A model generated the notes under the pieces. It ran no database searches. It was given only the letters and a program-made list of their open reading frames with translations, and had not been told where the DNA came from. The position numbers and the translations under genes are program-made. Positions 1 to 64,000 of a stretch of DNA of 64,000 nt are shown piece by piece (position 1 is the first letter of the stretch; every line of letters begins with the position of its first letter). Origin of the DNA: Nicotiana tabacum (Eukaryota; Streptophyta; Magnoliopsida; Solanales; Solanaceae); assembly GCF_000715075.1 (NCBI RefSeq), contig NC_134101.1, forward strand, positions 192,592,103-192,656,102. The letters run 5' to 3'.

Positions 1-2527
1 AGAAGGCAAAAGTATTAAGTAAACATATTGTTATTATGCTGAAATCGTAATCAGAACATACAAGTTCAAAGAAGCAAAATATAGTAAAAGCAGGTAGCAG
101 GACTTTGAAGACAGGCTACAGTACAAGTAGCAAGATAGAATATTTTGAGCGTAAGTGATTTCAGAACTAAATGTGTTCGTCTGTGTTAATGAAAGAACAG
201 GGTATTTATAGTTTGATGACAGGCAAAAAATAAGGCAAGGATCATAGTTTAGCAGTAATTATGGAACTATGTACCAATTAAAATCAAATCTGTATAAGGA
301 CTTCCTTTAATTAAGGAGTAAAAATCAAATGGTAATGGGCAGAAAATATTTAAGGAAAGAAATCAAGTAAGCATCATGTGAAGAGTAGGCAATTAGGGGT
401 AAGTGCATATAGGTTTAATTAAGGAAAGAATCTTTGAAATACTCGGTTAGCCAAATAAGGTAAGAAAACAAAGTAAAGTTGTAGCATATGGAGACAATCG
501 AAAATCAGGGAGTCAAGGATTTCAAAATCACTAATTTAAGGAGAGTGACATGGGTTCCCAAGAATAAACAAGTAAACTAAGTTAAAGACAAGAGAATCGA
601 AAGTCTAAGGGGAAGTTTTCAAACCAATTTAAAAAACAGGAAAATCAGTAAAACAAGGAAAGAATCAATTACACGAGTGCAAACAGAATTACACGGGAGG
701 TTTGAAATCAGTCTAAAATTGAAGGTCATTTTAGAGGGGAATTTAGCATATAAAAGAGTGCATAAACATTAGGCATACGAGGCTGAACTTGTGACACAGA
801 GAATAACAATCACAAAATCAGTAGATAGTGAATTATCGCAACATGGTAGTCACATAGGTCAACTTAGTAATAGGGAAAAGGGGTATCAGAGGCATGCAAA
901 AATCCGGGTAAAAAGACATTTTCTGAAAAATATAATCTACTTTCAATGCTTTCAAGAAACCAAATCACATAGAGAAACAGAAGTTGAAACAAAAATGACT
1001 TCGAATCCAATCGAGCTAATTCAAACAGATGAAGCAATTTTCAGAAGTTCGATAGGTCCAGAGAAATTAGAGTTTTGAAATTAATCGGATTCAGAGCATG
1101 ACGAACAAGTAAATCACATAGCAAGTAGTCTCAAGACTCGAATGAACCCAAAATTTAAGGGTTTTCACCATCAATCGAGTTCTAGAGATGAAAAGTAAGT
1201 AAATCGGACAAATACTAACAAAATAGATTCAGAAATCTCAAAAGGTCTAAACTCTTAACATGCAAACTCGAGTAAAAGAACAACATAAGGAAACACAGTA
1301 GAACATGTTAGAAAATCAAAGAATGCTTCGAAATAACTTAACAGAAGCTCAAATCGAAAAAGATAAGGGTTCTTGAAGGTAGAGTTTTGAAAGAAACATT
1401 GAGAAAGCATTTAAAAGTTTAGAGTAAACACAGATCTAAAATAGATATAAAGAAATTGGAAGAACCTCAAAGGTTAGGGTTTCAGAAGAACCCCAGATGG
1501 TGAGAAAGGCTTGGAAACCATCGATCTAAGCAGGAGAAGTCAAGAGTTCGGCTTGAATGGCCATGGCTGGCCGGAGCAAAGTCAAAGATGACTGGAGACA
1601 GCCATAAGAACTGAAACCAACCAAGGTTTTTACCGGGCTTTCCCAATCTGGCCTTGAAACCATAGTAGCCGAACACATATAAGCCAAGGGAAGTGGATAA
1701 AGGCCTACAATGGCTTCGGAGGCCATGGATTTGGGAGATTTTCAGGTGGCAATTGTGGGCGGCGGCTAGGGTTTGAGAGGGGATTGAGAGACGATTGAGA
1801 GAGAAGGGGGGTTCAGAGGCGGCTGTAGGTGAGAAATGGTTAGGGTTTGGGGGTAGTTAGGAATTAATTTAGGAAAGGGTTGGTGGTGGCCGTTGATCAT
1901 TTTGATCAACGGCCTGGATTTAATGAGTAGGTAGGGGATCCGGGAGGGTTGTTCTAATTGGGTCGTGGGTCGGTTATGCTAGGATTTGGGCTGGGTAATT
2001 GGGTTTAAAATTGGGGTTCAATTCAGGCTACCATTGAAACACAATTGGGCTATATTTTAAATAGCCACTCTTCTGTTATTTATTTTATAAAGAATAGTAG
2101 AATAATTTCTGGAAATAAATTAAAGGTACTAGAATGATTAATAACACATAATTATCAAATTAAAAATATTGGACCTAATTTTTATAGACCTAAATATAAT
2201 TGATCTAAAACAGGCTAATATTGCAATTATATGCATTTTAGCTTTAAAAATACTAAATAAGTTTGTAAAAATATGCAAAAATTATATTAGCTATATTTTA
2301 GTATAACTATGAGAGTCCAATAAATGAATCACCAAAAATGATAATTTTGAAAATAATTATTGGTTTTTTTCTGGATAAGATAGGGCAATAAGTTGATTTA
2401 AAAATATTTAAAAAAATAAAGGAAAAATAATAATAAAATATTTGGACATACTTATATATGCATACATATGCTATTTTGAAAGTATTTTGCATATTAAAAA
2501 TATATAGGGAAAAATTGGATATCAACA
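1..2527 (-). mobile_element. Ogre/Tat-type LTR, truncated by window start
   Basis: This is the first ~2.5 kb of a long LTR on the minus strand. Its terminus, TGTTGATATCCAATTTTTCC read from 2527 downward, matches the start of the + strand LTR at 47944. Matching continues through several segments, for example 1690-1730 against about 48780-48810 and 1980-2050 against 48410-48500. The sequence beyond 2527 does not look like a polypurine tract, so this is more likely a 5' or solo LTR extending left of the window than a 3' LTR. ORFs inside it are not real genes. Confidence 0.85.
203..210 (-). promoter_or_regulatory. TATA box of the reverse Ogre LTR
   Basis: Reverse complement reads TATAAATA. It sits at the position equivalent to the TATAAATA at 50232 in the + strand copy, about 2.3 kb into each LTR, so transcription of the missing element would run leftwards. 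Confidence 0.6.
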
Positions 2528-3954
2528 GTCACCTTGCATATACGCTGCCCCTAACACATAGATTAGATAGCGAATAGACTCGATTCTACCCTATTTTCCT
2601 CCAATCACGGTTAACCAAGATACTTACCTCTTTCTGGAACACAATCAACACGACTTTTCCTTTATAACAAGCCTCCAAACCACTCGTATCTAGTCAATTA
2701 TTGTTCAAACAAGTAAAAACAAGATTTAGAAACTACCCTTGAATGAAAATGGTTCAATTTTTATCATAATTAAAAAAGTCAACTTGGGCCTATGTGGTCG
2801 AAATCCGAAATAACGGCTGCTGCACTCTATTTTGCACAGGTCAAAATATGATTCAACTAGTAGTTTTTTCGTTTTATTATAAAGAAGAATCGCCACCTAA
2901 TATTTAAGGGTATGCTAGGGTGCTTATTTGTTTATTAGCTTATTATCCTATTAGCCAACTAACCAGTGTGATTTGGGTTAGGGTTCTTGTTCTTCTAAGG
3001 GGATGGTATTAGGCACTCTTTAAATCTACCCGAGGTAGCTCCTTAGAACTTAGGCTAGGCTAAGGGAAGTAGATGTCTATAAACTATTTTAAGTCTTGTT
3101 TTAAAGCCTACTTGTTTTTGAATGAGAGGTTGTATATGTACTTTGAAAAAAAGGCATAGGTTTTATAAAATGTTTGTAATTTGTAGAAAGGTCTTTTGAA
3201 ATGTTTACATCTACAAAGTTAAAAGGCTTCTACACGTGGTTATGTTTTAAATATTTGTCTTTTGAAAACAAAGTGGCTATTTATAAATTAGTGAAGTAAA
3301 CATGTCATGGGTATACCTTTGAAGAATTGTTTTCCAACGGGAGGTATGCCTTTCTTTGGAAAAACTCATGAAACTTCTAACTGCAATTTACTAGACATGT
3401 TTGGTTTTTATTTGTTGAAGACCAGTCTTGAAATGCCCGTTCAGTTCTGTTTTAAAAAAGGAGCCATTTCTTTTAAAAATCTGTTCAATCTCAAAGACTT
3501 CGTAAAAGAGTTAGTGATGAACAAAGACAATACCTTTTATTTAATAAGAGTGAGCAATCAGAAATGTGGAACATAGTATAAACTCGGATTCTTTTGTTAT
3601 TTTACCTACGGGCTTTGGGTTTGCCTAGGTTCCCAAAATGATTAACACTGTAAAAGTATTCAATAAAAACATTAGTATCATAGTATATACAGAGAATAAA
3701 TAACAAGTTCGATTTATCTAAGAACAAGAAAAGGAAAGGGAACTGGACTTAAAATTGGGCCAAAGGAAATGCAGGCCTAACAGACTTCGACTACAACATT
3801 GACAAACTTCAGCAATATGGACCCTAGGATGGAACTTGGGCCTGATTTCTAAAGAACTCAACAGGCCCAAATTCGAACATGAATACAAAGATATAGAAAT
3901 GATATTAGTGATGCCGCATGAGGCCCAACAAAATAAGTTAGTAACATACAAACG
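2528..3954. other. Non-coding DNA with a faint Tat-like LTR remnant
   Basis: No gene seen. At 2883-3050 the sequence reads GAATCGCCACCTAAT, then AGGGTGC, then TATTAGGCACTC. In the same order and opposite orientation these resemble the block near the 3' end of the Ogre LTR (52620-52750). This suggests an old reverse-oriented LTR of a related Tat element, with its end near 2790-2830. Short ORFs at 3307 and 3718 lack family features and codon-like conservation. Confidence 0.45.
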
Positions 3955-4141
3955 GGAAAATTTTATTTTGTGTCTCATACAACTGACACTAGTTGTATGA
4001 GGCAATTTTTTTGTCTCACAGTTTTGTGGACTCAGATTTCTGTAGACTCTGAAGTGTAAGATTGGGGTCCACAAATTTGTGAGACAAAAAGGAGCCTCAT
4101 ACAACTAGTGTAAGTTGTATGAGACACAAAATAAAACTTCT
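3955..4141. mobile_element. MULE-type MITE with near-perfect terminal inverted repeats
   Basis: This 187-bp foldback element has ~30-bp terminal inverted repeats. The left end reads GGAAAATTTTATTTTGTGTC; the reverse complement of the right end reads AGAAGTTTTATTTTGTGTC and both continue into CTCATACAACT. It is flanked by the 10-bp direct repeat CATACAAACG at 3945-3954 and 4142-4151, the size expected of a Mutator-like target duplication (9-11 bp). No coding capacity. Confidence 0.75.
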
Positions 4142-4861
4142 CATACAAACGTGATTAAAGAGTACAGTAAAGTGTCACGACCCCAACCCCGACCGTGATG
4201 GCGCCCAACACAATACTAGGCAAACCCAACCAACTAACATCTCACGATCTCTTTCTTTAGAATTCAATATCAATTTTCGGGATTTAATACCAATTTAATA
4301 TAAATAGAAGTATGATTTTAACTGATGAAATGTGCGGAAACCATAATCACAAAAAAATCTCTGTAAAACAGCCCACTGATTCGGTGTCACAAGTCTGAGC
4401 CTCTAATACAAGGTTTCAACAATCTAATACAGAAATATGTCTAAAATGCGGAATGATAAGTGGAGATAGAAGGAGAAATCGGGTCTGCGAACGCCATGCA
4501 GATACCTCGATAACTCCGATGAAGACAGAATGATAGGAAAACTCGCTCTATGCCTCAGGAATACCTGTACCTGCACACATGGTGCAGAGGGTAATGTGAG
4601 TACTCCGACCCAGTGAGTAATAACAATAAATAATGGCTGACAGTATGAAATCACGTAAAGGCACTAATTAGTTCTATATGAAAACAGTAAAATCATTTAA
4701 GCAGTAGTGAATGAGGAAATCATGTGAAATTCTTTAAACCAGGTAAAACAGATATAATCAGTATAAATCAGCTCCTCAAGCATTTCAGTTCATTTATTCG
4801 TTCTTATCCTCAGTTCTCAATTCATATACTTCTCACGATAACCGAATCAAAAAATATATAT

Positions 4862-5098
4862 ATACCGTTGCGGCGTGCAGCCCGATCCGTATATCGCTGT
4901 GGCGTATAGTCCGATCCATAATAATAATAGTTGACTGCGCTCACTGGGGGTGTGCAGACTCCGGAGGGGCTCCTTCAGCCCAAGCGCTTTATAATTGCTG
5001 CGGCGTGCAGCCCGATCCATATAAGTAATTGCTGCGGCGTGCAGCCCGATCCATAATGTGTATAATATATATATCTGATGTGGCGCGCAACCCAATCC
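4862..5098 (-). repeat. Hairpin minisatellite in solo LTR leader
   Basis: Imperfect tandem copies of a unit containing GCTGCGGCGTGCAGCC followed by GATCCATA. The core GCTGC-GGCGT-GCAGC can fold as a small hairpin. It lies at the position where the T3 LTRs carry their own hairpin repeats; both adjoin the shared block with GTCTGCACACCCACAGTGAG (reverse here). Confidence 0.7.
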
Positions 5099-6063
5099 AT
5101 ATCATATAAACTATCCTCACTATTGGGTCCTCAACCCCTCTCAGTCATTTAAAAGTCACAGCCTCTCGGGCATAATGTACGGTCGGGATCTCAACCCTCA
5201 TATCTCTTCCTATTTATGATTAACATTTCAAAAATTTGGTTCATATCATTCTTAAACAATTGGAAACATGACTGAGGATATAAATTCTTTAACAAAATAA
5301 GTGAGGAAAACCAGTCAAAATCCCCTAAGGGTTCTACAGGTCGGCACAAGGCCCCAAGCATGGCAACAAGCCCAATTTACAACAATAAAGTATATGTCTC
5401 AATCAAAAATGTAGTAAAATATCATTCGGGATGGACCAAGTCCCAATTCCCATAGCATTGAACCTCACGCTCGTCACACAACGTGTATCTCAACTTAGTA
5501 TAGCACTACGTTGTGCAAATCCGGGGTTTCAAACCCTCATGACATCATATAAAATCATTATTCACTTCAAACTGGCAAAAACTCTAGCTCGCTATGCCCT
5601 TGCCTCTCAAATTGGCCTCCACGCACGTCGAATCTATCGAAAATTAGAACGAATATGTTACAATATGCTAAGGGAACATAGGCCAAGCGAAAACATTCGA
5701 AAAAATATCAAAAATCTCGAAATTAGCAAAATCCAAGCCCCGGGCCCACGTCTCGGAATCGGGTAAAATTTATATTTTAAGAATCCTCGTACCCTCACGA
5801 GTCTAACCACACCAAAATTATCCAATTCCGATACCATTTGGTCCTTCAAATCATTATTTTACATTTTTGAAAGTTTTCACAATTTTCTTCCCAAATTCCA
5901 TCCCAAATCACGAATCAAATGATGAATTCAATGATAGATTCATGTACTCTAGCCAAATCTGAGTTAAAATCACTTACCCCGATGAATTTCTTGAAAAACC
6001 CTCGAAAAATCGCCAAAATCCGAGCTCTCTATGTCAAAATATCAAATAAAACCCAAAACCTCG

Positions 6064-6073
6064 TATTTATATA
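6064..6073 (-). promoter_or_regulatory. TATA box of solo LTR
   Basis: Reverse complement reads TATATAAATA, about 22 bp from the palindromic-word array, as in T3 (TATAAATA at 35935). Confidence 0.6.
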
Positions 6074-6095
6074 GAGTACCCTTCAAGTCTTCTCA

Positions 6096-6232
6096 CCGCG
6101 GGCCGCACCAAATCGACTGCGGTCCGCACCAATTGACTACGGTCCGCACAAGCCAGCGCAGTCCGCGCGACACCTATCGCGACCGCGCCCGTTTTTGTAC
6201 GGTCCGCGCGACGCCTACCGTGGCCGCGCCCC
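6096..6232. repeat. Palindromic-word array (CGGTCCGC type), upstream of TATA
   Basis: Repeated GC-rich words CGGTCCGC, CCGCGGGCCGC, CAGTCCGCGCG and GACCGCGCC are spaced 10-25 bp apart. The words are self-complementary or complementary to one another. The array lies immediately upstream of the LTR TATA box in the LTR's own orientation. Confidence 0.7.
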
Positions 6233-6944
6233 TGCATTCCTCTTGGACCTACTATAACTGCTGCATTTTTTTGTTATATTTTTCAACTCCAAACTTCCCG
6301 TTAGCCATCCGAAATCACCCCAAGGCCCCTGGGACCTCAATCAAAAGCACCAACGCATCCTAAAACATCCTCCAAATCCAATCTTCAAAACACCTCAGAC
6401 AACATCAAAACCATCAAATTACATCGAATTCAAGCCTAAGAACTCCAAGAACTCTTGAATTATGCTTTCGATCAAAAAGTCTATAAAATTTCGTCCGGAT
6501 GACCTAAAATTTTGGACATGCATCCCAAATGTCACAACGAAGCTACTACAACTCTCGAAATTCCATTCCGACCCCTATATCAAAATCTCGCCTATCAACC
6601 GGAAATTGCCAAATATCAATTTCGCCAATTCAAGCCTAAATCTTCTCTACAACTCCAAAACCCATTCCGATCGCGCTCCTAAGTCACAAATCACCTCCTG
6701 AAGCTAACCGAACCATCAAAACTCACATCCGAGCCCTCTAACACATAAGTCAACATCCGGTTGACTTTTTTTTTTCCAACTTAAGACTTCTTAGAAGAGA
6801 CTAAGTGTCTCATTTCTTACCAAAATCACACCAACCACAAACCAATCAACCCGATCACATAAAACACAGATAACGAAGCATAAATAAGCTGGAATGGGGG
6901 AAGATGGAGCGGTAACTCATGAGATGACTGGCCGGATCGTCACG

Positions 6945-8490
6945 TAAAGCCAACGCGAGGTTTAACTAGATAGAGATGTAACAAATAGACACTGTTAGAG
7001 TGAAAACCAATTTTTATTTATATTAATCCTAAGAGGATTAACGAGAGTCAACGACCAAGAGCTTATGATGAGACTTTATTCATGGACAAAGTACCCTTGG
7101 AATCCTTGGCATTTCAGAGTTTACAAGGGTCTGAGGAACCCCGAGCGGTGCTTATGTCGGGGAAGGGCACCTTAACCACAAAGTAGGTCCTACCCCAGTT
7201 ACCCTTAATAACTCACACTCATTCTTCCCCAAATGTTTAGTTACAAATAAGGAAATCAACATAAGAGCAGCAACATGCACAAAGGTTTCAAGTACAGAGG
7301 CTATAGAAAGTACTATCAAAGTGCAATCATTAACCCCAAAGTCATAATCCAAAAATAGAGTTCAATTACTACAGGTACTATCAATGTTCAGTGCTACTAA
7401 GCATTCATTTGTAATATGTATTAGAACATTAAGAAGATTAAACATAGTTGCGGAACACAGAGATTTTTAGAGGAACCAACAGTAGACTATTCCAAGTTTT
7501 AAAATGCTGAGTTAAGTGATCCTTGGAGTAGGGATGACACGTATGCTAACTTCATTGGTTATACTGGTAAGATCAAACTTACAGGAGTCCTTAATTAAGT
7601 TCACAATACATTAACAACTACTTATAGTGTATTTAGAACAATCAGACGTTTACACACATGGTTAAGTCCTCACTCTACTAGGTACATGGACTAATAACCT
7701 TGTTCATGCCTTCTTAAAGAGCAATAACACCAACAGAAGTACACATATAAGAAAGAAGGTTAATCTCAGATTAATCTAGACTCAATAACATGATTCCTAT
7801 CAGGTTCCCAATCAGTGATCCTTATTCACACTAGATCTTTAAAAAGCCAAGATATTCAGTCAAGCATGGTGCATTGTTCATTCAAACAAGGCAGGCAAAC
7901 ATGAGTGAGTCTCATTAGGCCTAAGAGTGACAACAACAGATTTCCATTTCAGATCCTACACTACTAAGTTATTAAGGCTGGTATAGTTTAACTTCTATTC
8001 TATAAGGCAATTTCAAGTGAAGAATATAATAACTTAGGCAAGGGTCTTTCCTGAATGAGAGTAAATAGAAAGTTCATGAGTACAAACATGAAAGGTCAAC
8101 AGAATTCACCCAACCTATACGCAAGGAGGCTTTTACAAGATTTCATGGCTACAGAACTTATCAAAAAAGCAGATAACACAATAGCCATGCTAATGATTTT
8201 TTCATTACATGAGTTCAGGATATAATAACATGCCTATGTGACTTATTAAGAATGTATAGCAGGCATGGTTTTAGTTGCTGATTTCTCAATCAAACAAGTA
8301 CGTTAAGTGTGTAGCATGGACGCTATAATAAAGGTCATTTAGTTGAATCAAAGGTGGTACAACATTATTGATCCAAGAACAGATGTAGCAAATGCAAACT
8401 CTAAGCAGGATGTCAAGAAACAATTTAAGGATACAACTTGAGATAGGCTAGCAAACATGGTAATACAACTTATAAAACATCTAGAGTGTA
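6945..8490. other. Unassigned AT-rich DNA
   Basis: Starts with the right TSD copy TAAAG of the solo LTR. I see no gene, terminal repeat or recognisable transposon domain. It is presumably the continuation of the old element interrupted by the solo LTR at 4173-6944, but I could not prove continuity. Confidence 0.4.
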
Positions 8491-9071
8491 TATCACCTCA
8501 AAGTAGCACAACGATGTGAAATCCGGGGTTTCATACCCTCAGGACAACATTTACAATCATTACTTACCTCCGGTCCAAACTCTAGTCCACGATGCCTTTT
8601 CCTCTCGACTCGACCTCCGAACGCTCCAAATCTAACCAAAATTAGATTCATACCATCAAAATATGCTAAGAAAACAAAGCCCACTCGAAAATAACCAATT
8701 TACATAAATAATCCCAAAATTAGCCAAACGCGACCCCCGGGCCCACGTCTCGGATTATGATAAAAATTACAAAACTAGAATCCTTACACTCTCACGAGTT
8801 CATACATATCAAATACATCAAAATACGACAACAAACGACCCCTCAAATCCTCAAATCAAAGTCTTCAATTTCAAGCCCTAAGTCCCCAATTTTAGGCTTT
8901 AGATTCCACAAATTTCATGTCTAATTAGGTAGAAATTACAATAGAAAAAAATATTGAGTCGAAAAATCTTACCTCTAAGAGTTTCCCTTTGATTCCCTCT
9001 TCAATCCTTCTCAAAAAGCTCCAAAATCGCTCAAAATTGGTGGAAGATAGAACAAAAATCGCAAACATGGC

Positions 9072-9079
9072 TATTTAAA
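9072..9079 (-). promoter_or_regulatory. TATA-like box of LTR fragment
   Basis: Reverse complement reads TTTAAATA, a degenerate TATA box. It sits at the equivalent place, about 29 bp from the palindromic-word array. Confidence 0.4.
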
Positions 9080-9104
9080 CATTCTGCCCAGGCATTAATT
9101 CCTT

Positions 9105-9405
9105 AATCGCGATCGCGAAGTACAAAGACTGACTGAACTCATTTAACCTTATGCGATCGCAATATACTCCACGCGATCGCGAAGCTATACCACACAGACC
9201 CACGCGATTGCGTAGAGCAATCACCTCAGCCCCTCTTCAGATCACTTCCCTCTACGCGAACGTGACTCTGACCACGCGTTCGCGAAGCACTACTTCATAC
9301 ACATACGCGATCGCGACCCAAACTCTGTGATCGTATAGAGCACTCTACCTCTGCCCCCAAATAAGCCTACGCAATCGTGGACCCTTCTAAGCGATCACGA
9401 AGAAC
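9105..9405. repeat. Palindromic-word array (CGCGATCGCG type)
   Basis: At least ten variants of CGCGATCGCG (also TGCGATCGCA, CGCGATTGCG, CGCGAACGTG, CGCGTTCGCG, CGCAATCGTG) recur every 15-40 bp. The array occupies the same site in the LTR as the arrays of the other subfamilies. Confidence 0.75.
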
Positions 9406-10000
9406 AAAATGTCTGCAACAGACCTGAAGGAAAATCTGCAACTTTCTAAACAAGAATTTGATCCGTTTAACCACCTGAAACTCACCTGAGGCCCTCGGGA
9501 CCTCAACCAAACATGCCAACACATCCCATAACATCATTCAAACTTGTTTCAACCTTCAGAACGCTCAAAAACATCAAAACATAGAATCACCCTCGGATTC
9601 AAGCCTAAGAATTCCAAAACTTCCGAATTTCGAATTCGATCAAAAAGTCTATCAAACCATGTCCGAATGACCTGAAATTTTGTACAAACGTTACAAATGA
9701 CACAACGGACCTACTCCACTTTTGGAATTCCATTTCGACCCCGATATCAAAATTTTCATTGCCGGCCGAAAAATGCCAAATTTCCAATTTCACTAATTCA
9801 AGCCTAAATCTACCACGGACCTCCAAAATACATTTCGGATGCGCTCACAAGTCCAAAATAACCTAACGGTGCAAACCAAATCATAAAAATCCAAATCCGA
9901 GATTGAATACTAAAAAGTCAAAACTTGGTCAAACCTTCCAAATTTAAAGCTTCAAACTGAGAATTGTTCTTCCAAATCTATTCTGATTATGACTTGTGAG

Positions 10001-10026
10001 ATTAAGATTATTAACTTAATCTTAAT
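10001..10026. repeat. 26-bp palindrome at the rearrangement junction
   Basis: ATTAAGATTA, a 6-nt loop TTAACT, then TAATCTTAAT: perfect 10-bp arms. The palindrome straddles the point where the reverse LTR fragment meets the truncated T1 5' LTR, whose homology to its other copies begins near 10021. Confidence 0.7.
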
Positions 10027-10217
10027 TGCTATGTGAAAATCCATGTGTGTGATGTATAGGTGAGGTGACGAGTACTTATGCCCCGCCAAATTATCTGTTT
10101 AGCATGTTCCCTTCCCTGTTCCTAATATATTGTCCTTCTGTCTTAATTGCTACATGCTTATTGGTGTTTGCATATTTAATTGTTTCCTGTTAGATGTTGT
10201 TTTCTTTATTGAAGGTA

Positions 10218-11109
10218 AGGGTGTTCAAAAATGAACCAAAACCGAAAACTGAACCGAAATTGAAGCTTAATGGCTTATTGGTATCAAGTTAACGGTTTAA
10301 GGGACGGGGAATGGATTGAAATTTTTTTATTAATGACTTATCGGTTTGGGGACAGATTATTTAATTTTCTTAAGGATAATCCGTTAACCCATTAAGAATA
10401 TATATTTATATATATATATATATACACACACATACTAGAGGGAGGTTGCCCGTGCAAATGCACGGGCTCAACATATGAAGTGTTCAGCTTCCTTTTGAGT
10501 TTCACGTATCAATAGACTGCTCCATATAAAAATGAAAACAGATGACCATACCCAAATAACATTTACATCAATTGCATAATAGAATATTATGATAATTTTC
10601 TTTTTTGGATAATATCTGCAAAAGAGAACCTAAGATCATTGTACAACTTTAAGCTATTCAGTTTGTATCTTCAAGCGCAGTTCAATTAATCATTATTTGT
10701 ATCAACTTTGTTAGGTGCTTCCTGGGGTCATTCCCAAAATTACAGGAAAGGTTTGCATCTGCAAGCATGATATGAACCCTTCAATCACCATATTCATTGA
10801 GTACCAAATTAGTACCCAAGTTCGTAGTGAGCCTTTTCCAATCATTAAATAGAAGTGTGAAATCTTCTGCTTCTTAAAATCATGTATAGAAGTTTCAGTT
10901 TCAAATTCAAAATTTCTATTCTATTTAAAATAAAGATTGAATTAGGCCGATAAATCACCTGATAACTGCCCGATAAGAGCTAAACCGATACCAATCTGCC
11001 CGATATCTTATCGGGTGGATAGCGTATTAATACATTTAAAACCCAATAACCGATAATCCAAACCGTTAAGAGTAAATAACCGCTCAATCCGCCCGATAAG
11101 TAGCCCTAA
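10218..11109. mobile_element. Non-autonomous hAT-like element with TSD and empty sites
   Basis: The 892-bp insertion is flanked by TTGAAGGTA at 10209-10217 and 11110-11118. The target is seen unfilled in two related LTRs (around 31794 and 33355). The ends, AAGGGTGTTCAAAA and AGTAGCCCTAA, resemble the GGGTGTTCA-type ends of plant hAT elements, which make 8-bp TSDs. Inside are several inverted stretches of the ACCGATAA kind, a TA/CA microsatellite (about 10398-10432) and a hairpin at 10448. No transposase ORF. Confidence 0.75.
10448..10467. repeat. Short perfect hairpin
   Basis: GCCCGTGCAAATGCACGGGC: 9-bp perfect arms and a 2-nt loop, within the hAT-like insertion and just after a TA/CA microsatellite. 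Confidence 0.7.
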
Positions 11110-11334
11110 TTGAAGGTATTAAATACCCTGTAGTTTCATCGTATTATATTATTGGCTTAAGATGGTTTATCGGTGGTTCAAGGTATATTTTGGTTGGTCT
11201 CACCATGTAATTTTAGTTGAGTGAAGTTTCATATTTGTATAGCCTTTATTTTGCTTTGGTTTAAGGCTTAAATATTGTGGAGGGTTTTGAGTTAAATTGT
11301 GAAATTCTTGTTCTTATTGAGTGATTGGTACTGA

Positions 11335-11610
11335 TATGGTGGGATTGGGTTGCACATTGCAATAAAAAGAATAAGTGTAATATATTGAGGAGGAATAAGG
11401 GTGAAATATGATTGTCTGGTGGGATCGGGTTGCGCGCCACAACATGAGGAATAAGGGTGATATAATGAGGAGTAATAAGGGTGGATTGTTATTGTAGGGT
11501 GGGATTGGGTTGCGCACCGCAACATGAATAATAAGGATTGATTGATACAGAGTAATAAGGGTGAATGTTCATATTGTTACTAATTATATGGTGGGATCGG
11601 GATACGTGCT
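11335..11610 (+). repeat. Hairpin minisatellite in T1 5' LTR leader
   Basis: Imperfect tandem copies containing GTTGCGCGCCGCAAC variants followed by GGAATAAGGGTGA. The core GTTGCG-CGC-CGCAAC is self-complementary. The same repeat is at 32010-32285 and 33585-33860 in the related LTRs. Confidence 0.75.
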
Positions 11611-12333
11611 GTATTAGTTTGTTGTTGATGTATTATTCTTCAGCTGTAAATTTATTCTGTAGTTTTGTAACTCTCTTAAGGATTGTTTATAGCTGGGTTC
11701 CGATAAGATATTTGAGTTCTGTATACATTTTGATGCAAGTTCCTATTTCATTTTGTCTCGTACTCCCTTTTTGATTTATTATATACTATATGCAGGTTAT
11801 ATTGTAAATGCCCTGCCATAGCCTCTCCACTACCTCATCGACGTTAGTCTCAGCACTTACCAGTACATGGGGTCGGTTGTACAGATACTGCACTCTACAC
11901 TTCCTGTGCAGATTTTGGAGCTGGTTGTGGCTGATCAAGAGGTCAGTTGTAGGTATTTCATCTAGGAGACCAAAGGTAGTACTGATGGTGTCAGCAGGCC
12001 CTAGCGTCCCCTCTTATGTTCTACATTCCTCTTTTCATTTCTTTCGAAACAAATGTAACTTCTTTCAGACTAATGTTTGTAGATATTCATAGTGTGTTCG
12101 TGGATTGTGACATCAGTGTCTGGGTGGTAACAGTTTCGGTATTGTTAATAGTATATAGATAACCGGTTAATTATATACTTCCGCATTTATTTTAGTTGAA
12201 TTTATCTTTGTTAATTTTAAACTATGAAATGTCAAGGAAAATGTGAATAAAAACTCTAACGTTGGCTTGCCTAGCGAGTGCGATGTTAGGCGCCATCACG
12301 GTCCCGATGGTGGAAATTCTGGGTCATGACAAA

Positions 12334-12347
12334 TTGGTATTAGAGCA
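12334..12347 (+). promoter_or_regulatory. Primer-binding site of T1 (initiator tRNA-Met type)
   Basis: TTGGTATTAGAGCA starts 3 nt after the LTR end. It matches the TGGTATCAGAGC consensus complementary to the 3' end of plant initiator tRNA-Met, with one C-to-T change. Confidence 0.75.
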
Positions 12348-12530
12348 CTAGGTTGCCTAGGTCTCACAATTCACATACAAGCTTAGTAGAGTCTGAGGGA
12401 TCGGTACGGAGACGTCTGTGCTTATCCCCTAGAGGCTACAGAGTTAGGAGCAATTTCGCTTCTATTCTTCTCGTTCGTGTGATTTGGTCTCTCAATGCTA
12501 ATTGAACTTTCTACTCTTGTTCCTTTGCAG

Positions 12531-13930
12531 ATGGTGAGAACGTGTACCACTTCATCAGCTAAGCAGTAGCCTGGGCCCCCAGTGGTAGCTTTTACGAAGG
12601 TAGAGGCCGAGGCCGAGGCCGAGGTAGGGGCAGGGCTCAACCTAGAGCTCAAGCAGCAGCACCAGTGGCAGAGACTTAGGTAGAGTTTGATGAGGAGGCT
12701 CCGACCCATACCGTTCCAACAGGGCCAGCTTAGGTTCCAGAGGGGTTCATCGCTACCCAGGTACTTCAGGATGCTTTGGTCCGTCTAGTGGGCCTGATGG
12801 AGAGTGTTACTCAGGTATGCACATTCCCTGTAGCACCAACCGTCTCTCTGGCTGGGGGAGTAGCATAGACTCTCACTACTCACACTCCGGAGCAGATGGT
12901 TCCCCAGTTTTAGACTCCGGCAACTTAGCCAGTTAGGGTAGTTCTACTTGGTTTTGCAGCATAGACTGGCGATGGATCAACTATGTCTTCTGAGGCTTTA
13001 TGAAGATTGGATAGGTTTACCAAGATTTTCATCACTACCTATGGAGGTACATCTTCAAAGGATCCCTAGGACTATCTAGACAGTTGTCACGAGGTATTAC
13101 GGAACATGGGGATAGTGGAGACCAATAGGGTCGACTTTGCTATCTTTTGTCTTTCAGGTTCTACCAAGAAATGGTAGAGGGATTTTTATTTGGCCAGACC
13201 AACTGGGTCACCAGCTCTTACTTGGGACAATTTCTCTCAGCTATTCCTGGAGAAGTATCTTCCTATCACTCAGAGAGAGGGCTATCAGAGGTAGTTCGAG
13301 TGGCTTCAGTAGGGTTCTATGATCGTCACTCAGTACGAGACTAGATTTGTTGATCTGGACTGTCATGCTCTTTTTATACTTCCTACCGAGAGAGAGAGAT
13401 AGAGAGGGTGAGGAGGTTTATTGAGGGACTTGATTAGCCTATCAGATTGCAGATGGCTAAGGAGACAGGGAGTGAAATTTCTTTCCAGGATGTAGCTAGC
13501 GTGGCCAGACCTGTTGAGATGTTTCTATCTCAGGGGAGTGGTCAGGGGTCTGACAAGAGGCCTCGTCACTTGGGTGGATTCAGTGGGGCCTCATCTGGAG
13601 GCCGGGGTACTTTTGGTAGAGGCCATCCTCCCAGACCATTTCATTCAGCGCTTCAGACATCCTATGGAGCTTTAGGGAGTCGTGGTCCTTATGTACCTCC
13701 TTCAGGATAGCCAGCTTATAGTGCACTACCAGCTCCTATCAGGGTACCTCCTCTTCAGAGTTATTATCACGGTCAGTTGACTCGTCAAGGTTAGTCTAAG
13801 TTTCCACAGCCGCAATATTAGGACGGATGCTTTGAGTGTGGTGAGTATGGGCATATCTGAAGGACCTGTCCGAGATTAGTGGGTGTTCAGTCATAGCAGC
13901 TGGGTTCTCGTGCCATGATCCTAGCACCGC
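12531..13930 (+). pseudogene. T1 gag remnant
   Basis: Gag normally forms the virus-like particle that packages element RNA. The start ATG at 12531 opens with MVRT, as in T3 gag (MVRTRAT). The frame is soon broken by TAG stops at positions that are Gln in relatives. A CCHC zinc knuckle is readable at 13828-13869 (C-x2-C-x4-H-x4-C, with an internal TGA). A Gly/Arg-rich tract of repeated RGGGQ-like codons follows at about 13940-14060. No intact product is possible. Confidence 0.75.
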
Positions 13931-14139
13931 CCGCTCAGCCACCTAGAGGTAGGGGTCAGTGAGCCAGAGGTAGGGGTCAGCCCGCTAGAGGTGGAGGTCA
14001 GACCATTAGAGGTGGAGGCCAGGCCGCTAGATGTGGAGGTCAGCCAGTAGGAGTCCATCCTAGGGACATGGTTTAGAGTGGTTGGGCCCAACCCCGATGC
14101 TATACTTTCCCAGCCAGGCCTGAGGCTGAGTCATCCGAT

Positions 14140-16000
14140 GCTGTTATCACATGTACTATTTCGGTTTGCAGTAGAGATGCTTCAATTCTATTTGATCCAA
14201 GGTCTACATACTCCTATGTGTCATATTATTTTGCTTCATATTTGGTTGTGCCTCGTGATTCTCTGAGTGCTCTCGTGTTTGTGTCTAAAACGGTAGGGGA
14301 TTCTATTATCGTAGATCGTGTCTATTGTTCCTGTGTGGTTATTATTGGGGTCTTGAGACTAGCGTAGATCTCCTACTTCTCGATATGGTTGATTTTGATG
14401 TCATTTTAGGGATGGAATGGGCATCACCTTTTCACACTATATTGGACTGTCATGCCAAGACCGTAACCTTAGCATTGCCGGGGTTGCCTCGATTAGAGTG
14501 GACAAGGACTCTTGGTTATTCTACCAGTAGGGTTATTTCTTATATGAAGGTTCGGCGTATGGTCGAGAAGGGGTGTTTGGCTTATTTGGCTTATGTTCAT
14601 GATTCTAGTGCGGAGGTTCCTTCCATGGTTTCTATACCAGTTGTTCGGGAGTTCCTAGAGGTATTTCCTACATACCTGATGGGGATGCCACCCAACAGGG
14701 ATATTGACTTTTGTGTTGATTTGGCTCCGGGCACTCAACCTATTTCTATTCTGCCGTACCACATAGCCCCGCTAGAGTTGAAAGAATGGAGGGAGAAGTT
14801 GCAAAATTTGCTTGATTAGGCTTTATTAGTCCTAGCGTCTCGCCCTGGGGTGCGTTGGTGTTGTTTTTAAAGAAGAAGGGTGGGTCGATGGGGATGTGCA
14901 TAGACTATCGATAGTTGAACAAAGTCACCATCAAGAACAAGTATCCATTGCCGAGAATTGATGACTTATTTGATCAGCTTTAGGGTGCAAAGGTGTTTTC
15001 AAAGATCGATTTGAGGTCTGGCTATCATCAGTTGAGGATTAGGGAATTCGATGTCCCTAAGACAACTTTTCGGACCTGGTATAGGCATTATGAGTTTCTA
15101 GTGATGTCATTTGGATAGACAAATGCCCCAGCAGCATTCATGGATTTGATGAATCAGGTTTTCAAGCCCTTCTAGATTCCTCCGTGATTGTTTTTATTAA
15201 TGATATCTTGAGCTACTCCCGCAGCCGAGAAGAGCATGAGCTGCATCTTCGGATAGTTCTTCAGACCCTAAGGGACAACCAGTTATATGCTAAGTTTTCG
15301 AAATGTGAGTTTGGGTTGAGTTCAATTGCTTTCTTGGGTCACGTCGTATTAGCAAAAAGTATTCAGGTGGATCCTAAGAAGATTGAGGTAGTCAAGGACT
15401 GGCCTAGACCCATATCCCCTATAGAGATATGGAGTTTCTTGGGATTGGCAGGTTATTACCGTCGGTTTGTGAAGGAGTTTTCATCTATAGCATCCCCGAC
15501 GACAAGGTTTACCCAGAAGGGTGCCCCATTCAGATAGTCGGACGAGTGTGAGGTGAGCTTTCAGAAGCTAAAGACAGCTTTGACTACGGCGGCGGTATTG
15601 GTATTGCCCACAGGTTCAGGGCCCTAACAGTATCTTGTGACGCATATCGTATTGGACCTGGTGCAATATTGATGTAGGGTGGCAAGGTTATTGCATATGC
15701 TTCACGACAATTAAAGATTCATGAGAAGAACTATCCGGTTCATAACTTAGTAGTTGCAACCATTGTTCACGCGCTGAAGATTTGGAGGCACTATCTATAT
15801 GGTGTGTCGTGGGAGGTGTTCATGGATCATAAGAGTTTACAGTATTTGTTCGAGAAAAAGGAACTCAATTTGAGGAAGAAAAGGTGGTTGGAACTATTGA
15901 AAGACTATGATATCACCATATTGTATCATCCCACGAAGGCCAATGTGGTGGCCGATGCTTTGAGTAGGAAGTCATCCAGTATGGGTAGTCTTGCGTACAT
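14140..16000 (+). pseudogene. T1 protease, reverse transcriptase and RNase H remnant
   Basis: The aspartic protease motif at 14194-14205 reads D-P-R-S instead of D-T/P-G-S, so an active-site Gly is lost. The block [20 protein letters not shown] follows in another frame. RT motifs appear piecemeal: [15 protein letters not shown] at about 15004, FINDIL at 15193-15210 where the second Asp pair should be FIDDIL (Asp to Asn at 15199-15201), and [12 protein letters not shown] at about 15430. RNase H ends with [13 protein letters not shown] at about 15940. Stops at 14912, 14981 and 15675 each replace a Gln codon of relatives (CAG to TAG). Confidence 0.8.
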
Positions 16001-16009
16001 TCCAGTCGG

Positions 16010-17586
16010 TGAGAGACCGCTTGCTTTAGATGTTCAGGCTTTGGCCAGTCAATTTGTGAGGTTGTATGTTTCTGAGCCCAGCTGTGTTCTAGCCTGTATA
16101 GTCACTCGGTCTTCCTTGTTTGAGCGTATCAGGGAGCGGCAATATGATGACCCTAATTTGGTTATCCTTAGGGACGCAGTGCAACACGGTGATGTCAAGC
16201 AGGTTACCGTTGGAGATGATGGAGTCTTGATGATGTAGGGTTGTATTTGTGTGCCTAATGTGGATGGGCTTCATGAGTTGATTCTAGAGGAGGCCCACAG
16301 TTCCCGGTATTCTATTCATCGGGGTGTCGCTAAGATGTACCAGGACATGCGGCAACATTATTGGTGGAGGAGGATGAAGAAGGATGCTATTGCATATATA
16401 GCTCAGTGTTTAATTGTCAGCAAGTAAAGTACAAGCATCAAAGACCTGGTGGTTTGCTTCATAAGATAGAGATTCCTGAGTGGAAGTGGGAGCGTATCAC
16501 CATGGATTTTGTTGTTGGACTCACACGGACTCGGGGGAAGTTCGATGTAGTATGGGTTATTGTGGATGGGCTGACCAAGTCAGCGCATTTCATTCCTATG
16601 GCAGTTTCCTACTCTTTAGAGTAGTTGGCAGAGATTTATATCTGCGAGATCGTTCATCTTCATGGTGTATCTGTGTCTATCATTTCTGATCGAGGTACGC
16701 AGTTTACCTCGCACTTCTGGAGGCAATACATCATGAGTTGGGTACGTGGGTCAAGTTGAGCACAACATTTCATCCTCAAACGGATGGGTAGTCTGAGCGT
16801 ACTATTCAGATCTTGGAGGATATGCTCCGCGCCTGTGTTATTGACTTTGGAGATTCTTGGGATCAGTTCTTACCGTTAGCAGAGTTTACCTACAACAACA
16901 GCTATCAGTCAAGCATCCAGATGGCTCCTTATGAGGCATTATATGGTAGACAGTGTCGATCGCTGGTTGGGTGGTTTGAGTCGGGGGAGGCTCGGTTATT
17001 GGGTACAAGCTTAGTGCAGGATGCCTTGGATAAGGTTAAGATCATTTAGGATAGACTTCGTACAACTTAGTCCAAGCAAAAGAGTTATGCCGACTGTAAG
17101 GTTTATGATGTAGTATTCATGTTCGAAGTGAGAGTGTTGCTTTGGGTGTCATCCATGAAGGGTGTGATGCGGTTTGGGAAGAAGGGCAAGTTAAGCCCTA
17201 GGTTCATTCGACCTTTTGAGATTATTGATCGAGTGGGAGAGGTGGCCTACAAACTCGTGTTGCCACCAGGTTTATCAGCGGTGCATCCAGTGTTTCATGT
17301 GTCCATGCTTCGAAAGTATCATGGCGATCCATCCCATGTGTTAGATTTCAGCACTGTCCAGTTCGACAATGATTTGATCTACGAGGAGGAGCCGGTAGCT
17401 ATTCTAGATCGGCAGGTTCATCAGTTGAGATTAAAGAGTTATCCTTCGGTTCGAGTGCAGTGGAGAGGTCAGCCTGTTGAGGCAGCTATCTGGGAGTCTG
17501 AGTCCGATATGCGGAGCAGATATCCCCATCTTTTCACCAGCTCAGGTACTTTTCTATGTCCGTTCGAGGACGAATGGTTGTTGTAG
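16010..17586 (+). pseudogene. T1 integrase and chromodomain remnant
   Basis: The HHCC zinc-binding region spans about 16290-16430. The integrase core is seen as MDFVVG (first Asp, ~16502), SDRGTQFTSHFW (second Asp, ~16687) and a frame change before the Glu-containing helix. ILEDMLRACVIDF and the GKLSPRFIRPFEI barrel region follow. The C-terminal chromodomain, VRVQWRGQPVEAAIWESESD, ends shortly before the stop at 17584-17586. In Tekay elements this domain is thought to direct integration to heterochromatin. Stops at 16236, 16789, 17047 and 17068 disable it. Confidence 0.82.
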
Positions 17587-17596
17587 ATGTGGAGAT

Positions 17597-18954
17597 TGTG
17601 ATGACCAAAAAGGTCATCTTCTGTTTTAAAACACATTTCCGTGTTCCGAGGCCTTTAAAAACCTCACTTTACCTCTCCTCGATTTGCGTGCGCAATTTGG
17701 ACGTGCTTCCAGAAAGCTTTTATATGAAAATTGTTAAATAGTAATTTTTGGCCTAAATAGTAGATTTTATTTACTTCGGTCAATATTTTAGATAAACAGA
17801 CCCGAACCCGTGTTCTGACGGTTCCGATGGGTCTGTAGTAAAATATGAGTCTTGGATGTATGCCCAAAATCGAATTCTGAGGTCCCTAACCTGAAAAATT
17901 AATTTTTGATGAAAATTGTAAGACTGAAATTATAATGGTTTTAAGAAATTGATTAATACTCGATCTTGTTGGTATCGAGTTTGAATCTTGGTTCCGAAAC
18001 CCGATATAGGTCCATTATGATATTTATGCCTTATCTGTAAAATTTGGTGAGGAACGGAACTGATTTGACGTGGTTCGGACCTTTGGTTGAGAAAATAGAA
18101 GTTTTGAAACTTTCTTGAAAATTTCATGCAATTTGGTGCTAAATTCGTAGTTCAAGGTGTTATTTTGGCGATTTGATCGCACGAGCAAGTTTGTATGATG
18201 TTTTTAGACTTGTGTGCATGTTTGATTTCGATCCCCGAGGGCTCGGGTAAGTTTCAGATAGGCTACAGAGTGACTTGGGCTTAAGAATAATTGTCGGTAT
18301 GCTTCAGGTCTGCAGACTTCGCAATTGCGAGGTCTGGCTCGCAAATGCGAGCCTCGCATTTGCGAAGAATGTTCGCATTTGTGAAGTAGGGGAGGGGAAT
18401 GGGTAGTTCGCATTTGCAAAGAATAGTCCACATTTGTGGAAGTCCAGGTCTTCATTTGGTACTGGGACTTCGCATTTGCGATGGCTGCAGAAATGCGAGG
18501 AGTTTGCATTTGCGATACTTTTCTCGCATTTGCGAAGCTCAGGTCACAAATACGACATCTGCAGCTGACAAGTCTAGGCTTAGACGGGATTTTTCATTCA
18601 TTTTCTCATTTTTCAAAACCTAAACCTCAAGAGGCGATTTTCCAATGACCCTTTCTTCCCCAAATCATAGGTAAATGAATCTTAACTCATTTCTTTCAAT
18701 ATGTTATTCTTTTTTCAAGATTTCATCCTAGAATCTAGGGGTTTTCATGGTGGAATTGGGGATTTTTGGGTAGAAACTTAGGAATTTCGAAATTTGGGAA
18801 TTTAGACCTCAAATTTAGGTCGGATTCCAAAACCAATTATATATCCGGGCTCGGGGGTAGATGGGTAATCGGGTTTTTATCCAAATTTTGGGTTTTGACC
18901 AAGCGTGCTAGGGGTCGATTTTTGACTTTTTTGGGGAAATTATAATTATGCATT
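17597..18954 (+). mobile_element. T1 3' LTR, left part
   Basis: Starts TGTGATGACC directly after the purine-rich ATGTGGAGAT. It breaks at 18954, where a solo LTR is inserted. It resumes at 33003, giving a total of about 2.9 kb. Confidence 0.85.
18305..18560. repeat. Palindromic-word array (TTCGCATTTGCGAA type)
   Basis: About a dozen variants of CGCATTTGCG, with flanks often extending to TTCGCATTTGCGAA, including CGCAATTGCG, CGCAAATGCG and CACATTTGTG. No clear TATA box follows in this subfamily; the next landmark is the GAGGCGATTTTCCAATGACC block. Confidence 0.75.
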
Positions 18955-19669
18955 TGTGACGATCCAAAGGGGCATCTTCTGTTTTAGAACTCGAATCTGT
19001 GTTTCGAGGCCTTAAAAACCTCATTTTATCTCTCCTCGATTTGCATGTGCAGTCTGGACATATTTTTGGAAAGCCTTTATGTGGAAAATTGATGAAATAA
19101 TAATTTTTGGCCTTGTTGACTTCGGTCAACATTTTGGTAAACAGATCCGGACCCGTGTTTTGATAGTTCCGGTGGGTCCGTAGTAAAATATGTGACCTGG
19201 GCGTATGCCCCGAATCGAATTCCGAGGTCCCCAGCCCAGGAAATGAATCTGTGATGAAAATTGTAAAACTGGAATTATAAAGGTTTTAAGAATTTGGTTA
19301 ATAATTGATCTTGTTGATACCGGGTCCGTATTGTGGTTTCAAAGCCAGATACAGGTCTGTTATGATAATTATACCTTATCTGTGAAATTTGGTGAGTGTC
19401 GGGACTGATTTGACGAGATTCAGACCTTTGGTTGATAAAATAGAAGTTTTGAAACCTTCTTGAAAATTTCATGCAATTCGATGCTAAATTCATAGTTTTA
19501 GGTGTTATTTTGGCAATGTGATCGCGCAAGAAAGTTTGTATGATATTTTTAGACTTCTATGCATGTTTCGTTTGGAGTCCCAAGGGATCGGATGAGTTTT
19601 GGATAGGCTACGGGATATTTTAAACTTGAAAATTATGGTGTTTTTGGCTTCAGTTGTCATCTGGTATTT

Positions 19670-19945
19670 CCTTCTTCGCGTTCGTGAGGGAACTCTCGCG
19701 AACGTGAAGAGTAAGATGGTCCGAAGGAGAAATCCTTCTATGCGAATGCGAAGCACTGGTCACGAACGCGGAGCGTTGAGGGCATTGCCCTTCGCGAACG
19801 CGACCATGATATCGCGAATGCAAGGCATGTGACCTGGGGGAGGGGAAAGGTTCTCATCGCGAACGCAACACTAGGCTTGCGAAAGCGGATGGGGAGAGTA
19901 TGCCTCGGCGAATGCGATGGGCATCTTGCAAACGCGAAGAAGACC
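19670..19945. repeat. Palindromic-word array (TCGCGAACGCGA type)
   Basis: Variants of CGCGAACGCG, CGCGTTCG, GCGAATGCGA and GCGAAAGCGG recur through the segment. It holds the same position in the LTR as the array at 18305, but with a different word. Confidence 0.75.
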
Positions 19946-20016
19946 TGTCCAATGATTTTAAAGCAGAATCAAAGTCGGGACCTGTCCAATGATTTTAAAG
20001 CAGAATCAAAGTCGGG
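19943..20016. repeat. Perfect 37-bp tandem duplication
   Basis: The unit ACCTGTCCAATGATTTTAAA... occurs at 19943-19979 and again at 19980-20016 with no mismatch. Being perfect in an otherwise decayed LTR, it is probably recent. Confidence 0.85.
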
Positions 20017-21269
20017 ATTTGTTCAAGTTTTCATATCTTTTTCACTAGAATTCGACCTAGGGCAATTTTGAAGAGGGATTTCAACACCAAATCCTAGGTT
20101 TGTGTTCTTTAAGTCATTTTCTTCAATTTCCATCTACACCCATTAGATTTCTAGTCGTAAATCTTGTTCGTTTATGGTAGAATTAGGGATTTTGAGAAAA
20201 ATTGGGGATTTTGCAAATTTGGGAATTTAGACCTCGATTAGGGGTCGGATTCCAAAACCAATTGCATAGTTGGGCTCGCTGGTGATTGGGTGAATGGGTT
20301 TTGGTCCAAACCTCGAGTTTTGACCAGGCGGGCCCAGGGTCGGTTTTTGACTTTCTGGAAAGAATGCTGGGAAACTTATAATTTTGCATTGGAATTGATT
20401 TCTTTAGTGATAATTGATGTTATTAAGTTAATTATGACTAGATACGAGTGGATCAGAGGTGGAATCTAGAAAAAAAATGGTATTTCAGCTTTGAGTTGGC
20501 CGTTGGATTGAGGTAAGTGTTGTGTCTAACTTTGACTTGAGGGATTAGGGATCCCCGACTTAATTGCTATGTGAAAATCCATGTGTGTGGCGTATATGTC
20601 ACGACCCCGGTTCACCCTCCATGAACCATCGTGACGGCACCTAGTCTTTACGACTAGGTAAGCCTAATTTGCGGAAGAAAAACCAAATTTTTGCGGAAGT
20701 AAAACAATTTAAAATAGAAATAAAGTAGTAATAGTGTTTAAATGTGCCGCTCGGCTCACACCATGTTTAACTTTCCATACCAATACATAAATCCAAGACC
20801 CGGAAACCCACGAATCACAAGCTAAGATCAATACTACACAAATCTAACTCTGGAATGTCTAATAAGAACAAAAAAAATACAGAAGGGCTAAATACTAAAA
20901 GCAGGAATAGAAAGGGACTTCTTGGTCTGCGGACGCGGAAGATGTACCTCGAAGTCTCTAGAGCAGTCGCCTCCTCAAGGATGATAGGCCTGAGTAGCGG
21001 TACCTGGATCTGCACATGAAAAACATGCACAGAAAAGGCATGAGTACACTACAACAGTACTCAGTAAGTGCCAAGCCTAACCTCGGTTAGGTAGTGACGA
21101 GGAAGGTCAGCGCCCTACTGAGATTAAATAAATATAAGGATGACAAGATAAGATAAGCAGTACAATTGAAAATTTACAGTAAGAATCTACACAGGATAAT
21201 AAGAGTACAATAACGGAAACAGAGATGAAGGCAAACCACAAGGAAGTACCACTCACAACAAGGATGATA

Positions 21270-21590
21270 ACCGGGGATCTCTTGGTATCCCGAGGATCTC
21301 TTGGTATCCTCAATATATGCTAGGATCTCTTGGTATCCCGAGGATCTCTTGGTATCTTCAATATATGCTAGGGATCTCTTAGTATCCCAAGGATCTCTTG
21401 GTATCCTTAATATATGATAGGGATCTCTCGGTATCCTGAGGATCTCTTGGCATCCTCAATATATGCTAGGGATCTCTTGGTATCTCGAGGATCTCCTGGT
21501 ATCCTCAATATATGCTAGGGATCTCTCGGTATCCCGAGGATCTCTTGGTATCCTCAATATATGTGCCAGGGATCTCTTGGTATCCCGACC
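21270..21590. repeat. GGATCTCTTGGTATCC minisatellite (T2 3' LTR)
   Basis: About 13 copies of GGATCTCTTGGTATCC occur, mostly as dimers separated by CAATATATGCTAG, giving a higher-order period near 48 bp. The unit starts GGAT and ends ATCC. Confidence 0.85.
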
Positions 21591-22503
21591 TCAGTTCAGA
21601 TCATAAATACGTACAGAGGATCTCTCGGGACGCCGTTCCGTAGTCCCAAAGTAAAAACACACACCAACAACACAAGAATACCCAATTAAGCTAAATTTTG
21701 TACCAAGTAAACAATTAATTCTAGACTAACATGCTTCACATAATGCAATTAAGGCAGTTAAAGCAAATAGGCAATTAAGTCAACTAAACATACTTTTCTA
21801 AACTAGCAACATGCTAAATTCACAAGTAGAATAAAACAGGAAAAAGAACTCAATTGAAATACTTAAGGAAAAACTAGATTTTCAACAATTAGATCAAGTA
21901 CGCGCTTGTCACCTCATGTACAAGGCATTTCAATTATCAAATATATCATATCCTAAGGGGAAGATCCCCCACACAAGGTTAGACAAGCCACTTACCTCGA
22001 ACCGGCTTAAAAATCAACCCGTAACCACGTTCTTGCCACGAGTACTCGACTCCAAATGACTGAAATCTATTCAATTTAATTGCATAACGTAAATAACACT
22101 TCAAGTAACTGATTCTACAATTAAATTCTAAGATAATAAGCGAAATTATGTAAAATGACCAAAACGCCCCTCAGGTCCACGTCTCGGAATCGGGTAAAAT
22201 TTATATTTTCAAAAACCTCGCACTCTCACGGGTTCAGTCATATAAAGAGTACGAAAATTGGACTTCAATATATCCCTCAAATAATCACTCAAAGGTCTCT
22301 AATTATACAAGCCCTAACCCCCAAATTACCACTGATTTTCCTTAATTTTTCATGCTTAAATTGATAAAATCACTTCTATAACGAGTTTAGGGACCAAAGA
22401 CCTTACCCTAATGAACCCCTCTAAAAATCTCTCTTGAAAAGTGCTCCCCAAGCTTCTTCCGTTTTGAAAAGATGAAAAATGGCTAAATTTCGCGAAGGCA
22501 AGA

Positions 22504-22511
22504 ATTTATAT
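22504..22511 (-). promoter_or_regulatory. TATA box of T2 3' LTR
   Basis: Reverse complement reads ATATAAAT, about 17 bp from the palindromic-word array. Confidence 0.5.
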
Positions 22512-22524
22512 GTTCTGCCCAGCG

Positions 22525-22745
22525 ATTTCTGCATTTGCGGCCTTGGGACCGCATATGCGGTCCCGCTTCTGTGGAGCCTAGGTCGCATCTGCAACTTTCA
22601 CTTAAAGACCTATTTCCGCATCTGCGGTTTTGCTTCTGCGGTAAATCTCCTAGATCTGCAGAACCTACTGACCTCCCTAAATTTCGCTTCTACGGTGACG
22701 CACCTGCGGAACCCAAACCGCAGGTGCGGTTATGTCAGAACCAGC
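22525..22745. repeat. Palindromic-word array (CGCATCTGCGG type), T2 3' LTR
   Basis: Variants of CCGCATCTGCGG, GCATTTGCGG, CCGCATATGCGG, GCTTCTGCGG and CCGCAGGTGCGG. Strong self-complementarity of neighbouring words. Confidence 0.75.
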
Positions 22746-23409
22746 AGCTGAAGCTGCAACTTAAATTCCAACATCTTTCCGTCAACCATCCGAAATCATC
22801 CCGAGGCCTACGGGACCTTAACTAAAGGCACCAACAAGTCACAAATCGCTACCCAAACTTGTACCAATCCTTAGAACACCTAAAACAACATCGAAACCTC
22901 GAATTAACCGTGGATTCAAGCCTAAGAACTCAAAAATTCTCAAAATACGCTTTCGATCAAAACGTCTATCAAACCTCGTTCGAATGACCTAAAATTTTGC
23001 ACACACGTCACATTCAACACTATGGAACTACTCCAACTTCCGGAATTCCATTCCGACCCTCGGATCAAAATCTCACTATCGGATCGGAACTTCAAAAATT
23101 CAACTTTCGGCATTTCAAGCCTAATTTAGCTACGGACCTCCAAAACACAATTTGAACACGCCCCTAAGCCCAAAATTACCCAACGGAGCTAACAAAACAA
23201 TCAGATTTCCATTTTGAGGCCGTTTTCACACTATTTCGACTATGGTCAACTTTCCAACACTTAAGCTCTCATTAAGGGACTAAGTGTCCTAAAACTCTCC
23301 GAAACTTGAAACCGAACATCCGGACAAATCAAAAATAGCATAAATAAACTTGGGGAAAGCAGTTAATAGGGGATCGAGGCATAAATTCTTAAGACGACCG
23401 GCCGGGTTG

Positions 23410-24784
23410 TCACATCCTCCTACACTTAAACATTCGTTTGTCCTCGAACGAGCATAAAGACATACCTAAAGTAGTGAAAAGATGAGGGTAACGGCTGTGC
23501 ATATCCTGCTCGGTCTCCCAGGTTGCCTCCTCGACCGGCTGACCCCGCCACTGAACCTTCACGGATGCAATGTTCTTTGACCTCAGCTTTCTAACCTGCC
23601 TGCCCAATTGCCACTGGCTCCTCAACATAGGTTAGATCCTTGTCCAACTGGACTGAACTGAAATGCAACATGTGCGACGGGTCACCGTGATACCTCCAAA
23701 GCATCGAAACATGAAATACCGGATGAACTCCTACCAAGCTGGGAGGTAAGGCAAGCTCATAAGTAACCTCCCCAACACGCCTCAATATCTCAAAAGGGCC
23801 AATAAACCTCGGACTCAACATCCCTTCCTGCCCAAATCTCATAACGCCCTTCATAGGCGAAACTCGAACCATAACCTGCTCTCCAACCATATAGGAAACA
23901 TCACGAACCTTTCGGCCCACATAACTCTTCTATCTGGACTGGGCTGTATGGAGTCTATCCTGAATCACATTAACCTTCTCTAAAACACCTTGAACCAAGT
24001 CTGTGCCCAATAGACTAGCCTCACCTGGCTCAAACCAACCCACCAGGGATCTACACCATCTCCCATATAAATCCTCATACGGTGCCATCTCAATACTGGG
24101 CTGATAGCAGTTGTTGTAAGCAAGCTCCGCCAATGGCAATAACTGATTCCAAGACCCTCCAAACTCGATCACACACACACGGAGCATATCCTCAAGAATA
24201 TGAATAGTGCGCTCGAACTGTCTGTCCGTCTGAGGGGGAAATGTTGTACTCAACTCCACCGGAGTACCCAACTCATGCTGAACGACCCTCTAGAACTGTG
24301 ATGTGAACTGAGTACCTCTATTTGAAATGATGGAAACCAGAATACCATGTAGACAAACAACCTCCCGAATATAAATCTATGCCAACCGCTCCTAAGAATA
24401 AGTAGTACATACAGGAATGAAATGAGCGGACTTGGTCAGCCGATCCACAATCACCCAAATAGCATCGAACTTTCTCAAAGTCCATGGGAGCCCAACTACA
24501 AAGTCCATGGTGATCCACTCCTACTTCCACTCTGGAATCTCTATCTGTTGAAGTAACCCACCCGGTCTCTGGTGCTCATACTTCACCTGCTGACAGTTAA
24601 GGCACCAAGCTATGAATCCAACTATATGTTTCTTCATCCGCCTCCACCAATAGTGTTGTCTCAAATCCTGATACATCTTTGCGGCACCCGGATGAATGAA
24701 ATACCACGAGCTATGGGCCTCCTTCATAATCAACTGCCGAAGTCCATCAACATTGGGTACACAAATCCGACCATGCATCCTCAA
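23410..24784 (-). pseudogene. T2 integrase and chromodomain remnant
   Basis: Reading leftward: zinc-binding integrase N-terminus ([20 protein letters not shown], then CLNCQQVK), the core, the GKLSPRF-like barrel (here [20 protein letters not shown]) and chromodomain VKVQWRGQPVEEATWETEQD. The second core motif near 24321 reads SNRG instead of SDRG, so a catalytic Asp is lost. Stops and a frameshift near 23600-23630 separate the pieces. The final stop codon lies in the first bases of the 3' LTR, as in T3. Confidence 0.85.
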
Positions 24785-25099
24785 TACCCCATCATCACCA
24801 TGCTGAACCTTGTCCTTGAGGACAAGAAAATAAGGGTCATCATATACCGCTCCCTAATTCGATCAAATAAGGAAGACCGAGAAACCACGCAAGCTAGAGC
24901 CCAACTGGGCTCCGAAAGATCCAATCTCACAAATTGGCTGGCTAAGGCATGAATCCATCGCCATAGGCCTCTCTGATGCTGGTAGATATGCCAAACTCCC
25001 CAAGCTCTCCGCTCGGCGACTCAAAGCATCGGCCACCACATTGGCCTTGCCCGGGTGATACAAGATAGTGATGTCATAGTCCTTCAGCAACTCTAACCA

Positions 25100-26920
25100 C
25101 CTCCTCTAGTGCAAATTTAGATACTTTTGCTTGAACAAGTGCTGCAAGCTCCGATGGTCAGTATAAATCTCACAAGGCACACCGTATAAGTAATGGCGCC
25201 AAATCTTCAGGGCGTGAACAATGGCAGCTAACTCAAGGTCGTGAACAGGGTAGTTCTTCTCATGTATCTTCAATTGTCTAGACGCGTAGGCAATCACTCT
25301 ACAGTCCTACATTAACACCGCTCCAAGGCCAACCCTCAAGGCATCACAATAGAACGTATAAGACTCCGAACCTGTAGGCAATTTCAAAATTGGGGCTGTG
25401 GTCAAAGCTGTCTTGAGCTTCTGAAAGCTTGCCTCACACTCCTCTGTCCACTGGAACGGAGCACCCTTCTGGGTCAACCTGGTCATGGTGGCTGCAATCG
25501 ATGAAAACCTCTCCCAAAGCGACGGTAGTGACCTACCAAACCAAGGAAACTACGAATATCTGTAGCTAAGGATGGTCTGGGCCAACTCGGCACGACCTCT
25601 ATTTTCTTCAGATCCACTTGAATGCCCTCACTCGATAACACGTGGCCTAAGAATGCCACTAAATCTAACAAAAACTCACATTTCAAGAACTTAGCATATA
25701 ACTTCTTCTCTCTTAGAGTCTGAAGCACAGTCCTCAGGTGTTGCTCATGATCTTCCCGACTCCGGTAATACACCAGAATATCATCAATAAAGACAATGAC
25801 GAACGAGTGAAGATACAACCAGAATATACTGTGCATCAAATGCATAAAGGCTGCTGGGGCATTGGTCAGCCCAAATGACATGACAAGGAACTCGTAATGA
25901 CCATACTGAGTCTTGAAAGTAGTCTTCAGGATATCTGGCTCCTAAATCTTCAACTGATGGCAACGTGAGCGCAAAACAATCTTAGAAAACACCCGTGCGC
26001 CCTGAAGCTGGTCAAACAGATCATCAATACGAGGAAAAGGATAACGATTCTTCACTGTAACCTTGTTCAACTGGTGATAATCAATACACATATGCATAGA
26101 ACCATCATTTTTCTTTACAAACAAGACAATAGCACCCCAAGGTGATACACTGGGCTGAATAAAACCCTTATTAAGCAATTCCTGTAACTGATCCTTCAAC
26201 TCATTCAACTCAGGAGGAGCCATATGATATAGAGGAATAAAAATGGGCTGAGTGCCCGGCAACAGATCGGTGCCAAAATCAATATCTCTATCAGGAGGCA
26301 TGCTTAGAAGATCAGCTAGAAACACATCGAAAAAATCCCATACTACTGGGACTGAATCAACTAAAGGGGTATCAATACTTACATCTCTCACATAAGCTAA
26401 GTACGCATCACACCCCTTCTCAACCATACCCTGAGCCTTAAGAAAAGAAATAACTCTACTGGGAGTGTGATCTAAAGTACCCCTCCACTCAATACACGGT
26501 ACACCTGGCATAGCCAGCATCACGGTTTTGGCATGACAATCAAGAATAGCATAATGAGGAGACAACCAGTCCATGCCTAAGATAATATCAAAATCTACTA
26601 TGCTGAGCAACAATAAATCAGCTCTGGTAAGAGCAACCAAACACGACCGATAGACGCAGTCCACAATAAGAGAATCTCCCACAGGAGTAGAAACATAAAC
26701 AGGAGAACTCACAGAATCCCGAGATACACCCAAATGCGGAGCAAAATAAGAAGACACATAAGAGTAAGTAGAGCCTGGATAGAATAGAACCGGTGCATCT
26801 CTATGGCAAACCAATATAATTCCTGTGATGATAGAATCGGAGGCAACAACCTCAGTACGGGCAGGAAGGGCATATTATCTGGCCTTTCCTCCCTCTCTAA
26901 GGCGACCTCTACCTCCCCGA
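25100..26920 (-). pseudogene. T2 protease, reverse transcriptase and RNase H remnant
   Basis: Protease: the active site near 26780 reads FYPGS where relatives have FDPGS, so the catalytic Asp is gone; [20 protein letters not shown] follows. [12 protein letters not shown], then [13 protein letters not shown], where relatives have [11 protein letters not shown] (Asp to Val near 25978), then a stop, then [12 protein letters not shown] intact at about 25770-25810. A frameshift falls near 25500. RNase H contains [19 protein letters not shown] and [16 protein letters not shown] at about 25010-25040. Confidence 0.85.
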
Positions 26921-26959
26921 CCACCACCTCTAGCTGGCTGAGTAGGTGGGATAGAAACT

Positions 26960-28280
26960 GGAGATGTAATCATAGCCTGTGAACTCTACGGGGCATATTA
27001 TGACTGAGAAGTGTGTGGAGCTGCACTCCTCCCAAGTCTAGGGCAATCCCTAACCACATGGCATGTGTCACCACACTCAAAACAAGCTCTGGGAGGATGT
27101 GGCGGTTGTGACTAGCTCGGACCAGGTCTTCTAGACTGACCTCTGAAAGCACCCAGTGCAGGAGGCGCACTAGAAACCAGAGGTGCATAATAAGGGTCTT
27201 GAGGCCTAGGAGGAGCTGGAGCACTACTGGCTACTGGAAGAGCTGAATAAACAAGACAACTCATATAACCCCTACCATGATGACCTACAGCTGGGGTACG
27301 GGCACCAGAATAATGGCCCGACTCTCGAGACCTCTTGGCCTTCCTCTCCTCTCTATCCCTAGCATGCATACCCTTAATCCTCCTAGCAATGCTCACCACC
27401 TGCTGATAAGAAATATCCATCTCCAACTCGTGAGCCATGCTAGACCTGATGCTAGGAATAAGGCCCTCAATAAAATGGTGAACACTCTCACGAACAGTAG
27501 AAACGAGGGCTGGTGCATGCCTAGCCAAACTAGTGTAATAGACAGCATACTCTGAGATAGTCATAGCACCCTGGCACAAATGCTCAAACTCTGTGCGCCA
27601 TACATTCCTGAGGCTCTGAGGAACATACTCTCTGAGGAACATATCTGAAAACTGAGTCCAAGTTAGTGAAGTAACCTCATAGACTGTCTAACTCATAGGT
27701 GCACTACCACTTATAGGCGGCTCTTCAAAGCTGGAAGGTAGTGAAGGAAAACCCGCTCGATCCTGATATACCCATGGTACGGGAATGCGGTACCTCTCAT
27801 CTAGAAATCCTAGAGCATCCTCCTATGCTAGACCGCTGAATACAGGAGGCTTGTACTTCTTGAACCTCTCAAGACTCAGCTGCTCCTCCTCAAAAGCCAC
27901 TGCCCCGTCCTTGGGCTGAACTGGCGCTACAGGCGGTCCAGGAATAATCTCAGGAACCTGCTCAACATGTACTCACTACTCAGGAGTGCGGGCGGCGGGA
28001 GTCTGTGCTCCTCCCCCGGCTTGAGATGTGGCTGCAGCAAGGGGAAGCAACCCTGCCTGAGCCAAGGTGGTATACATGCACATGAGTGGAGTAGTAGTAG
28101 CAGTAGGCATATCAGGTGCCTGGACTCCGGCTGGAACTGCAGGTGGTACCTCAGCGGCAGCTCGCGCAGGTTCTCTGGCTGCACCACGTGCGCGTCCTCG
28201 ACCTCTACCCTGGCCCCGGCCTCTGACGGCTGCAGTAGGGGCGCGGGTGCCTGATCATCTCGGGTAGCACATGTCCTCAC
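26960..28280 (-). pseudogene. T2 gag remnant
   Basis: The start codon at 28278-28280 is followed by MRTCATRDDQAPAP, then a frameshift in an Arg/Gly-rich stretch. The gag core (FLREYVPQSLRN, HLCQGAMTISEY, FIEGLIPSIRSSM) reads 27642 to 27112. A CCHC knuckle with a Gly-to-Cys change (CFECGDTCHVVRDC) lies at about 27040-27087, beyond the end of that frame. Confidence 0.8.
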
Positions 28281-28469
28281 TATCTGTGAGAGAATAGAAG
28301 ATAGAACTTTACAATTATGATGTCAAAATATCGCACGACAAGTAATCAAATAAAGTGGAAATTTTCCTAACAGTTACATAGCCTCTCGTAGATAAGTACA
28401 AACATCTCCACACTGATCAACGAGACTCTAATAAACCGGATTGTGATCCATGACTCCTATGAACCTAGA

Positions 28470-28481
28470 GCTCTGATACCA
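28470..28481 (-). promoter_or_regulatory. Primer-binding site of T2 (initiator tRNA-Met type)
   Basis: Reverse complement is TGGTATCAGAGC, an exact match to the usual tRNA-iMet primer-site core, 3 nt inside the 5' LTR edge. Confidence 0.8.
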
Positions 28482-29159
28482 GCTTTTCACGACCCCAGTT
28501 TGCCCTTCGTGAATCATCGTGATGGAACCTAGTCTCTACGACTAGGTAAGCCTAATTTACAGAAGAAAAACCAAAATTTTGCAGAAGTAAAACAATTTAA
28601 ACCAGAAATAAAGTAGTAACAATGTTTAAATGTGTCGCTCGGCTCACACCATGTTTAAATATTAATACCAATACATAAATCCAAGATCCAAAAACCCACG
28701 AATCACAAGCTAAGATCAATACTACATAGCTCTAACTCCGGAATGTCTAATAAGAACAAAAAAATACAGAAGGGCTAAATACTAAAAGTAGGAATAGAAA
28801 GGGACTTCTCGGTCTAAGGACGCAACAGATGTACCTCGAAGTCTCTAGAGCAGTCTCCTCCTCAAGGATGATAGGCCTGAGTAGAGGTACCTGGATCTGC
28901 ACATGAAAAACATGCGTAAAAGAGGCATGAGTACACCATAGCGGTACTCAGTAAGTGCCAAGCCTAACCTCGATTGGGTAGTGACGAGGAAGGTCAGGGC
29001 CCTACTGAGATTAAATAAATATAAAGATGACAGGATAAGATAAGCAGTACAATTGAAAATCTACAGTAAGAATCTACACAGGATAATAAGAGTACAATAA
29101 CGGAAACAAAGATGAAGGCAAACCACAAAGAAGTACCACTCATAACAAGGATGATAACC

Positions 29160-29475
29160 GGGGATCTCTTGGTATCCTCAATATATGCTAGGGATCTCTT
29201 GGTATCCCAAGAATCTCTTGGTATGCTCAATATATACTAGGGATCTCTTGGTATCCCGAGGATCTCTCGGTATCCTTAATATATGATAGGGATCTCTCGG
29301 TATCCCTAATATATGATAGGGATATCTCGGTATCCCGAGGATCTTTTGGTATCCTCAATATATTCTAGGGATCTCTTGGTATCCCGAGGATCACCTGGTA
29401 TCCTCAATATATGCTAGGGATCTCTTGGTATCCTCAAAATACGTGCCAGGGATGTTTTGGTATCCCGCACCTCAG
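29160..29475. repeat. GGATCTCTTGGTATCC minisatellite (T2 5' LTR)
   Basis: About 13 copies of the 16-bp unit seen at 21270-21590. Their order and variants differ between the two LTRs, so the arrays have evolved independently. Confidence 0.8.
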
Positions 29476-30252
29476 TTCAGATTATAAATACGTACAGGGG
29501 ATCTCCCGGGATGCCGTTCCGTAGTCCCAAAGAAAAAAAAAAGCAACAACACAAGAATACCCAATTAAGCTAAATTTCGTACCAAGTAAACAGTTAATTC
29601 TAGCCTAACATGCTTCACGTAATGCAATTAAGGCAGTTTAAGCAAATAGGCAATAAAGTCAACTAAATGTGCTTTTCTAAACTAGCAATTGGCTAAATTC
29701 ACAAGTAAAATAAAACAGGAAAAAGAACTCAATTGAAATACTTAAGGAAAAACTGGATTTTCAATAATTAGCTCAAGTACTCGCTCGTTACCTCACATAC
29801 AAGGCATTTCAATTATCAAATATATCATATCCTAAGGGGAAGGTCCCCCACACAAGGTTAGACAAACCACTTACCTTTAATCGGCTGAAAAATCAACCCG
29901 TAACCATGCTCTTGCCACGAGTACTCGACTCCAAATGGCCAAAATCTATTCAATTTAATTACATAATGTAAATAACACTTCAAGTAACTGATTCTACAAT
30001 TAAATTCTAAGCTAATGCGCAAAATTATGTAAAATGACCAAAACGCCCCTCGGGCCCACATCTCGGTTCATCACACAAAAGTCTCCAATTATACAAGTCC
30101 TAACCCCCCAATTACCACTGATTTTCCTTAATTTTTCATGCATAAATTGATAAAATCACTCCAATAACGAGTTTAGGGACTCAAGAACTTACCCCAATGA
30201 ACTCCTCTGAAATTCCCTCTTAAAAAGTGCTCCCCAAGCTTCTTTTCATTTT

Positions 30253-30980
30253 GAAAAGATGAATAATGGCTAAATTTCACGAAGGCAAGAATTTATATGT
30301 TCTACCCAGCGATTTCCGCATTTGCGGCCCTGAGACCGCATCTGCAGTCCAGCTTCTGCGGAGCCTAGGATGCATCTGTGACTTTCACTTAAAGACCCAT
30401 TTCCGCATCTGCGGTTACCCTTGCGCAGGTGCGGTACCGCTTCTGCGGTGGACTACCCGCATCTGCGGTTCCTGAAGAGATGGCCAAATTCAGCTTCTGC
30501 GATCTCCAACTCGCAGATGCGGTTCCATTTCTGCGGTAAATCTCCCGCATCTGCGGAACCTGCTGACCTCCCTAAATTTTGCTTTTGCGGCCTATTAGCC
30601 ACTTCTGCGGCGCCGCACCTGCGGAACCAAAACCGCAGGTGTGATTATGACAGAACCAGCAACTGAAAAAGATGAAAAATGACTAATTTTCGCTAAGGCA
30701 AGAATTTATATGTTCTACCCAACGATTTTTGCATTTGAGGCCTTGGGACCGCATCTTCGGAGCCTAGGTCGCATCTGCGACTTTCACTTAAAGGCCTATT
30801 TTCGCATCTGCGGTTACCCTTCCGCAGGTGCGGTACCGTTTCTGCGGTGAACTACCCGCATCTGCGGTGAACTACCCGCATCTGCGATTCCTGAAGAGAT
30901 GGTTGAATTCCACTTCTGCGGCCACTTAGCCGCTTCTGCGGCGGCGCACCTGCAGACAGAACCAGTAGCTGAAGCTGCAA
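30253..30980. repeat. Tandem duplication of promoter plus palindromic array
   Basis: Two copies at a 413-bp offset: the TATA-containing AAGAATTTATATGTTCTACCC occurs at about 30288 and about 30701, and each copy is followed by a CGCATCTGCGG-type array (30310-30650 and 30735-30965) ending near CAGAACCAG. The second copy is partly deleted. The 3' LTR has one copy. Confidence 0.8.
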
Positions 30981-31640
30981 CTTTAATTCCAAAATCTTTC
31001 AATCAACCATCCGAAATCATCCTGATGCCTCTAGAACCTCAACCAAAAGCACCAACAAGTCACAAACCACTATCCAAACTTGTATCAATCCTTAAAACAC
31101 CTAAAGCAACATCAAAACCTCGAATTAACTATGGATTCAAGCCTAAGAACTTCAAAATTCTCAAAATACGCTTTCGATTAAAATGTCTATCAAACCTCGT
31201 TCGAATGACATGAAATTTTGCACACACATCACATTCAACACTACAGAGCTACTCCAGCTTCCAGAATTCCATTTCGAATCTCAGATGAAAATCTCACTAT
31301 CGGACCGGAAACTTCAAAAATTCAACTTTCGGCATTTCAAGCCTAAATTAGCTACAAACCTCCAAAACACAATCCTAATATGCCTCTACGCCCGAAATTA
31401 CCTATTTGAGCTCACAGAACCATCAGATTTCCATTCCGAGGCCTTCTTCACACTGTTCCGACTACGACCAACTTTCTAACACTTAACCTCTCATTTAGGG
31501 ACTAAGTGTCCCAAAACTCTCCGAAACTCAAAGCCGATCATCCCGGCAAATCAAAATAGCATAAATAAGCTTGGGAAAAGTAGTTAATAGGGGATCGAAG
31601 CATTAATTCTTAAGACGACAGGCCAGGTCGTCACAGTATA

Positions 31641-32997
31641 GGTGAGGTGACGAGTACCTATGTGCCGCCAAATTATCTGTTTAGCCTGTTCCCTTCCTCG
31701 TTCCTAATATAATGTTTTCCTTTCTTAATTGCTGCATGCTTATTGGTGCTTCCATGTTTAATCGCTTCTTGTTAGATGTTATTTTCTTTATTGAAGGTAT
31801 TAATTGTTCCGTAATTCATTATATCACATTATTGGTTTAAGTTGATTTATCGGTGCTTCATGGTACATTTTAGTTGGTCTCGCTGTGTAGTATTCATTGA
31901 TGAAGTTTCATAATTGTTTAGATTTCCGTTTGCTTTGGTTTGAGGCATAAATGTTGTGGAGGGATTTGAGCTGATTTGTGAAATACTTGTTCTTATTGTG
32001 TGACTGGTACTGATATGGTAGGATCGGGTTGCACGGCGTAACAAAAGTAATGAGGGTGAAATATGATTGTTTGGTGGGATCGAGTTGCGCGCCGAAACAG
32101 GATTAATAAAGGTGGACAAGAGGGATCGGGTTGCACGCCACAACATGAGGCATACGGGTGATATAATGAAGAGCAATAAGGGTGGACTAGTGGGATCGGG
32201 TTGCACGCCGCAATAGGAGTAATAAGGGTGAATATTCATATTGTTACTAACTATATGGTCAGATCGGGATGCGCGCTGCATCATTTTGTTACTTATGTAT
32301 TTCTCTTCTACTGTGATCTTATTCTATAGCATTATAACTCTCTTAAGGATTGGTTATAGATAAGTTCTGATAAGATGTTTGAGTTTTGTATTTATTTGCT
32401 GCAAGTTATTGTTCCATTTCATTATGTATTTCCATTTTGCTTTATTATACACTGTATACAGGTTATATTCTGAATGCCCCGCCATAGCCTCGTCACTACC
32501 TCATCGAGGTTAGGCTCGGTACTTACCAGTACATGGGGTCAGTTGTACTGATACTGCACTTTTCACTTTCTGTGCAAATTTCAAAGCTGGTAGTGGCTGA
32601 TCGAGAGGTCGGTTGTAAATACTTCATTGAGGAGACCCAAGGTAGTCTTGCTAGCATCCGCAGGCCCTGGCGTCCCCCATATGTTTCTATATTTCTATTT
32701 TATTTTCTTTCGAGATAGATGTACTTTTCTTTCAGACCCATACATTTAGATATTCATAGAATGTTCGTGGATTGTGACACCATTTTTTGGGTGGTAACTG
32801 TTTCGGTATTGTTAATAGTATGAGGATAATCGGTTATTTTGTACTTCTGCATTTATTTTAGTTTGGTTTAGTTTTGTTAATGTTCACTTATAAAATATAA
32901 AGGAAAAGGGTGAATGGATTTCTAACGTTGGCTTGCCTAGCGAGTGCAATATTAGGGACCATCACGGTCCCGACGGTGGAAAATCCGGGTCGTGACA
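31641..32997 (+). mobile_element. Solo LTR in T1 3' LTR, right part
   Basis: Continuation of 18955-20596 after T2. It contains a GTTGC...GCAAC hairpin minisatellite at 32010-32285 and ends GGGTCGTGACA. It holds the empty-site version of the hAT-like insertion target near 31794. Confidence 0.85.
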
Positions 32998-33002
32998 ACA
33001 TT

Positions 33003-34579
33003 GGAATTGATTTTTTTAGCAATAATTGATGTTATTAAGTTAATTATGACTAAATACGAGTGGATTGGAGGTGGAATCTAGAGGAAAAGCAGTAATTTAG
33101 CATTGAGTTGGCCGTTGGATTGAGGTAAGTGTTGTGTCTAACTTTGACTTGAGGGATTAGGAATCCCTGACTTAATTGCTATGTGAAAATCCATGTGTGT
33201 GGTGTATAGGCGAGGTGACGAGTAACTATGCGTCGCCAAATTATCTTCTTAGCTTGTTCCCTTCCCCGTTCCTAATATATTTTCTTCTGTCTTAACTGAT
33301 ACATGCTTATTGGTGTTTTTATGTTTAATTGCTTCCTGTTAGATGTTTTTTTCTTTATTAAAGGTATTAATTACCCCGTAGTTTCATCGTATTATATTAT
33401 TGGCTTAAGATGGTTTATCGGTGGTTCAAGGTATATTTTGGTTGGTCTCACCATGTAATATTACTTAAGTGAAGTTTCATAATTGTACAACCTTTGTTTT
33501 GCTTTGGTTTGAGGCTTAAATATTGTGGAGGGTTTTGAGTTAAACTGTGAAATTCTTGTTCTTATTGTGTGATTGGTACTGATATGGTGGGATCGGGTTG
33601 CACGCCACAACAAGAGGAATAAAGGTGATATGTTGAGGAGGAATAAGGGCGAAACGTGATTGCCAAGCGAGATCGGGTTGCGCACCGCAACAAGAGGAAT
33701 AAGGGTGATATAATTAAGAGTAATAAGGGCAGATTGTTAATGTATGGTGGGATCGGGTTGCGCGCTGCAACAGGAGTAATAAAGGCGGTTTGATACAGAG
33801 TAATAAGGGTGAATGTTCATATTGTTACTGATTATATGGTGGGATCGAGATGCGCGCCACATCAGTTTGTTATTTATGTATTCTTCTTCAGCTATGAATT
33901 TATTCTAGAGTTTTGTAACTCTCTTAAGGATTGGTTATAGCTGGGTTCCGATAAGATATTTGAGTTTCTTATACATTTTGATGCAAGTTCCTGTTTCATT
34001 TTGTCTTATACTCCTTTTTTGCTTTATTTATACTGTGTGCAGGTTATATTATAAATGCACCACCGTAGCCTCGCCACTATCTCGTCGAGGTTAGGCTCGT
34101 TACTTACTAGTACATAGGGTCGGTTGTACTGATACTATACTCTACACTTCCTGTGCAGATTTTGGAGCTGGTTGTGGCTGATCGAGAGGTCGGTTGCAGG
34201 CATTTCATCTAGGAGACCCAAGGTAGTCCTGCTGGCATCTATAGGCCCTGGCGTCCCCTCTTATGTTCTACATTCCTATTTTCATTTCTTTCGAAACAAA
34301 TGTAATTTCTTTCAGACTAATGTTTGTAGATATTCATAGTGTGTTTGTGGATTGTAACACCAATTTCTGGGTGGTTAAAAGTTTCAGTATTATTAATAGT
34401 ATATAGATAACTAGTTAATTATGTGCTTCCACATTTATTTCAGTTGAATTTATCTTTATTAATTTTAAACTATGAATTTAAAGGAAAAAGGTGAATAAAA
34501 ACTCTAATGTTGGCTTGCCTAGCGAGTGCGATGTTAGGCGCCATCACGGTCCTAATGATGGGAATTCCGGGTCGTGACA
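33003..34579 (+). mobile_element. T1 3' LTR, right part
   Basis: Resumes exactly where 18954 broke (GGAATTGATTT...). The same junction is continuous in the solo LTR at about 20388. Carries the GTTGCGCGCTGCAAC-type minisatellite at 33585-33860, an empty site of the hAT-like insertion near 33355, and ends GGGTCGTGACA. Confidence 0.85.
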
Positions 34580-35054
34580 ATAAATTTATGTTTGGGGTTT
34601 TTTATAAGGATTCTGTAAGACAAACTTTTTAACATGCATTTAGGGATTACTGTTATTTCGGTGATTTTACATTCGTATTCTCAGATTTCATCTCAAATTT
34701 CTCTGAACCATTTGATAATCTACATGAATACAAAAAAACCGCACAAAAAGACTCATTTGAAGCCTATTTGGTGTTGTTGTTGTTGATTTTCAATCTTGAC
34801 AGAACTCGACTATCTCAGTTTTGGTAAGTTAAAACCTTTTTTTGGAGAGACCTATTACATGTTGGTATTCCAATTTTTTGTTCTATGGCTATGTGCCTAA
34901 ATCAGTAGATAGATACTTTTAAATTTTATAAGGCACATATATGTTACTGTAAGGTTATACGAAAATATAATACTTCTTTGCGACTGATGTTCTTTTGAAA
35001 CATTCTATAGATTTTTTTTACATTAGAATTAAATGCATATATTTGGCCACTTAA
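34580..35054 (+). other. Flank of T1 and T3, probably 5' part of the CACTA element
   Basis: No ORF. It becomes contiguous with 46088 onward when T3 is removed. GGTAAGTT at 34823 looks like a splice donor, so this may be a transposase leader with an intron. The assignment rests on position only. Confidence 0.35.
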
Positions 35055-35754
35055 TGTGACGACCCGACCAGTCGTCTCATGAGCTACCGCTCAGTTTCCT
35101 CCATTTCAGCTTCTTTACTCTTCGTTATCCGTGTTTTATGTGATTGAGTTGATTAGTTCGAGTTCGGAGAGGATTTGGTAAGAAATGAGACACTTAGTCT
35201 CTTTTAAGAAGGCTTAAGTTGGAAAAAGTCAACCGGGTGTTGACTTATGTGTTAGAAGGCTCAGAAGTGAGTTCCGATGGTTCGGTTAGCTTCGGGAGGT
35301 GATTTGTGACCTAGGAGCGCAATCAGAATGAGTTTGGAGTTGTAGAGAAGATTTAAACTTGAATTGGCGAAATTGATATTTCGGCAAATTCCGGTTGATA
35401 GGCGAGATTTTGATATTGGGGTCGGAATAGAATTTCGAGAGTTGCAGTAGCTTCATTTTGACATTTGGGATGTGTGTGCAAAATTTCAGGCCATTCGGAC
35501 GAGATTTGATAGACCTTTTGATCGAAAGCATAATTTAAGAGTTCTTGGAGTTCTTAGGCTTGAATCCTATGTTAAATTGGTGATTTGATGTTGTTGTGAG
35601 CGTTCCGAAGTTTTGAGCAAGTTTGAACGATGTCATGGGATGTGTTGGTGCAATTGGTTCGAAGTTCTGGGAGTTCCGGGTAGGTTCCAGGATGTTTTAG
35701 TGCAACAATCATAGCTGTAGCAGGTCTACAGGGGTTGCAGGCCCCGAAACTCAC

Positions 35755-35925
35755 TCACACGGTCCGCACAAAAATAAGTGCACCTGCGTTGAGTGCTGTG
35801 CGGACCGCAAAAAAGCAGGCGCGGCCGCGGTAGGTGTCGTGCAGACCGCACAAAAGTGGGCGCGACCGCGGTAGGCGTTGCGCGGACCGCACAAAAGTGG
35901 GCGCGGCTGCGGTAGCTGAAACCTG
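35755..35925. repeat. Palindromic-word array (GCGGACCGCA type), T3 5' LTR
   Basis: Words GCGGACCGCA, GCGGTCCGCA-like and GCGGCCGCGG alternate with a CAAAA(G/A) spacer, at about 35-55 bp intervals, ending about 10-20 bp before the TATA box. Confidence 0.75.
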
Positions 35926-35934
35926 AGGGGTACC

Positions 35935-35942
35935 TATAAATA
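35935..35942 (+). promoter_or_regulatory. TATA box of T3 5' LTR
   Basis: TATAAATA, preceded by GGGGTACC and followed by CGAGGTCTTGGG. Identical context at 44173-44180 in the 3' LTR. Confidence 0.7.
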
Positions 35943-36770
35943 CGAGGTCTTGGGTTTTATTTAATATTTTAACCTAGAGAGCTCGGATTTTGGCAATTTT
36001 TCAAAGGTTTTTCAAGAAATTCATCGGGGTAAGTGAGTTTAACTCAAATTTGGCTAGAATACATGAATCTATCACTGAATTCATCATTTAATTCGTGATT
36101 TGAGATGGAATTTAGGAAGAAAATTGTGAAACCTTTCAAAAATGTATAATGATGATTTGAAGGACCAAATGGTATCGGAATTGGATAATTTTGGTATGAT
36201 TAGACTCGTGAGGGTAAGAGGATTCTGAAAATGTAATTTTTACCTGATTTCGAGATGTGGGCCCGGGGCTCGGGTTTTGCTAATTTCGAGATTTTTGATA
36301 TTTTTTGAATGTTTTCGCTTGGGATTTGTTCTTTTAGCATATTGTGGCGTATTCGTTTTGATTTTGGATAGATTCGACATGCGTGGAGGCCAATTCGACG
36401 GGCAAAGGCATTGCGAGCTAGAGAATTAGCCAGTTCGAGGTGAGTAATGGTTGTAAATGATGTCCTGAGGGTTTGAAAACCCGGATTGCACAACGTAGTG
36501 CTATATTGAGGCAAGATATGCACTGGATGATGAGCGTGGGGTCTTTCACTACTGGGGATTTTGACTTGGTCCATTCCGATTGATAATTTTACCGAATATT
36601 TGACTGAAATTCATTTGTTATCATCATGATTTGGGCTTCGTGCCATATTTGGGCTTCGTTCCAACTATTTGAACCCTTCGGGGATTTTTATCACTGTTTC
36701 CTCACTGCTTGACTTATTATTTGAACTCAATCCTGTTGATATCTAATGTTTTACAAACTCAACCACTTTT

Positions 36771-37308
36771 ACTCAGATTTGAAACTTAAATGATATTTCT
36801 ACATCATGTTTTGGGCTGAGAACTACTGTTTTACTAATGCCCAAGGGACTTGTGAGTATTTTGGACTGAGTGAGGCCGAGGGCCATATGTGAGGATATGC
36901 TGGGTGATATGAGGCCGAGGGCCTGAGATACTTTATATGCCATGAGGTGGCTTGAGTGATGTGAGGCTGAGTGCCGAGTGATGATGCCACGAGGTGGCTT
37001 GATATAGCGCTTGGGCCGTAAGGGGCCCGTCCGAAGTCTACTCAGATTTGAAACTTAAATGATATTTCTACATCATGTTTTGGGCTGAGAACTACTGTTT
37101 TACTAATGCCCAAGGGACTTGTGATGATTTTGGACTGAGTGATGCCGAGGGCCATATGTGAGGATATGCTGAGTGATATGAGGCTGAGGGCCTGAGATAC
37201 TTTATATGCCATGAGGTGGCTTGAGTGATGTGAGGCTGAGTGCCGAGTGATGATGTCACGAGGTGGCTTGATATAGCGCTTGGGCCGTAAGGGGCCCCTC
37301 CGAAGTCT
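36771..37308. repeat. 269-bp tandem duplication in T3 5' LTR only
   Basis: Copies at 36771-37039 and 37040-37308, both starting ACTCAGATTTGAAACTTAAA. The 3' LTR has only one copy (from about 45008), so the duplication arose after insertion or was lost from one LTR. Confidence 0.88.
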
Positions 37309-37515
37309 GCACACCCACAGTGAGAGCGGGTACCCATTGTTTTGAGTGATTGATGCTACGCCCGAGGGGCTGATATGAGTGATTGTGAGGTAGCCCGAGG
37401 GGCTGATACTATTTCGAGAGTGAGCCCGAGGGGCTGATACTGTACTAAGAGTGAGCCCGAGGGGCTGATACTATGCTGAGCGATTGATACTGTGCCCGAG
37501 GGGCGGATTTCTACT
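36885..37515 (+). repeat. Hairpin minisatellite with GAG loop, T3 5' LTR leader
   Basis: Repeated short hairpins with a common GAG loop and different stems: GGCC-GAG-GGCC, GCCAC-GAG-GTGGC and AGCCC-GAG-GGGCT, joined by TGATACTA/TGATATGAG spacers. At least four AGCCCGAGGGGCT-type units lie at 37360-37500. Confidence 0.75.
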
Positions 37516-38110
37516 TGTTATTTACCTGTTAAATTACCTGTTTTACTTGTTTTAAAAGGGAATATCATTTGATTCTTCACTGATTTACTGCTTTAAGTGA
37601 TTTTACTACTTAATATGGAATTGCTTTGTGCCTTTACGTGTTTTCATACTTTCAGCCATTATTTATAATTGTTACTTACCGAGTCGTTGTACTCACATTA
37701 CTCCCTGCACCGTGTGTGCAGATTCAGGTATAGCAGAGTCCGCACCTGAGCGATGATTCCGTCCAGGCTAGGCAGTGATTTGGAGTTACAAGGTAGCTGT
37801 TGACGTCCACAGCCCCTTGTCCCTCTTACCCTCTATCATTTATGTTTTCTTCAGACTGTTGTATCGGATTCCGTACTTTGTAGACCTATAGCAGATTCTA
37901 TAGTAGCTCATGACTTGTGACACCCTAATTTGGGCTATGTCGGAATGGTTCCTGCTGTTGTTAACGTTAAAATTCTGCAATTTATGAGTGTTATATTATA
38001 TGTTATTACTGTTTATGATGATTAACTGTTTAAAAGAGGTATTCCGTTTTGGCCTTGTCTTCACGAGAGGCGCCATCACGACTGGGTTCGGGGATTGGGT
38101 CGTGACAAGT

Positions 38111-38123
38111 TGGTATTAGAGCC
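38111..38123 (+). promoter_or_regulatory. Primer-binding site of T3 (initiator tRNA-Met type)
   Basis: TGGTATTAGAGCC, 3 nt after the LTR end; one C-to-T change from the TGGTATCAGAGCC consensus. Confidence 0.8.
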
Positions 38124-38308
38124 TAGGTTACTTAAGTCTCACGAGTCATGAGTAGGTTTAGTAGAGTCTCACGGATCGGTACGGAGACGTCTGTAATTAT
38201 CCTCGAGAGGATGCAGAACCTTTAGGAAAAACTTCATATTCTTGAAACTCTTGTCGTGCGAACTTGTTGGTCCGAGTACTAATCTTCTGATATTCCATTC
38301 TCTCATAG

Positions 38309-39770
38309 ATGGTGAGGACGCGAGCTACCGGACGAGGTGGACGACCACCAATGCCACCCACTGAGGCCACCAAAGGCCGTGGATGCGGTCGTGGACGTGG
38401 CAGAGGCAGAGCAGCGAGGGCAGCACCTGTTGACCCACCAGCTGCCCCGGCTTCGGATCAAACTCCAGCTATGGATGCTCCAGCAGCACCAGTTCAGGCA
38501 CCAACTGTGCCTATCGTGGTTCCGGGTCTTCATGAGGCCTTGGCACAGATCTTATCAGTTTGCACTGGCCTAGCTCAGGCCGTTTCAGCCACTACAGCAG
38601 CAGCTACTTCACAGGCCGGGGGACGCAATCAGAGCCCCGCTGCTCGCACACCTGAGCAGGTAGTGCAGGGACTACAGACACCAGGGGTACCTCCAGCTCA
38701 ACCAGTTGCACCAGCTCAAGAGTTTGTTGTGCCAGTTATGCCGGATGATGAGCAGCGTCGTCTTGAGAGGTTTGGTAGTCCCAGCCTCTGTCATTTAGTG
38801 GTGCCGAGGGCGAGGATGCCCAGGGTTTTCTTGATAAGTGTCAGCGGATGATCCGTACAGCAGGGATTCTTGAGACTAGTGGTGTGGAATTTACCATCTT
38901 TCAATTTATTGGGACTGCCTTCACATGGTGGGAGGCGTATGAGAGGCGTAGGCCGATTGGAGCAGCGCCGCTTACTTGGCAGCAGTTCTACACTCTCTTC
39001 TTGGAGAAGTATATGCCGCAGTCCCGCAGAGAGGAGCTGTGTAGACAGTTTGAGTGGTTGCAACAGGGGGATATGACTGTGTCACAGTATAAGTCGAGGT
39101 TTTTTGAGTTGGCTCGTCATGCCATTTGGATGGTTCTGACAGATCTTGAGAGGATCAGGAGATTTGTTGATGGCCTTAACTATCACCTCTGTATTCTTAT
39201 GACCCGAGAGAGGGTGTTGGGTGCTACGTTTGAGGAGGTGGTCGATATCGCTCGTGAGATTGAGACAGTTCGCCGTCAGGATTGAGACGAGAAGGAGGCC
39301 AAGAGGCCTCGAGGATCTGGCAGTTATAGTGGTGCTTCTTTGAGGGGCCAGTTTTAGCATGGTAGAGGCCGTTCTTTCAGGCCTGCTCAATCAGCCCGCC
39401 CAGAGTATCGCGGGGCATCTTCGGGTCATGGTCATCATGGATCTCAGCAGGGCCAATCATCACTCAGTGCCCTTCCATCCCAGAGTTCATCTCGTGCCCC
39501 GTCAGCTCAGGGTTCTTCTTTGCCGAGTACATCAGCTGGTCACTCCGATGTGAGGGGTTCCCTTCAGTCCCCTTCTCCAGCACCTGGAAGTTGTTTTGAG
39601 TGTGGAGAGTTTGGACATGTGTGGAGGCAGTGTCCTCGTCGTGTTGCTAGATCGTCCCAGCAGAGGGGTCAGCCCTCGACTTCTACTCCAGATACTTCAC
39701 CACCCGCCCAGCTAGCTAGGGGTGGAGATCAGGCAGCCAGGGTTCGCCCTAGAGGGGGAGGTCATTAGGG
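38309..39770 (+). pseudogene. T3 gag, frameshifted
   Basis: Start ATG at 38309 (MVRTRATGRGGRPPMPP). A basic Gly/Arg and Pro/Ala-rich N-terminus is followed by a frame change between about 38770 and 38850. The conserved gag core then reads 38848-39285: FTWWEAYERRR, TWQQFYTLFLEKYMPQSRR, LQQGDMTVSQYKSRF. A stop at 39283-39285 and another at about 39357 follow. The CCHC zinc knuckle is at 39592-39633 (CFECGEFGHVWRQC). An intact protein would package element RNA. Confidence 0.85.
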
Positions 39771-39779
39771 GGCGGTCAG

Positions 39780-41690
39780 GCTCGTTTCTATGCACTCCCT
39801 GGCAGACCCGACGCCATTGCTTCGGATGCTGTCATTACAGGTATTGTTTTAGTCTGCCACAGAGATGCCTTTGTATTATTTGATCCCGGTTCCACCTTTT
39901 CTTATGTGTCATCATACTTTGCTCATTATTTGGGTACGCCCCGTGAGTTTCTTGCTTTACTTGTTCATGTATCTACCCCAGTGGGCGATACTGTTGTTGT
40001 AGACCGTGTATACCGGTCATGTGTGGTGACTATTGGGGGTCTGGAGACCCGAGTGGATCTATTGCTATTGAGCATGGTGGATTTTGATGTCATTTTGGGC
40101 ATGGATTGGCTATCTCCATGTCGTGCTATTCTAGACTGTCATGCTAAGACAGTCACTTTGGCTATGCCAGGTGTACCGCGGATCGAGTGGCGTGGTATGA
40201 CTGATTATATCCCTAGTAGAGTGATCTCTTTCTTGAAGGCCCAACGTATGGTTGGGAAGGGTTGCCTTTCATATCTAGCATTTGTAAGGGATGTTGGAGC
40301 TGAGACTCCTAGTATCGATTCTGTCCCAGTTGTGAGGGATTTTCCCGATGTGTTTCCTGCAGACCTACCGGGCATGACACCGGATAGGGACATTGATTTT
40401 GGTATTGACCTGGTGCCGGGCGCTCAGCCTATTTATATTCCGCCATATCGTATGGCACCAGCAGAGTTGAAAGAATTGAAAGAACAACTTCAGGAACTCC
40501 TAGATAAGGGGTTCATTCGGCCTAGTGTGTCCCCTTGGGGTGCACCGGTTTTATTTGTGAAGAAGAAGGATGGCACGATGAGAATGTGCATTGATTATAG
40601 GCAATTAAACAAAGTAACAATTAAGAACAAGTATCCTTTGCCTCACATTGATGATTTATTTGATCAGCTTCAGGGAGCGAGGGTATTCTCCAAAATTGAT
40701 CTCCGTTCGGGTTATCACCAATTGAAGATCAGGGATTCAGATATTCTTAAGACTGCTTTCGGGATAAGATATGGTCATTATGAGTTTCTTATTATGTCTT
40801 TCGGGCTAACCAATGCCCCAACAACATTTATATATTTGATGAACAGCGTGTTCCGGCCTTATCTTGATTCGTTCGTGATATTATTAATTGATGATATCCT
40901 AGTGTACTTGCGTAGTCAAGAGGAGCACGCGGAGCATTTGAGAGTTGTGTTGCAGAGATTGAGGGAGGAGAAGCTTTATGCAAAGTTCTCCAAGTGTGAG
41001 TTTTGGCTTAGTACAGTGACTTTCTTGGGACACGTGGTGTCCAGCGAGGGTATTCAGGTTGACCCAAAGAAGATAGAGGCTGTTCAAGGTTGGCCTAGAC
41101 CGTCCTCAGCCACAGAGATTCGTAGCTTTCTTGGGTTGGCAGGCTATTATCGCCGGTTTGTTCAGGGATTTTCATCCATTGCATCGCCCTTGACCAAGTT
41201 GACTTAGAAGGGTGCTCCATTTGTATGGTCGGGCGAGTGTGAGGAGAGCTTTCATAAGCTCAAAATAGTCTTGACCACAACTCTAGTGTTGGTTTTGCCA
41301 TCAGTTTCATGTTCATATACTGTGTATTGTGATGCTTCAAGAGTTGGGATTGGTTGTGTGTTGATGCAGGAGGGTGGAGTTATTGCTTATGCTTCTCGTT
41401 AGTTGAAGCCCCATGAGAATAACTACCCCGTTCATGATTTGGAGTTGGCTGCCATAGTTCATGCATTGAAGATTTGGAGGCATTACTTGTATGGCGTATC
41501 TTGTGAGGTGTTCACTGATCATCGCAGTCTTCAACATCTGTTCAAGCAAAAAAATCTTAATTTGAGGCAGCGGAGATGGTTGGAGTTGCTTAAGGATTAT
41601 GATATCACTATTCTGTACCATCCGAGAAAGACCAACGTGGTGGCCGATGCATTGAGCCGAAAGGCAGTGAGTATGGGGAGTTTGACATAT
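39780..41690 (+). pseudogene. T3 protease, reverse transcriptase and RNase H
   Basis: One open frame (39906-41207, 433 aa) spans most of it. The protease active site DPGS lies at 39882-39893, just upstream in the same frame, followed by [55 protein letters not shown], and the catalytic LIDDIL near 40887 with both Asp present. RNase [32 protein letters not shown] and VVADALSRK. Stops at 41205 and 41400 fall on Gln codons of relatives (CAG to TAG). With those two exceptions the domain set looks complete. Confidence 0.9.
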
Positions 41691-43295
41691 ATTCCAGTTG
41701 GGGAGAGACCCCTTGCAGTTGATGTTCAGGCCTTGGCCAATTGGTTCGTGAGATTGGATATTTCGGAGCCCAGTCAGGTGTTGGCATGTGTAGTTTCTCG
41801 GTCTTCCTTATATGATCGTATTAGAGAGCGCCAATATGATGATCCACATTTGCTTGTCCTTAAGGACAGAGTCCAGCATGATGATGCCAGAGATGTGACC
41901 GTCAGTGATGATGGTGTGTTGAGGATGCAGGGCTGGATTTGTGTGCCCAATGTGGATGGGCTTAGAGAGTTGATTCTGGAGGAGGCTCATAGCTCGCGGT
42001 ATTCCATTCATCCGGGTGCCGCGAAGATGTATCAGGATTTGAGGCAGCACTATTGGTGGAGAAGAATGAAGAAAGATATCGTGGGAATTGTAGCTCGGTG
42101 TCTCAATTGTCAGCAGGTGAAATATGAGCATCAGAGACCGGGTGGCTTGCTTCAGCAGATGGTTATTCCCGAGTGGAAGTGGGAGAGGGTCACCATGGAT
42201 TTTGTGAGTGGTATTCCTCGTACTTTGAAGAAGTTCGATGCTATTTGGGTGATTGTGGATAGGCTGACCAAGTCTGCGCACTTCATCCCTGTGTGTACTA
42301 CCTATTCTTTAGAGCGGTTGACAGGGATTTATATCTGAAAGATTGTTCGGTTGCATGGTGTTCCGATCTCCATCATCTCAGATAGAGGTACTCAGTTTAC
42401 TTTGTAATTTTGGAGAATGGTGCAGAGAGAGTTGGGTACTCAGGTAGAGTTGAGCACAGCGTTTCATCCTCAGACGGACGGACAGTCCGAGCGTACTCTT
42501 CAGATATTAGAGGACATGTTGCATGCTTGTGTTATTGACTTTGGAGGTTCATGGGATAGGTTTCTACCACTTGCAGAGTTTGCTTACAACAACAACTACC
42601 AGTCGAGTATTCATATGTCTCCATAGGAGACTTTGTACGGGAGGCAATGTAGATCTCCGGTTGGTTGGTTCGAGCCCACCGAGGCTAGACTATTGGGGAC
42701 AGATTTGGTTCAGGATGCCTTAGAGAAGGTGAAGGTGATTCAGGAGAGGCTTCGTACAGCGCAGTCGCGTCAGAAGAGTTATGCAGACTGGAAGGTTTGA
42801 GATGTGTCCTACATGGTCGGTGAGAAGGTCATGCTGAAGGTTTCGCCCATGAAAGGTGTTATGAGGTTTGGGAAGAAAGGCAAGTTGAGTCCTCAGTTCA
42901 TTGGGCCTTTTGAGGTGCTTCGAAGGATTGGGGAGGTGGCTTATGAGCTTGCTTTTCCACCTAGCCTGTTGAGTGTGCATCCGGTATTTCATTTTTCTAT
43001 GCTTCGGAAGTATATTGGGGATCCGTCTCATGTTTTGGACTTCAGCACGGTTCAGTTGGATGATGATTTGACCTTTGATGTGGAGCCAGTAGCTATTTTG
43101 GGTCGGCAGGTTCAGAAGTTGAGGTCAAGGTATATAACTTTAGTGAAAGTGCAGTGGAGAGGTCGGCCCATGGAGGAGGCTACCTGGGAGACCGAGCGGG
43201 AGATACGGAGCAGATATCCTCATCTGTTTGAGGCATCATGTATGTTTCTTGACTCGTTCGAGGACGAACGTTTGTTTAAGTTGGGGAGGATGTGA
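41690..43295 (+). pseudogene. T3 integrase and chromodomain
   Basis: HHCC zinc-binding domain (H near 41987 to CLNCQQVK at about 42100); integrase core Asp in MDFVSG (~42196), Asp in SDRGTQF (~42380) and Glu in the helix SERTLQILEDML (~42490). Barrel region GKLSPQFIGPFEVLRRIGEV, then chromodomain VKVQWRGRPMEEATWETERE. Stops at 42336, 42404, 42623 and 42799 break it. The terminal stop is supplied by the first bases of the 3' LTR (LTR starts 43291, frame ends 43295). Confidence 0.9.
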
Positions 43296-46082
43296 TGACC
43301 CGGCCAGTCGTTTCATGAGCTACCGCTCCGTTTCCCCCATTTCAGCTTCTTTACGCTTCGTTATCCATGTTTTATGTGATCGAGTTGATTAGTTCGAGTT
43401 CGGAGAGGATTTTGTAAGAAATGAGACACTTAGTCTCTTTTAAGAAGGTTTAAGTTGAAAAAAGTCAATCGGGTGTTGACTTATGTGTTAGAAGGATCGG
43501 AAGTGAGTTTCGATGGTTTGGTTAGCTTCGGGAGGTGATTTGTGACCTAGGAGCGCGATCGGAATGAGTTTTGGAGTTGTAGAGAAGATTTAGGCTTGAA
43601 TTGGCGAAATTGATATTTCGGCAAATTCCAGTTGATAGGCAAGATTTTGATATTGGGGTCAGAATAGAATTCCGAGAGTTGCAGTAGGTTCTTTTTGTCT
43701 TTGGGATGTGTGTGTAAAATTTTAGGCCATTCGGACGAGATTTGATAGACCTTTTGATCGAAAGCATAATTTAAGAGTTTTTGGAGTTCTTAGGCTTGCA
43801 TCCTATGTTAAATTGGTGATTTGATGTTGTTGTGAGCGTTCCGAAATTTTAAGCAAGTTTAAACGATGTCATGGGATGTGTTGGTGCAATAGGTTCGAAG
43901 TTCTGGGAGTTCGGGGTAGGTTCCGGGACGTTTTAGTGCAAAAATCATACCTGTAGCAGGTCTACAGGGGTTGCAGGCCCCGAAACTCACTCACGCGGTC
44001 CGCACAAAAATAAGTGCGCCCGCGTTGAGTGCTGTGCGGACTGCAAAAAAGCGGGCGCGGCCGCGGTAGGTGTCACACGGACCGCACAAAAGCGGGCGCG
44101 TACTGCACAAAAGCTGGCGCGACACTGCACAAAAGTGGGCGCGGCCGCGGTAGCTGAAACCTGAGGGGTACCTATAAATACGAGGTCTTGGGTTTTATTT
44201 AATATTTTAACCTAGAGAGCTCGGATTTTGGCGATTGTTTGAAGGTTTTTCAAGAAATTCATCGGGGTAAGTGATTTTAACTCAGATTTGGCTAGAATAC
44301 ATGAATCTATTACTGAATTCATCATTTAATTCGTGATTTGAGATGGAATTTGGGAAGAAAATTGTGAAACCTTTCAAAAATGTAAAATGATGATTTGAAG
44401 GACCAAATGGTATCCGAATTGGATAATTTTGGTATGGTTAGACTCGTGAGGGTATGAGGATTCTGAAAATGTAAATTTTACCCGATTCCGAGACGTGGGC
44501 CCAGGGCTCAGGTTTTGCTAATTTCGAGATTTTTGATATTTTTCAAATGTTTGCGCTTGGGCTTTGTTCCTTTAGCATATTGTGACGTATTCGTTCCGAT
44601 TTTGGATAGATTTGACGTGCGTGGAGGCCAATTTGAGGGGCAAAGGCGTCGCGAGCTAGAGAATTAGCCAGCTCGAGGTGAGTAATGGTTGTAAATGATG
44701 TCCTAAGGGTTTGAAAACCCGGATTGCACAACGTAGTGCTATATTGAGGCAAGATACGCGCTGGATGATGAGCGTGGGGTCTTTTACTACTTGGGATTTT
44801 GACTTGGTCCATCCCGATCGATGATTTTACCGAATATTTGACTGAAATTCATTTGTTATCATCATGATTTGGGCTGATTGCCATATTTGGGCTTCGTGCC
44901 AATATTTGAACCCTTCGGGGATTTTTATAACTGTTTTCTTACTGCTTGACTTATTATTTTAACTCAGCCTGTTGATATCTACTGTTTTACAAACTCAGCC
45001 ACTTTTACTCAGATTTGAAACTTAAATGATATTTCTACATCATGTTTTAGGCTGAGAACTACTGTTTTACTAATGCCCAAGGGGCTTGTGATGATTTTGG
45101 ACTGAGTGAGGCCGAGGGCCATATGTGAGGATATGCTGAGTGATATGAGGCCGAGGGCCTGAGATACATTATATGCCACGAGGTGGCTTGAGTGATGTGA
45201 GGATATGCTGAGTGATGATGCCACGAGGTGGCTTGATATAACGCTTAGGCCGTAAGGGGCCCCTCCGGAGTCTGCACACCCACAGTGAGCGCGGGTACCC
45301 ATTGTTCTGAGTGATTGATGCTATTCCCGAGGGGCTGATATGAGTGATTGTGAGGTAGCCCGAGGGGCTGATACTATTTCGAGAGTGAGCCCGAGGGGTT
45401 GATACTGTACTAAGAGTGAGCCCGAGGGGCTGATACTATGCTGAGCGATTGAAACTGTGCCTGAGGGTCGGATTTCTACTTGTTATTTACCAGTTAAATT
45501 ACCTGTTTTACTTGTTTTAAAAGGGAATATCATTTGATTCCTCACTGATTTACTGCTTTAAGTGATTTTACTGCTTAATATGGAATTACTTTATGTCTTT
45601 ACGTGTTTTCACACTTTCAGCCATTATTTATAATTGTTACTCACTCAGTCGGAGTACTCACATTACTCCCTGCACCGTGTGTGTAGATTCAGGTATAGCA
45701 GAGTCCGCACCTGAGCGCTGATTAAGTCTAGGCTAGGCAGTAATTTGGAGTTACGAGGTAGCTGTTGGACGTCCGCAACCCCTTGTCCCTCTTACCCTCT
45801 ATCATTTATGTTTTCTTCAGACTGTTGTATCGGATTCCGTATTTTGTAGACCTATAGCAGATTCTGTAGTAGCTCATGACTTGTGACACCCCGGTTTGGG
45901 CTGTGTCGGGATGGTTCCTGCTGTTGTTAACGTTAAAATTCTGCAATTTATGAGTGTTATATTATATGTTATTACTATTTATGATGATTAACTGTTTAAA
46001 AGAGGTATTCCATTTTGGTCTGGCTGGCCTTGTCTTCACAAGAGGCGCCATCACGACCGGGTTCAGGGATTGGGTCGTGACA
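43291..46082 (+). mobile_element. T3 3' LTR
   Basis: 2792 bp, starts TGTGATGACCCGG after GGGGAGGA and ends GGGTCGTGACA. TATAAATA at 44173-44180; palindromic-word array at 43990-44160; GAG-loop hairpin array at 45105-45475 with a single copy of the segment duplicated in the 5' LTR. Confidence 0.93.
43990..44160. repeat. Palindromic-word array, T3 3' LTR
   Basis: Same words as 35755-35925 (GCGGACCGCA, GCGGCCGCGG), but the repeat order differs in the middle (GTACTGCACAAAAGC and ACACTGCACAAAAG near 44100-44130), so the array has changed since the two LTRs were identical. Confidence 0.7.
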
Positions 46083-46370
46083 CTTAAAAAATAATTTGAA
46101 TGTAAAATGCTTTCTTGATCATCTAAAAAAGGAGTTTAGAGCCTATCAATTTAATACTCTTTGAGTCTAGTTGGGTAAGAGATGTTAAATATGTTTATCA
46201 ATAAGGTATTTGTAGATGTGTCAATGTACATTTTTTCTTATGAAATTTGTTAATTTCCTTGTAACCAAAAGGCGTGTAAGAGTAGAAATTTGCTGCAATA
46301 TTTCTCATTTTATTAAGAGATGATTTGATTTGTTCATTTCTCTGGTATGTTGATTGGTTGAATATTAGGA
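46083..46370 (+). other. CACTA element leader or intron-like DNA
   Basis: Starts with the T3 TSD copy CTTAA. No ORF. AT-rich sequence ends in a pyrimidine-poor ...GAATATTAG before the transposase-like frame. Confidence 0.35.
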
Positions 46371-46698
46371 ATAGAGTCGACCAAAGGTGGAGTAGACAAC
46401 TTTCTTAATTGGGCATTCAATCAACCAATGGTGAGCATTATAATTCGGTGTCCTTGTAAAGGGTGTATGAATACCGTGTTCAAGCTACGTGTTGGTGTAA
46501 AAGGAAATTTATTGAGGAAGGGTTTCTAGGATTCCTATAAAGTGTGAGACTTGCATGGAGAAGTGTTAGTTAGATTTGAAACTTCTAATGTTGTAGTTAG
46601 TGATGATGAAGCTGAAGATGATAGCATTGAAGAGGACAATATTAGTGAAATGATTCACGATGCTTGTAGATATACGAATGTGGATGATGATGATGATG

Positions 46699-46752
<54 letters not shown>

Positions 46753-47943
46753 GTAATAATAATAATAATAATTATTATTATAATGAAGAGCCAAATGTAC
46801 ATGCAACAAAGTTCTACAAATTGTTAGAAGATGCTGAGATAGAACGTTATCCTGGTTATAAAAAAGTCTTGAAGTTGTCTTTTATTGTTAAACTACTTCA
46901 CTTGAAGTGTCTTAACCAATGGAGAAACAAATCTATGGATGCACTATTGAGCTTCTTTAAAGAAGTTCTTCCCGAGGGGTCATTTGTGCCAAATTCTTTT
47001 TATGAAGCAAAGAAAGTTCTTGGTGACTTCAGCTTAGGGTACATGCATGTCAGAATGATTGTATTTTATATTGGAGTGATTATGCCGATATCCAATCATG
47101 TCTTAAGTGTGGTAAGTGTAGACGGAAATTCGAAGAACACGGAGGCAAGAAAGTAGCGCATGGTGTCTTGCGACATCCGTCTGACTCAATAGCATGGAAA
47201 TCCTTTGATGCACAACATTCCACCTTTCCAGCTTAGTTAAGAAATGTTCGACTAGGCTTGGTGAGTGATGGGTTCGAACCTTAACGGAACATGAGTTCTA
47301 ATCATAGTATTTGGCCAGTCTTACTTGCTATGTATAATTTGCCACAATGGGACTGCATGAAAAATTCATATTTCATAATGACACTTCCTATTCCAAGCCG
47401 CACGTGTATAGGCAATGATATCGATATATATTTACAACCAATGATTGAAGAGTTTAAAAAATTATGGGATAAGGTGGAGACTTATGATGCGCACTCAAAA
47501 TATATTTTTCTGATGCGTGTAGCTATTATGTAGACGATCAATGACTTTCCTGCACACGAGAATCTTTCAGGATGGTCAACGAAAGGCAAGCTTGCATGCC
47601 CTTGTTTCCATAAAGATACATAATCAACTTTCTTACGTAGTAAATTGTGTTATATGGGTCATTGTTACTTTCTTCCCATGGACCATCCATGGTGTAGAAG
47701 CAGGACGTTATTTGGTTGGAAAGTTAAAATGGGAGCTACGCCTAACCCTTTAATAGGTGATGAAGCACTTATGCAATTACAAGCTTTTGGTAATGTGACT
47801 TTTGGAAAAGGACAATTGGAAGAAGAAAAGTATCCTTTCCCAATTGCCTTATTGGAAGAATCTTATGTTACGACATAACCTTGATGTGATGCACATTGAA
47901 AGAAATGTGTCCAACAATATTATATCAACTGTCATGAATAAGG
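46371..47943 (+). pseudogene. CACTA (En/Spm-like) transposase remnant, 3' truncated
   Basis: N-terminal transposase-associated domain: GGVDNFLNWAF, IIRCPCKGCMNTVF, then GF, a TAG, DSYKVWDLHGE with another stop. An open frame 46551-47156 gives an acidic/poly-Asn stretch, then FYKLLEDAEIERYPG, KLSFIVKLLHLKCLNQW and YEAKKVLGDFSLGYMHV. After a frame change: YNLPQWDCMKNSYF, IDIYLQPMIEEFKKLW, then INDFPAHENLSGWSTKGKLA, FPMDHPWCRSRTLFG and HNLDVMHIERNVSNNI. This is the standard order of the plant TNP2-type transposase. The gene is cut at 47943 by the Ogre LTR, so the C-terminal part should lie beyond the window. Confidence 0.88.
46683..46786. repeat. GAT/AAT trinucleotide microsatellite in transposase frame
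   Basis: About five GAT units, then some 25 AAT units with an AGT interruption, ending in ATT units. It encodes Asp then poly-Asn without breaking the open frame, between the N-terminal domain and the FYKLLEDAE block. Confidence 0.9.
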
Positions 47944-48569
47944 TGTTGATACCCAATTTTTCCATGTATATATTTATATGCAAAATACTTTCAAAATAGC
48001 ATGCATATGCATATGTAAGTATGTCCCAAGGTTTTAATATTTTTCTCTTAATTTTTAAGGATTTTTAAATCAATTTATTGCCATATTTTAGCAAGAAAAA
48101 TCCAATAATTATTCTCAAAGTTATCATTTTGGTGAGTCATTTATTGGATTCTCATATTTATACTAAAATATAGCTAACATAATTTTTTACATATTTGTTA
48201 CAAATTTATTTGTCATTTTCAAATCTAAATTGCATATAATTGCAATATTGGCCTCTTTTAAGATTTAATTGTATTTATATTTATAAAATTACTTCAGTAT
48301 TTTTTAATGTGATAATTATGTATTATTAATTTAGTACTTTTAATTTATTTCTGAAAATTATTTTACTATTTTTTATAAAATAAATAAGGGAACAATAGCT
48401 AGTTAAATGATAGCCCATTTGTATTTCAATTTTGGCCAGATTTGAACCCCTAATTGAACCCAATCTCAAACCCAATTACCCAGCCCAAATCCTAAATCTA
48501 CCCGACCCACAACCCGTTTGAATAACCCGCCCGGATCCCCATTCAATCCAAGCCGTTGATCAAAATAAT

Positions 48570-48647
48570 CAACAACCACCATTTAACCTTTCCTAAATTA
48601 ATTTTGATCAACGACCACCATTTAACCTTTCCTAAATTAATCCTGAC
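48570..48647. repeat. 39-bp tandem duplication in Ogre LTR
   Basis: Two copies starting CAAC(A/G)ACCACCATTTAACC at 48570 and 48609. The reverse LTR copy near 1870-1915 has a single unit, so the duplication is specific to this LTR or lineage. Confidence 0.75.
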
Positions 48648-50231
48648 CTACCCCCCAAACCCTAGTCATTTGCACCTGTAGCCGCCTTCAAACTCCCTCC
48701 TCTCTCAGTTCTCTCTCAACTCCCCTCTCAAACCCTAGCCGCCTCCCTACGCTTCCACCCTAAAATTGCCGGAATCCATGGCTTCCAAGGCCATTGAAGC
48801 CCTATACCGGCCTCCTATAACTCCTACACACCTGGTCACTATAGTTTCAAGACCTGACCATTAAAAAGATTGGTCCAGACCTCGGGTGCTTTCAGTGCTA
48901 TGGCTATCTCCGGCCATTTTCGACCTTGTTCCGGCCAACTATGGTTATTCGAGTTTGATCTCGACCTCTCATGCTTAGATCGATGATTTCCAAGTGTCTC
49001 TCACCCTCTAGGTTTCTTCTGAAACCCTAACCTTCGAGGTTTTTCTGATTCTTTTAGATCCGTTGTGGATCCGTGCTTACCCTAAGCTTTCAAACGTTTT
49101 CTCAAAGTTTCTTTCAAAATTCTGTTTTCAAAACTTTTATGTTTTGCGATCTAGGGTTTTGTTGAGTTGTTTAGAAGTTTCTCTGATCTTTAGCATGTTC
49201 TATTGTGTTTCTTATGTTGATTCTTCTACCATGTTTCTTATGTTGCTTCTCTACTGTGTTTCTTATACTGTGTTCTTATGTTGATTCTTCTACCATGTTT
49301 CTCATGTTGCTTCCCTAATGTGTTTCTTCTGTTCTTCTACTGGAATACGCATACTAAGAGTCTTAGTTCCCTTTTTGGGATTTCTGAACTTATTTCATTA
49401 GTATTGCTGCCTGATTTGCTCGTCCTTTCATCTCTACGCTCGATTGATGGTAAAACCCTAAAATTTAGGGATTCATTCGAGTTTTGAGACCACTCGCTAT
49501 GTGATTTGCTTGTTCTTCATATTTGAACTTGTTTGTCTTCAAAACCCTAATTTCTTTGAACCTATTCGAGTTTCTGAAAGATGTTTCATCTACTGCTTGA
49601 TTGAATTTCTGAATCTTTGTTTCTTTATATGATTCTAATTTCCTGCTAAAACTCTATAAGGACTTTTACTTGACCCTTTGGTATTCTATTCGATACTCTC
49701 TCTTCTCTGTTTCTGAGTAACTGGAATCGACCTATGTGACTACCTGTGTTTGCTACTATACGATGTTTGTCTTTGTCTTTGTCTAAAATGGCCTTTAATT
49801 TGGGACTGATTTCAGACTTCCTTGTGTGAGTCTAATTGGTTCTTTCCTTGTTTTACTGATTTCCCTGATTCTTGGGTTGATTCGAGAACTTTCCCTTAGC
49901 CTTTCGATTCTCCTATTCTGACTTGGTTTATTTATAACTTCGAATCCCTGACTCCTTGATTTACTATGTGCTGATTGATTTATTGTGTTTCTTACTTTAT
50001 TTGGTTAACCGTGTATTTCAAAGATTCTTCATTAATTCTCCCCTTAATTAAACTCCTATGTATTTACCCCCAATTGCCTACTTTGCACAAGATGTTTACT
50101 TGATCTCCTTCCTTAAATAATTTCTATCCATTACCATTTGGTTTTAACTCCTTGATTAAAGGAGGTCTTTGATACTGATTGATTTTTAATTGATACACAG
50201 TCCCATAATTATTTTATGCCTGTTTTCACAC

Positions 50232-50239
50232 TATAAATA
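50232..50239 (+). promoter_or_regulatory. TATA box of Ogre LTR
   Basis: TATAAATA in CACACTATAAATACATGG, in the middle of the LTR, conserved in the reverse copy at 203-210. Transcription should start about 30 bp downstream, leaving a U5 of roughly 2.5 kb. Confidence 0.65.
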
Positions 50240-51189
50240 CATGGCTTTTGCATTGACACAAAACAAACCGCCCTTCACTCATAGTTTTCTTCTGAAACTA
50301 CAATTACACGCAGTAGTATTCTCTCTTATTGCTTGCATTGTGGCCTATTTACAAGACCTACTACCTTTCTTTGTTGTGTTTCTTTTAAACAGGTATGTTC
50401 TGATTTAAGTTTCAGCACCAGAACAAATATGTTTATTCATGATTTTTGTATCCCTAACTACTTACTGTTTATGTATAGTTCAGCATTACTGATTTCTTTT
50501 CCTACCTATTCTATTATGAATCCCTATTCCTCCACCCCCTTGTGTGTTTAAGCTATGGTTTGGAGCATGACATTGTGTAAATTGTTGCCCATGAATCAAA
50601 CCTGATCCCTTGGGATCCTAGCCTCCATTAATGTGTGTTTTGACAAGCTTATGGCATGCTAGCATCCGCCATTGGTGAGCATGCCTAAAGTCTGCCCTTG
50701 CCTAAGCAATAGGCTCTTTACAACCTCCCCATTCCCATGTACCCCTATGTGTACTTATTTGTAGCTGTTTTCCTTCCCCTTTCCCTCTCTCAGAATTCTG
50801 TTTCTACACTTGCACTCTCAGTCTTTAAGTTCTTCCCCCCTCTTGTGAGCATTGCCTTGGGACCTTGAGTTCCTCTGAACATGGACACTTGAGGGCTGGC
50901 CTTTCCACACCGCACATGTCCGAATCCGGTAATACATTTGGGTGCGAGCACTATCCAGAGTTCATTTGACACTCTCAGGAAACTTTGACACACTCAAATG
51001 AGAGAAAGGCTTTGGATCATGATCTCATGGAGTTGGTTTACATCATATTTTAGACATAAAGTCTGAATCAGGCTCTCCTTGGTTGTACTTTTTTTTTCTC
51101 TGATGTATTTTTTTACTTTATTCTGGGCTATAATAAATTTGTAATAAACTCTTGGGGATGGTTAGAAAAAAAAGGGGCGGGTAATTACG

Positions 51190-51690
51190 TATGCAAAAGG
51201 GTAGATACCATGTCTATAGAAATTCTAAATTTTGCATTCGCATATAGATATCATGCCTATAGGTTTTCGAATTCTGCACATTCAAATGCATATAGAAAGG
51301 ACGTCTGTAGGGAATTTTAATTGCCCATTTTCATATAGAAATCATGATCATAGGTCTGCTACTCTGGTCTAGAAATCATGCATATAGGTCCTTCTAAATC
51401 CTGTATATCCATTATCATCTAGAAATTGTGTCTATAAGTATCTAGAATCTGAATTCTGCATATGCATATAGAAAATATGCCTATAGGGCCTTTTAAATCC
51501 TGTTTATTCATTTGCCATCTAGAAATCATGCTCATAAGACTTAAGCATTCAATTGTATCTAGATACTATGTCTTAAACCAAATTCAGCACCTAGATATCA
51601 TGCTTTCGCATTTTTACCATACAAGGCCTAAAATCAATTACATGTAGAGAGCATGTCTATAGGAGATATTAATCTAATCCGAATCGTTTC
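51190..51690. repeat. Degenerate dispersed repeat in Ogre U5
   Basis: About a dozen copies of a core like TAGAAATCATGCCTATAGG, spaced 40-70 bp apart and separated by variable text. A further copy is near 51860. It lies in the transcribed leader. Confidence 0.7.
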
Positions 51691-52836
51691 ATTTACGTAC
51701 AGAACTAAAATCAGTAATAACAAGTATCATCAATTTTAGAGCCTATAACTTTCGTTAAAGTGTGCTTTGTTTTCATAATCTGATTTTCCTTTTTTAACAA
51801 CATGTACTCAGTTTATTTTTTTAGACCTTATTATTTCATGGCTTTCCTAAATTCAATAGATACTATGCCTATAGGATCCTTGTCCGAAACTTAGACAAGC
51901 CTTAGGATAAAAGTTATAAACTGGATCTATTAACTATAACCAGCAGGCAGGCCTGATTCGGGTTTCTTATCTGAAATATGTAATAAATCAGCCTGTCTCA
52001 ACCTCTAAGTTCTTTCACATTCAGTATTTAATCAGACCCTAAACAGTATGTGCAAGACATGCTAAACTACGTGTTTCTTTGACTAAAGGAGGTATTTCTG
52101 ACCCTTTTGCCTTTTATGTGCTTTCCCCCCAATTTGTTATACATGTTCTTGCGTGTCGCCTAAGAATTTTGCCTTTGAAACTACAAATAAGTCGATATCT
52201 CCTCCCTTTAGGATTAGTAGTCCTAAATTCCTCCGGGACTGACAGGATTGGGGCGGGTAATAGCATGCAATGAGTAACGAGACCATTCCGCGCTTTAATA
52301 CCTTAACAGGGTGGGAAGGTTAGATATGGATATGATGACCACGCGATAATGCCATGCGTAACCCCTTATTGAGGAGTGATTACCGGGCATTGTGTGGGGT
52401 GATCCATATTAGTAATAAAGCTAGGACCCCCTTTCCTTTTTTTCTTATCTCTTTTAAAGAATTTCAAACTCTTTTAAAGAAAAATCAGCTTTCTTTTAGT
52501 TTTTTCCAACTTTATTTGTTTGTAAACCCTTATGTGAAAATCCCCTCTTATTTTAACCTTTATTTGTTTACGTGTTATTTGACCTAAGTTCACAACAATA
52601 GTCTGGCCGGGAACTACACTAGTGGATCTTGAGGGGTGCCTAGCATCTTCCCCTTGGGATAATTTCAAGCCCTTACCTATCTCTGTTTACTCAAATTAAA
52701 CTCTCTTGGTGTCCTAATGCACCCTAATCATTAGGTGGCGACTCTTCAAATTCAAACCCAGTTCCCAAAAGGTAATGAGTTGTCCTCCCAAATGTCATAA
52801 ACCTGATTTCGCGAGAAAAAAGGGGGCGCGATAGCA

Positions 52837-52854
52837 TGGCGACTCTGCTGGGGA
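52837..52854 (+). promoter_or_regulatory. Primer-binding site of the Ogre element (tRNA-Arg type)
   Basis: TGGCGACTCTGCTGGGGA begins immediately after the LTR's terminal CA. It is the complement of a tRNA 3' end of the tRNA-Arg(ACG) kind (CCCCAGCGGAGTCGCCA, from memory) with about one mismatch. Ogre elements are known to use tRNA-Arg. Confidence 0.75.
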
Positions 52855-53523
52855 TCTTTTAGGCTTTTACCATTTCAAACTATTATTGTGGCTTGACATT
52901 TTTTATATGCCTTTATTTGTTTAATACCTTTAAGCATTCAATTCCCCTTTTCAACTACAAAACTGACTTGTCTTTTGTTTCTTTCCTTTATTACTTTCCT
53001 TTACTGCTTTCCTTTACTACCGTTTTAAATTATGAAAACTGTTGTCTTTACTGCTTTCCTAACGTGCAAATACGTGACAACCTTCTTTAATTATTGCATA
53101 ATCATGCTCAACATCATATTCCACTTTAATGAGTGGTTGCGCTCTTATGATATTATCACTCCTTTAAATCCGGAAAAGGCATTTTGCGGTAAAACCAGTC
53201 GATCAACGGTGTAGTCGACGGTTCCATGCCTTTCTCCCCTGAGTTGTCTGCTCGAAGGTACCAGTCTAAAACCCCATAGAAACCTTACTCTGTTAAACTG
53301 CGCATGCATCATGGTCAAACCTAGCCGAGTCAGTTATGTTGTCCGCATAATGTCTCTTTAAGATAGCCTTGTCTAAAGTCCACTGGGTTTCCCTAAAACC
53401 CAAATGGGCACTACCACGTTCTGTGCATTTATTTGGAGAACTAAATGTTTTTATGCCAATTACTAATATTTAATAGTCGAGTCTGGTGGGGGTAAGGGCC
53501 TAACACTTGTGTATTGCAGAAAT
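52855..53523 (+). other. Ogre untranslated leader
   Basis: No gene. It ends ACTTGTGTATTGCAG directly before the ORF1 start, which resembles a splice acceptor, so leader splicing is possible but unproven. Confidence 0.5.
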
Positions 53524-55111
53524 ATGAGGCGCGAAGTCCCCAGATTCGGCATGGTCACCAACATCCACCCAAAATTGCTAAACTGGTGGGAAGATCTTCA
53601 TTCCAGTGATCAGACTCTCATCCGGAAATATCTGGGCAATCTACCTTCTCTTCTGGAAATTCAACCCAACAACAAGATCATAAAAGCTACTACTTTGTTC
53701 TGGGACTGTGAGAGGGTTGTATTCCGCTTTGGGGACATTGAAATGACACCCCTGCTGGAGAAAATAGGAGGATTAGCTGGTATACCATGGGAAACTCCGG
53801 GTTTGTTAATGCTGGAAAACCGCAAGGGAAGAGGGTTTTCTCAAAATGATGGGTCTAAAGAAGAATCCAGACTTGACATGCTTGAAAGAGTCGTATATTC
53901 CTTTTGATTATTTGTACGAGAGGTATGGTCACAACAAATCTTACCGTGCTTATCATGACAAGTTCGCCCTCACATCATTGGGGCATATTCACTGAAGGGT
54001 CTTTGTCTTCGTGTTTTGCTTCCTAGGGATGATAGTGTTTCCAATGAAGAAAGCAAGGATCCACACCAGGCTAGCTATGGTAACCAAAACTCTAGTGAAG
54101 GGAATTGGCGGGCAACCATTCAACATTGTGCCCATGATTATTGCGGATATATACCGAGCCTTGGAGAAGTGTCAACGAGGAGCCGAACGCTTCAAGGGCT
54201 GCAATTTGCTACTTAAGCTCTGGCTCATGGAGCATCTCCAAAGGGGTGAATACCGATAGGAAATTCAGCGAAGAGACTAGGACGATCATATCGCTTTCCA
54301 TGATCCGAAGTGAATGAACTATATGCCCAACATGTTCGCCCAACCAGAAGATACTAGAAGATGGGTAGAGTTATTTGATAACCTTACCGAGGACCGGGTA
54401 CAATGGATGTTCGAGTGGTTCCCTACTAAGGAGTTCATCGCCCGATCCAGGGATGCACCATTTCTGATATTAATTGGTCTGAGAGGAACCTACCCTTATG
54501 TCCCTCTCCGAGTTATGAGACAGGCTGGTAGGAAGCAGGTTATACCAAGGGTCGACAAGATAAGTCACTTCCGGGCTGACTTCCAAGCTGATGACAGTCC
54601 TTATAAGTTCCAAGCTTAGCATATATGGTATTGCAAGATCATCATGGGAAGAGATACTATCAATCCAGACAGATACCATGCTGGTTGTACTCCACACTAT
54701 TCAGGCTAGTTGGAGGATAATCATAATAGTCTGGGTCAACCCGAGTTTGTTCAAGGTCACAAAATCATAGATAAAAAGGCTGAGGCACAAGTCAAATACA
54801 ATCAACTACACAAAAGGATTCGGGAATGTGAAAGCGAGCACCGTGAGATACAAGAAGCCCACCAAAAGCTGATTGAAGAGTGGAAAGACATGGCTGTCAG
54901 TGCCAACAAGCGACTGGGATACTTGGAGCGGGGTTTAGTAGAGCTGGAAAGGAAATTTCTCAAAAGAATCGAGGATTGCCAGAATGCTGAAGGAAACGAG
55001 GGCGGACACCTAGCCAGAGCCTATCTATTGCTGGGACTTCGCGAGTTGGTGAAGCTGTTCAATGGAGCCAACGATGCCGAGTCTGGAGAAGGTCTTTCTG
55101 GGACCAAATAG
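53524..55111 (+). pseudogene. Ogre ORF1 (plant-mobile-domain-like protein), broken
   Basis: An extra ORF upstream of gag. From MRREVPRFG at 53524, with HPKLLNWWEDLHSSDQ, LGNLPSLLEIQPN, ATTLFWDCERVVFRFGDIEM and TPLLEKIGGLAGIPW, it resembles the aminotransferase-like plant mobile domain (PF10536; assigned from memory). The frame changes at about 53900 and stops occur at 54257 and near 54310. MNYMPNMFAQPEDTRRWVEL continues the domain. The tail (54710-55111) is rich in Glu/Lys/Arg with heptad-like spacing, probably a coiled coil. Function in the element is unknown. Confidence 0.75.
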
Positions 55112-55429
55112 ATAGGAGTTTTTCTTTTGCTTTAAGAAATGTAATAAGGCCAATTGCCATTAGTGACTTTATTTCCTGTTATTTAAGGTCAATTTGTGAT
55201 TCGTCTACCTTTTATCAATAAAATGAGGCATTTAGCATTCTAAATTCTCTAAATCAATTTGCCGCTAGGCCTACCTCGGGCACAAAGAGGTTCCCAAATA
55301 GGACACGATTTACATTCTTGCACTACGTGTTTAAATATGACAACATTTTCTTATAATACTCACTGACTTGTTACCTTTTGTTTTTACTTTTTGTTTATTC
55401 CCCTCCCTAAAGGTTAGTTCGTGCACTCT
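55112..55429 (+). other. Spacer between ORF1 and gag
   Basis: Non-coding AT-rich spacer with ATTAGTGACTTTATTTCC; nothing else recognised. Confidence 0.5.
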
Positions 55430-57360
55430 GGAAACATCATCTTATTCCACGAGATCCAGGGGCCCTCCATCCACTCCTCCTCTTAGTCCTGTCAAAAACA
55501 AGAACAAAGGGAAGATGGAATATTTGAACAATGCCAGAAAGGAGAACTCAACTGAACTGGTAGAGGTCACTCATGGTCATGGTACTCAAGTTTCCAAAAA
55601 AATGCATCCCAACTCGAAAAACGACTGTTGAAATTCCAATAAGAGTTTGATCAGGTTCAGAATTTGGCAAATCTGTCATTTTCCCTCACCACTCTGGATG
55701 TTAATTTCCCAAATGGTCAGAACCCCACACCTCCACACAATATCCCAAAGCCACAAAACCACCCCGCTCCTCACCACCACTACAACACCTACCATACTTC
55801 AAACAATACTCCGCTGCTCATCCCAGAACCCCAAAACTCCACAAATGACCACTTTCACACCCATCATAACATCCCCATCTACGTGGAGACCATGCCACAC
55901 TCTACCCAACCCATCTCAAGCGTGCCCGAGTCTGATGATAAAGACTCGCTCATTAGGAATCTGGCTGAAGAACTTAAGAAATTGACTAGACGAATTCAAG
56001 GCGTCGAAGAAAGCAAAAGAATTAAGGGGCTGAACTATGAAGATCTCTGCATACAGCCCGATGTTGAACTGCCCGAGGTGTAAAAACCTCTGAAGTTCGA
56101 AATGTTTGATGGTACAGGAGATCCAAGGGTCCATCTGAAAACGTACTGTGACAAGATGGTTGGAGTTGGGAAAGACGAGAGAATCCATATGAAGTTTTTC
56201 ATGAGAAGCTTGAAAGGAGATGCTTTGTCCTGGTACATCAGCCAGGATCCAAAGAAATGGTCAAGCTGGGTAAGCATGGTGTCCGACTTTATGGATAGGT
56301 TCAGGTTCAACACGGAGAATGTGCCAGATGTGTTCTATATTCAAAATCTAAAGAAGAAACCCGCAGAAACATTTTGCGAGTATGCTACTCGCTGGAGGTC
56401 CGAAGCTGCTAAGGTCAGGCCTGCCTTAGAAGAGGAACAAATGAACAAATTCTTTGTTCAAGCCCAGGACCCGCAGTATTATGAACGACTAATGATGATC
56501 GAGAGCCACAAATTTTCCGACATTATCAAGCTGGGTGAAAGGATTGAAGAGGGCATCAAAATCGGTATGGTTACAAACTTCGAGGACCTGCAAGCCACAA
56601 ATAAGGCCTTACAGTCTGGTGGTGTGTCCAAGAAAAGGGACGTAGGAGCCGTAATGGTGGCATAGAGAACTAAATCCCCTATCAAATACCAAACCTACCC
56701 AATTCCTCCACTCATATATCAGCCTACTCCGAACTACCAAACACCCTCACCCTCCTATCAAACTCCACTACCCACTTATCAATCACCCCCACCTCCCACA
56801 TACCATCCTACTTCACCCAGATATTCCCAACTCGCACATGTTTACCAAGCCTATAATACTCAACCATCCCGCTATCAATCACCTCTTCCACGCCAAAACT
56901 TCCCTAGACCTCGACCAAATTTTGATCGTAGACCTCCTAAATAATACAAAACCATTGTTGAACCTATTGACCAGTTGTACGAAAGACTCAAAGCTACTGG
57001 TTATGTCACCCTTATCCCTGTTGCAACTCCTGATAACCCTTCTTAGTGGGTTAACCCAAACAAATCCTGTGCATAACATTCCAGCATGAAAGGACATACC
57101 ATCGATGAATGTCGCTCCCTGAAAGACAAGATCCAGGACCCAATTGATAATAAGATTATTGTGGCAAATGAGCCTTCTCCGAATGTCCATAATAACCCTT
57201 TGCCAGACCATAAGGGTGGAGGTGTTCACATGATTGAAATAGAGGATGATTGGGACCCCATGGGATCGATCGGTTTGATCACAAAAGGCGACGATCCAAA
57301 GAAGCCAATAGTCACACTTAATCCGATTGTAGTCCAGATTCAGCCTTCTGGGGATGCCGA
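55430..57360 (+). pseudogene. Ogre gag remnant
   Basis: N-terminal part 55440-55630 (STRSRGPPSTPPLSP), frame change, then 55664-56083 with a His/Pro/Asn-rich linker and LAEELKKLTRRIQGVEESKR coiled-coil-like segment. The retrotransposon gag domain reads 56102-56665: FDGTGDPRVHLKTYCDKM, KGDALSWYISQDPKKWSSW, FMDRFRFN. A Tyr/Pro-rich linker follows (56690-56940). The zinc-knuckle-like motif at 57068 onward (C-A-stop-H-x5-H-x4-C, with TAA at 57074 where a Tyr is expected) is interrupted by a stop. Stops also at about 56084, 56663 and 56942. Confidence 0.82.
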
Positions 57361-58352
57361 GGTAATATGTCCATGCCACTTGAGTTTGAAGCACCATCCT
57401 CTGCAAAGATGCCAACACCGATTGAGGTCGAATTTATGTCACCAGCAAATGCACCTACACCATTTGAAGTTGCAGTTTTACCACCCAAGGGACCTTTTCC
57501 ATTCGGGGTGAAGATAGCCACGCCGATCCCAGTGGCAATGTCGGCCGTGACACCATTCCATACAAAAGCTATACCCTGGGACTATACAACCTAGGCAAGG
57601 AGTAAAGGCAAGGTTAGGTTCGAGGAAACTGTTGTCGCACAAGGTATGACAAGAACTAGCAGAGTTTATACCCCCGAACACTAGCTGAGTAAAGCAAGAA
57701 GGCCTCCAATCGGTCACCCATTATTGAGACAGGTCCAGACGACCTTTGGAGAAAGATACAGGCCAAGGAATACTCGGTCATCGACCAGTTGAACAAAACA
57801 CCAGCGCAGATCTCCATACTTGCTTTGATACAAAATTCTGAGGCACACAAAAATGCTCTATTGAGGGTGCTGAGTGAAGCGTACGTGCCAAGCAACATCA
57901 CCGGTGGAGAAATGGCTAACATGGTAGGACAAGTATTGGAGAGTCACAAGATCACTTTTCATGAGGATGAGCTGCCACCTGAAGGGTTAGGACACAACAA
58001 AGCACTACACATCATTGTGCAATGCAAGAACTACTTCATCACCAGGATCCTGATCGACGGGGGTTCCAATCTCAACATTTGTCCATTGGTAACACTCAAG
58101 AAGTTGGGTAAGGGACTGCATGAGATAAAGGATGGAGCCATCAATGTGAAAGCTTTCGACGGTTCCCAAAGGTCCACTATTGGGGAGATTAGTTTGTGTT
58201 TGCAAATGGGGCCTACTTGGTTTGACATTGATTTCCAAGTGATAGACGTGCCGGCATCTTACAATCTACTGTTAGGATGGCCATGGATTCATGATGTAGG
58301 GGTTGTAGCATCAACACTACATCAAGCGGTAAAGTTTGAATGGAATTACTAG
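57360..58352 (+). pseudogene. Ogre protease region
   Basis: The Pro-rich lead-in 57367-57594 precedes the protease. The open frame 57789-58352 contains SEAYVPSNITGGEMANMVGQ, then the active site ILIDGGSNLNICPL near 58050, and VIDVPASYNLLLGWPWIH at the C-terminal side. Asp-Gly-Gly-Ser is a common variant of the retroviral-type D-T/S-G active site in this lineage. The protease would cut the Gag-Pol polyprotein. It is separated from gag and RT by stops. Confidence 0.8.
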
Positions 58353-58489
58353 GAAGTGATCAATCACGGCGACAGTAACAATCCTATATACAGTCGCCAG
58401 ACCATTCCATCAATCGAGGGGAGAAAGAAACTGGGAGGAGAGACTTACCATCACATTGAACGGGTAAATGCTCTTGACAAAGACAAATA

Positions 58490-58660
58490 GTAGGATACTA
58501 AGATCGAGAGTATACTAAATTGGAGTGGGTACGAACCTGGAAAAGGGCTCGGCAAGAACCTCTAAAGAATCACTAAGCCCATAAAGCTCAAGAAGCATGG
58601 CACTACTTTCGGTCTGGGATATGAGTACACTTGGGAGGAATTCAACCACTGGTCTCGACC
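58490..58660 (+). pseudogene. G-patch-like segment after Ogre protease
   Basis: The frame reads NWSGYEPGKGLGKNL, a stop (TAA at about 58563), then TKPIKLKKHGTTFGLGYEY. The spacing of GY-PG-GLGK and FGLGY resembles G-patch domains, which in other retroelements follow the protease and bind RNA. An acidic stretch (SEEEETLAAVKNLFLEDNDM) follows at 58740-58800 in a shifted frame. Assigned from pattern only. Confidence 0.5.
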
Positions 58661-58920
58661 ATGGAGCGGTCCTTACTATCTACTGGAGCAGCCAATACCA
58701 CATTTGGAGCAGACTTCCAATAGGCCAATGTTATCTATGGGTCAGAAGAAGAGGAAACACTGGCAGCTGTGAAAAACTTGTTCTTAGAGGACAATGACAT
58801 GGATTGTTGTGTTGTTCTCGAGGAGGAGGGGGAGGAAGGCCCTTCCATACAGGCTGTAAGTAGAGGGGCACACCTCAATAACTGGATCATCAGGACAATC
58901 AGAGCCCGATGAGTCTCGGG

Positions 58921-59105
58921 GTAGCAAGGCTAAAACAAGCATCATGCACTATCTTTTATTTTTACTAGTTGACTGTCCTTTCGCATTTTAAAATTTCGCA
59001 ATAAGATCTTCAATGTTCAAAACAGTTATGGAATTTATCAAAGCATTTTGACTTTCCCTATAAATCTTACTCTTATTATTTTCTCTCATTACTTTACTTA
59101 TACAG
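58921..59105 (+). other. Putative intron between protease and RT
   Basis: A 185-bp GT...AG segment: donor GTAGCAAGG at 58921, T-rich tract and acceptor TTACTTATACAG ending 59105. Joining at these sites keeps the upstream frame (ending ...VSG after a stop at 58910) in phase with the RT frame. Ogre elements are known to splice an intron at this place; the exact donor is my inference. Confidence 0.4.
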
Positions 59106-60858
59106 CATTACTATTACCCATCTTGATGAACCAATGACTGTGACGTGCAATGACACAACGCAACAAACGGACATAGATTCAGAGGAAGATGATATACTAG
59201 AAGAGATTGTTAAAGAAGTCGAGAATTTCAAAAATAGGCCTAAGTCTAACCTGGACGAAACAGAAGTTGTCAACCTGGGAGATGCAGAAAACGTCAAAGA
59301 TACACGAATCAATGTCCACTTATCACCATCAGAAAAGAAAGAATACACGGAATCTCTAAGAGAATATGAGGACATATTCGCCTGGTCGTATGATGACATG
59401 ACGGGTCTAAGTACGTCTATTAGGGCTCACAAACTGCCAATTGATCCAACGTGTCCACCGGTAAAGCAGAAGCTTAGAAAATTCAAACCTGATATGAGTT
59501 TGAAGATCAAGGAAGAAGTCACCATGCAGGTCAAAGCCAAAGTTTTCAGGGTAGTGGAATACCCAACATGGTTAGCCAACATTGTGCCACTACCAAAGGA
59601 GGACGGAAAGGTCAGAGTCTGTGTCGACTACCGGGATCTCAACCGGGCCAGTCCAAAAGCCAACTTCCCCTTGCCAAACATACACATCTTGATCGACAAT
59701 TGTGCCAAGCATGAATTGCAGTCATTTGTGGATTGTTTCGCTGAGTATCATCAGATCTGGATGGATGTAGAAGAGGCTGAGAAAACAGCTTTCATTACAC
59801 CATGGGGGATGTACTGTTACAAGATGATGCTATTCGGATTAAAGAATTCTAGGGCCACCTACATGAGGGCCATGACCACCATTTTCCATGATATGATACA
59901 CAAGGAGATCGAAGTATATGTATACGATGTTATCATCAAGTCCAAGAAAGCCACTGATCACATAGAATATTTGAGGAAGTTCTTCAATAGACGAAGAAGG
60001 TACAACCTAAAACTAAATCCCGCGAAGTGCGCTTTTGGGATTCCTGCCGGAAAACTACTTGGGTTCATTGTAAGTCGCCTAGGAATAGAACTGGATCCAT
60101 CAAAGGTCAAAGCTATTCAAGAGTTGCCTCCGCCAAAGAACAAGAAGGACGTAATGAGTTTCTTGGGGAGACTTAACTATATTAGCCGGTTCATAGCACA
60201 ATCTACAGTTATCTGTGAGTCAATATTCAAGATGTTAAAGAAGGACACCGCCACCAAATGGACTGATGATTGCCAAAGAGCTTTTGACAGAATCAAGGAG
60301 TACCTGTCAATAAAACCAGTCTTAGTCCCACCTGAGCCAGGTAGACCCTTATTACTCTACCTTGCAGTATTGGATGGAACATTCGGTTGTGTTCTGGGGC
60401 AACATGATGAAACAGGGAGGAAGAAGCAGGCCATCTATTACCTCAGTAAGAAGTTCACCCTGTATGAGGCCCGATATTCTCTGTTAGAGCGCACTTGCTG
60501 TGCTTTGACTTGGGTAGCTCAGAAGTTGAGGCACTATTTCTGTGCCTATACTACATATCTCATATCAAGGATGGATCCCTTGAAGTACATCTTCCAGAAG
60601 CCCATGCCCACTGGCAAGCTAGCCAAGTGGAAAATCCTATTGAGTGAATTCGACATTTTCTACATGACTCAGAAAGCGATCAAGGGACAGGCACTAGCAG
60701 ACCACCTTGCTGAAAATCCCATGGACGGAGAATACAAACCCCTAAAAACGTATTTTCCTGACAAAGAGGTATCATTCATAGGAGAAGATATGCAGAATCC
60801 TATGATGGTTGGAGAATGTTTTTCGATGGAGCATCAAATTTCAAAGAAGTTGGCATAG
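59106..60858 (+). pseudogene. Ogre reverse transcriptase and first RNase H
   Basis: Long open frame; first ATG 59134 (574 aa), but the frame is open from the acceptor at 59106. RT motifs: LPKEDGKVRVCVDYRDLNRA, FVDCFAEYHQIWM, FGLKNSRATYMRAM and VYVYDVIIKS. The last should be YVDD; Tyr (TAC, 59923-59925) replaces a catalytic Asp, so RT is dead although the frame is open. RNase H: LAVLDGTFGCVLGQ (weak first Asp), AIYYLSKKF, ERTCCALTW and GQALADHLAE. The frame is lost near 60800-60858, before the second RNase H. Confidence 0.88.
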
Positions 60859-61439
60859 GAGCAGTCCTAGTATCAGAAACTGGTCAGCATTATCCGGTGT
60901 CCGCCAAGCTTAGGTTTCCTTGCACCAACAACATGTCCGAGTATGAAGCCTGCATCCTAGGGCTCAAGATGGCCATTTACATGGACATTTAGGAATTGCT
61001 AGTAATTGGAGATTCAGACTTGCTTATACATCAGGTCTGAGAAGAATGGGTGACCAAGAACTCCAAAATACTCCCTAATCTGCATCATGTACAGGAGTTG
61101 AGAAAGAGGTTCACGAAGACAGAATTCCAGCATGTCCCCAGAGTCCAGAATGAATTCGTCGATGCATTGGCTACCCTATCATCCATGATACAACACCCAG
61201 ACAAGAACTTTATTGATCCTATTCTGGTAAAGATCCATGATCAGCCAGCTTATTATGCTTATGTTGAGGAAGAAGCAGACGGAAAGCCTTGGTTTCATGA
61301 TATCAAGGAATATTTGACGAAAGGAGAATACCCAGAACTTGCAAAACCTACTCAGAAACGCACACTTTGGAGGTTGTCCAACAATTTATTTCAAAGCAGA
61401 GGTATCCTGTATAAGAGGACTCCTGATTTGGGTTACTAA
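60800..61439 (+). pseudogene. Ogre second (archaeal-type) RNase H
   Basis: In a +1 frame relative to the RT: FFDGASNFKEVGIGAVLVSE (first Asp, ~60820), NMSEYEACILGLKMA (Glu, ~60935), IGDSDLLIHQV (Asp, ~61010) and VDALATLSSM (Asp, ~61160). This second RNase H between RT-RNase H and integrase is a known trait of the Tat lineage. All four acidic residues remain, but stops at about 60990 and 61038 and the upstream frameshift break it. Confidence 0.82.
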
Positions 61440-62532
61440 GGTGTGTCGACACAAAGGAAGCATCCAGGCTACTAGAGGAAATTCATGCGGGGACCTGCGG
61501 TCCACATATGAACGACTTTGTCTTAGCAAAAAAGCTCCGAGCTGGTTACTTCTGGATGACTATGGAGACGGGCTACATCCAGTATGTCCGGAAATGCCAC
61601 TACTGCCAGATACATGCAGACATGATAAAGATACCTCCAATCAAGCTTAATGCAACGAGCTCATCATGGCCGTTCGCCGCTTGGGGAATGGATGTTATTG
61701 GACCAATCGAGCCCGCCACCTCCAACAGGCATAGGTGTATCCTAGTAGCAATCGGCTATTTCACCAAATGGGTTGAAGTAGCATCTTACAGAGGCGTGAC
61801 TAAGAAAGTCGTGGCAGACTTTATCCGCGACCGCATTGTTTGCCGATTCGGGATTCCGGAGTCAATCGTCACTGATAATGGCTCCAATCTCAATAGTGAC
61901 TTGATGAAATCTATGTGTGAAACCTTCAAGATCAAACACAAGAATTCTACAGCCTACAGGCCTCAGATGAATGGAGCCGTAGAAGCCGCCAATAAGAATA
62001 TCAAGAAGATATTGAGGAAAATGATAGAGAAGCATAAGTAGTGGCACGAGAAGCTATCATTTGCTTTATTGGGATATCACACCACAGTCCGCACATAAAC
62101 TGGGGCAACCCCCTAGATGCTAGTTTACAGTACAGAGGCCATCATTCCCGCTGAGGTAGAAATTCCCTCCCTAAGGATCATACAGGAAGTAGAGCTCGAC
62201 GATGAAGAGTGGGTAAAGAGTCGTTACGAGAAGCTGGCTCTTATCGATGGGAAATAAATGAATGCAGTTTGCCACAGTCAACTTTATCAGAACAGAATGT
62301 CCCGAGCCTTCAACGAAAGAGTCAAGCCAAGATGGTTCACACCGGGGCAGCTGGTGTTAAAGAAAATTTTTCCACATCAAGATGAAGCAAAAGGGGAATT
62401 CTTTCCCAACTGGCAGGGTTTGTACATAGTTCACCGGGTTCTAATAGTAGGACCCCTCATACTTTCGGAAATGGACGGAGAAGTCTAGCCAAAACCGATC
62501 AACTCAGCTGCAGTCAAGCAATACTATGTGTA
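61440..62532 (+). pseudogene. Ogre integrase
   Basis: Zinc-binding N-terminus around EIHAGTCGPHMN and YVRKCHYCQIHAD (61470-61620), core WGMDVIGPI (Asp, ~61690), SIVTDNGSNLN (Asp, ~61870) and GAVEAANKNIKKIL (Glu, ~61980). The C-terminal part (WFTPGQLVLKK, NWQGLYIV) ends AVKQYYV with the stop near 62530. Catalytic D,D,E are readable. Stops after EKHK (62039), near 62096 and 62115, 62255 and 62486 disrupt it. Confidence 0.85.
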
Positions 62533-62673
62533 ATTTTCGTGCTTTCCTCATCGATGTATTGAACTACGCCTGACCTGATTCCCGTTTAAGATGGGATACG
62601 TTGGCAGCCCTATGGGTTCGGTCACAATTCAATAAAAATTTCATTTCCCCCCCCGCAATTGGAAACTGGGGCA

Positions 62674-62700
62674 GAATTTTGAGGAGGACCCTCAAAATTC
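62674..62700 (+). repeat. 3' UTR stem-loop, copy 1
   Basis: GAATTTTGAGG, loop AGGAC, then CCTCAAAATTC: perfect 11-bp arms. Confidence 0.85.
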
Positions 62701-62765
62701 CGAAGTCGTTTTCAGCCAATCATCGCAAACAACAGTCAGAAACATCAACCCATTAAACTGGGGCA

Positions 62766-62792
62766 GAATTTTGTGGAGGAGCCTCAAAATTC
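62766..62792 (+). repeat. 3' UTR stem-loop, copy 2
   Basis: GAATTTTGTGG and CCTCAAAATTC around a GAGGAG-like loop; one mismatch in the stem. 92 bp downstream of copy 1. Confidence 0.75.
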
Positions 62793-63251
62793 CGTACCAA
62801 GAGAGGTTGCAATGTCCTGAACCACGTCACAGTCATCGATTCATCTAAAAGTTGTTTTTTAATTATATACTTATATTGTATTTTTACAAAAATCATGCAT
62901 GTTTATTACTGAAATTACTTTGTTTAGCAACGCTACCCCAATGATACATACAGTCTCACCATACCAAAGTCAAACGGGTCAAGCAAAGCCAGCGGGGATA
63001 CGAACTAACCTCCTCGCCCCCTCTACAAAACTTACATTTTTTCTTTGAATGTAGGTACTTGAGTTGCAAAGTCATCAAATATGTCATACACTCATAAGAC
63101 ACACTATTCAGAAATACAACTCTCAGAACTTTTGCACTTATTCGTAGTTGCTATCCGCACACAACAGTGTCCCCAGTAGGCACAATATCCCCAGCAGCCA
63201 CAATATCGCAATCAGCTATCAGCTAAGAAAATTCTATGTCTTTCATTTCTT

Positions 63252-63735
63252 GCATAAGGCTACTATTCTGCCTTCCGAGGTTAAGCTCTACCTCCACCTG
63301 CATTTCTTGTATTGCATAAGGCTACCATTTTGCCTTCCGAGGTTAAGCTCTACCTCTATCTGCATTTCTTGCATTGCATAAGGCTACCATTCTGCCTTCT
63401 GAGGTTAAGCTCTACCTCCATCTGCATTTCTTGCACTACATAAGGCTACCATTCTACCTTTCGGGACTAAGCACTATCTCTATCTGCATTTCCTGCATTG
63501 CATAAGGCTACCATTCTACCTTCCAAGACTAAGCACTGTCTCCATCTGCATTTCCTACATCGCATAAGGCTACCATTCTGCCTTCCGGGACTAAGCACTG
63601 TCTCCATCCGCATTTCCTGCATTGCATAAGGCTACCATTCTGCCTTCCGAGACTAAGCACTATCTCCATCCGCATTCTTGCGTTGCATAAGGCTACCATT
63701 TTGCCTTCCGAGGTTAAGCTCTACCTCCTCTACTT
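63252..63735 (+). repeat. 62-bp tandem repeat, eight units
   Basis: GCATAAGGCTACCATTCTGC recurs at 63252, 63314, 63376, 63438, 63500, 63562, 63624 and 63685, so the period is 62 bp (last 61). The units alternate between a GAGGTTAAGCTCTACCTC and a GGGACTAAGCACTGTCTC version. 3' tandem repeats are typical of Ogre/Tat elements. Confidence 0.93.
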
Positions 63736-63870
63736 GCATGGCTGAAAGATCGCCACCTTACTTACATTTGCATAGCTGAAAGATCGCCACCTTATCTACA
63801 TTTGCACAACTGAAAGATCACCAAATACTATATTTCATAGGCTGAAATATCGCCAAATTGTGCAAATGCG
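63736..63870 (+). repeat. 34-bp tandem repeat, about four units
   Basis: GCAT(A/G)GCTGAAAGATCGCC begins at 63736 and 63770, with more diverged units near 63804 and 63836. Confidence 0.85.
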
Positions 63871-64000
63871 TCATTGTTCGGAGGCACCATTTTCATAGCC
63901 CGAGAATACCATGTCATGGCCTGAAGACTCCTTTAATCTTTTGCATATCATTATTCAAAGGCATCATAGTTCGAAGGCATCATTCTCATAGCCCGAGAGC
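63871..64000 (+). repeat. Further imperfect repeats, continuing past window
   Basis: GGAGGCACCATTTTCATAGC, then CGAAGGCATCATTCTCATAG with CCCGAGA(A/G), repeated imperfectly to the window end. Confidence 0.6.

Follow-up and report, generated by a model that had tools for sequence, protein, structure and literature searches.

Arrays of palindromic words with a common frame and spacing upstream of the TATA box in Tekay-type LTRs of tobacco

The LTRs of Tekay-type chromoviruses in Nicotiana tabacum carry, upstream of the TATA box, arrays of short, CpG-rich palindromic words. Outside one array type (A), the words share the frame CGC-N4-GCG and are most often spaced 20 or 14 bp apart, their similarity ends at the word edge, and their fixed letters decay as CpG sites do. 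Word types change recurrently on a tree of the LTR flanks, and in two pairs of sister LTRs with different words the block that holds the array is unalignable. These arrays are probably part of exchangeable promoter cassettes, which would carry sites for a putative dimeric DNA-binding factor and be swapped between lineages. Protein binding, activation of transcription, the mechanism and donors of the exchange and the host origin of the factor are what we infer from the sequences.

Sequence setting

The window is a stretch of 64,000 nucleotides of N. tabacum (NC_134101.1, GCF_000715075.1), and an unselected sample of 30 loci of 10 kb each (300 kb) was drawn from the same 4.0 Gb genome. A Pfam scan of ten open reading frames found retrotransposon domains in nine and no match in one. 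The pol region ends in an integrase SH3-like domain followed by a chromodomain (PF24626, PF00385), which is characteristic of Tekay/Del chromoviruses (Ty3/gypsy). This pair is encoded at 42801–43295 in element A and at 17071–17586 in element C, where the chromodomain scores 22.7 bits, under the cut-off of 25.1. It is by abundance only that the elements are placed as Tekay among the chromovirus groups: in the available text of the source, Tekay makes up 14.0% of N. tabacum and each of the other groups at most 0.3% (PMC10817978). The LTRs run from TG to CA (TGTGACGACC..GGTCGTGACA) and are bounded by 5-bp target-site duplications (CTTAA, GTATA; GCATT/ACATT with one mismatch for the solo LTR Hp). 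The left end of LTR B2 is TT rather than TG.

All eight places named in the preliminary description do contain an array of short dyads rich in GC and CpG, and all of these arrays lie within LTRs (Table 1). These are six independent LTRs and not eight separate ones, as the arrays at 35755–35925 and 43990–44160 sit in both LTRs of one element and those at 22525–22745 and 30310–30965 in both LTRs of another. A TATA or TATA-like box neighbours six of the eight arrays, at the short distance that had been proposed (19–28 bp from the last word), but H has none and Hp only TTTAAA. An excess of perfect dyads with arms of at least 5 bears out the palindromes in the arrays at 9105, 18305, 19670 and 30310 (0–6 of 300 dinucleotide shuffles as high); it is weak at 22525 (22/300) and absent from the A-type arrays at 6096, 35755 and 43990 (106–217/300). 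Some of the words originally quoted are rare as exact strings: CGCGAACGCG occurs once in 19670–19945, CGCATCTGCGG once in 22525–22745, and GCGGACCGCA twice in 35755–35925 and not at all in 43990–44160.

Table 1. Elements, arrays and promoter boxes in the window
Feature	Coordinates	Strand	Remarks
LTR fragment F6	4561..6949	-	Pieces 79-85% identical to element A LTRs; self-BLAST
TATA box, F6	6068..6073	-	
A-type array, F6	6090..6236	-	Words GCGGTCCGC, GCGACCGC
LTR fragment F9	8478..9901	-	Self-BLAST
TATA-like TTTAAATA, F9	9072..9079	-	
TGGGCA box, F9	9085..9090	-	11 bp start-to-start before TATA-like box
G-type array, F9	9100..9405	-	CGC-GATC-GCG, also GTTC/GAAC; 7 non-overlapping words, at most 1 mismatch
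Element C 3' LTR, head H	17597..18954	+	Tail at 32998-34579; self-BLAST, LTR ends
T-type array, H	18310..18560	+	CGC-ATTT/AATT-GCG; 8 words with at most 1 mismatch
Solo LTR head Hp, nested in element C LTR	18955..20596	+	Resumes at 31636-32997 beyond element B
G-type array, Hp	19675..19945	+	CGC-GAAC-GCG; 10 non-overlapping words, at most 1 mismatch, one exact
Element B LTR, copy B1	20597..23414	-	Target-site duplication GTATA; self-BLAST, LTR ends
TATA box, B1	22505..22510	-	
TGGGCA box, B1	22516..22521	-	8 bp past last word; 11 bp start-to-start before TATA
B-type array, B1	22525..22745	-	9 words with at most 1 mismatch; centres AGAT, AGGT, AGAA, ACCT etc.
Element B second LTR, copy B2	28485..31635	-	Self-BLAST, LTR ends
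TATA box, B2	30292..30297	-	
TGGGTA box, B2	30303..30308	-	
B-type array, B2	30310..30965	-	Length about 3x B1 array
Element A (Tekay-type chromovirus) 5' LTR	35055..38107	+	Target-site duplication CTTAA; self-BLAST, LTR ends
A-type array, element A 5' LTR	35755..35925	+	GCG-N2/3-CGC words, e.g. GCGGACCGC, GCGGCCGC; partly built of 41-bp tandem unit
TATA box, element A 5' LTR	35935..35940	+	
Element A 3' LTR	43291..46082	+	Pieces 93-94% identical to 5' LTR; self-BLAST, LTR ends
A-type array, element A 3' LTR	43990..44160	+	
TATA box, element A 3' LTR	44173..44178	+	

In the unselected loci, 15 of the 18 promoter regions located by both LTR flanks carry an array. The arrays are therefore not in every LTR subfamily, as had been claimed, since three of these promoters lack one (L011 twice, and L029); the sample is small, and two of the three come from a single locus. 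The 300 kb hold 23 arrays, six of them first spotted through their words, which by crude extrapolation corresponds to 300,000 in 4.0 Gb. A TGGGYA box lies within 35 bp of 14 arrays, nine of which have the end of the last word 7–8 bp before it, and a TATA-like box follows the start of TGGGYA by 11 bp in 7 of the 11 arrays with both boxes; B1 and B2 of one element are entered twice in these counts.

Frame and spacing of the words

In 20 non-A arrays, CGC-N4-GCG was observed 113 times against 5.5 expected (mean of 100 dinucleotide shuffles), and CGC/GCG at gaps of 0–3 and 5–11 in the same arrays showed no enrichment, being below chance. The five A-type arrays, which were set apart only after their words had been seen, contain the frame 6 times against 2.1 expected and have GCG-N2/3-CGC instead; with them included the count is 119 against 7.6 in 25 arrays. 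In the 300 kb, where arrays were not selected, the frame occurs 104 times against a median gap count of 9, and its matches are spread across 19 of the 30 loci. Its ratio of best to median gap (10.4) is the highest among 64 trinucleotide dyads at gaps 0–12, compared with 1.8 for the best CGG-CCG gap. Further peaks, CGC-N13-GCG and GCG-N22-CGC, were rejected as a general signal, as they come largely from loci L007 and L023, the former of which has a 41-bp satellite.

Of 217 distances between adjacent words, 87 measure 20 bp and 25 measure 14 bp; 19 and 21 bp together account for 11. The exact double word CGC-N4-GCG-N10-CGC-N4-GCG occurs 154,243 times in the 4.0 Gb genome and the reversed pattern 194 times; a genome-wide search for one exact doubled word string gave 0 matches. 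The word had been described as different in each subfamily, and word types do differ, but outside the A type they have the frame in common. The word does not change freely: the frame is constant and the centre and flanking letters vary.

Letters, spacers and decay

Within arrays, identity is 0.80–0.90 at the six fixed letters (which served to pick the words), 0.54–0.88 at the four centre letters and 0.52–0.57 at the next base outside, and it falls to 0.24–0.35 at 2–9 bases outside the word. The homogenisation that had been proposed thus holds within arrays and stops at the word edge, with spacers near background identity. Agreement of centre letters per array averages 0.748, against 0.484 after words were permuted among arrays (0 of 500 permutations as high). 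Positions 3/6 are complementary in 179 of 241 words (0.46 if independent) and positions -1/10 in 134 of 241 (0.39 if independent); this is covariation between families, with little or no excess within a family. Asymmetric centres form 605 same-orientation and 212 opposite pairs, which is above chance. Array L019c, whose orientation was wrongly set in the word and spacer, phylogeny and geometry comparisons, affects mainly this centre orientation, the frame being palindromic; its spacers match those of L002a when inverted (z 7.8).

Of 116 changes at the six fixed positions of the words, 103 are C>T or G>A, the pattern that methylated words would be expected to show. That the word diverges faster than its flanks, as previously suggested, is true of LTR pair A, where the array differs at 0.112 and the flanks at 0.057 and 0.060 (14 of 19 array mismatches are CpG transitions), but not of LTR pair B, where the array is at 0.100 against 0.131 and 0.086, with 434 gap columns. 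Gap columns in the array and the two flanks, compared in four pairs only, number 434 vs 2 and 94 in B1/B2, 119 vs 42 and 88 in H/Hp, 4 vs 2 and 0 in A5/A3, and 22 vs 65 and 19 in L015a/L015b.

Change of word type

A promoter module with a changing word at a fixed LTR position, as first proposed, is upheld by the tree of 21 U3 flanks, on which word types require 8 changes (minimum 3). They require 7 on the core-promoter tree, which means that the array does not always move as a unit with the core. Two pairs of sister LTRs differ in their words, H/Hp and L021/L026a, and both have an array-bearing block of 0.4–0.5 kb that is unalignable between conserved flanks. L021 and L026a align at 1–614 (88.5%) and 1001–1554 (83.3%); the interval gives no match at E up to 1, and the cassette identity of the pair (0.718) is no higher than that of shuffles (0.745, s.d. 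0.036). H and Hp align at 1–669 and 1147–1357, with weak matches only elsewhere (E 0.02 or worse). Since this block is unalignable, replacement in place, one word after another, is unsupported in these two pairs, and their word change is best read as replacement of a block. Five LTRs searched as donors against each of the two cassettes gave identities of 0.72–0.77, no closer than shuffles.

Three of five same-word pairs align straight through (B1/L027, L002a/L013a, L015a/L015b). The cassette of L027/L003 is unalignable, and the alignment of A5/F6 breaks at 605–744, just before and into the array, so the break is not strictly tied to word change.

Slot-by-slot replacement in place was not demonstrated. 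When spacers were aligned with the words masked, similarity was greatest where both arrays had one word type (best z 33, 15 and 11); across types it peaked at z 5.7 and 5.5, with no more than 2.6 for H/Hp. Over 324 bp, 10 of 11 word positions coincide in L026a and L026b, with the centre mostly flipped from TT to AA; as many coincide in 13 of 4000 permutations of the gaps. As this is the best of 231 pairs, it is only suggestive of word change in place. Inversion of the array is unsupported as the cause of this flip: mirrored positions agree at 11/11, but inverted spacers do not match (z -0.8).

Discussion

In the proposed mechanism, the array would be the upstream half of a cassette of about 0.4–0.5 kb in the U3 of Tekay-type LTRs, ordered as array, TGGGYA box (in many families) and TATA. 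The words would be bound as double-stranded DNA by a sequence-specific factor that acts as a dimer, or by a group of paralogues. In each word, two CGC half-sites mirror each other across a constant gap of 4 bp, and one dimer would follow the next at 20 (or 14, or 34) bp. Letters between and beside the half-sites vary by family and may set which factor suits best. A family would change its word mainly by acquiring a whole cassette from another lineage, and not by successive word mutation, perhaps through recombination or template switching between co-packaged RNAs. Two observations sit uneasily with parts of this scheme: the one-orientation bias of asymmetric centres is not required by a simple symmetric dimer, and A-type arrays fit CGC-N4-GCG poorly.

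A role on the silencing side is an unlikely alternative. Here, the arrays would be CpG-dense "moving targets" of host methylation or small RNAs, varying to escape or to bind an anti-silencing factor, as VANC motifs do. Available passages of earlier work offer parallels, namely a published view of this kind for the Del 5' CpG island (PMC4029996), a small-RNA excess on Sirevirus palindromes (PMC10760457, PMC5311732) and VANC motif arrays that differ between related elements (PMC5735166, PMC10398659). The transition bias at fixed letters and the roughly threefold difference in array length between B1 and B2, the LTRs of element B, also agree with it, but neither the gap of exactly 4 nor the 20-bp spacing follows from CpG density by itself.

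Less probable still is a mutational product, in which slippage, unequal crossing-over or gene conversion spread words that were kept without function. Duplication clearly contributes in some arrays: Tandem Repeats Finder reports tandem units in four of the eight window arrays (6099–6149; 30424–30589 with 30841–30886; 35798–35915; 44084–44143), and within the B2 array 30254–30469 resembles 30667–30868 (self-BLAST). Uniform word orientation within arrays is also in keeping with such spreading. The nine-word array of L021, however, yields nothing in Tandem Repeats Finder, spacing is quantised, and spacer identity is close to background even next to the word. Slippage, which the preliminary description had offered as one origin, is disfavoured because the spacers are unrelated while the words keep their 20- and 14-bp spacings.

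Selection of the words as RNA or single-strand hairpins in the U3 part of the element RNA is very improbable: folding-energy z is below -2 in 26 of 31 arrays in sense and 27 of 31 on the other strand (30 dinucleotide shuffles each), but any array of repeated dyads should fold well, mirror pairing (the 3/6 pair) reaches into the would-be 4-nt loop, the two changes in doubly decayed words do not compensate each other (symmetric in 8 of 20 cases, against about 7 expected from table margins), and a fixed 20-bp spacing is unnecessary.

The arrays had been thought to lack a standard name; of the published systems found, the 5' CpG island of Del elements and the repeated motifs of Sirevirus LTRs come nearest. 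Among the matches listed in a literature search for six exact word strings, no title concerns LTRs, and a search for such arrays listed none beyond those cited here, judged by title or abstract opening. The comparisons that follow draw on excerpts of the sources. Sirevirus (Ty1/copia) LTRs contain many-copy palindromic words upstream of TATA that form CpG islands, with a constant CGG...CCG core and family-specific letters; the gap is 4–6 in the 12 words with the core in Table 3, counted by eye, and the authors regard the motifs as specific to Sireviruses by comparison with the classic Ty1/copia elements they examined (PMC2829016). The excerpted description (PMC2829016) includes no fixed word-to-word spacing, in contrast to the 20-bp ruler in tobacco. 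The tobacco arrays are likewise palindromic, with a CpG trinucleotide core, family-specific letters and many copies upstream of TATA. They differ in their host elements, which are Ty3/gypsy chromodomain elements, and in their core, CGC-N4-GCG.

CpG islands are defined by a length of 200 bp, a GC content of 0.5 and an observed/expected ratio of 0.6. Applied directly to the arrays as delimited, these values are reached by four of the eight in the window (9100, 19675, 22525 and 30310); H has a GC content of 0.48 and the three A-type arrays are shorter than 200 bp. The Del (Tekay) LTR has a "plastic" 5' CpG island, for which a "moving target" was proposed; in the excerpts, it is described from monocots and stated to be absent in five eudicot species, none of them Solanaceae (PMC4029996). 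The available text (PMC4029996) contains "palindrom" 0 times and describes no word, frame or spacing, unlike what is found in tobacco.

VANDAL transposons carry arrays of a VANC target motif, YAGTATTAC/T, in their non-coding parts, often within recognisable tandem repeats; its type differs between related copies and the binding protein is encoded by the transposon (PMC5735166, PMC10398659). As in tobacco, a short motif is arrayed in non-coding transposon DNA and related copies differ in type, but VANDAL makes its own binding protein and the motif sequence differs. The U3 regulatory boxes of Tnt1 are present in few copies. In this Ty1/copia element of Solanaceae, the LTR domain with cis-acting motifs is the variable part (PMC2829016) and distinguishes its subgroups, a parallel to the array-bearing part of the tobacco LTRs.

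A wider reading of the cassettes is a genome-scale promoter code, in which very many Tekay promoters would use one dimer-site frame and a 20/14-bp rule with a small set of dialects that move as cassettes from lineage to lineage, each read by a different paralogue of a putative host family of DNA-binding proteins, whose own diversification would counter the elements or serve them. It is tentative and rather doubtful. The dialects in such a code would be GAAC, GATC, ATTT/AATT, AGRT and GCGGACCGC.

These results show what the "plastic" CpG-rich block of a Tekay LTR can consist of, namely ruler-placed, dimer-like sites rather than loose CpG-rich DNA. They place such arrays in a eudicot; in its available text, the 2014 survey of Del elements saw none in five eudicot species (PMC4029996). 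They also add a second retrotransposon superfamily to that of the Sireviruses. With its exact frame and spacing, the word array offers a ready probe for the candidate factor, and sister LTRs with different cassettes provide natural experiments on promoter change within a transposon family. Should the arrays depend on a family of host factors, they would be a plant case of a race between transposons and their regulators.

Arrays in unselected promoters

The palindromic arrays exist at all eight places where the preliminary description had put them, with a GC content of 0.48-0.68 and a CpG observed/expected ratio of 0.94-1.61. A second sample, meant to escape the choice made there, comprised 30 loci of 10 kb taken at round-number positions of the same genome (handles beginning with L; a, b and c denote separate arrays or promoters of a locus). 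Here, promoters were located by their LTR flanks and not by words, giving 20 rows that represent 18 distinct regions, as L013b and L022b each occur twice. An array is present in 15 of these regions and absent from three (two in L011, one in L029). Among the fifteen, L009 and L019b are weak by word count, with 4 and 3 words that depart from the frame described below by at most one mismatch (background 0.28 per 300 bp), and L002b contains only A-type words, that is, GCG-N2/3-CGC.

Elements carrying the arrays

LTRs in the window, placed by self-comparison and LTR ends
Feature	Positions	Strand
LTRs of element A	35055-38107 and 43291-46082	+
LTRs of element B	20597-23414 and 28485-31635	minus
5' LTR of element C	end near 12331	
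3' LTR of element C, split	17597-18954 and 32998-34579	
Solo LTR nested in element C	18955-20596 and 31636-32997	

Two LTR fragments on the left side of the window were found in the same way. Positions 17597-34579 form a three-layer nest, in which the element C LTR is interrupted by a related family's solo LTR, and this solo LTR by the entire element B; the target-site duplications are GCATT/ACATT for the solo LTR and GTATA for element B. Both element B LTRs have a 49-bp tandem repeat (GATCTCTTGGTATCCCGAG..) in their downstream half (21274-21588 and 29161-29441). An 80-bp tandem repeat occupies matching places in the two element C LTR tails (11338-11565 and 33571-33809), and is a second LTR repeat block besides the promoter array.

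The protein domains in the window are of chromovirus type, and the best named matches of the chromodomain open reading frame, among the 120 listed, are from Nicotiana sylvestris and N. tomentosiformis. Retrotransposons are reported to make up 1,170,972,839 bp (29.3%) of the N. tabacum genome, with Tekay the abundant chromovirus (PMC10817978). From these domains and this abundance, we infer that the elements are Tekay-type. Outside the LTR copies studied, an unbroken frame of 617 residues at 59005-60858 encodes reverse transcriptase and RNase H domains, and near the right end a 62-bp unit is repeated in tandem about eight times (63250-63728).

A fixed frame and fixed spacing

Twenty arrays, of which the window supplied five and the sample 15, contain CGC-N4-GCG 113 times versus 5.5 in shuffles, while gaps of 0-3 and 5-11 bp between the same half-sites yield just 0-4 each; five A-type arrays had been removed from this set after their words were viewed. 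The excess at a gap of 12 (19 versus 5.3) is probably an echo of adjacent words. In the five A-type arrays, the leading dyads are GCG-N2-CGC (13 versus 2.3) and GCG-N3-CGC (9 versus 2.0), with CGC-N4-GCG at 6 versus 2.1 and CGC-N12-GCG at 12 versus 2.2. Across the 300 kb of the sample, taken with no selection, CGC-N4-GCG has the highest ratio of best to median gap of 64 dyads (104 sites, median over gaps 9) and is present in 19 of the 30 loci. The second-ranked dyad, GCG-N2-CGC (72, median 15), is contained in words of the GAAC type, the types being named by their centre letters. In window and sample together, 119 of 141 CGC-N4-GCG sites fall within 25 arrays totalling 7.1 kb, and inspection of the places of the remainder revealed six further arrays in L004, L009, L012, L014, L017 and L019. 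The preliminary description had proposed a different word for each subfamily. The centres do vary (GATC, GAAC, ATTT, AATT, ATCT/AGAT, AGGT, AGAA), but the counts favour one frame, and thus the words of that description are variants of CGC-N4-GCG, with the A type in addition. From L007:1874 onward, CGC and GCG recur at regular distances in a 41-bp satellite; the signal in L023 is weaker.

Spacing was determined for 24 arrays outside the A type, which together have 241 one-mismatch words and 217 gaps between adjacent word starts. Exactly 20 bp separates 87 of the 217 pairs and 19 or 21 bp only 11; the other favoured gaps are 14 bp (25/217) and 34 bp (14/217). AGRT-type arrays mostly alternate 20 with 14 or 34, and GAAC-type arrays 20 with 44, 32 or 52. 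Over the 3,996,098,646 bases of the genome, the exact double word is present 154,243 times, versus 194 for its backwards reading. Of the eight window arrays, four contain short tandem units according to Tandem Repeats Finder, which reported nothing in L021 with its nine-word array. In the two L026 arrays (1650-2020 and 3130-3540), 10 of 11 word positions coincide over 324 bp, with centres that mostly flip from TT to AA, and the position pattern is also nearly mirror-symmetric.

The hexamer TGGGYA follows the last word within 35 bp in 14 of 31 arrays. The distance is 7-8 bp in nine of the 14, all AGRT-type, and a TATA-like box lies exactly 11 bp from the TGGGYA start in seven of the 11 arrays having both (7-13 bp in the rest); both counts include B1 and B2, the LTRs of the single element B.

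Similarity is limited to the words

Over 1282 word pairs, the six fixed letters, by which words are defined, have an identity within arrays of 0.80-0.90, and identity at the centre letters is 0.88, 0.55, 0.54 and 0.63. It is 0.57 and 0.52 at the first base outside on either side, 0.24-0.35 at 2 to 9 bases outside, and rises again to about 0.5 at the start or end of the partner word 20 bp off. The B2 array contains a true internal duplication and supplies 25 of the 241 words, and so spacer identity is biased upward, if at all. Centre letters are array-specific (per-array mean 0.748 versus 0.484 with words dealt randomly; 0/500 as high), and asymmetric centres are orientation-biased, with 605 same versus 212 opposite pairs.

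The array is probably a row of sites for putative dimeric DNA-binding proteins on double-stranded DNA. The mirrored half-sites and fixed 4-bp gap fit one predicted dimer per word, and the letters of both half-sites vary jointly between families, as a putative dimer would need. Spacing that is fixed from word to word, and in the AGRT type from word to core promoter, with free spacers, would likewise suit a row of such dimers. The orientation bias is not accounted for by a symmetric dimer alone. A silencing or anti-silencing role could coexist with dimer binding. That the words act as hairpins is disfavoured: the low folding energies of the arrays are expected of any dyad array, mirror pairing extends into the would-be loop, and double decays are not compensatory (8/20).

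Decay and change of the word

Where a word departs from one of its six fixed letters, the change is C>T or G>A in 103 of 116 cases, and that CpG-bearing words are still intact suggests selection in active lineages. The arrays had been expected to diverge faster than their flanks. This is true of the element A LTR pair (0.112 per site versus 0.057 and 0.060), where 14 of 19 array mismatches are CpG transitions, but fails for the element B pair (0.100 versus 0.131 and 0.086), whose arrays differ threefold in length. Between H and Hp, the heads of the element C 3' LTR and of the nested solo LTR, the array stands at 0.258 versus 0.178 and 0.178, and for L015a/L015b at 0.208 versus 0.188 and 0.197.

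On a tree of the U3 flank covering 21 of 31 arrays (the rest lacked a usable upstream flank or were not supplied), the four word types require eight changes, where three is the minimum possible; shuffled labels give a mean of 11.4, and 3/200 are as low as observed. Two well supported sister pairs are of unlike type, H/Hp (98/96) and L021/L026a (99/98). In the latter, the flanks match at 533/598 and 365/412 positions, with no BLAST match (E up to 1) over about 390 bp of L021 holding array and TATA box; in H/Hp, matches across about 480 bp are weak only (E 0.02 or worse). The lack of strong alignment between conserved flanks argues that in these two pairs the word changed with the entire block. 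Comparison of two such blocks with five candidate LTRs revealed no donor. Three of five same-type pairs align uninterrupted through the array region; L027/L003 does not align through, and A5/F6 (the element A 5' LTR and a left-hand fragment) has a break that starts shortly before the array and extends into it. A core-promoter tree (24 rows) still needs seven changes, and thus the exchange units are not uniform.

Relation to Sirevirus motifs

LTRs of Sirevirus (Ty1/copia) are reported to carry repeated motifs that are palindromic, have a CGG-CCG core and family-specific letters, sit upstream of the TATA box and form CpG islands (PMC2829016); these regions are described as variable, fast-evolving and targeted by small RNAs (PMC10760457, PMC5311732). 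The tobacco arrays belong to the same category, but are found in Ty3/gypsy Tekay elements of a eudicot host and have another core, and their frame and spacing have been measured. A literature search, with most subscription journals outside its coverage, found no description of such arrays in gypsy LTRs among the papers listed.
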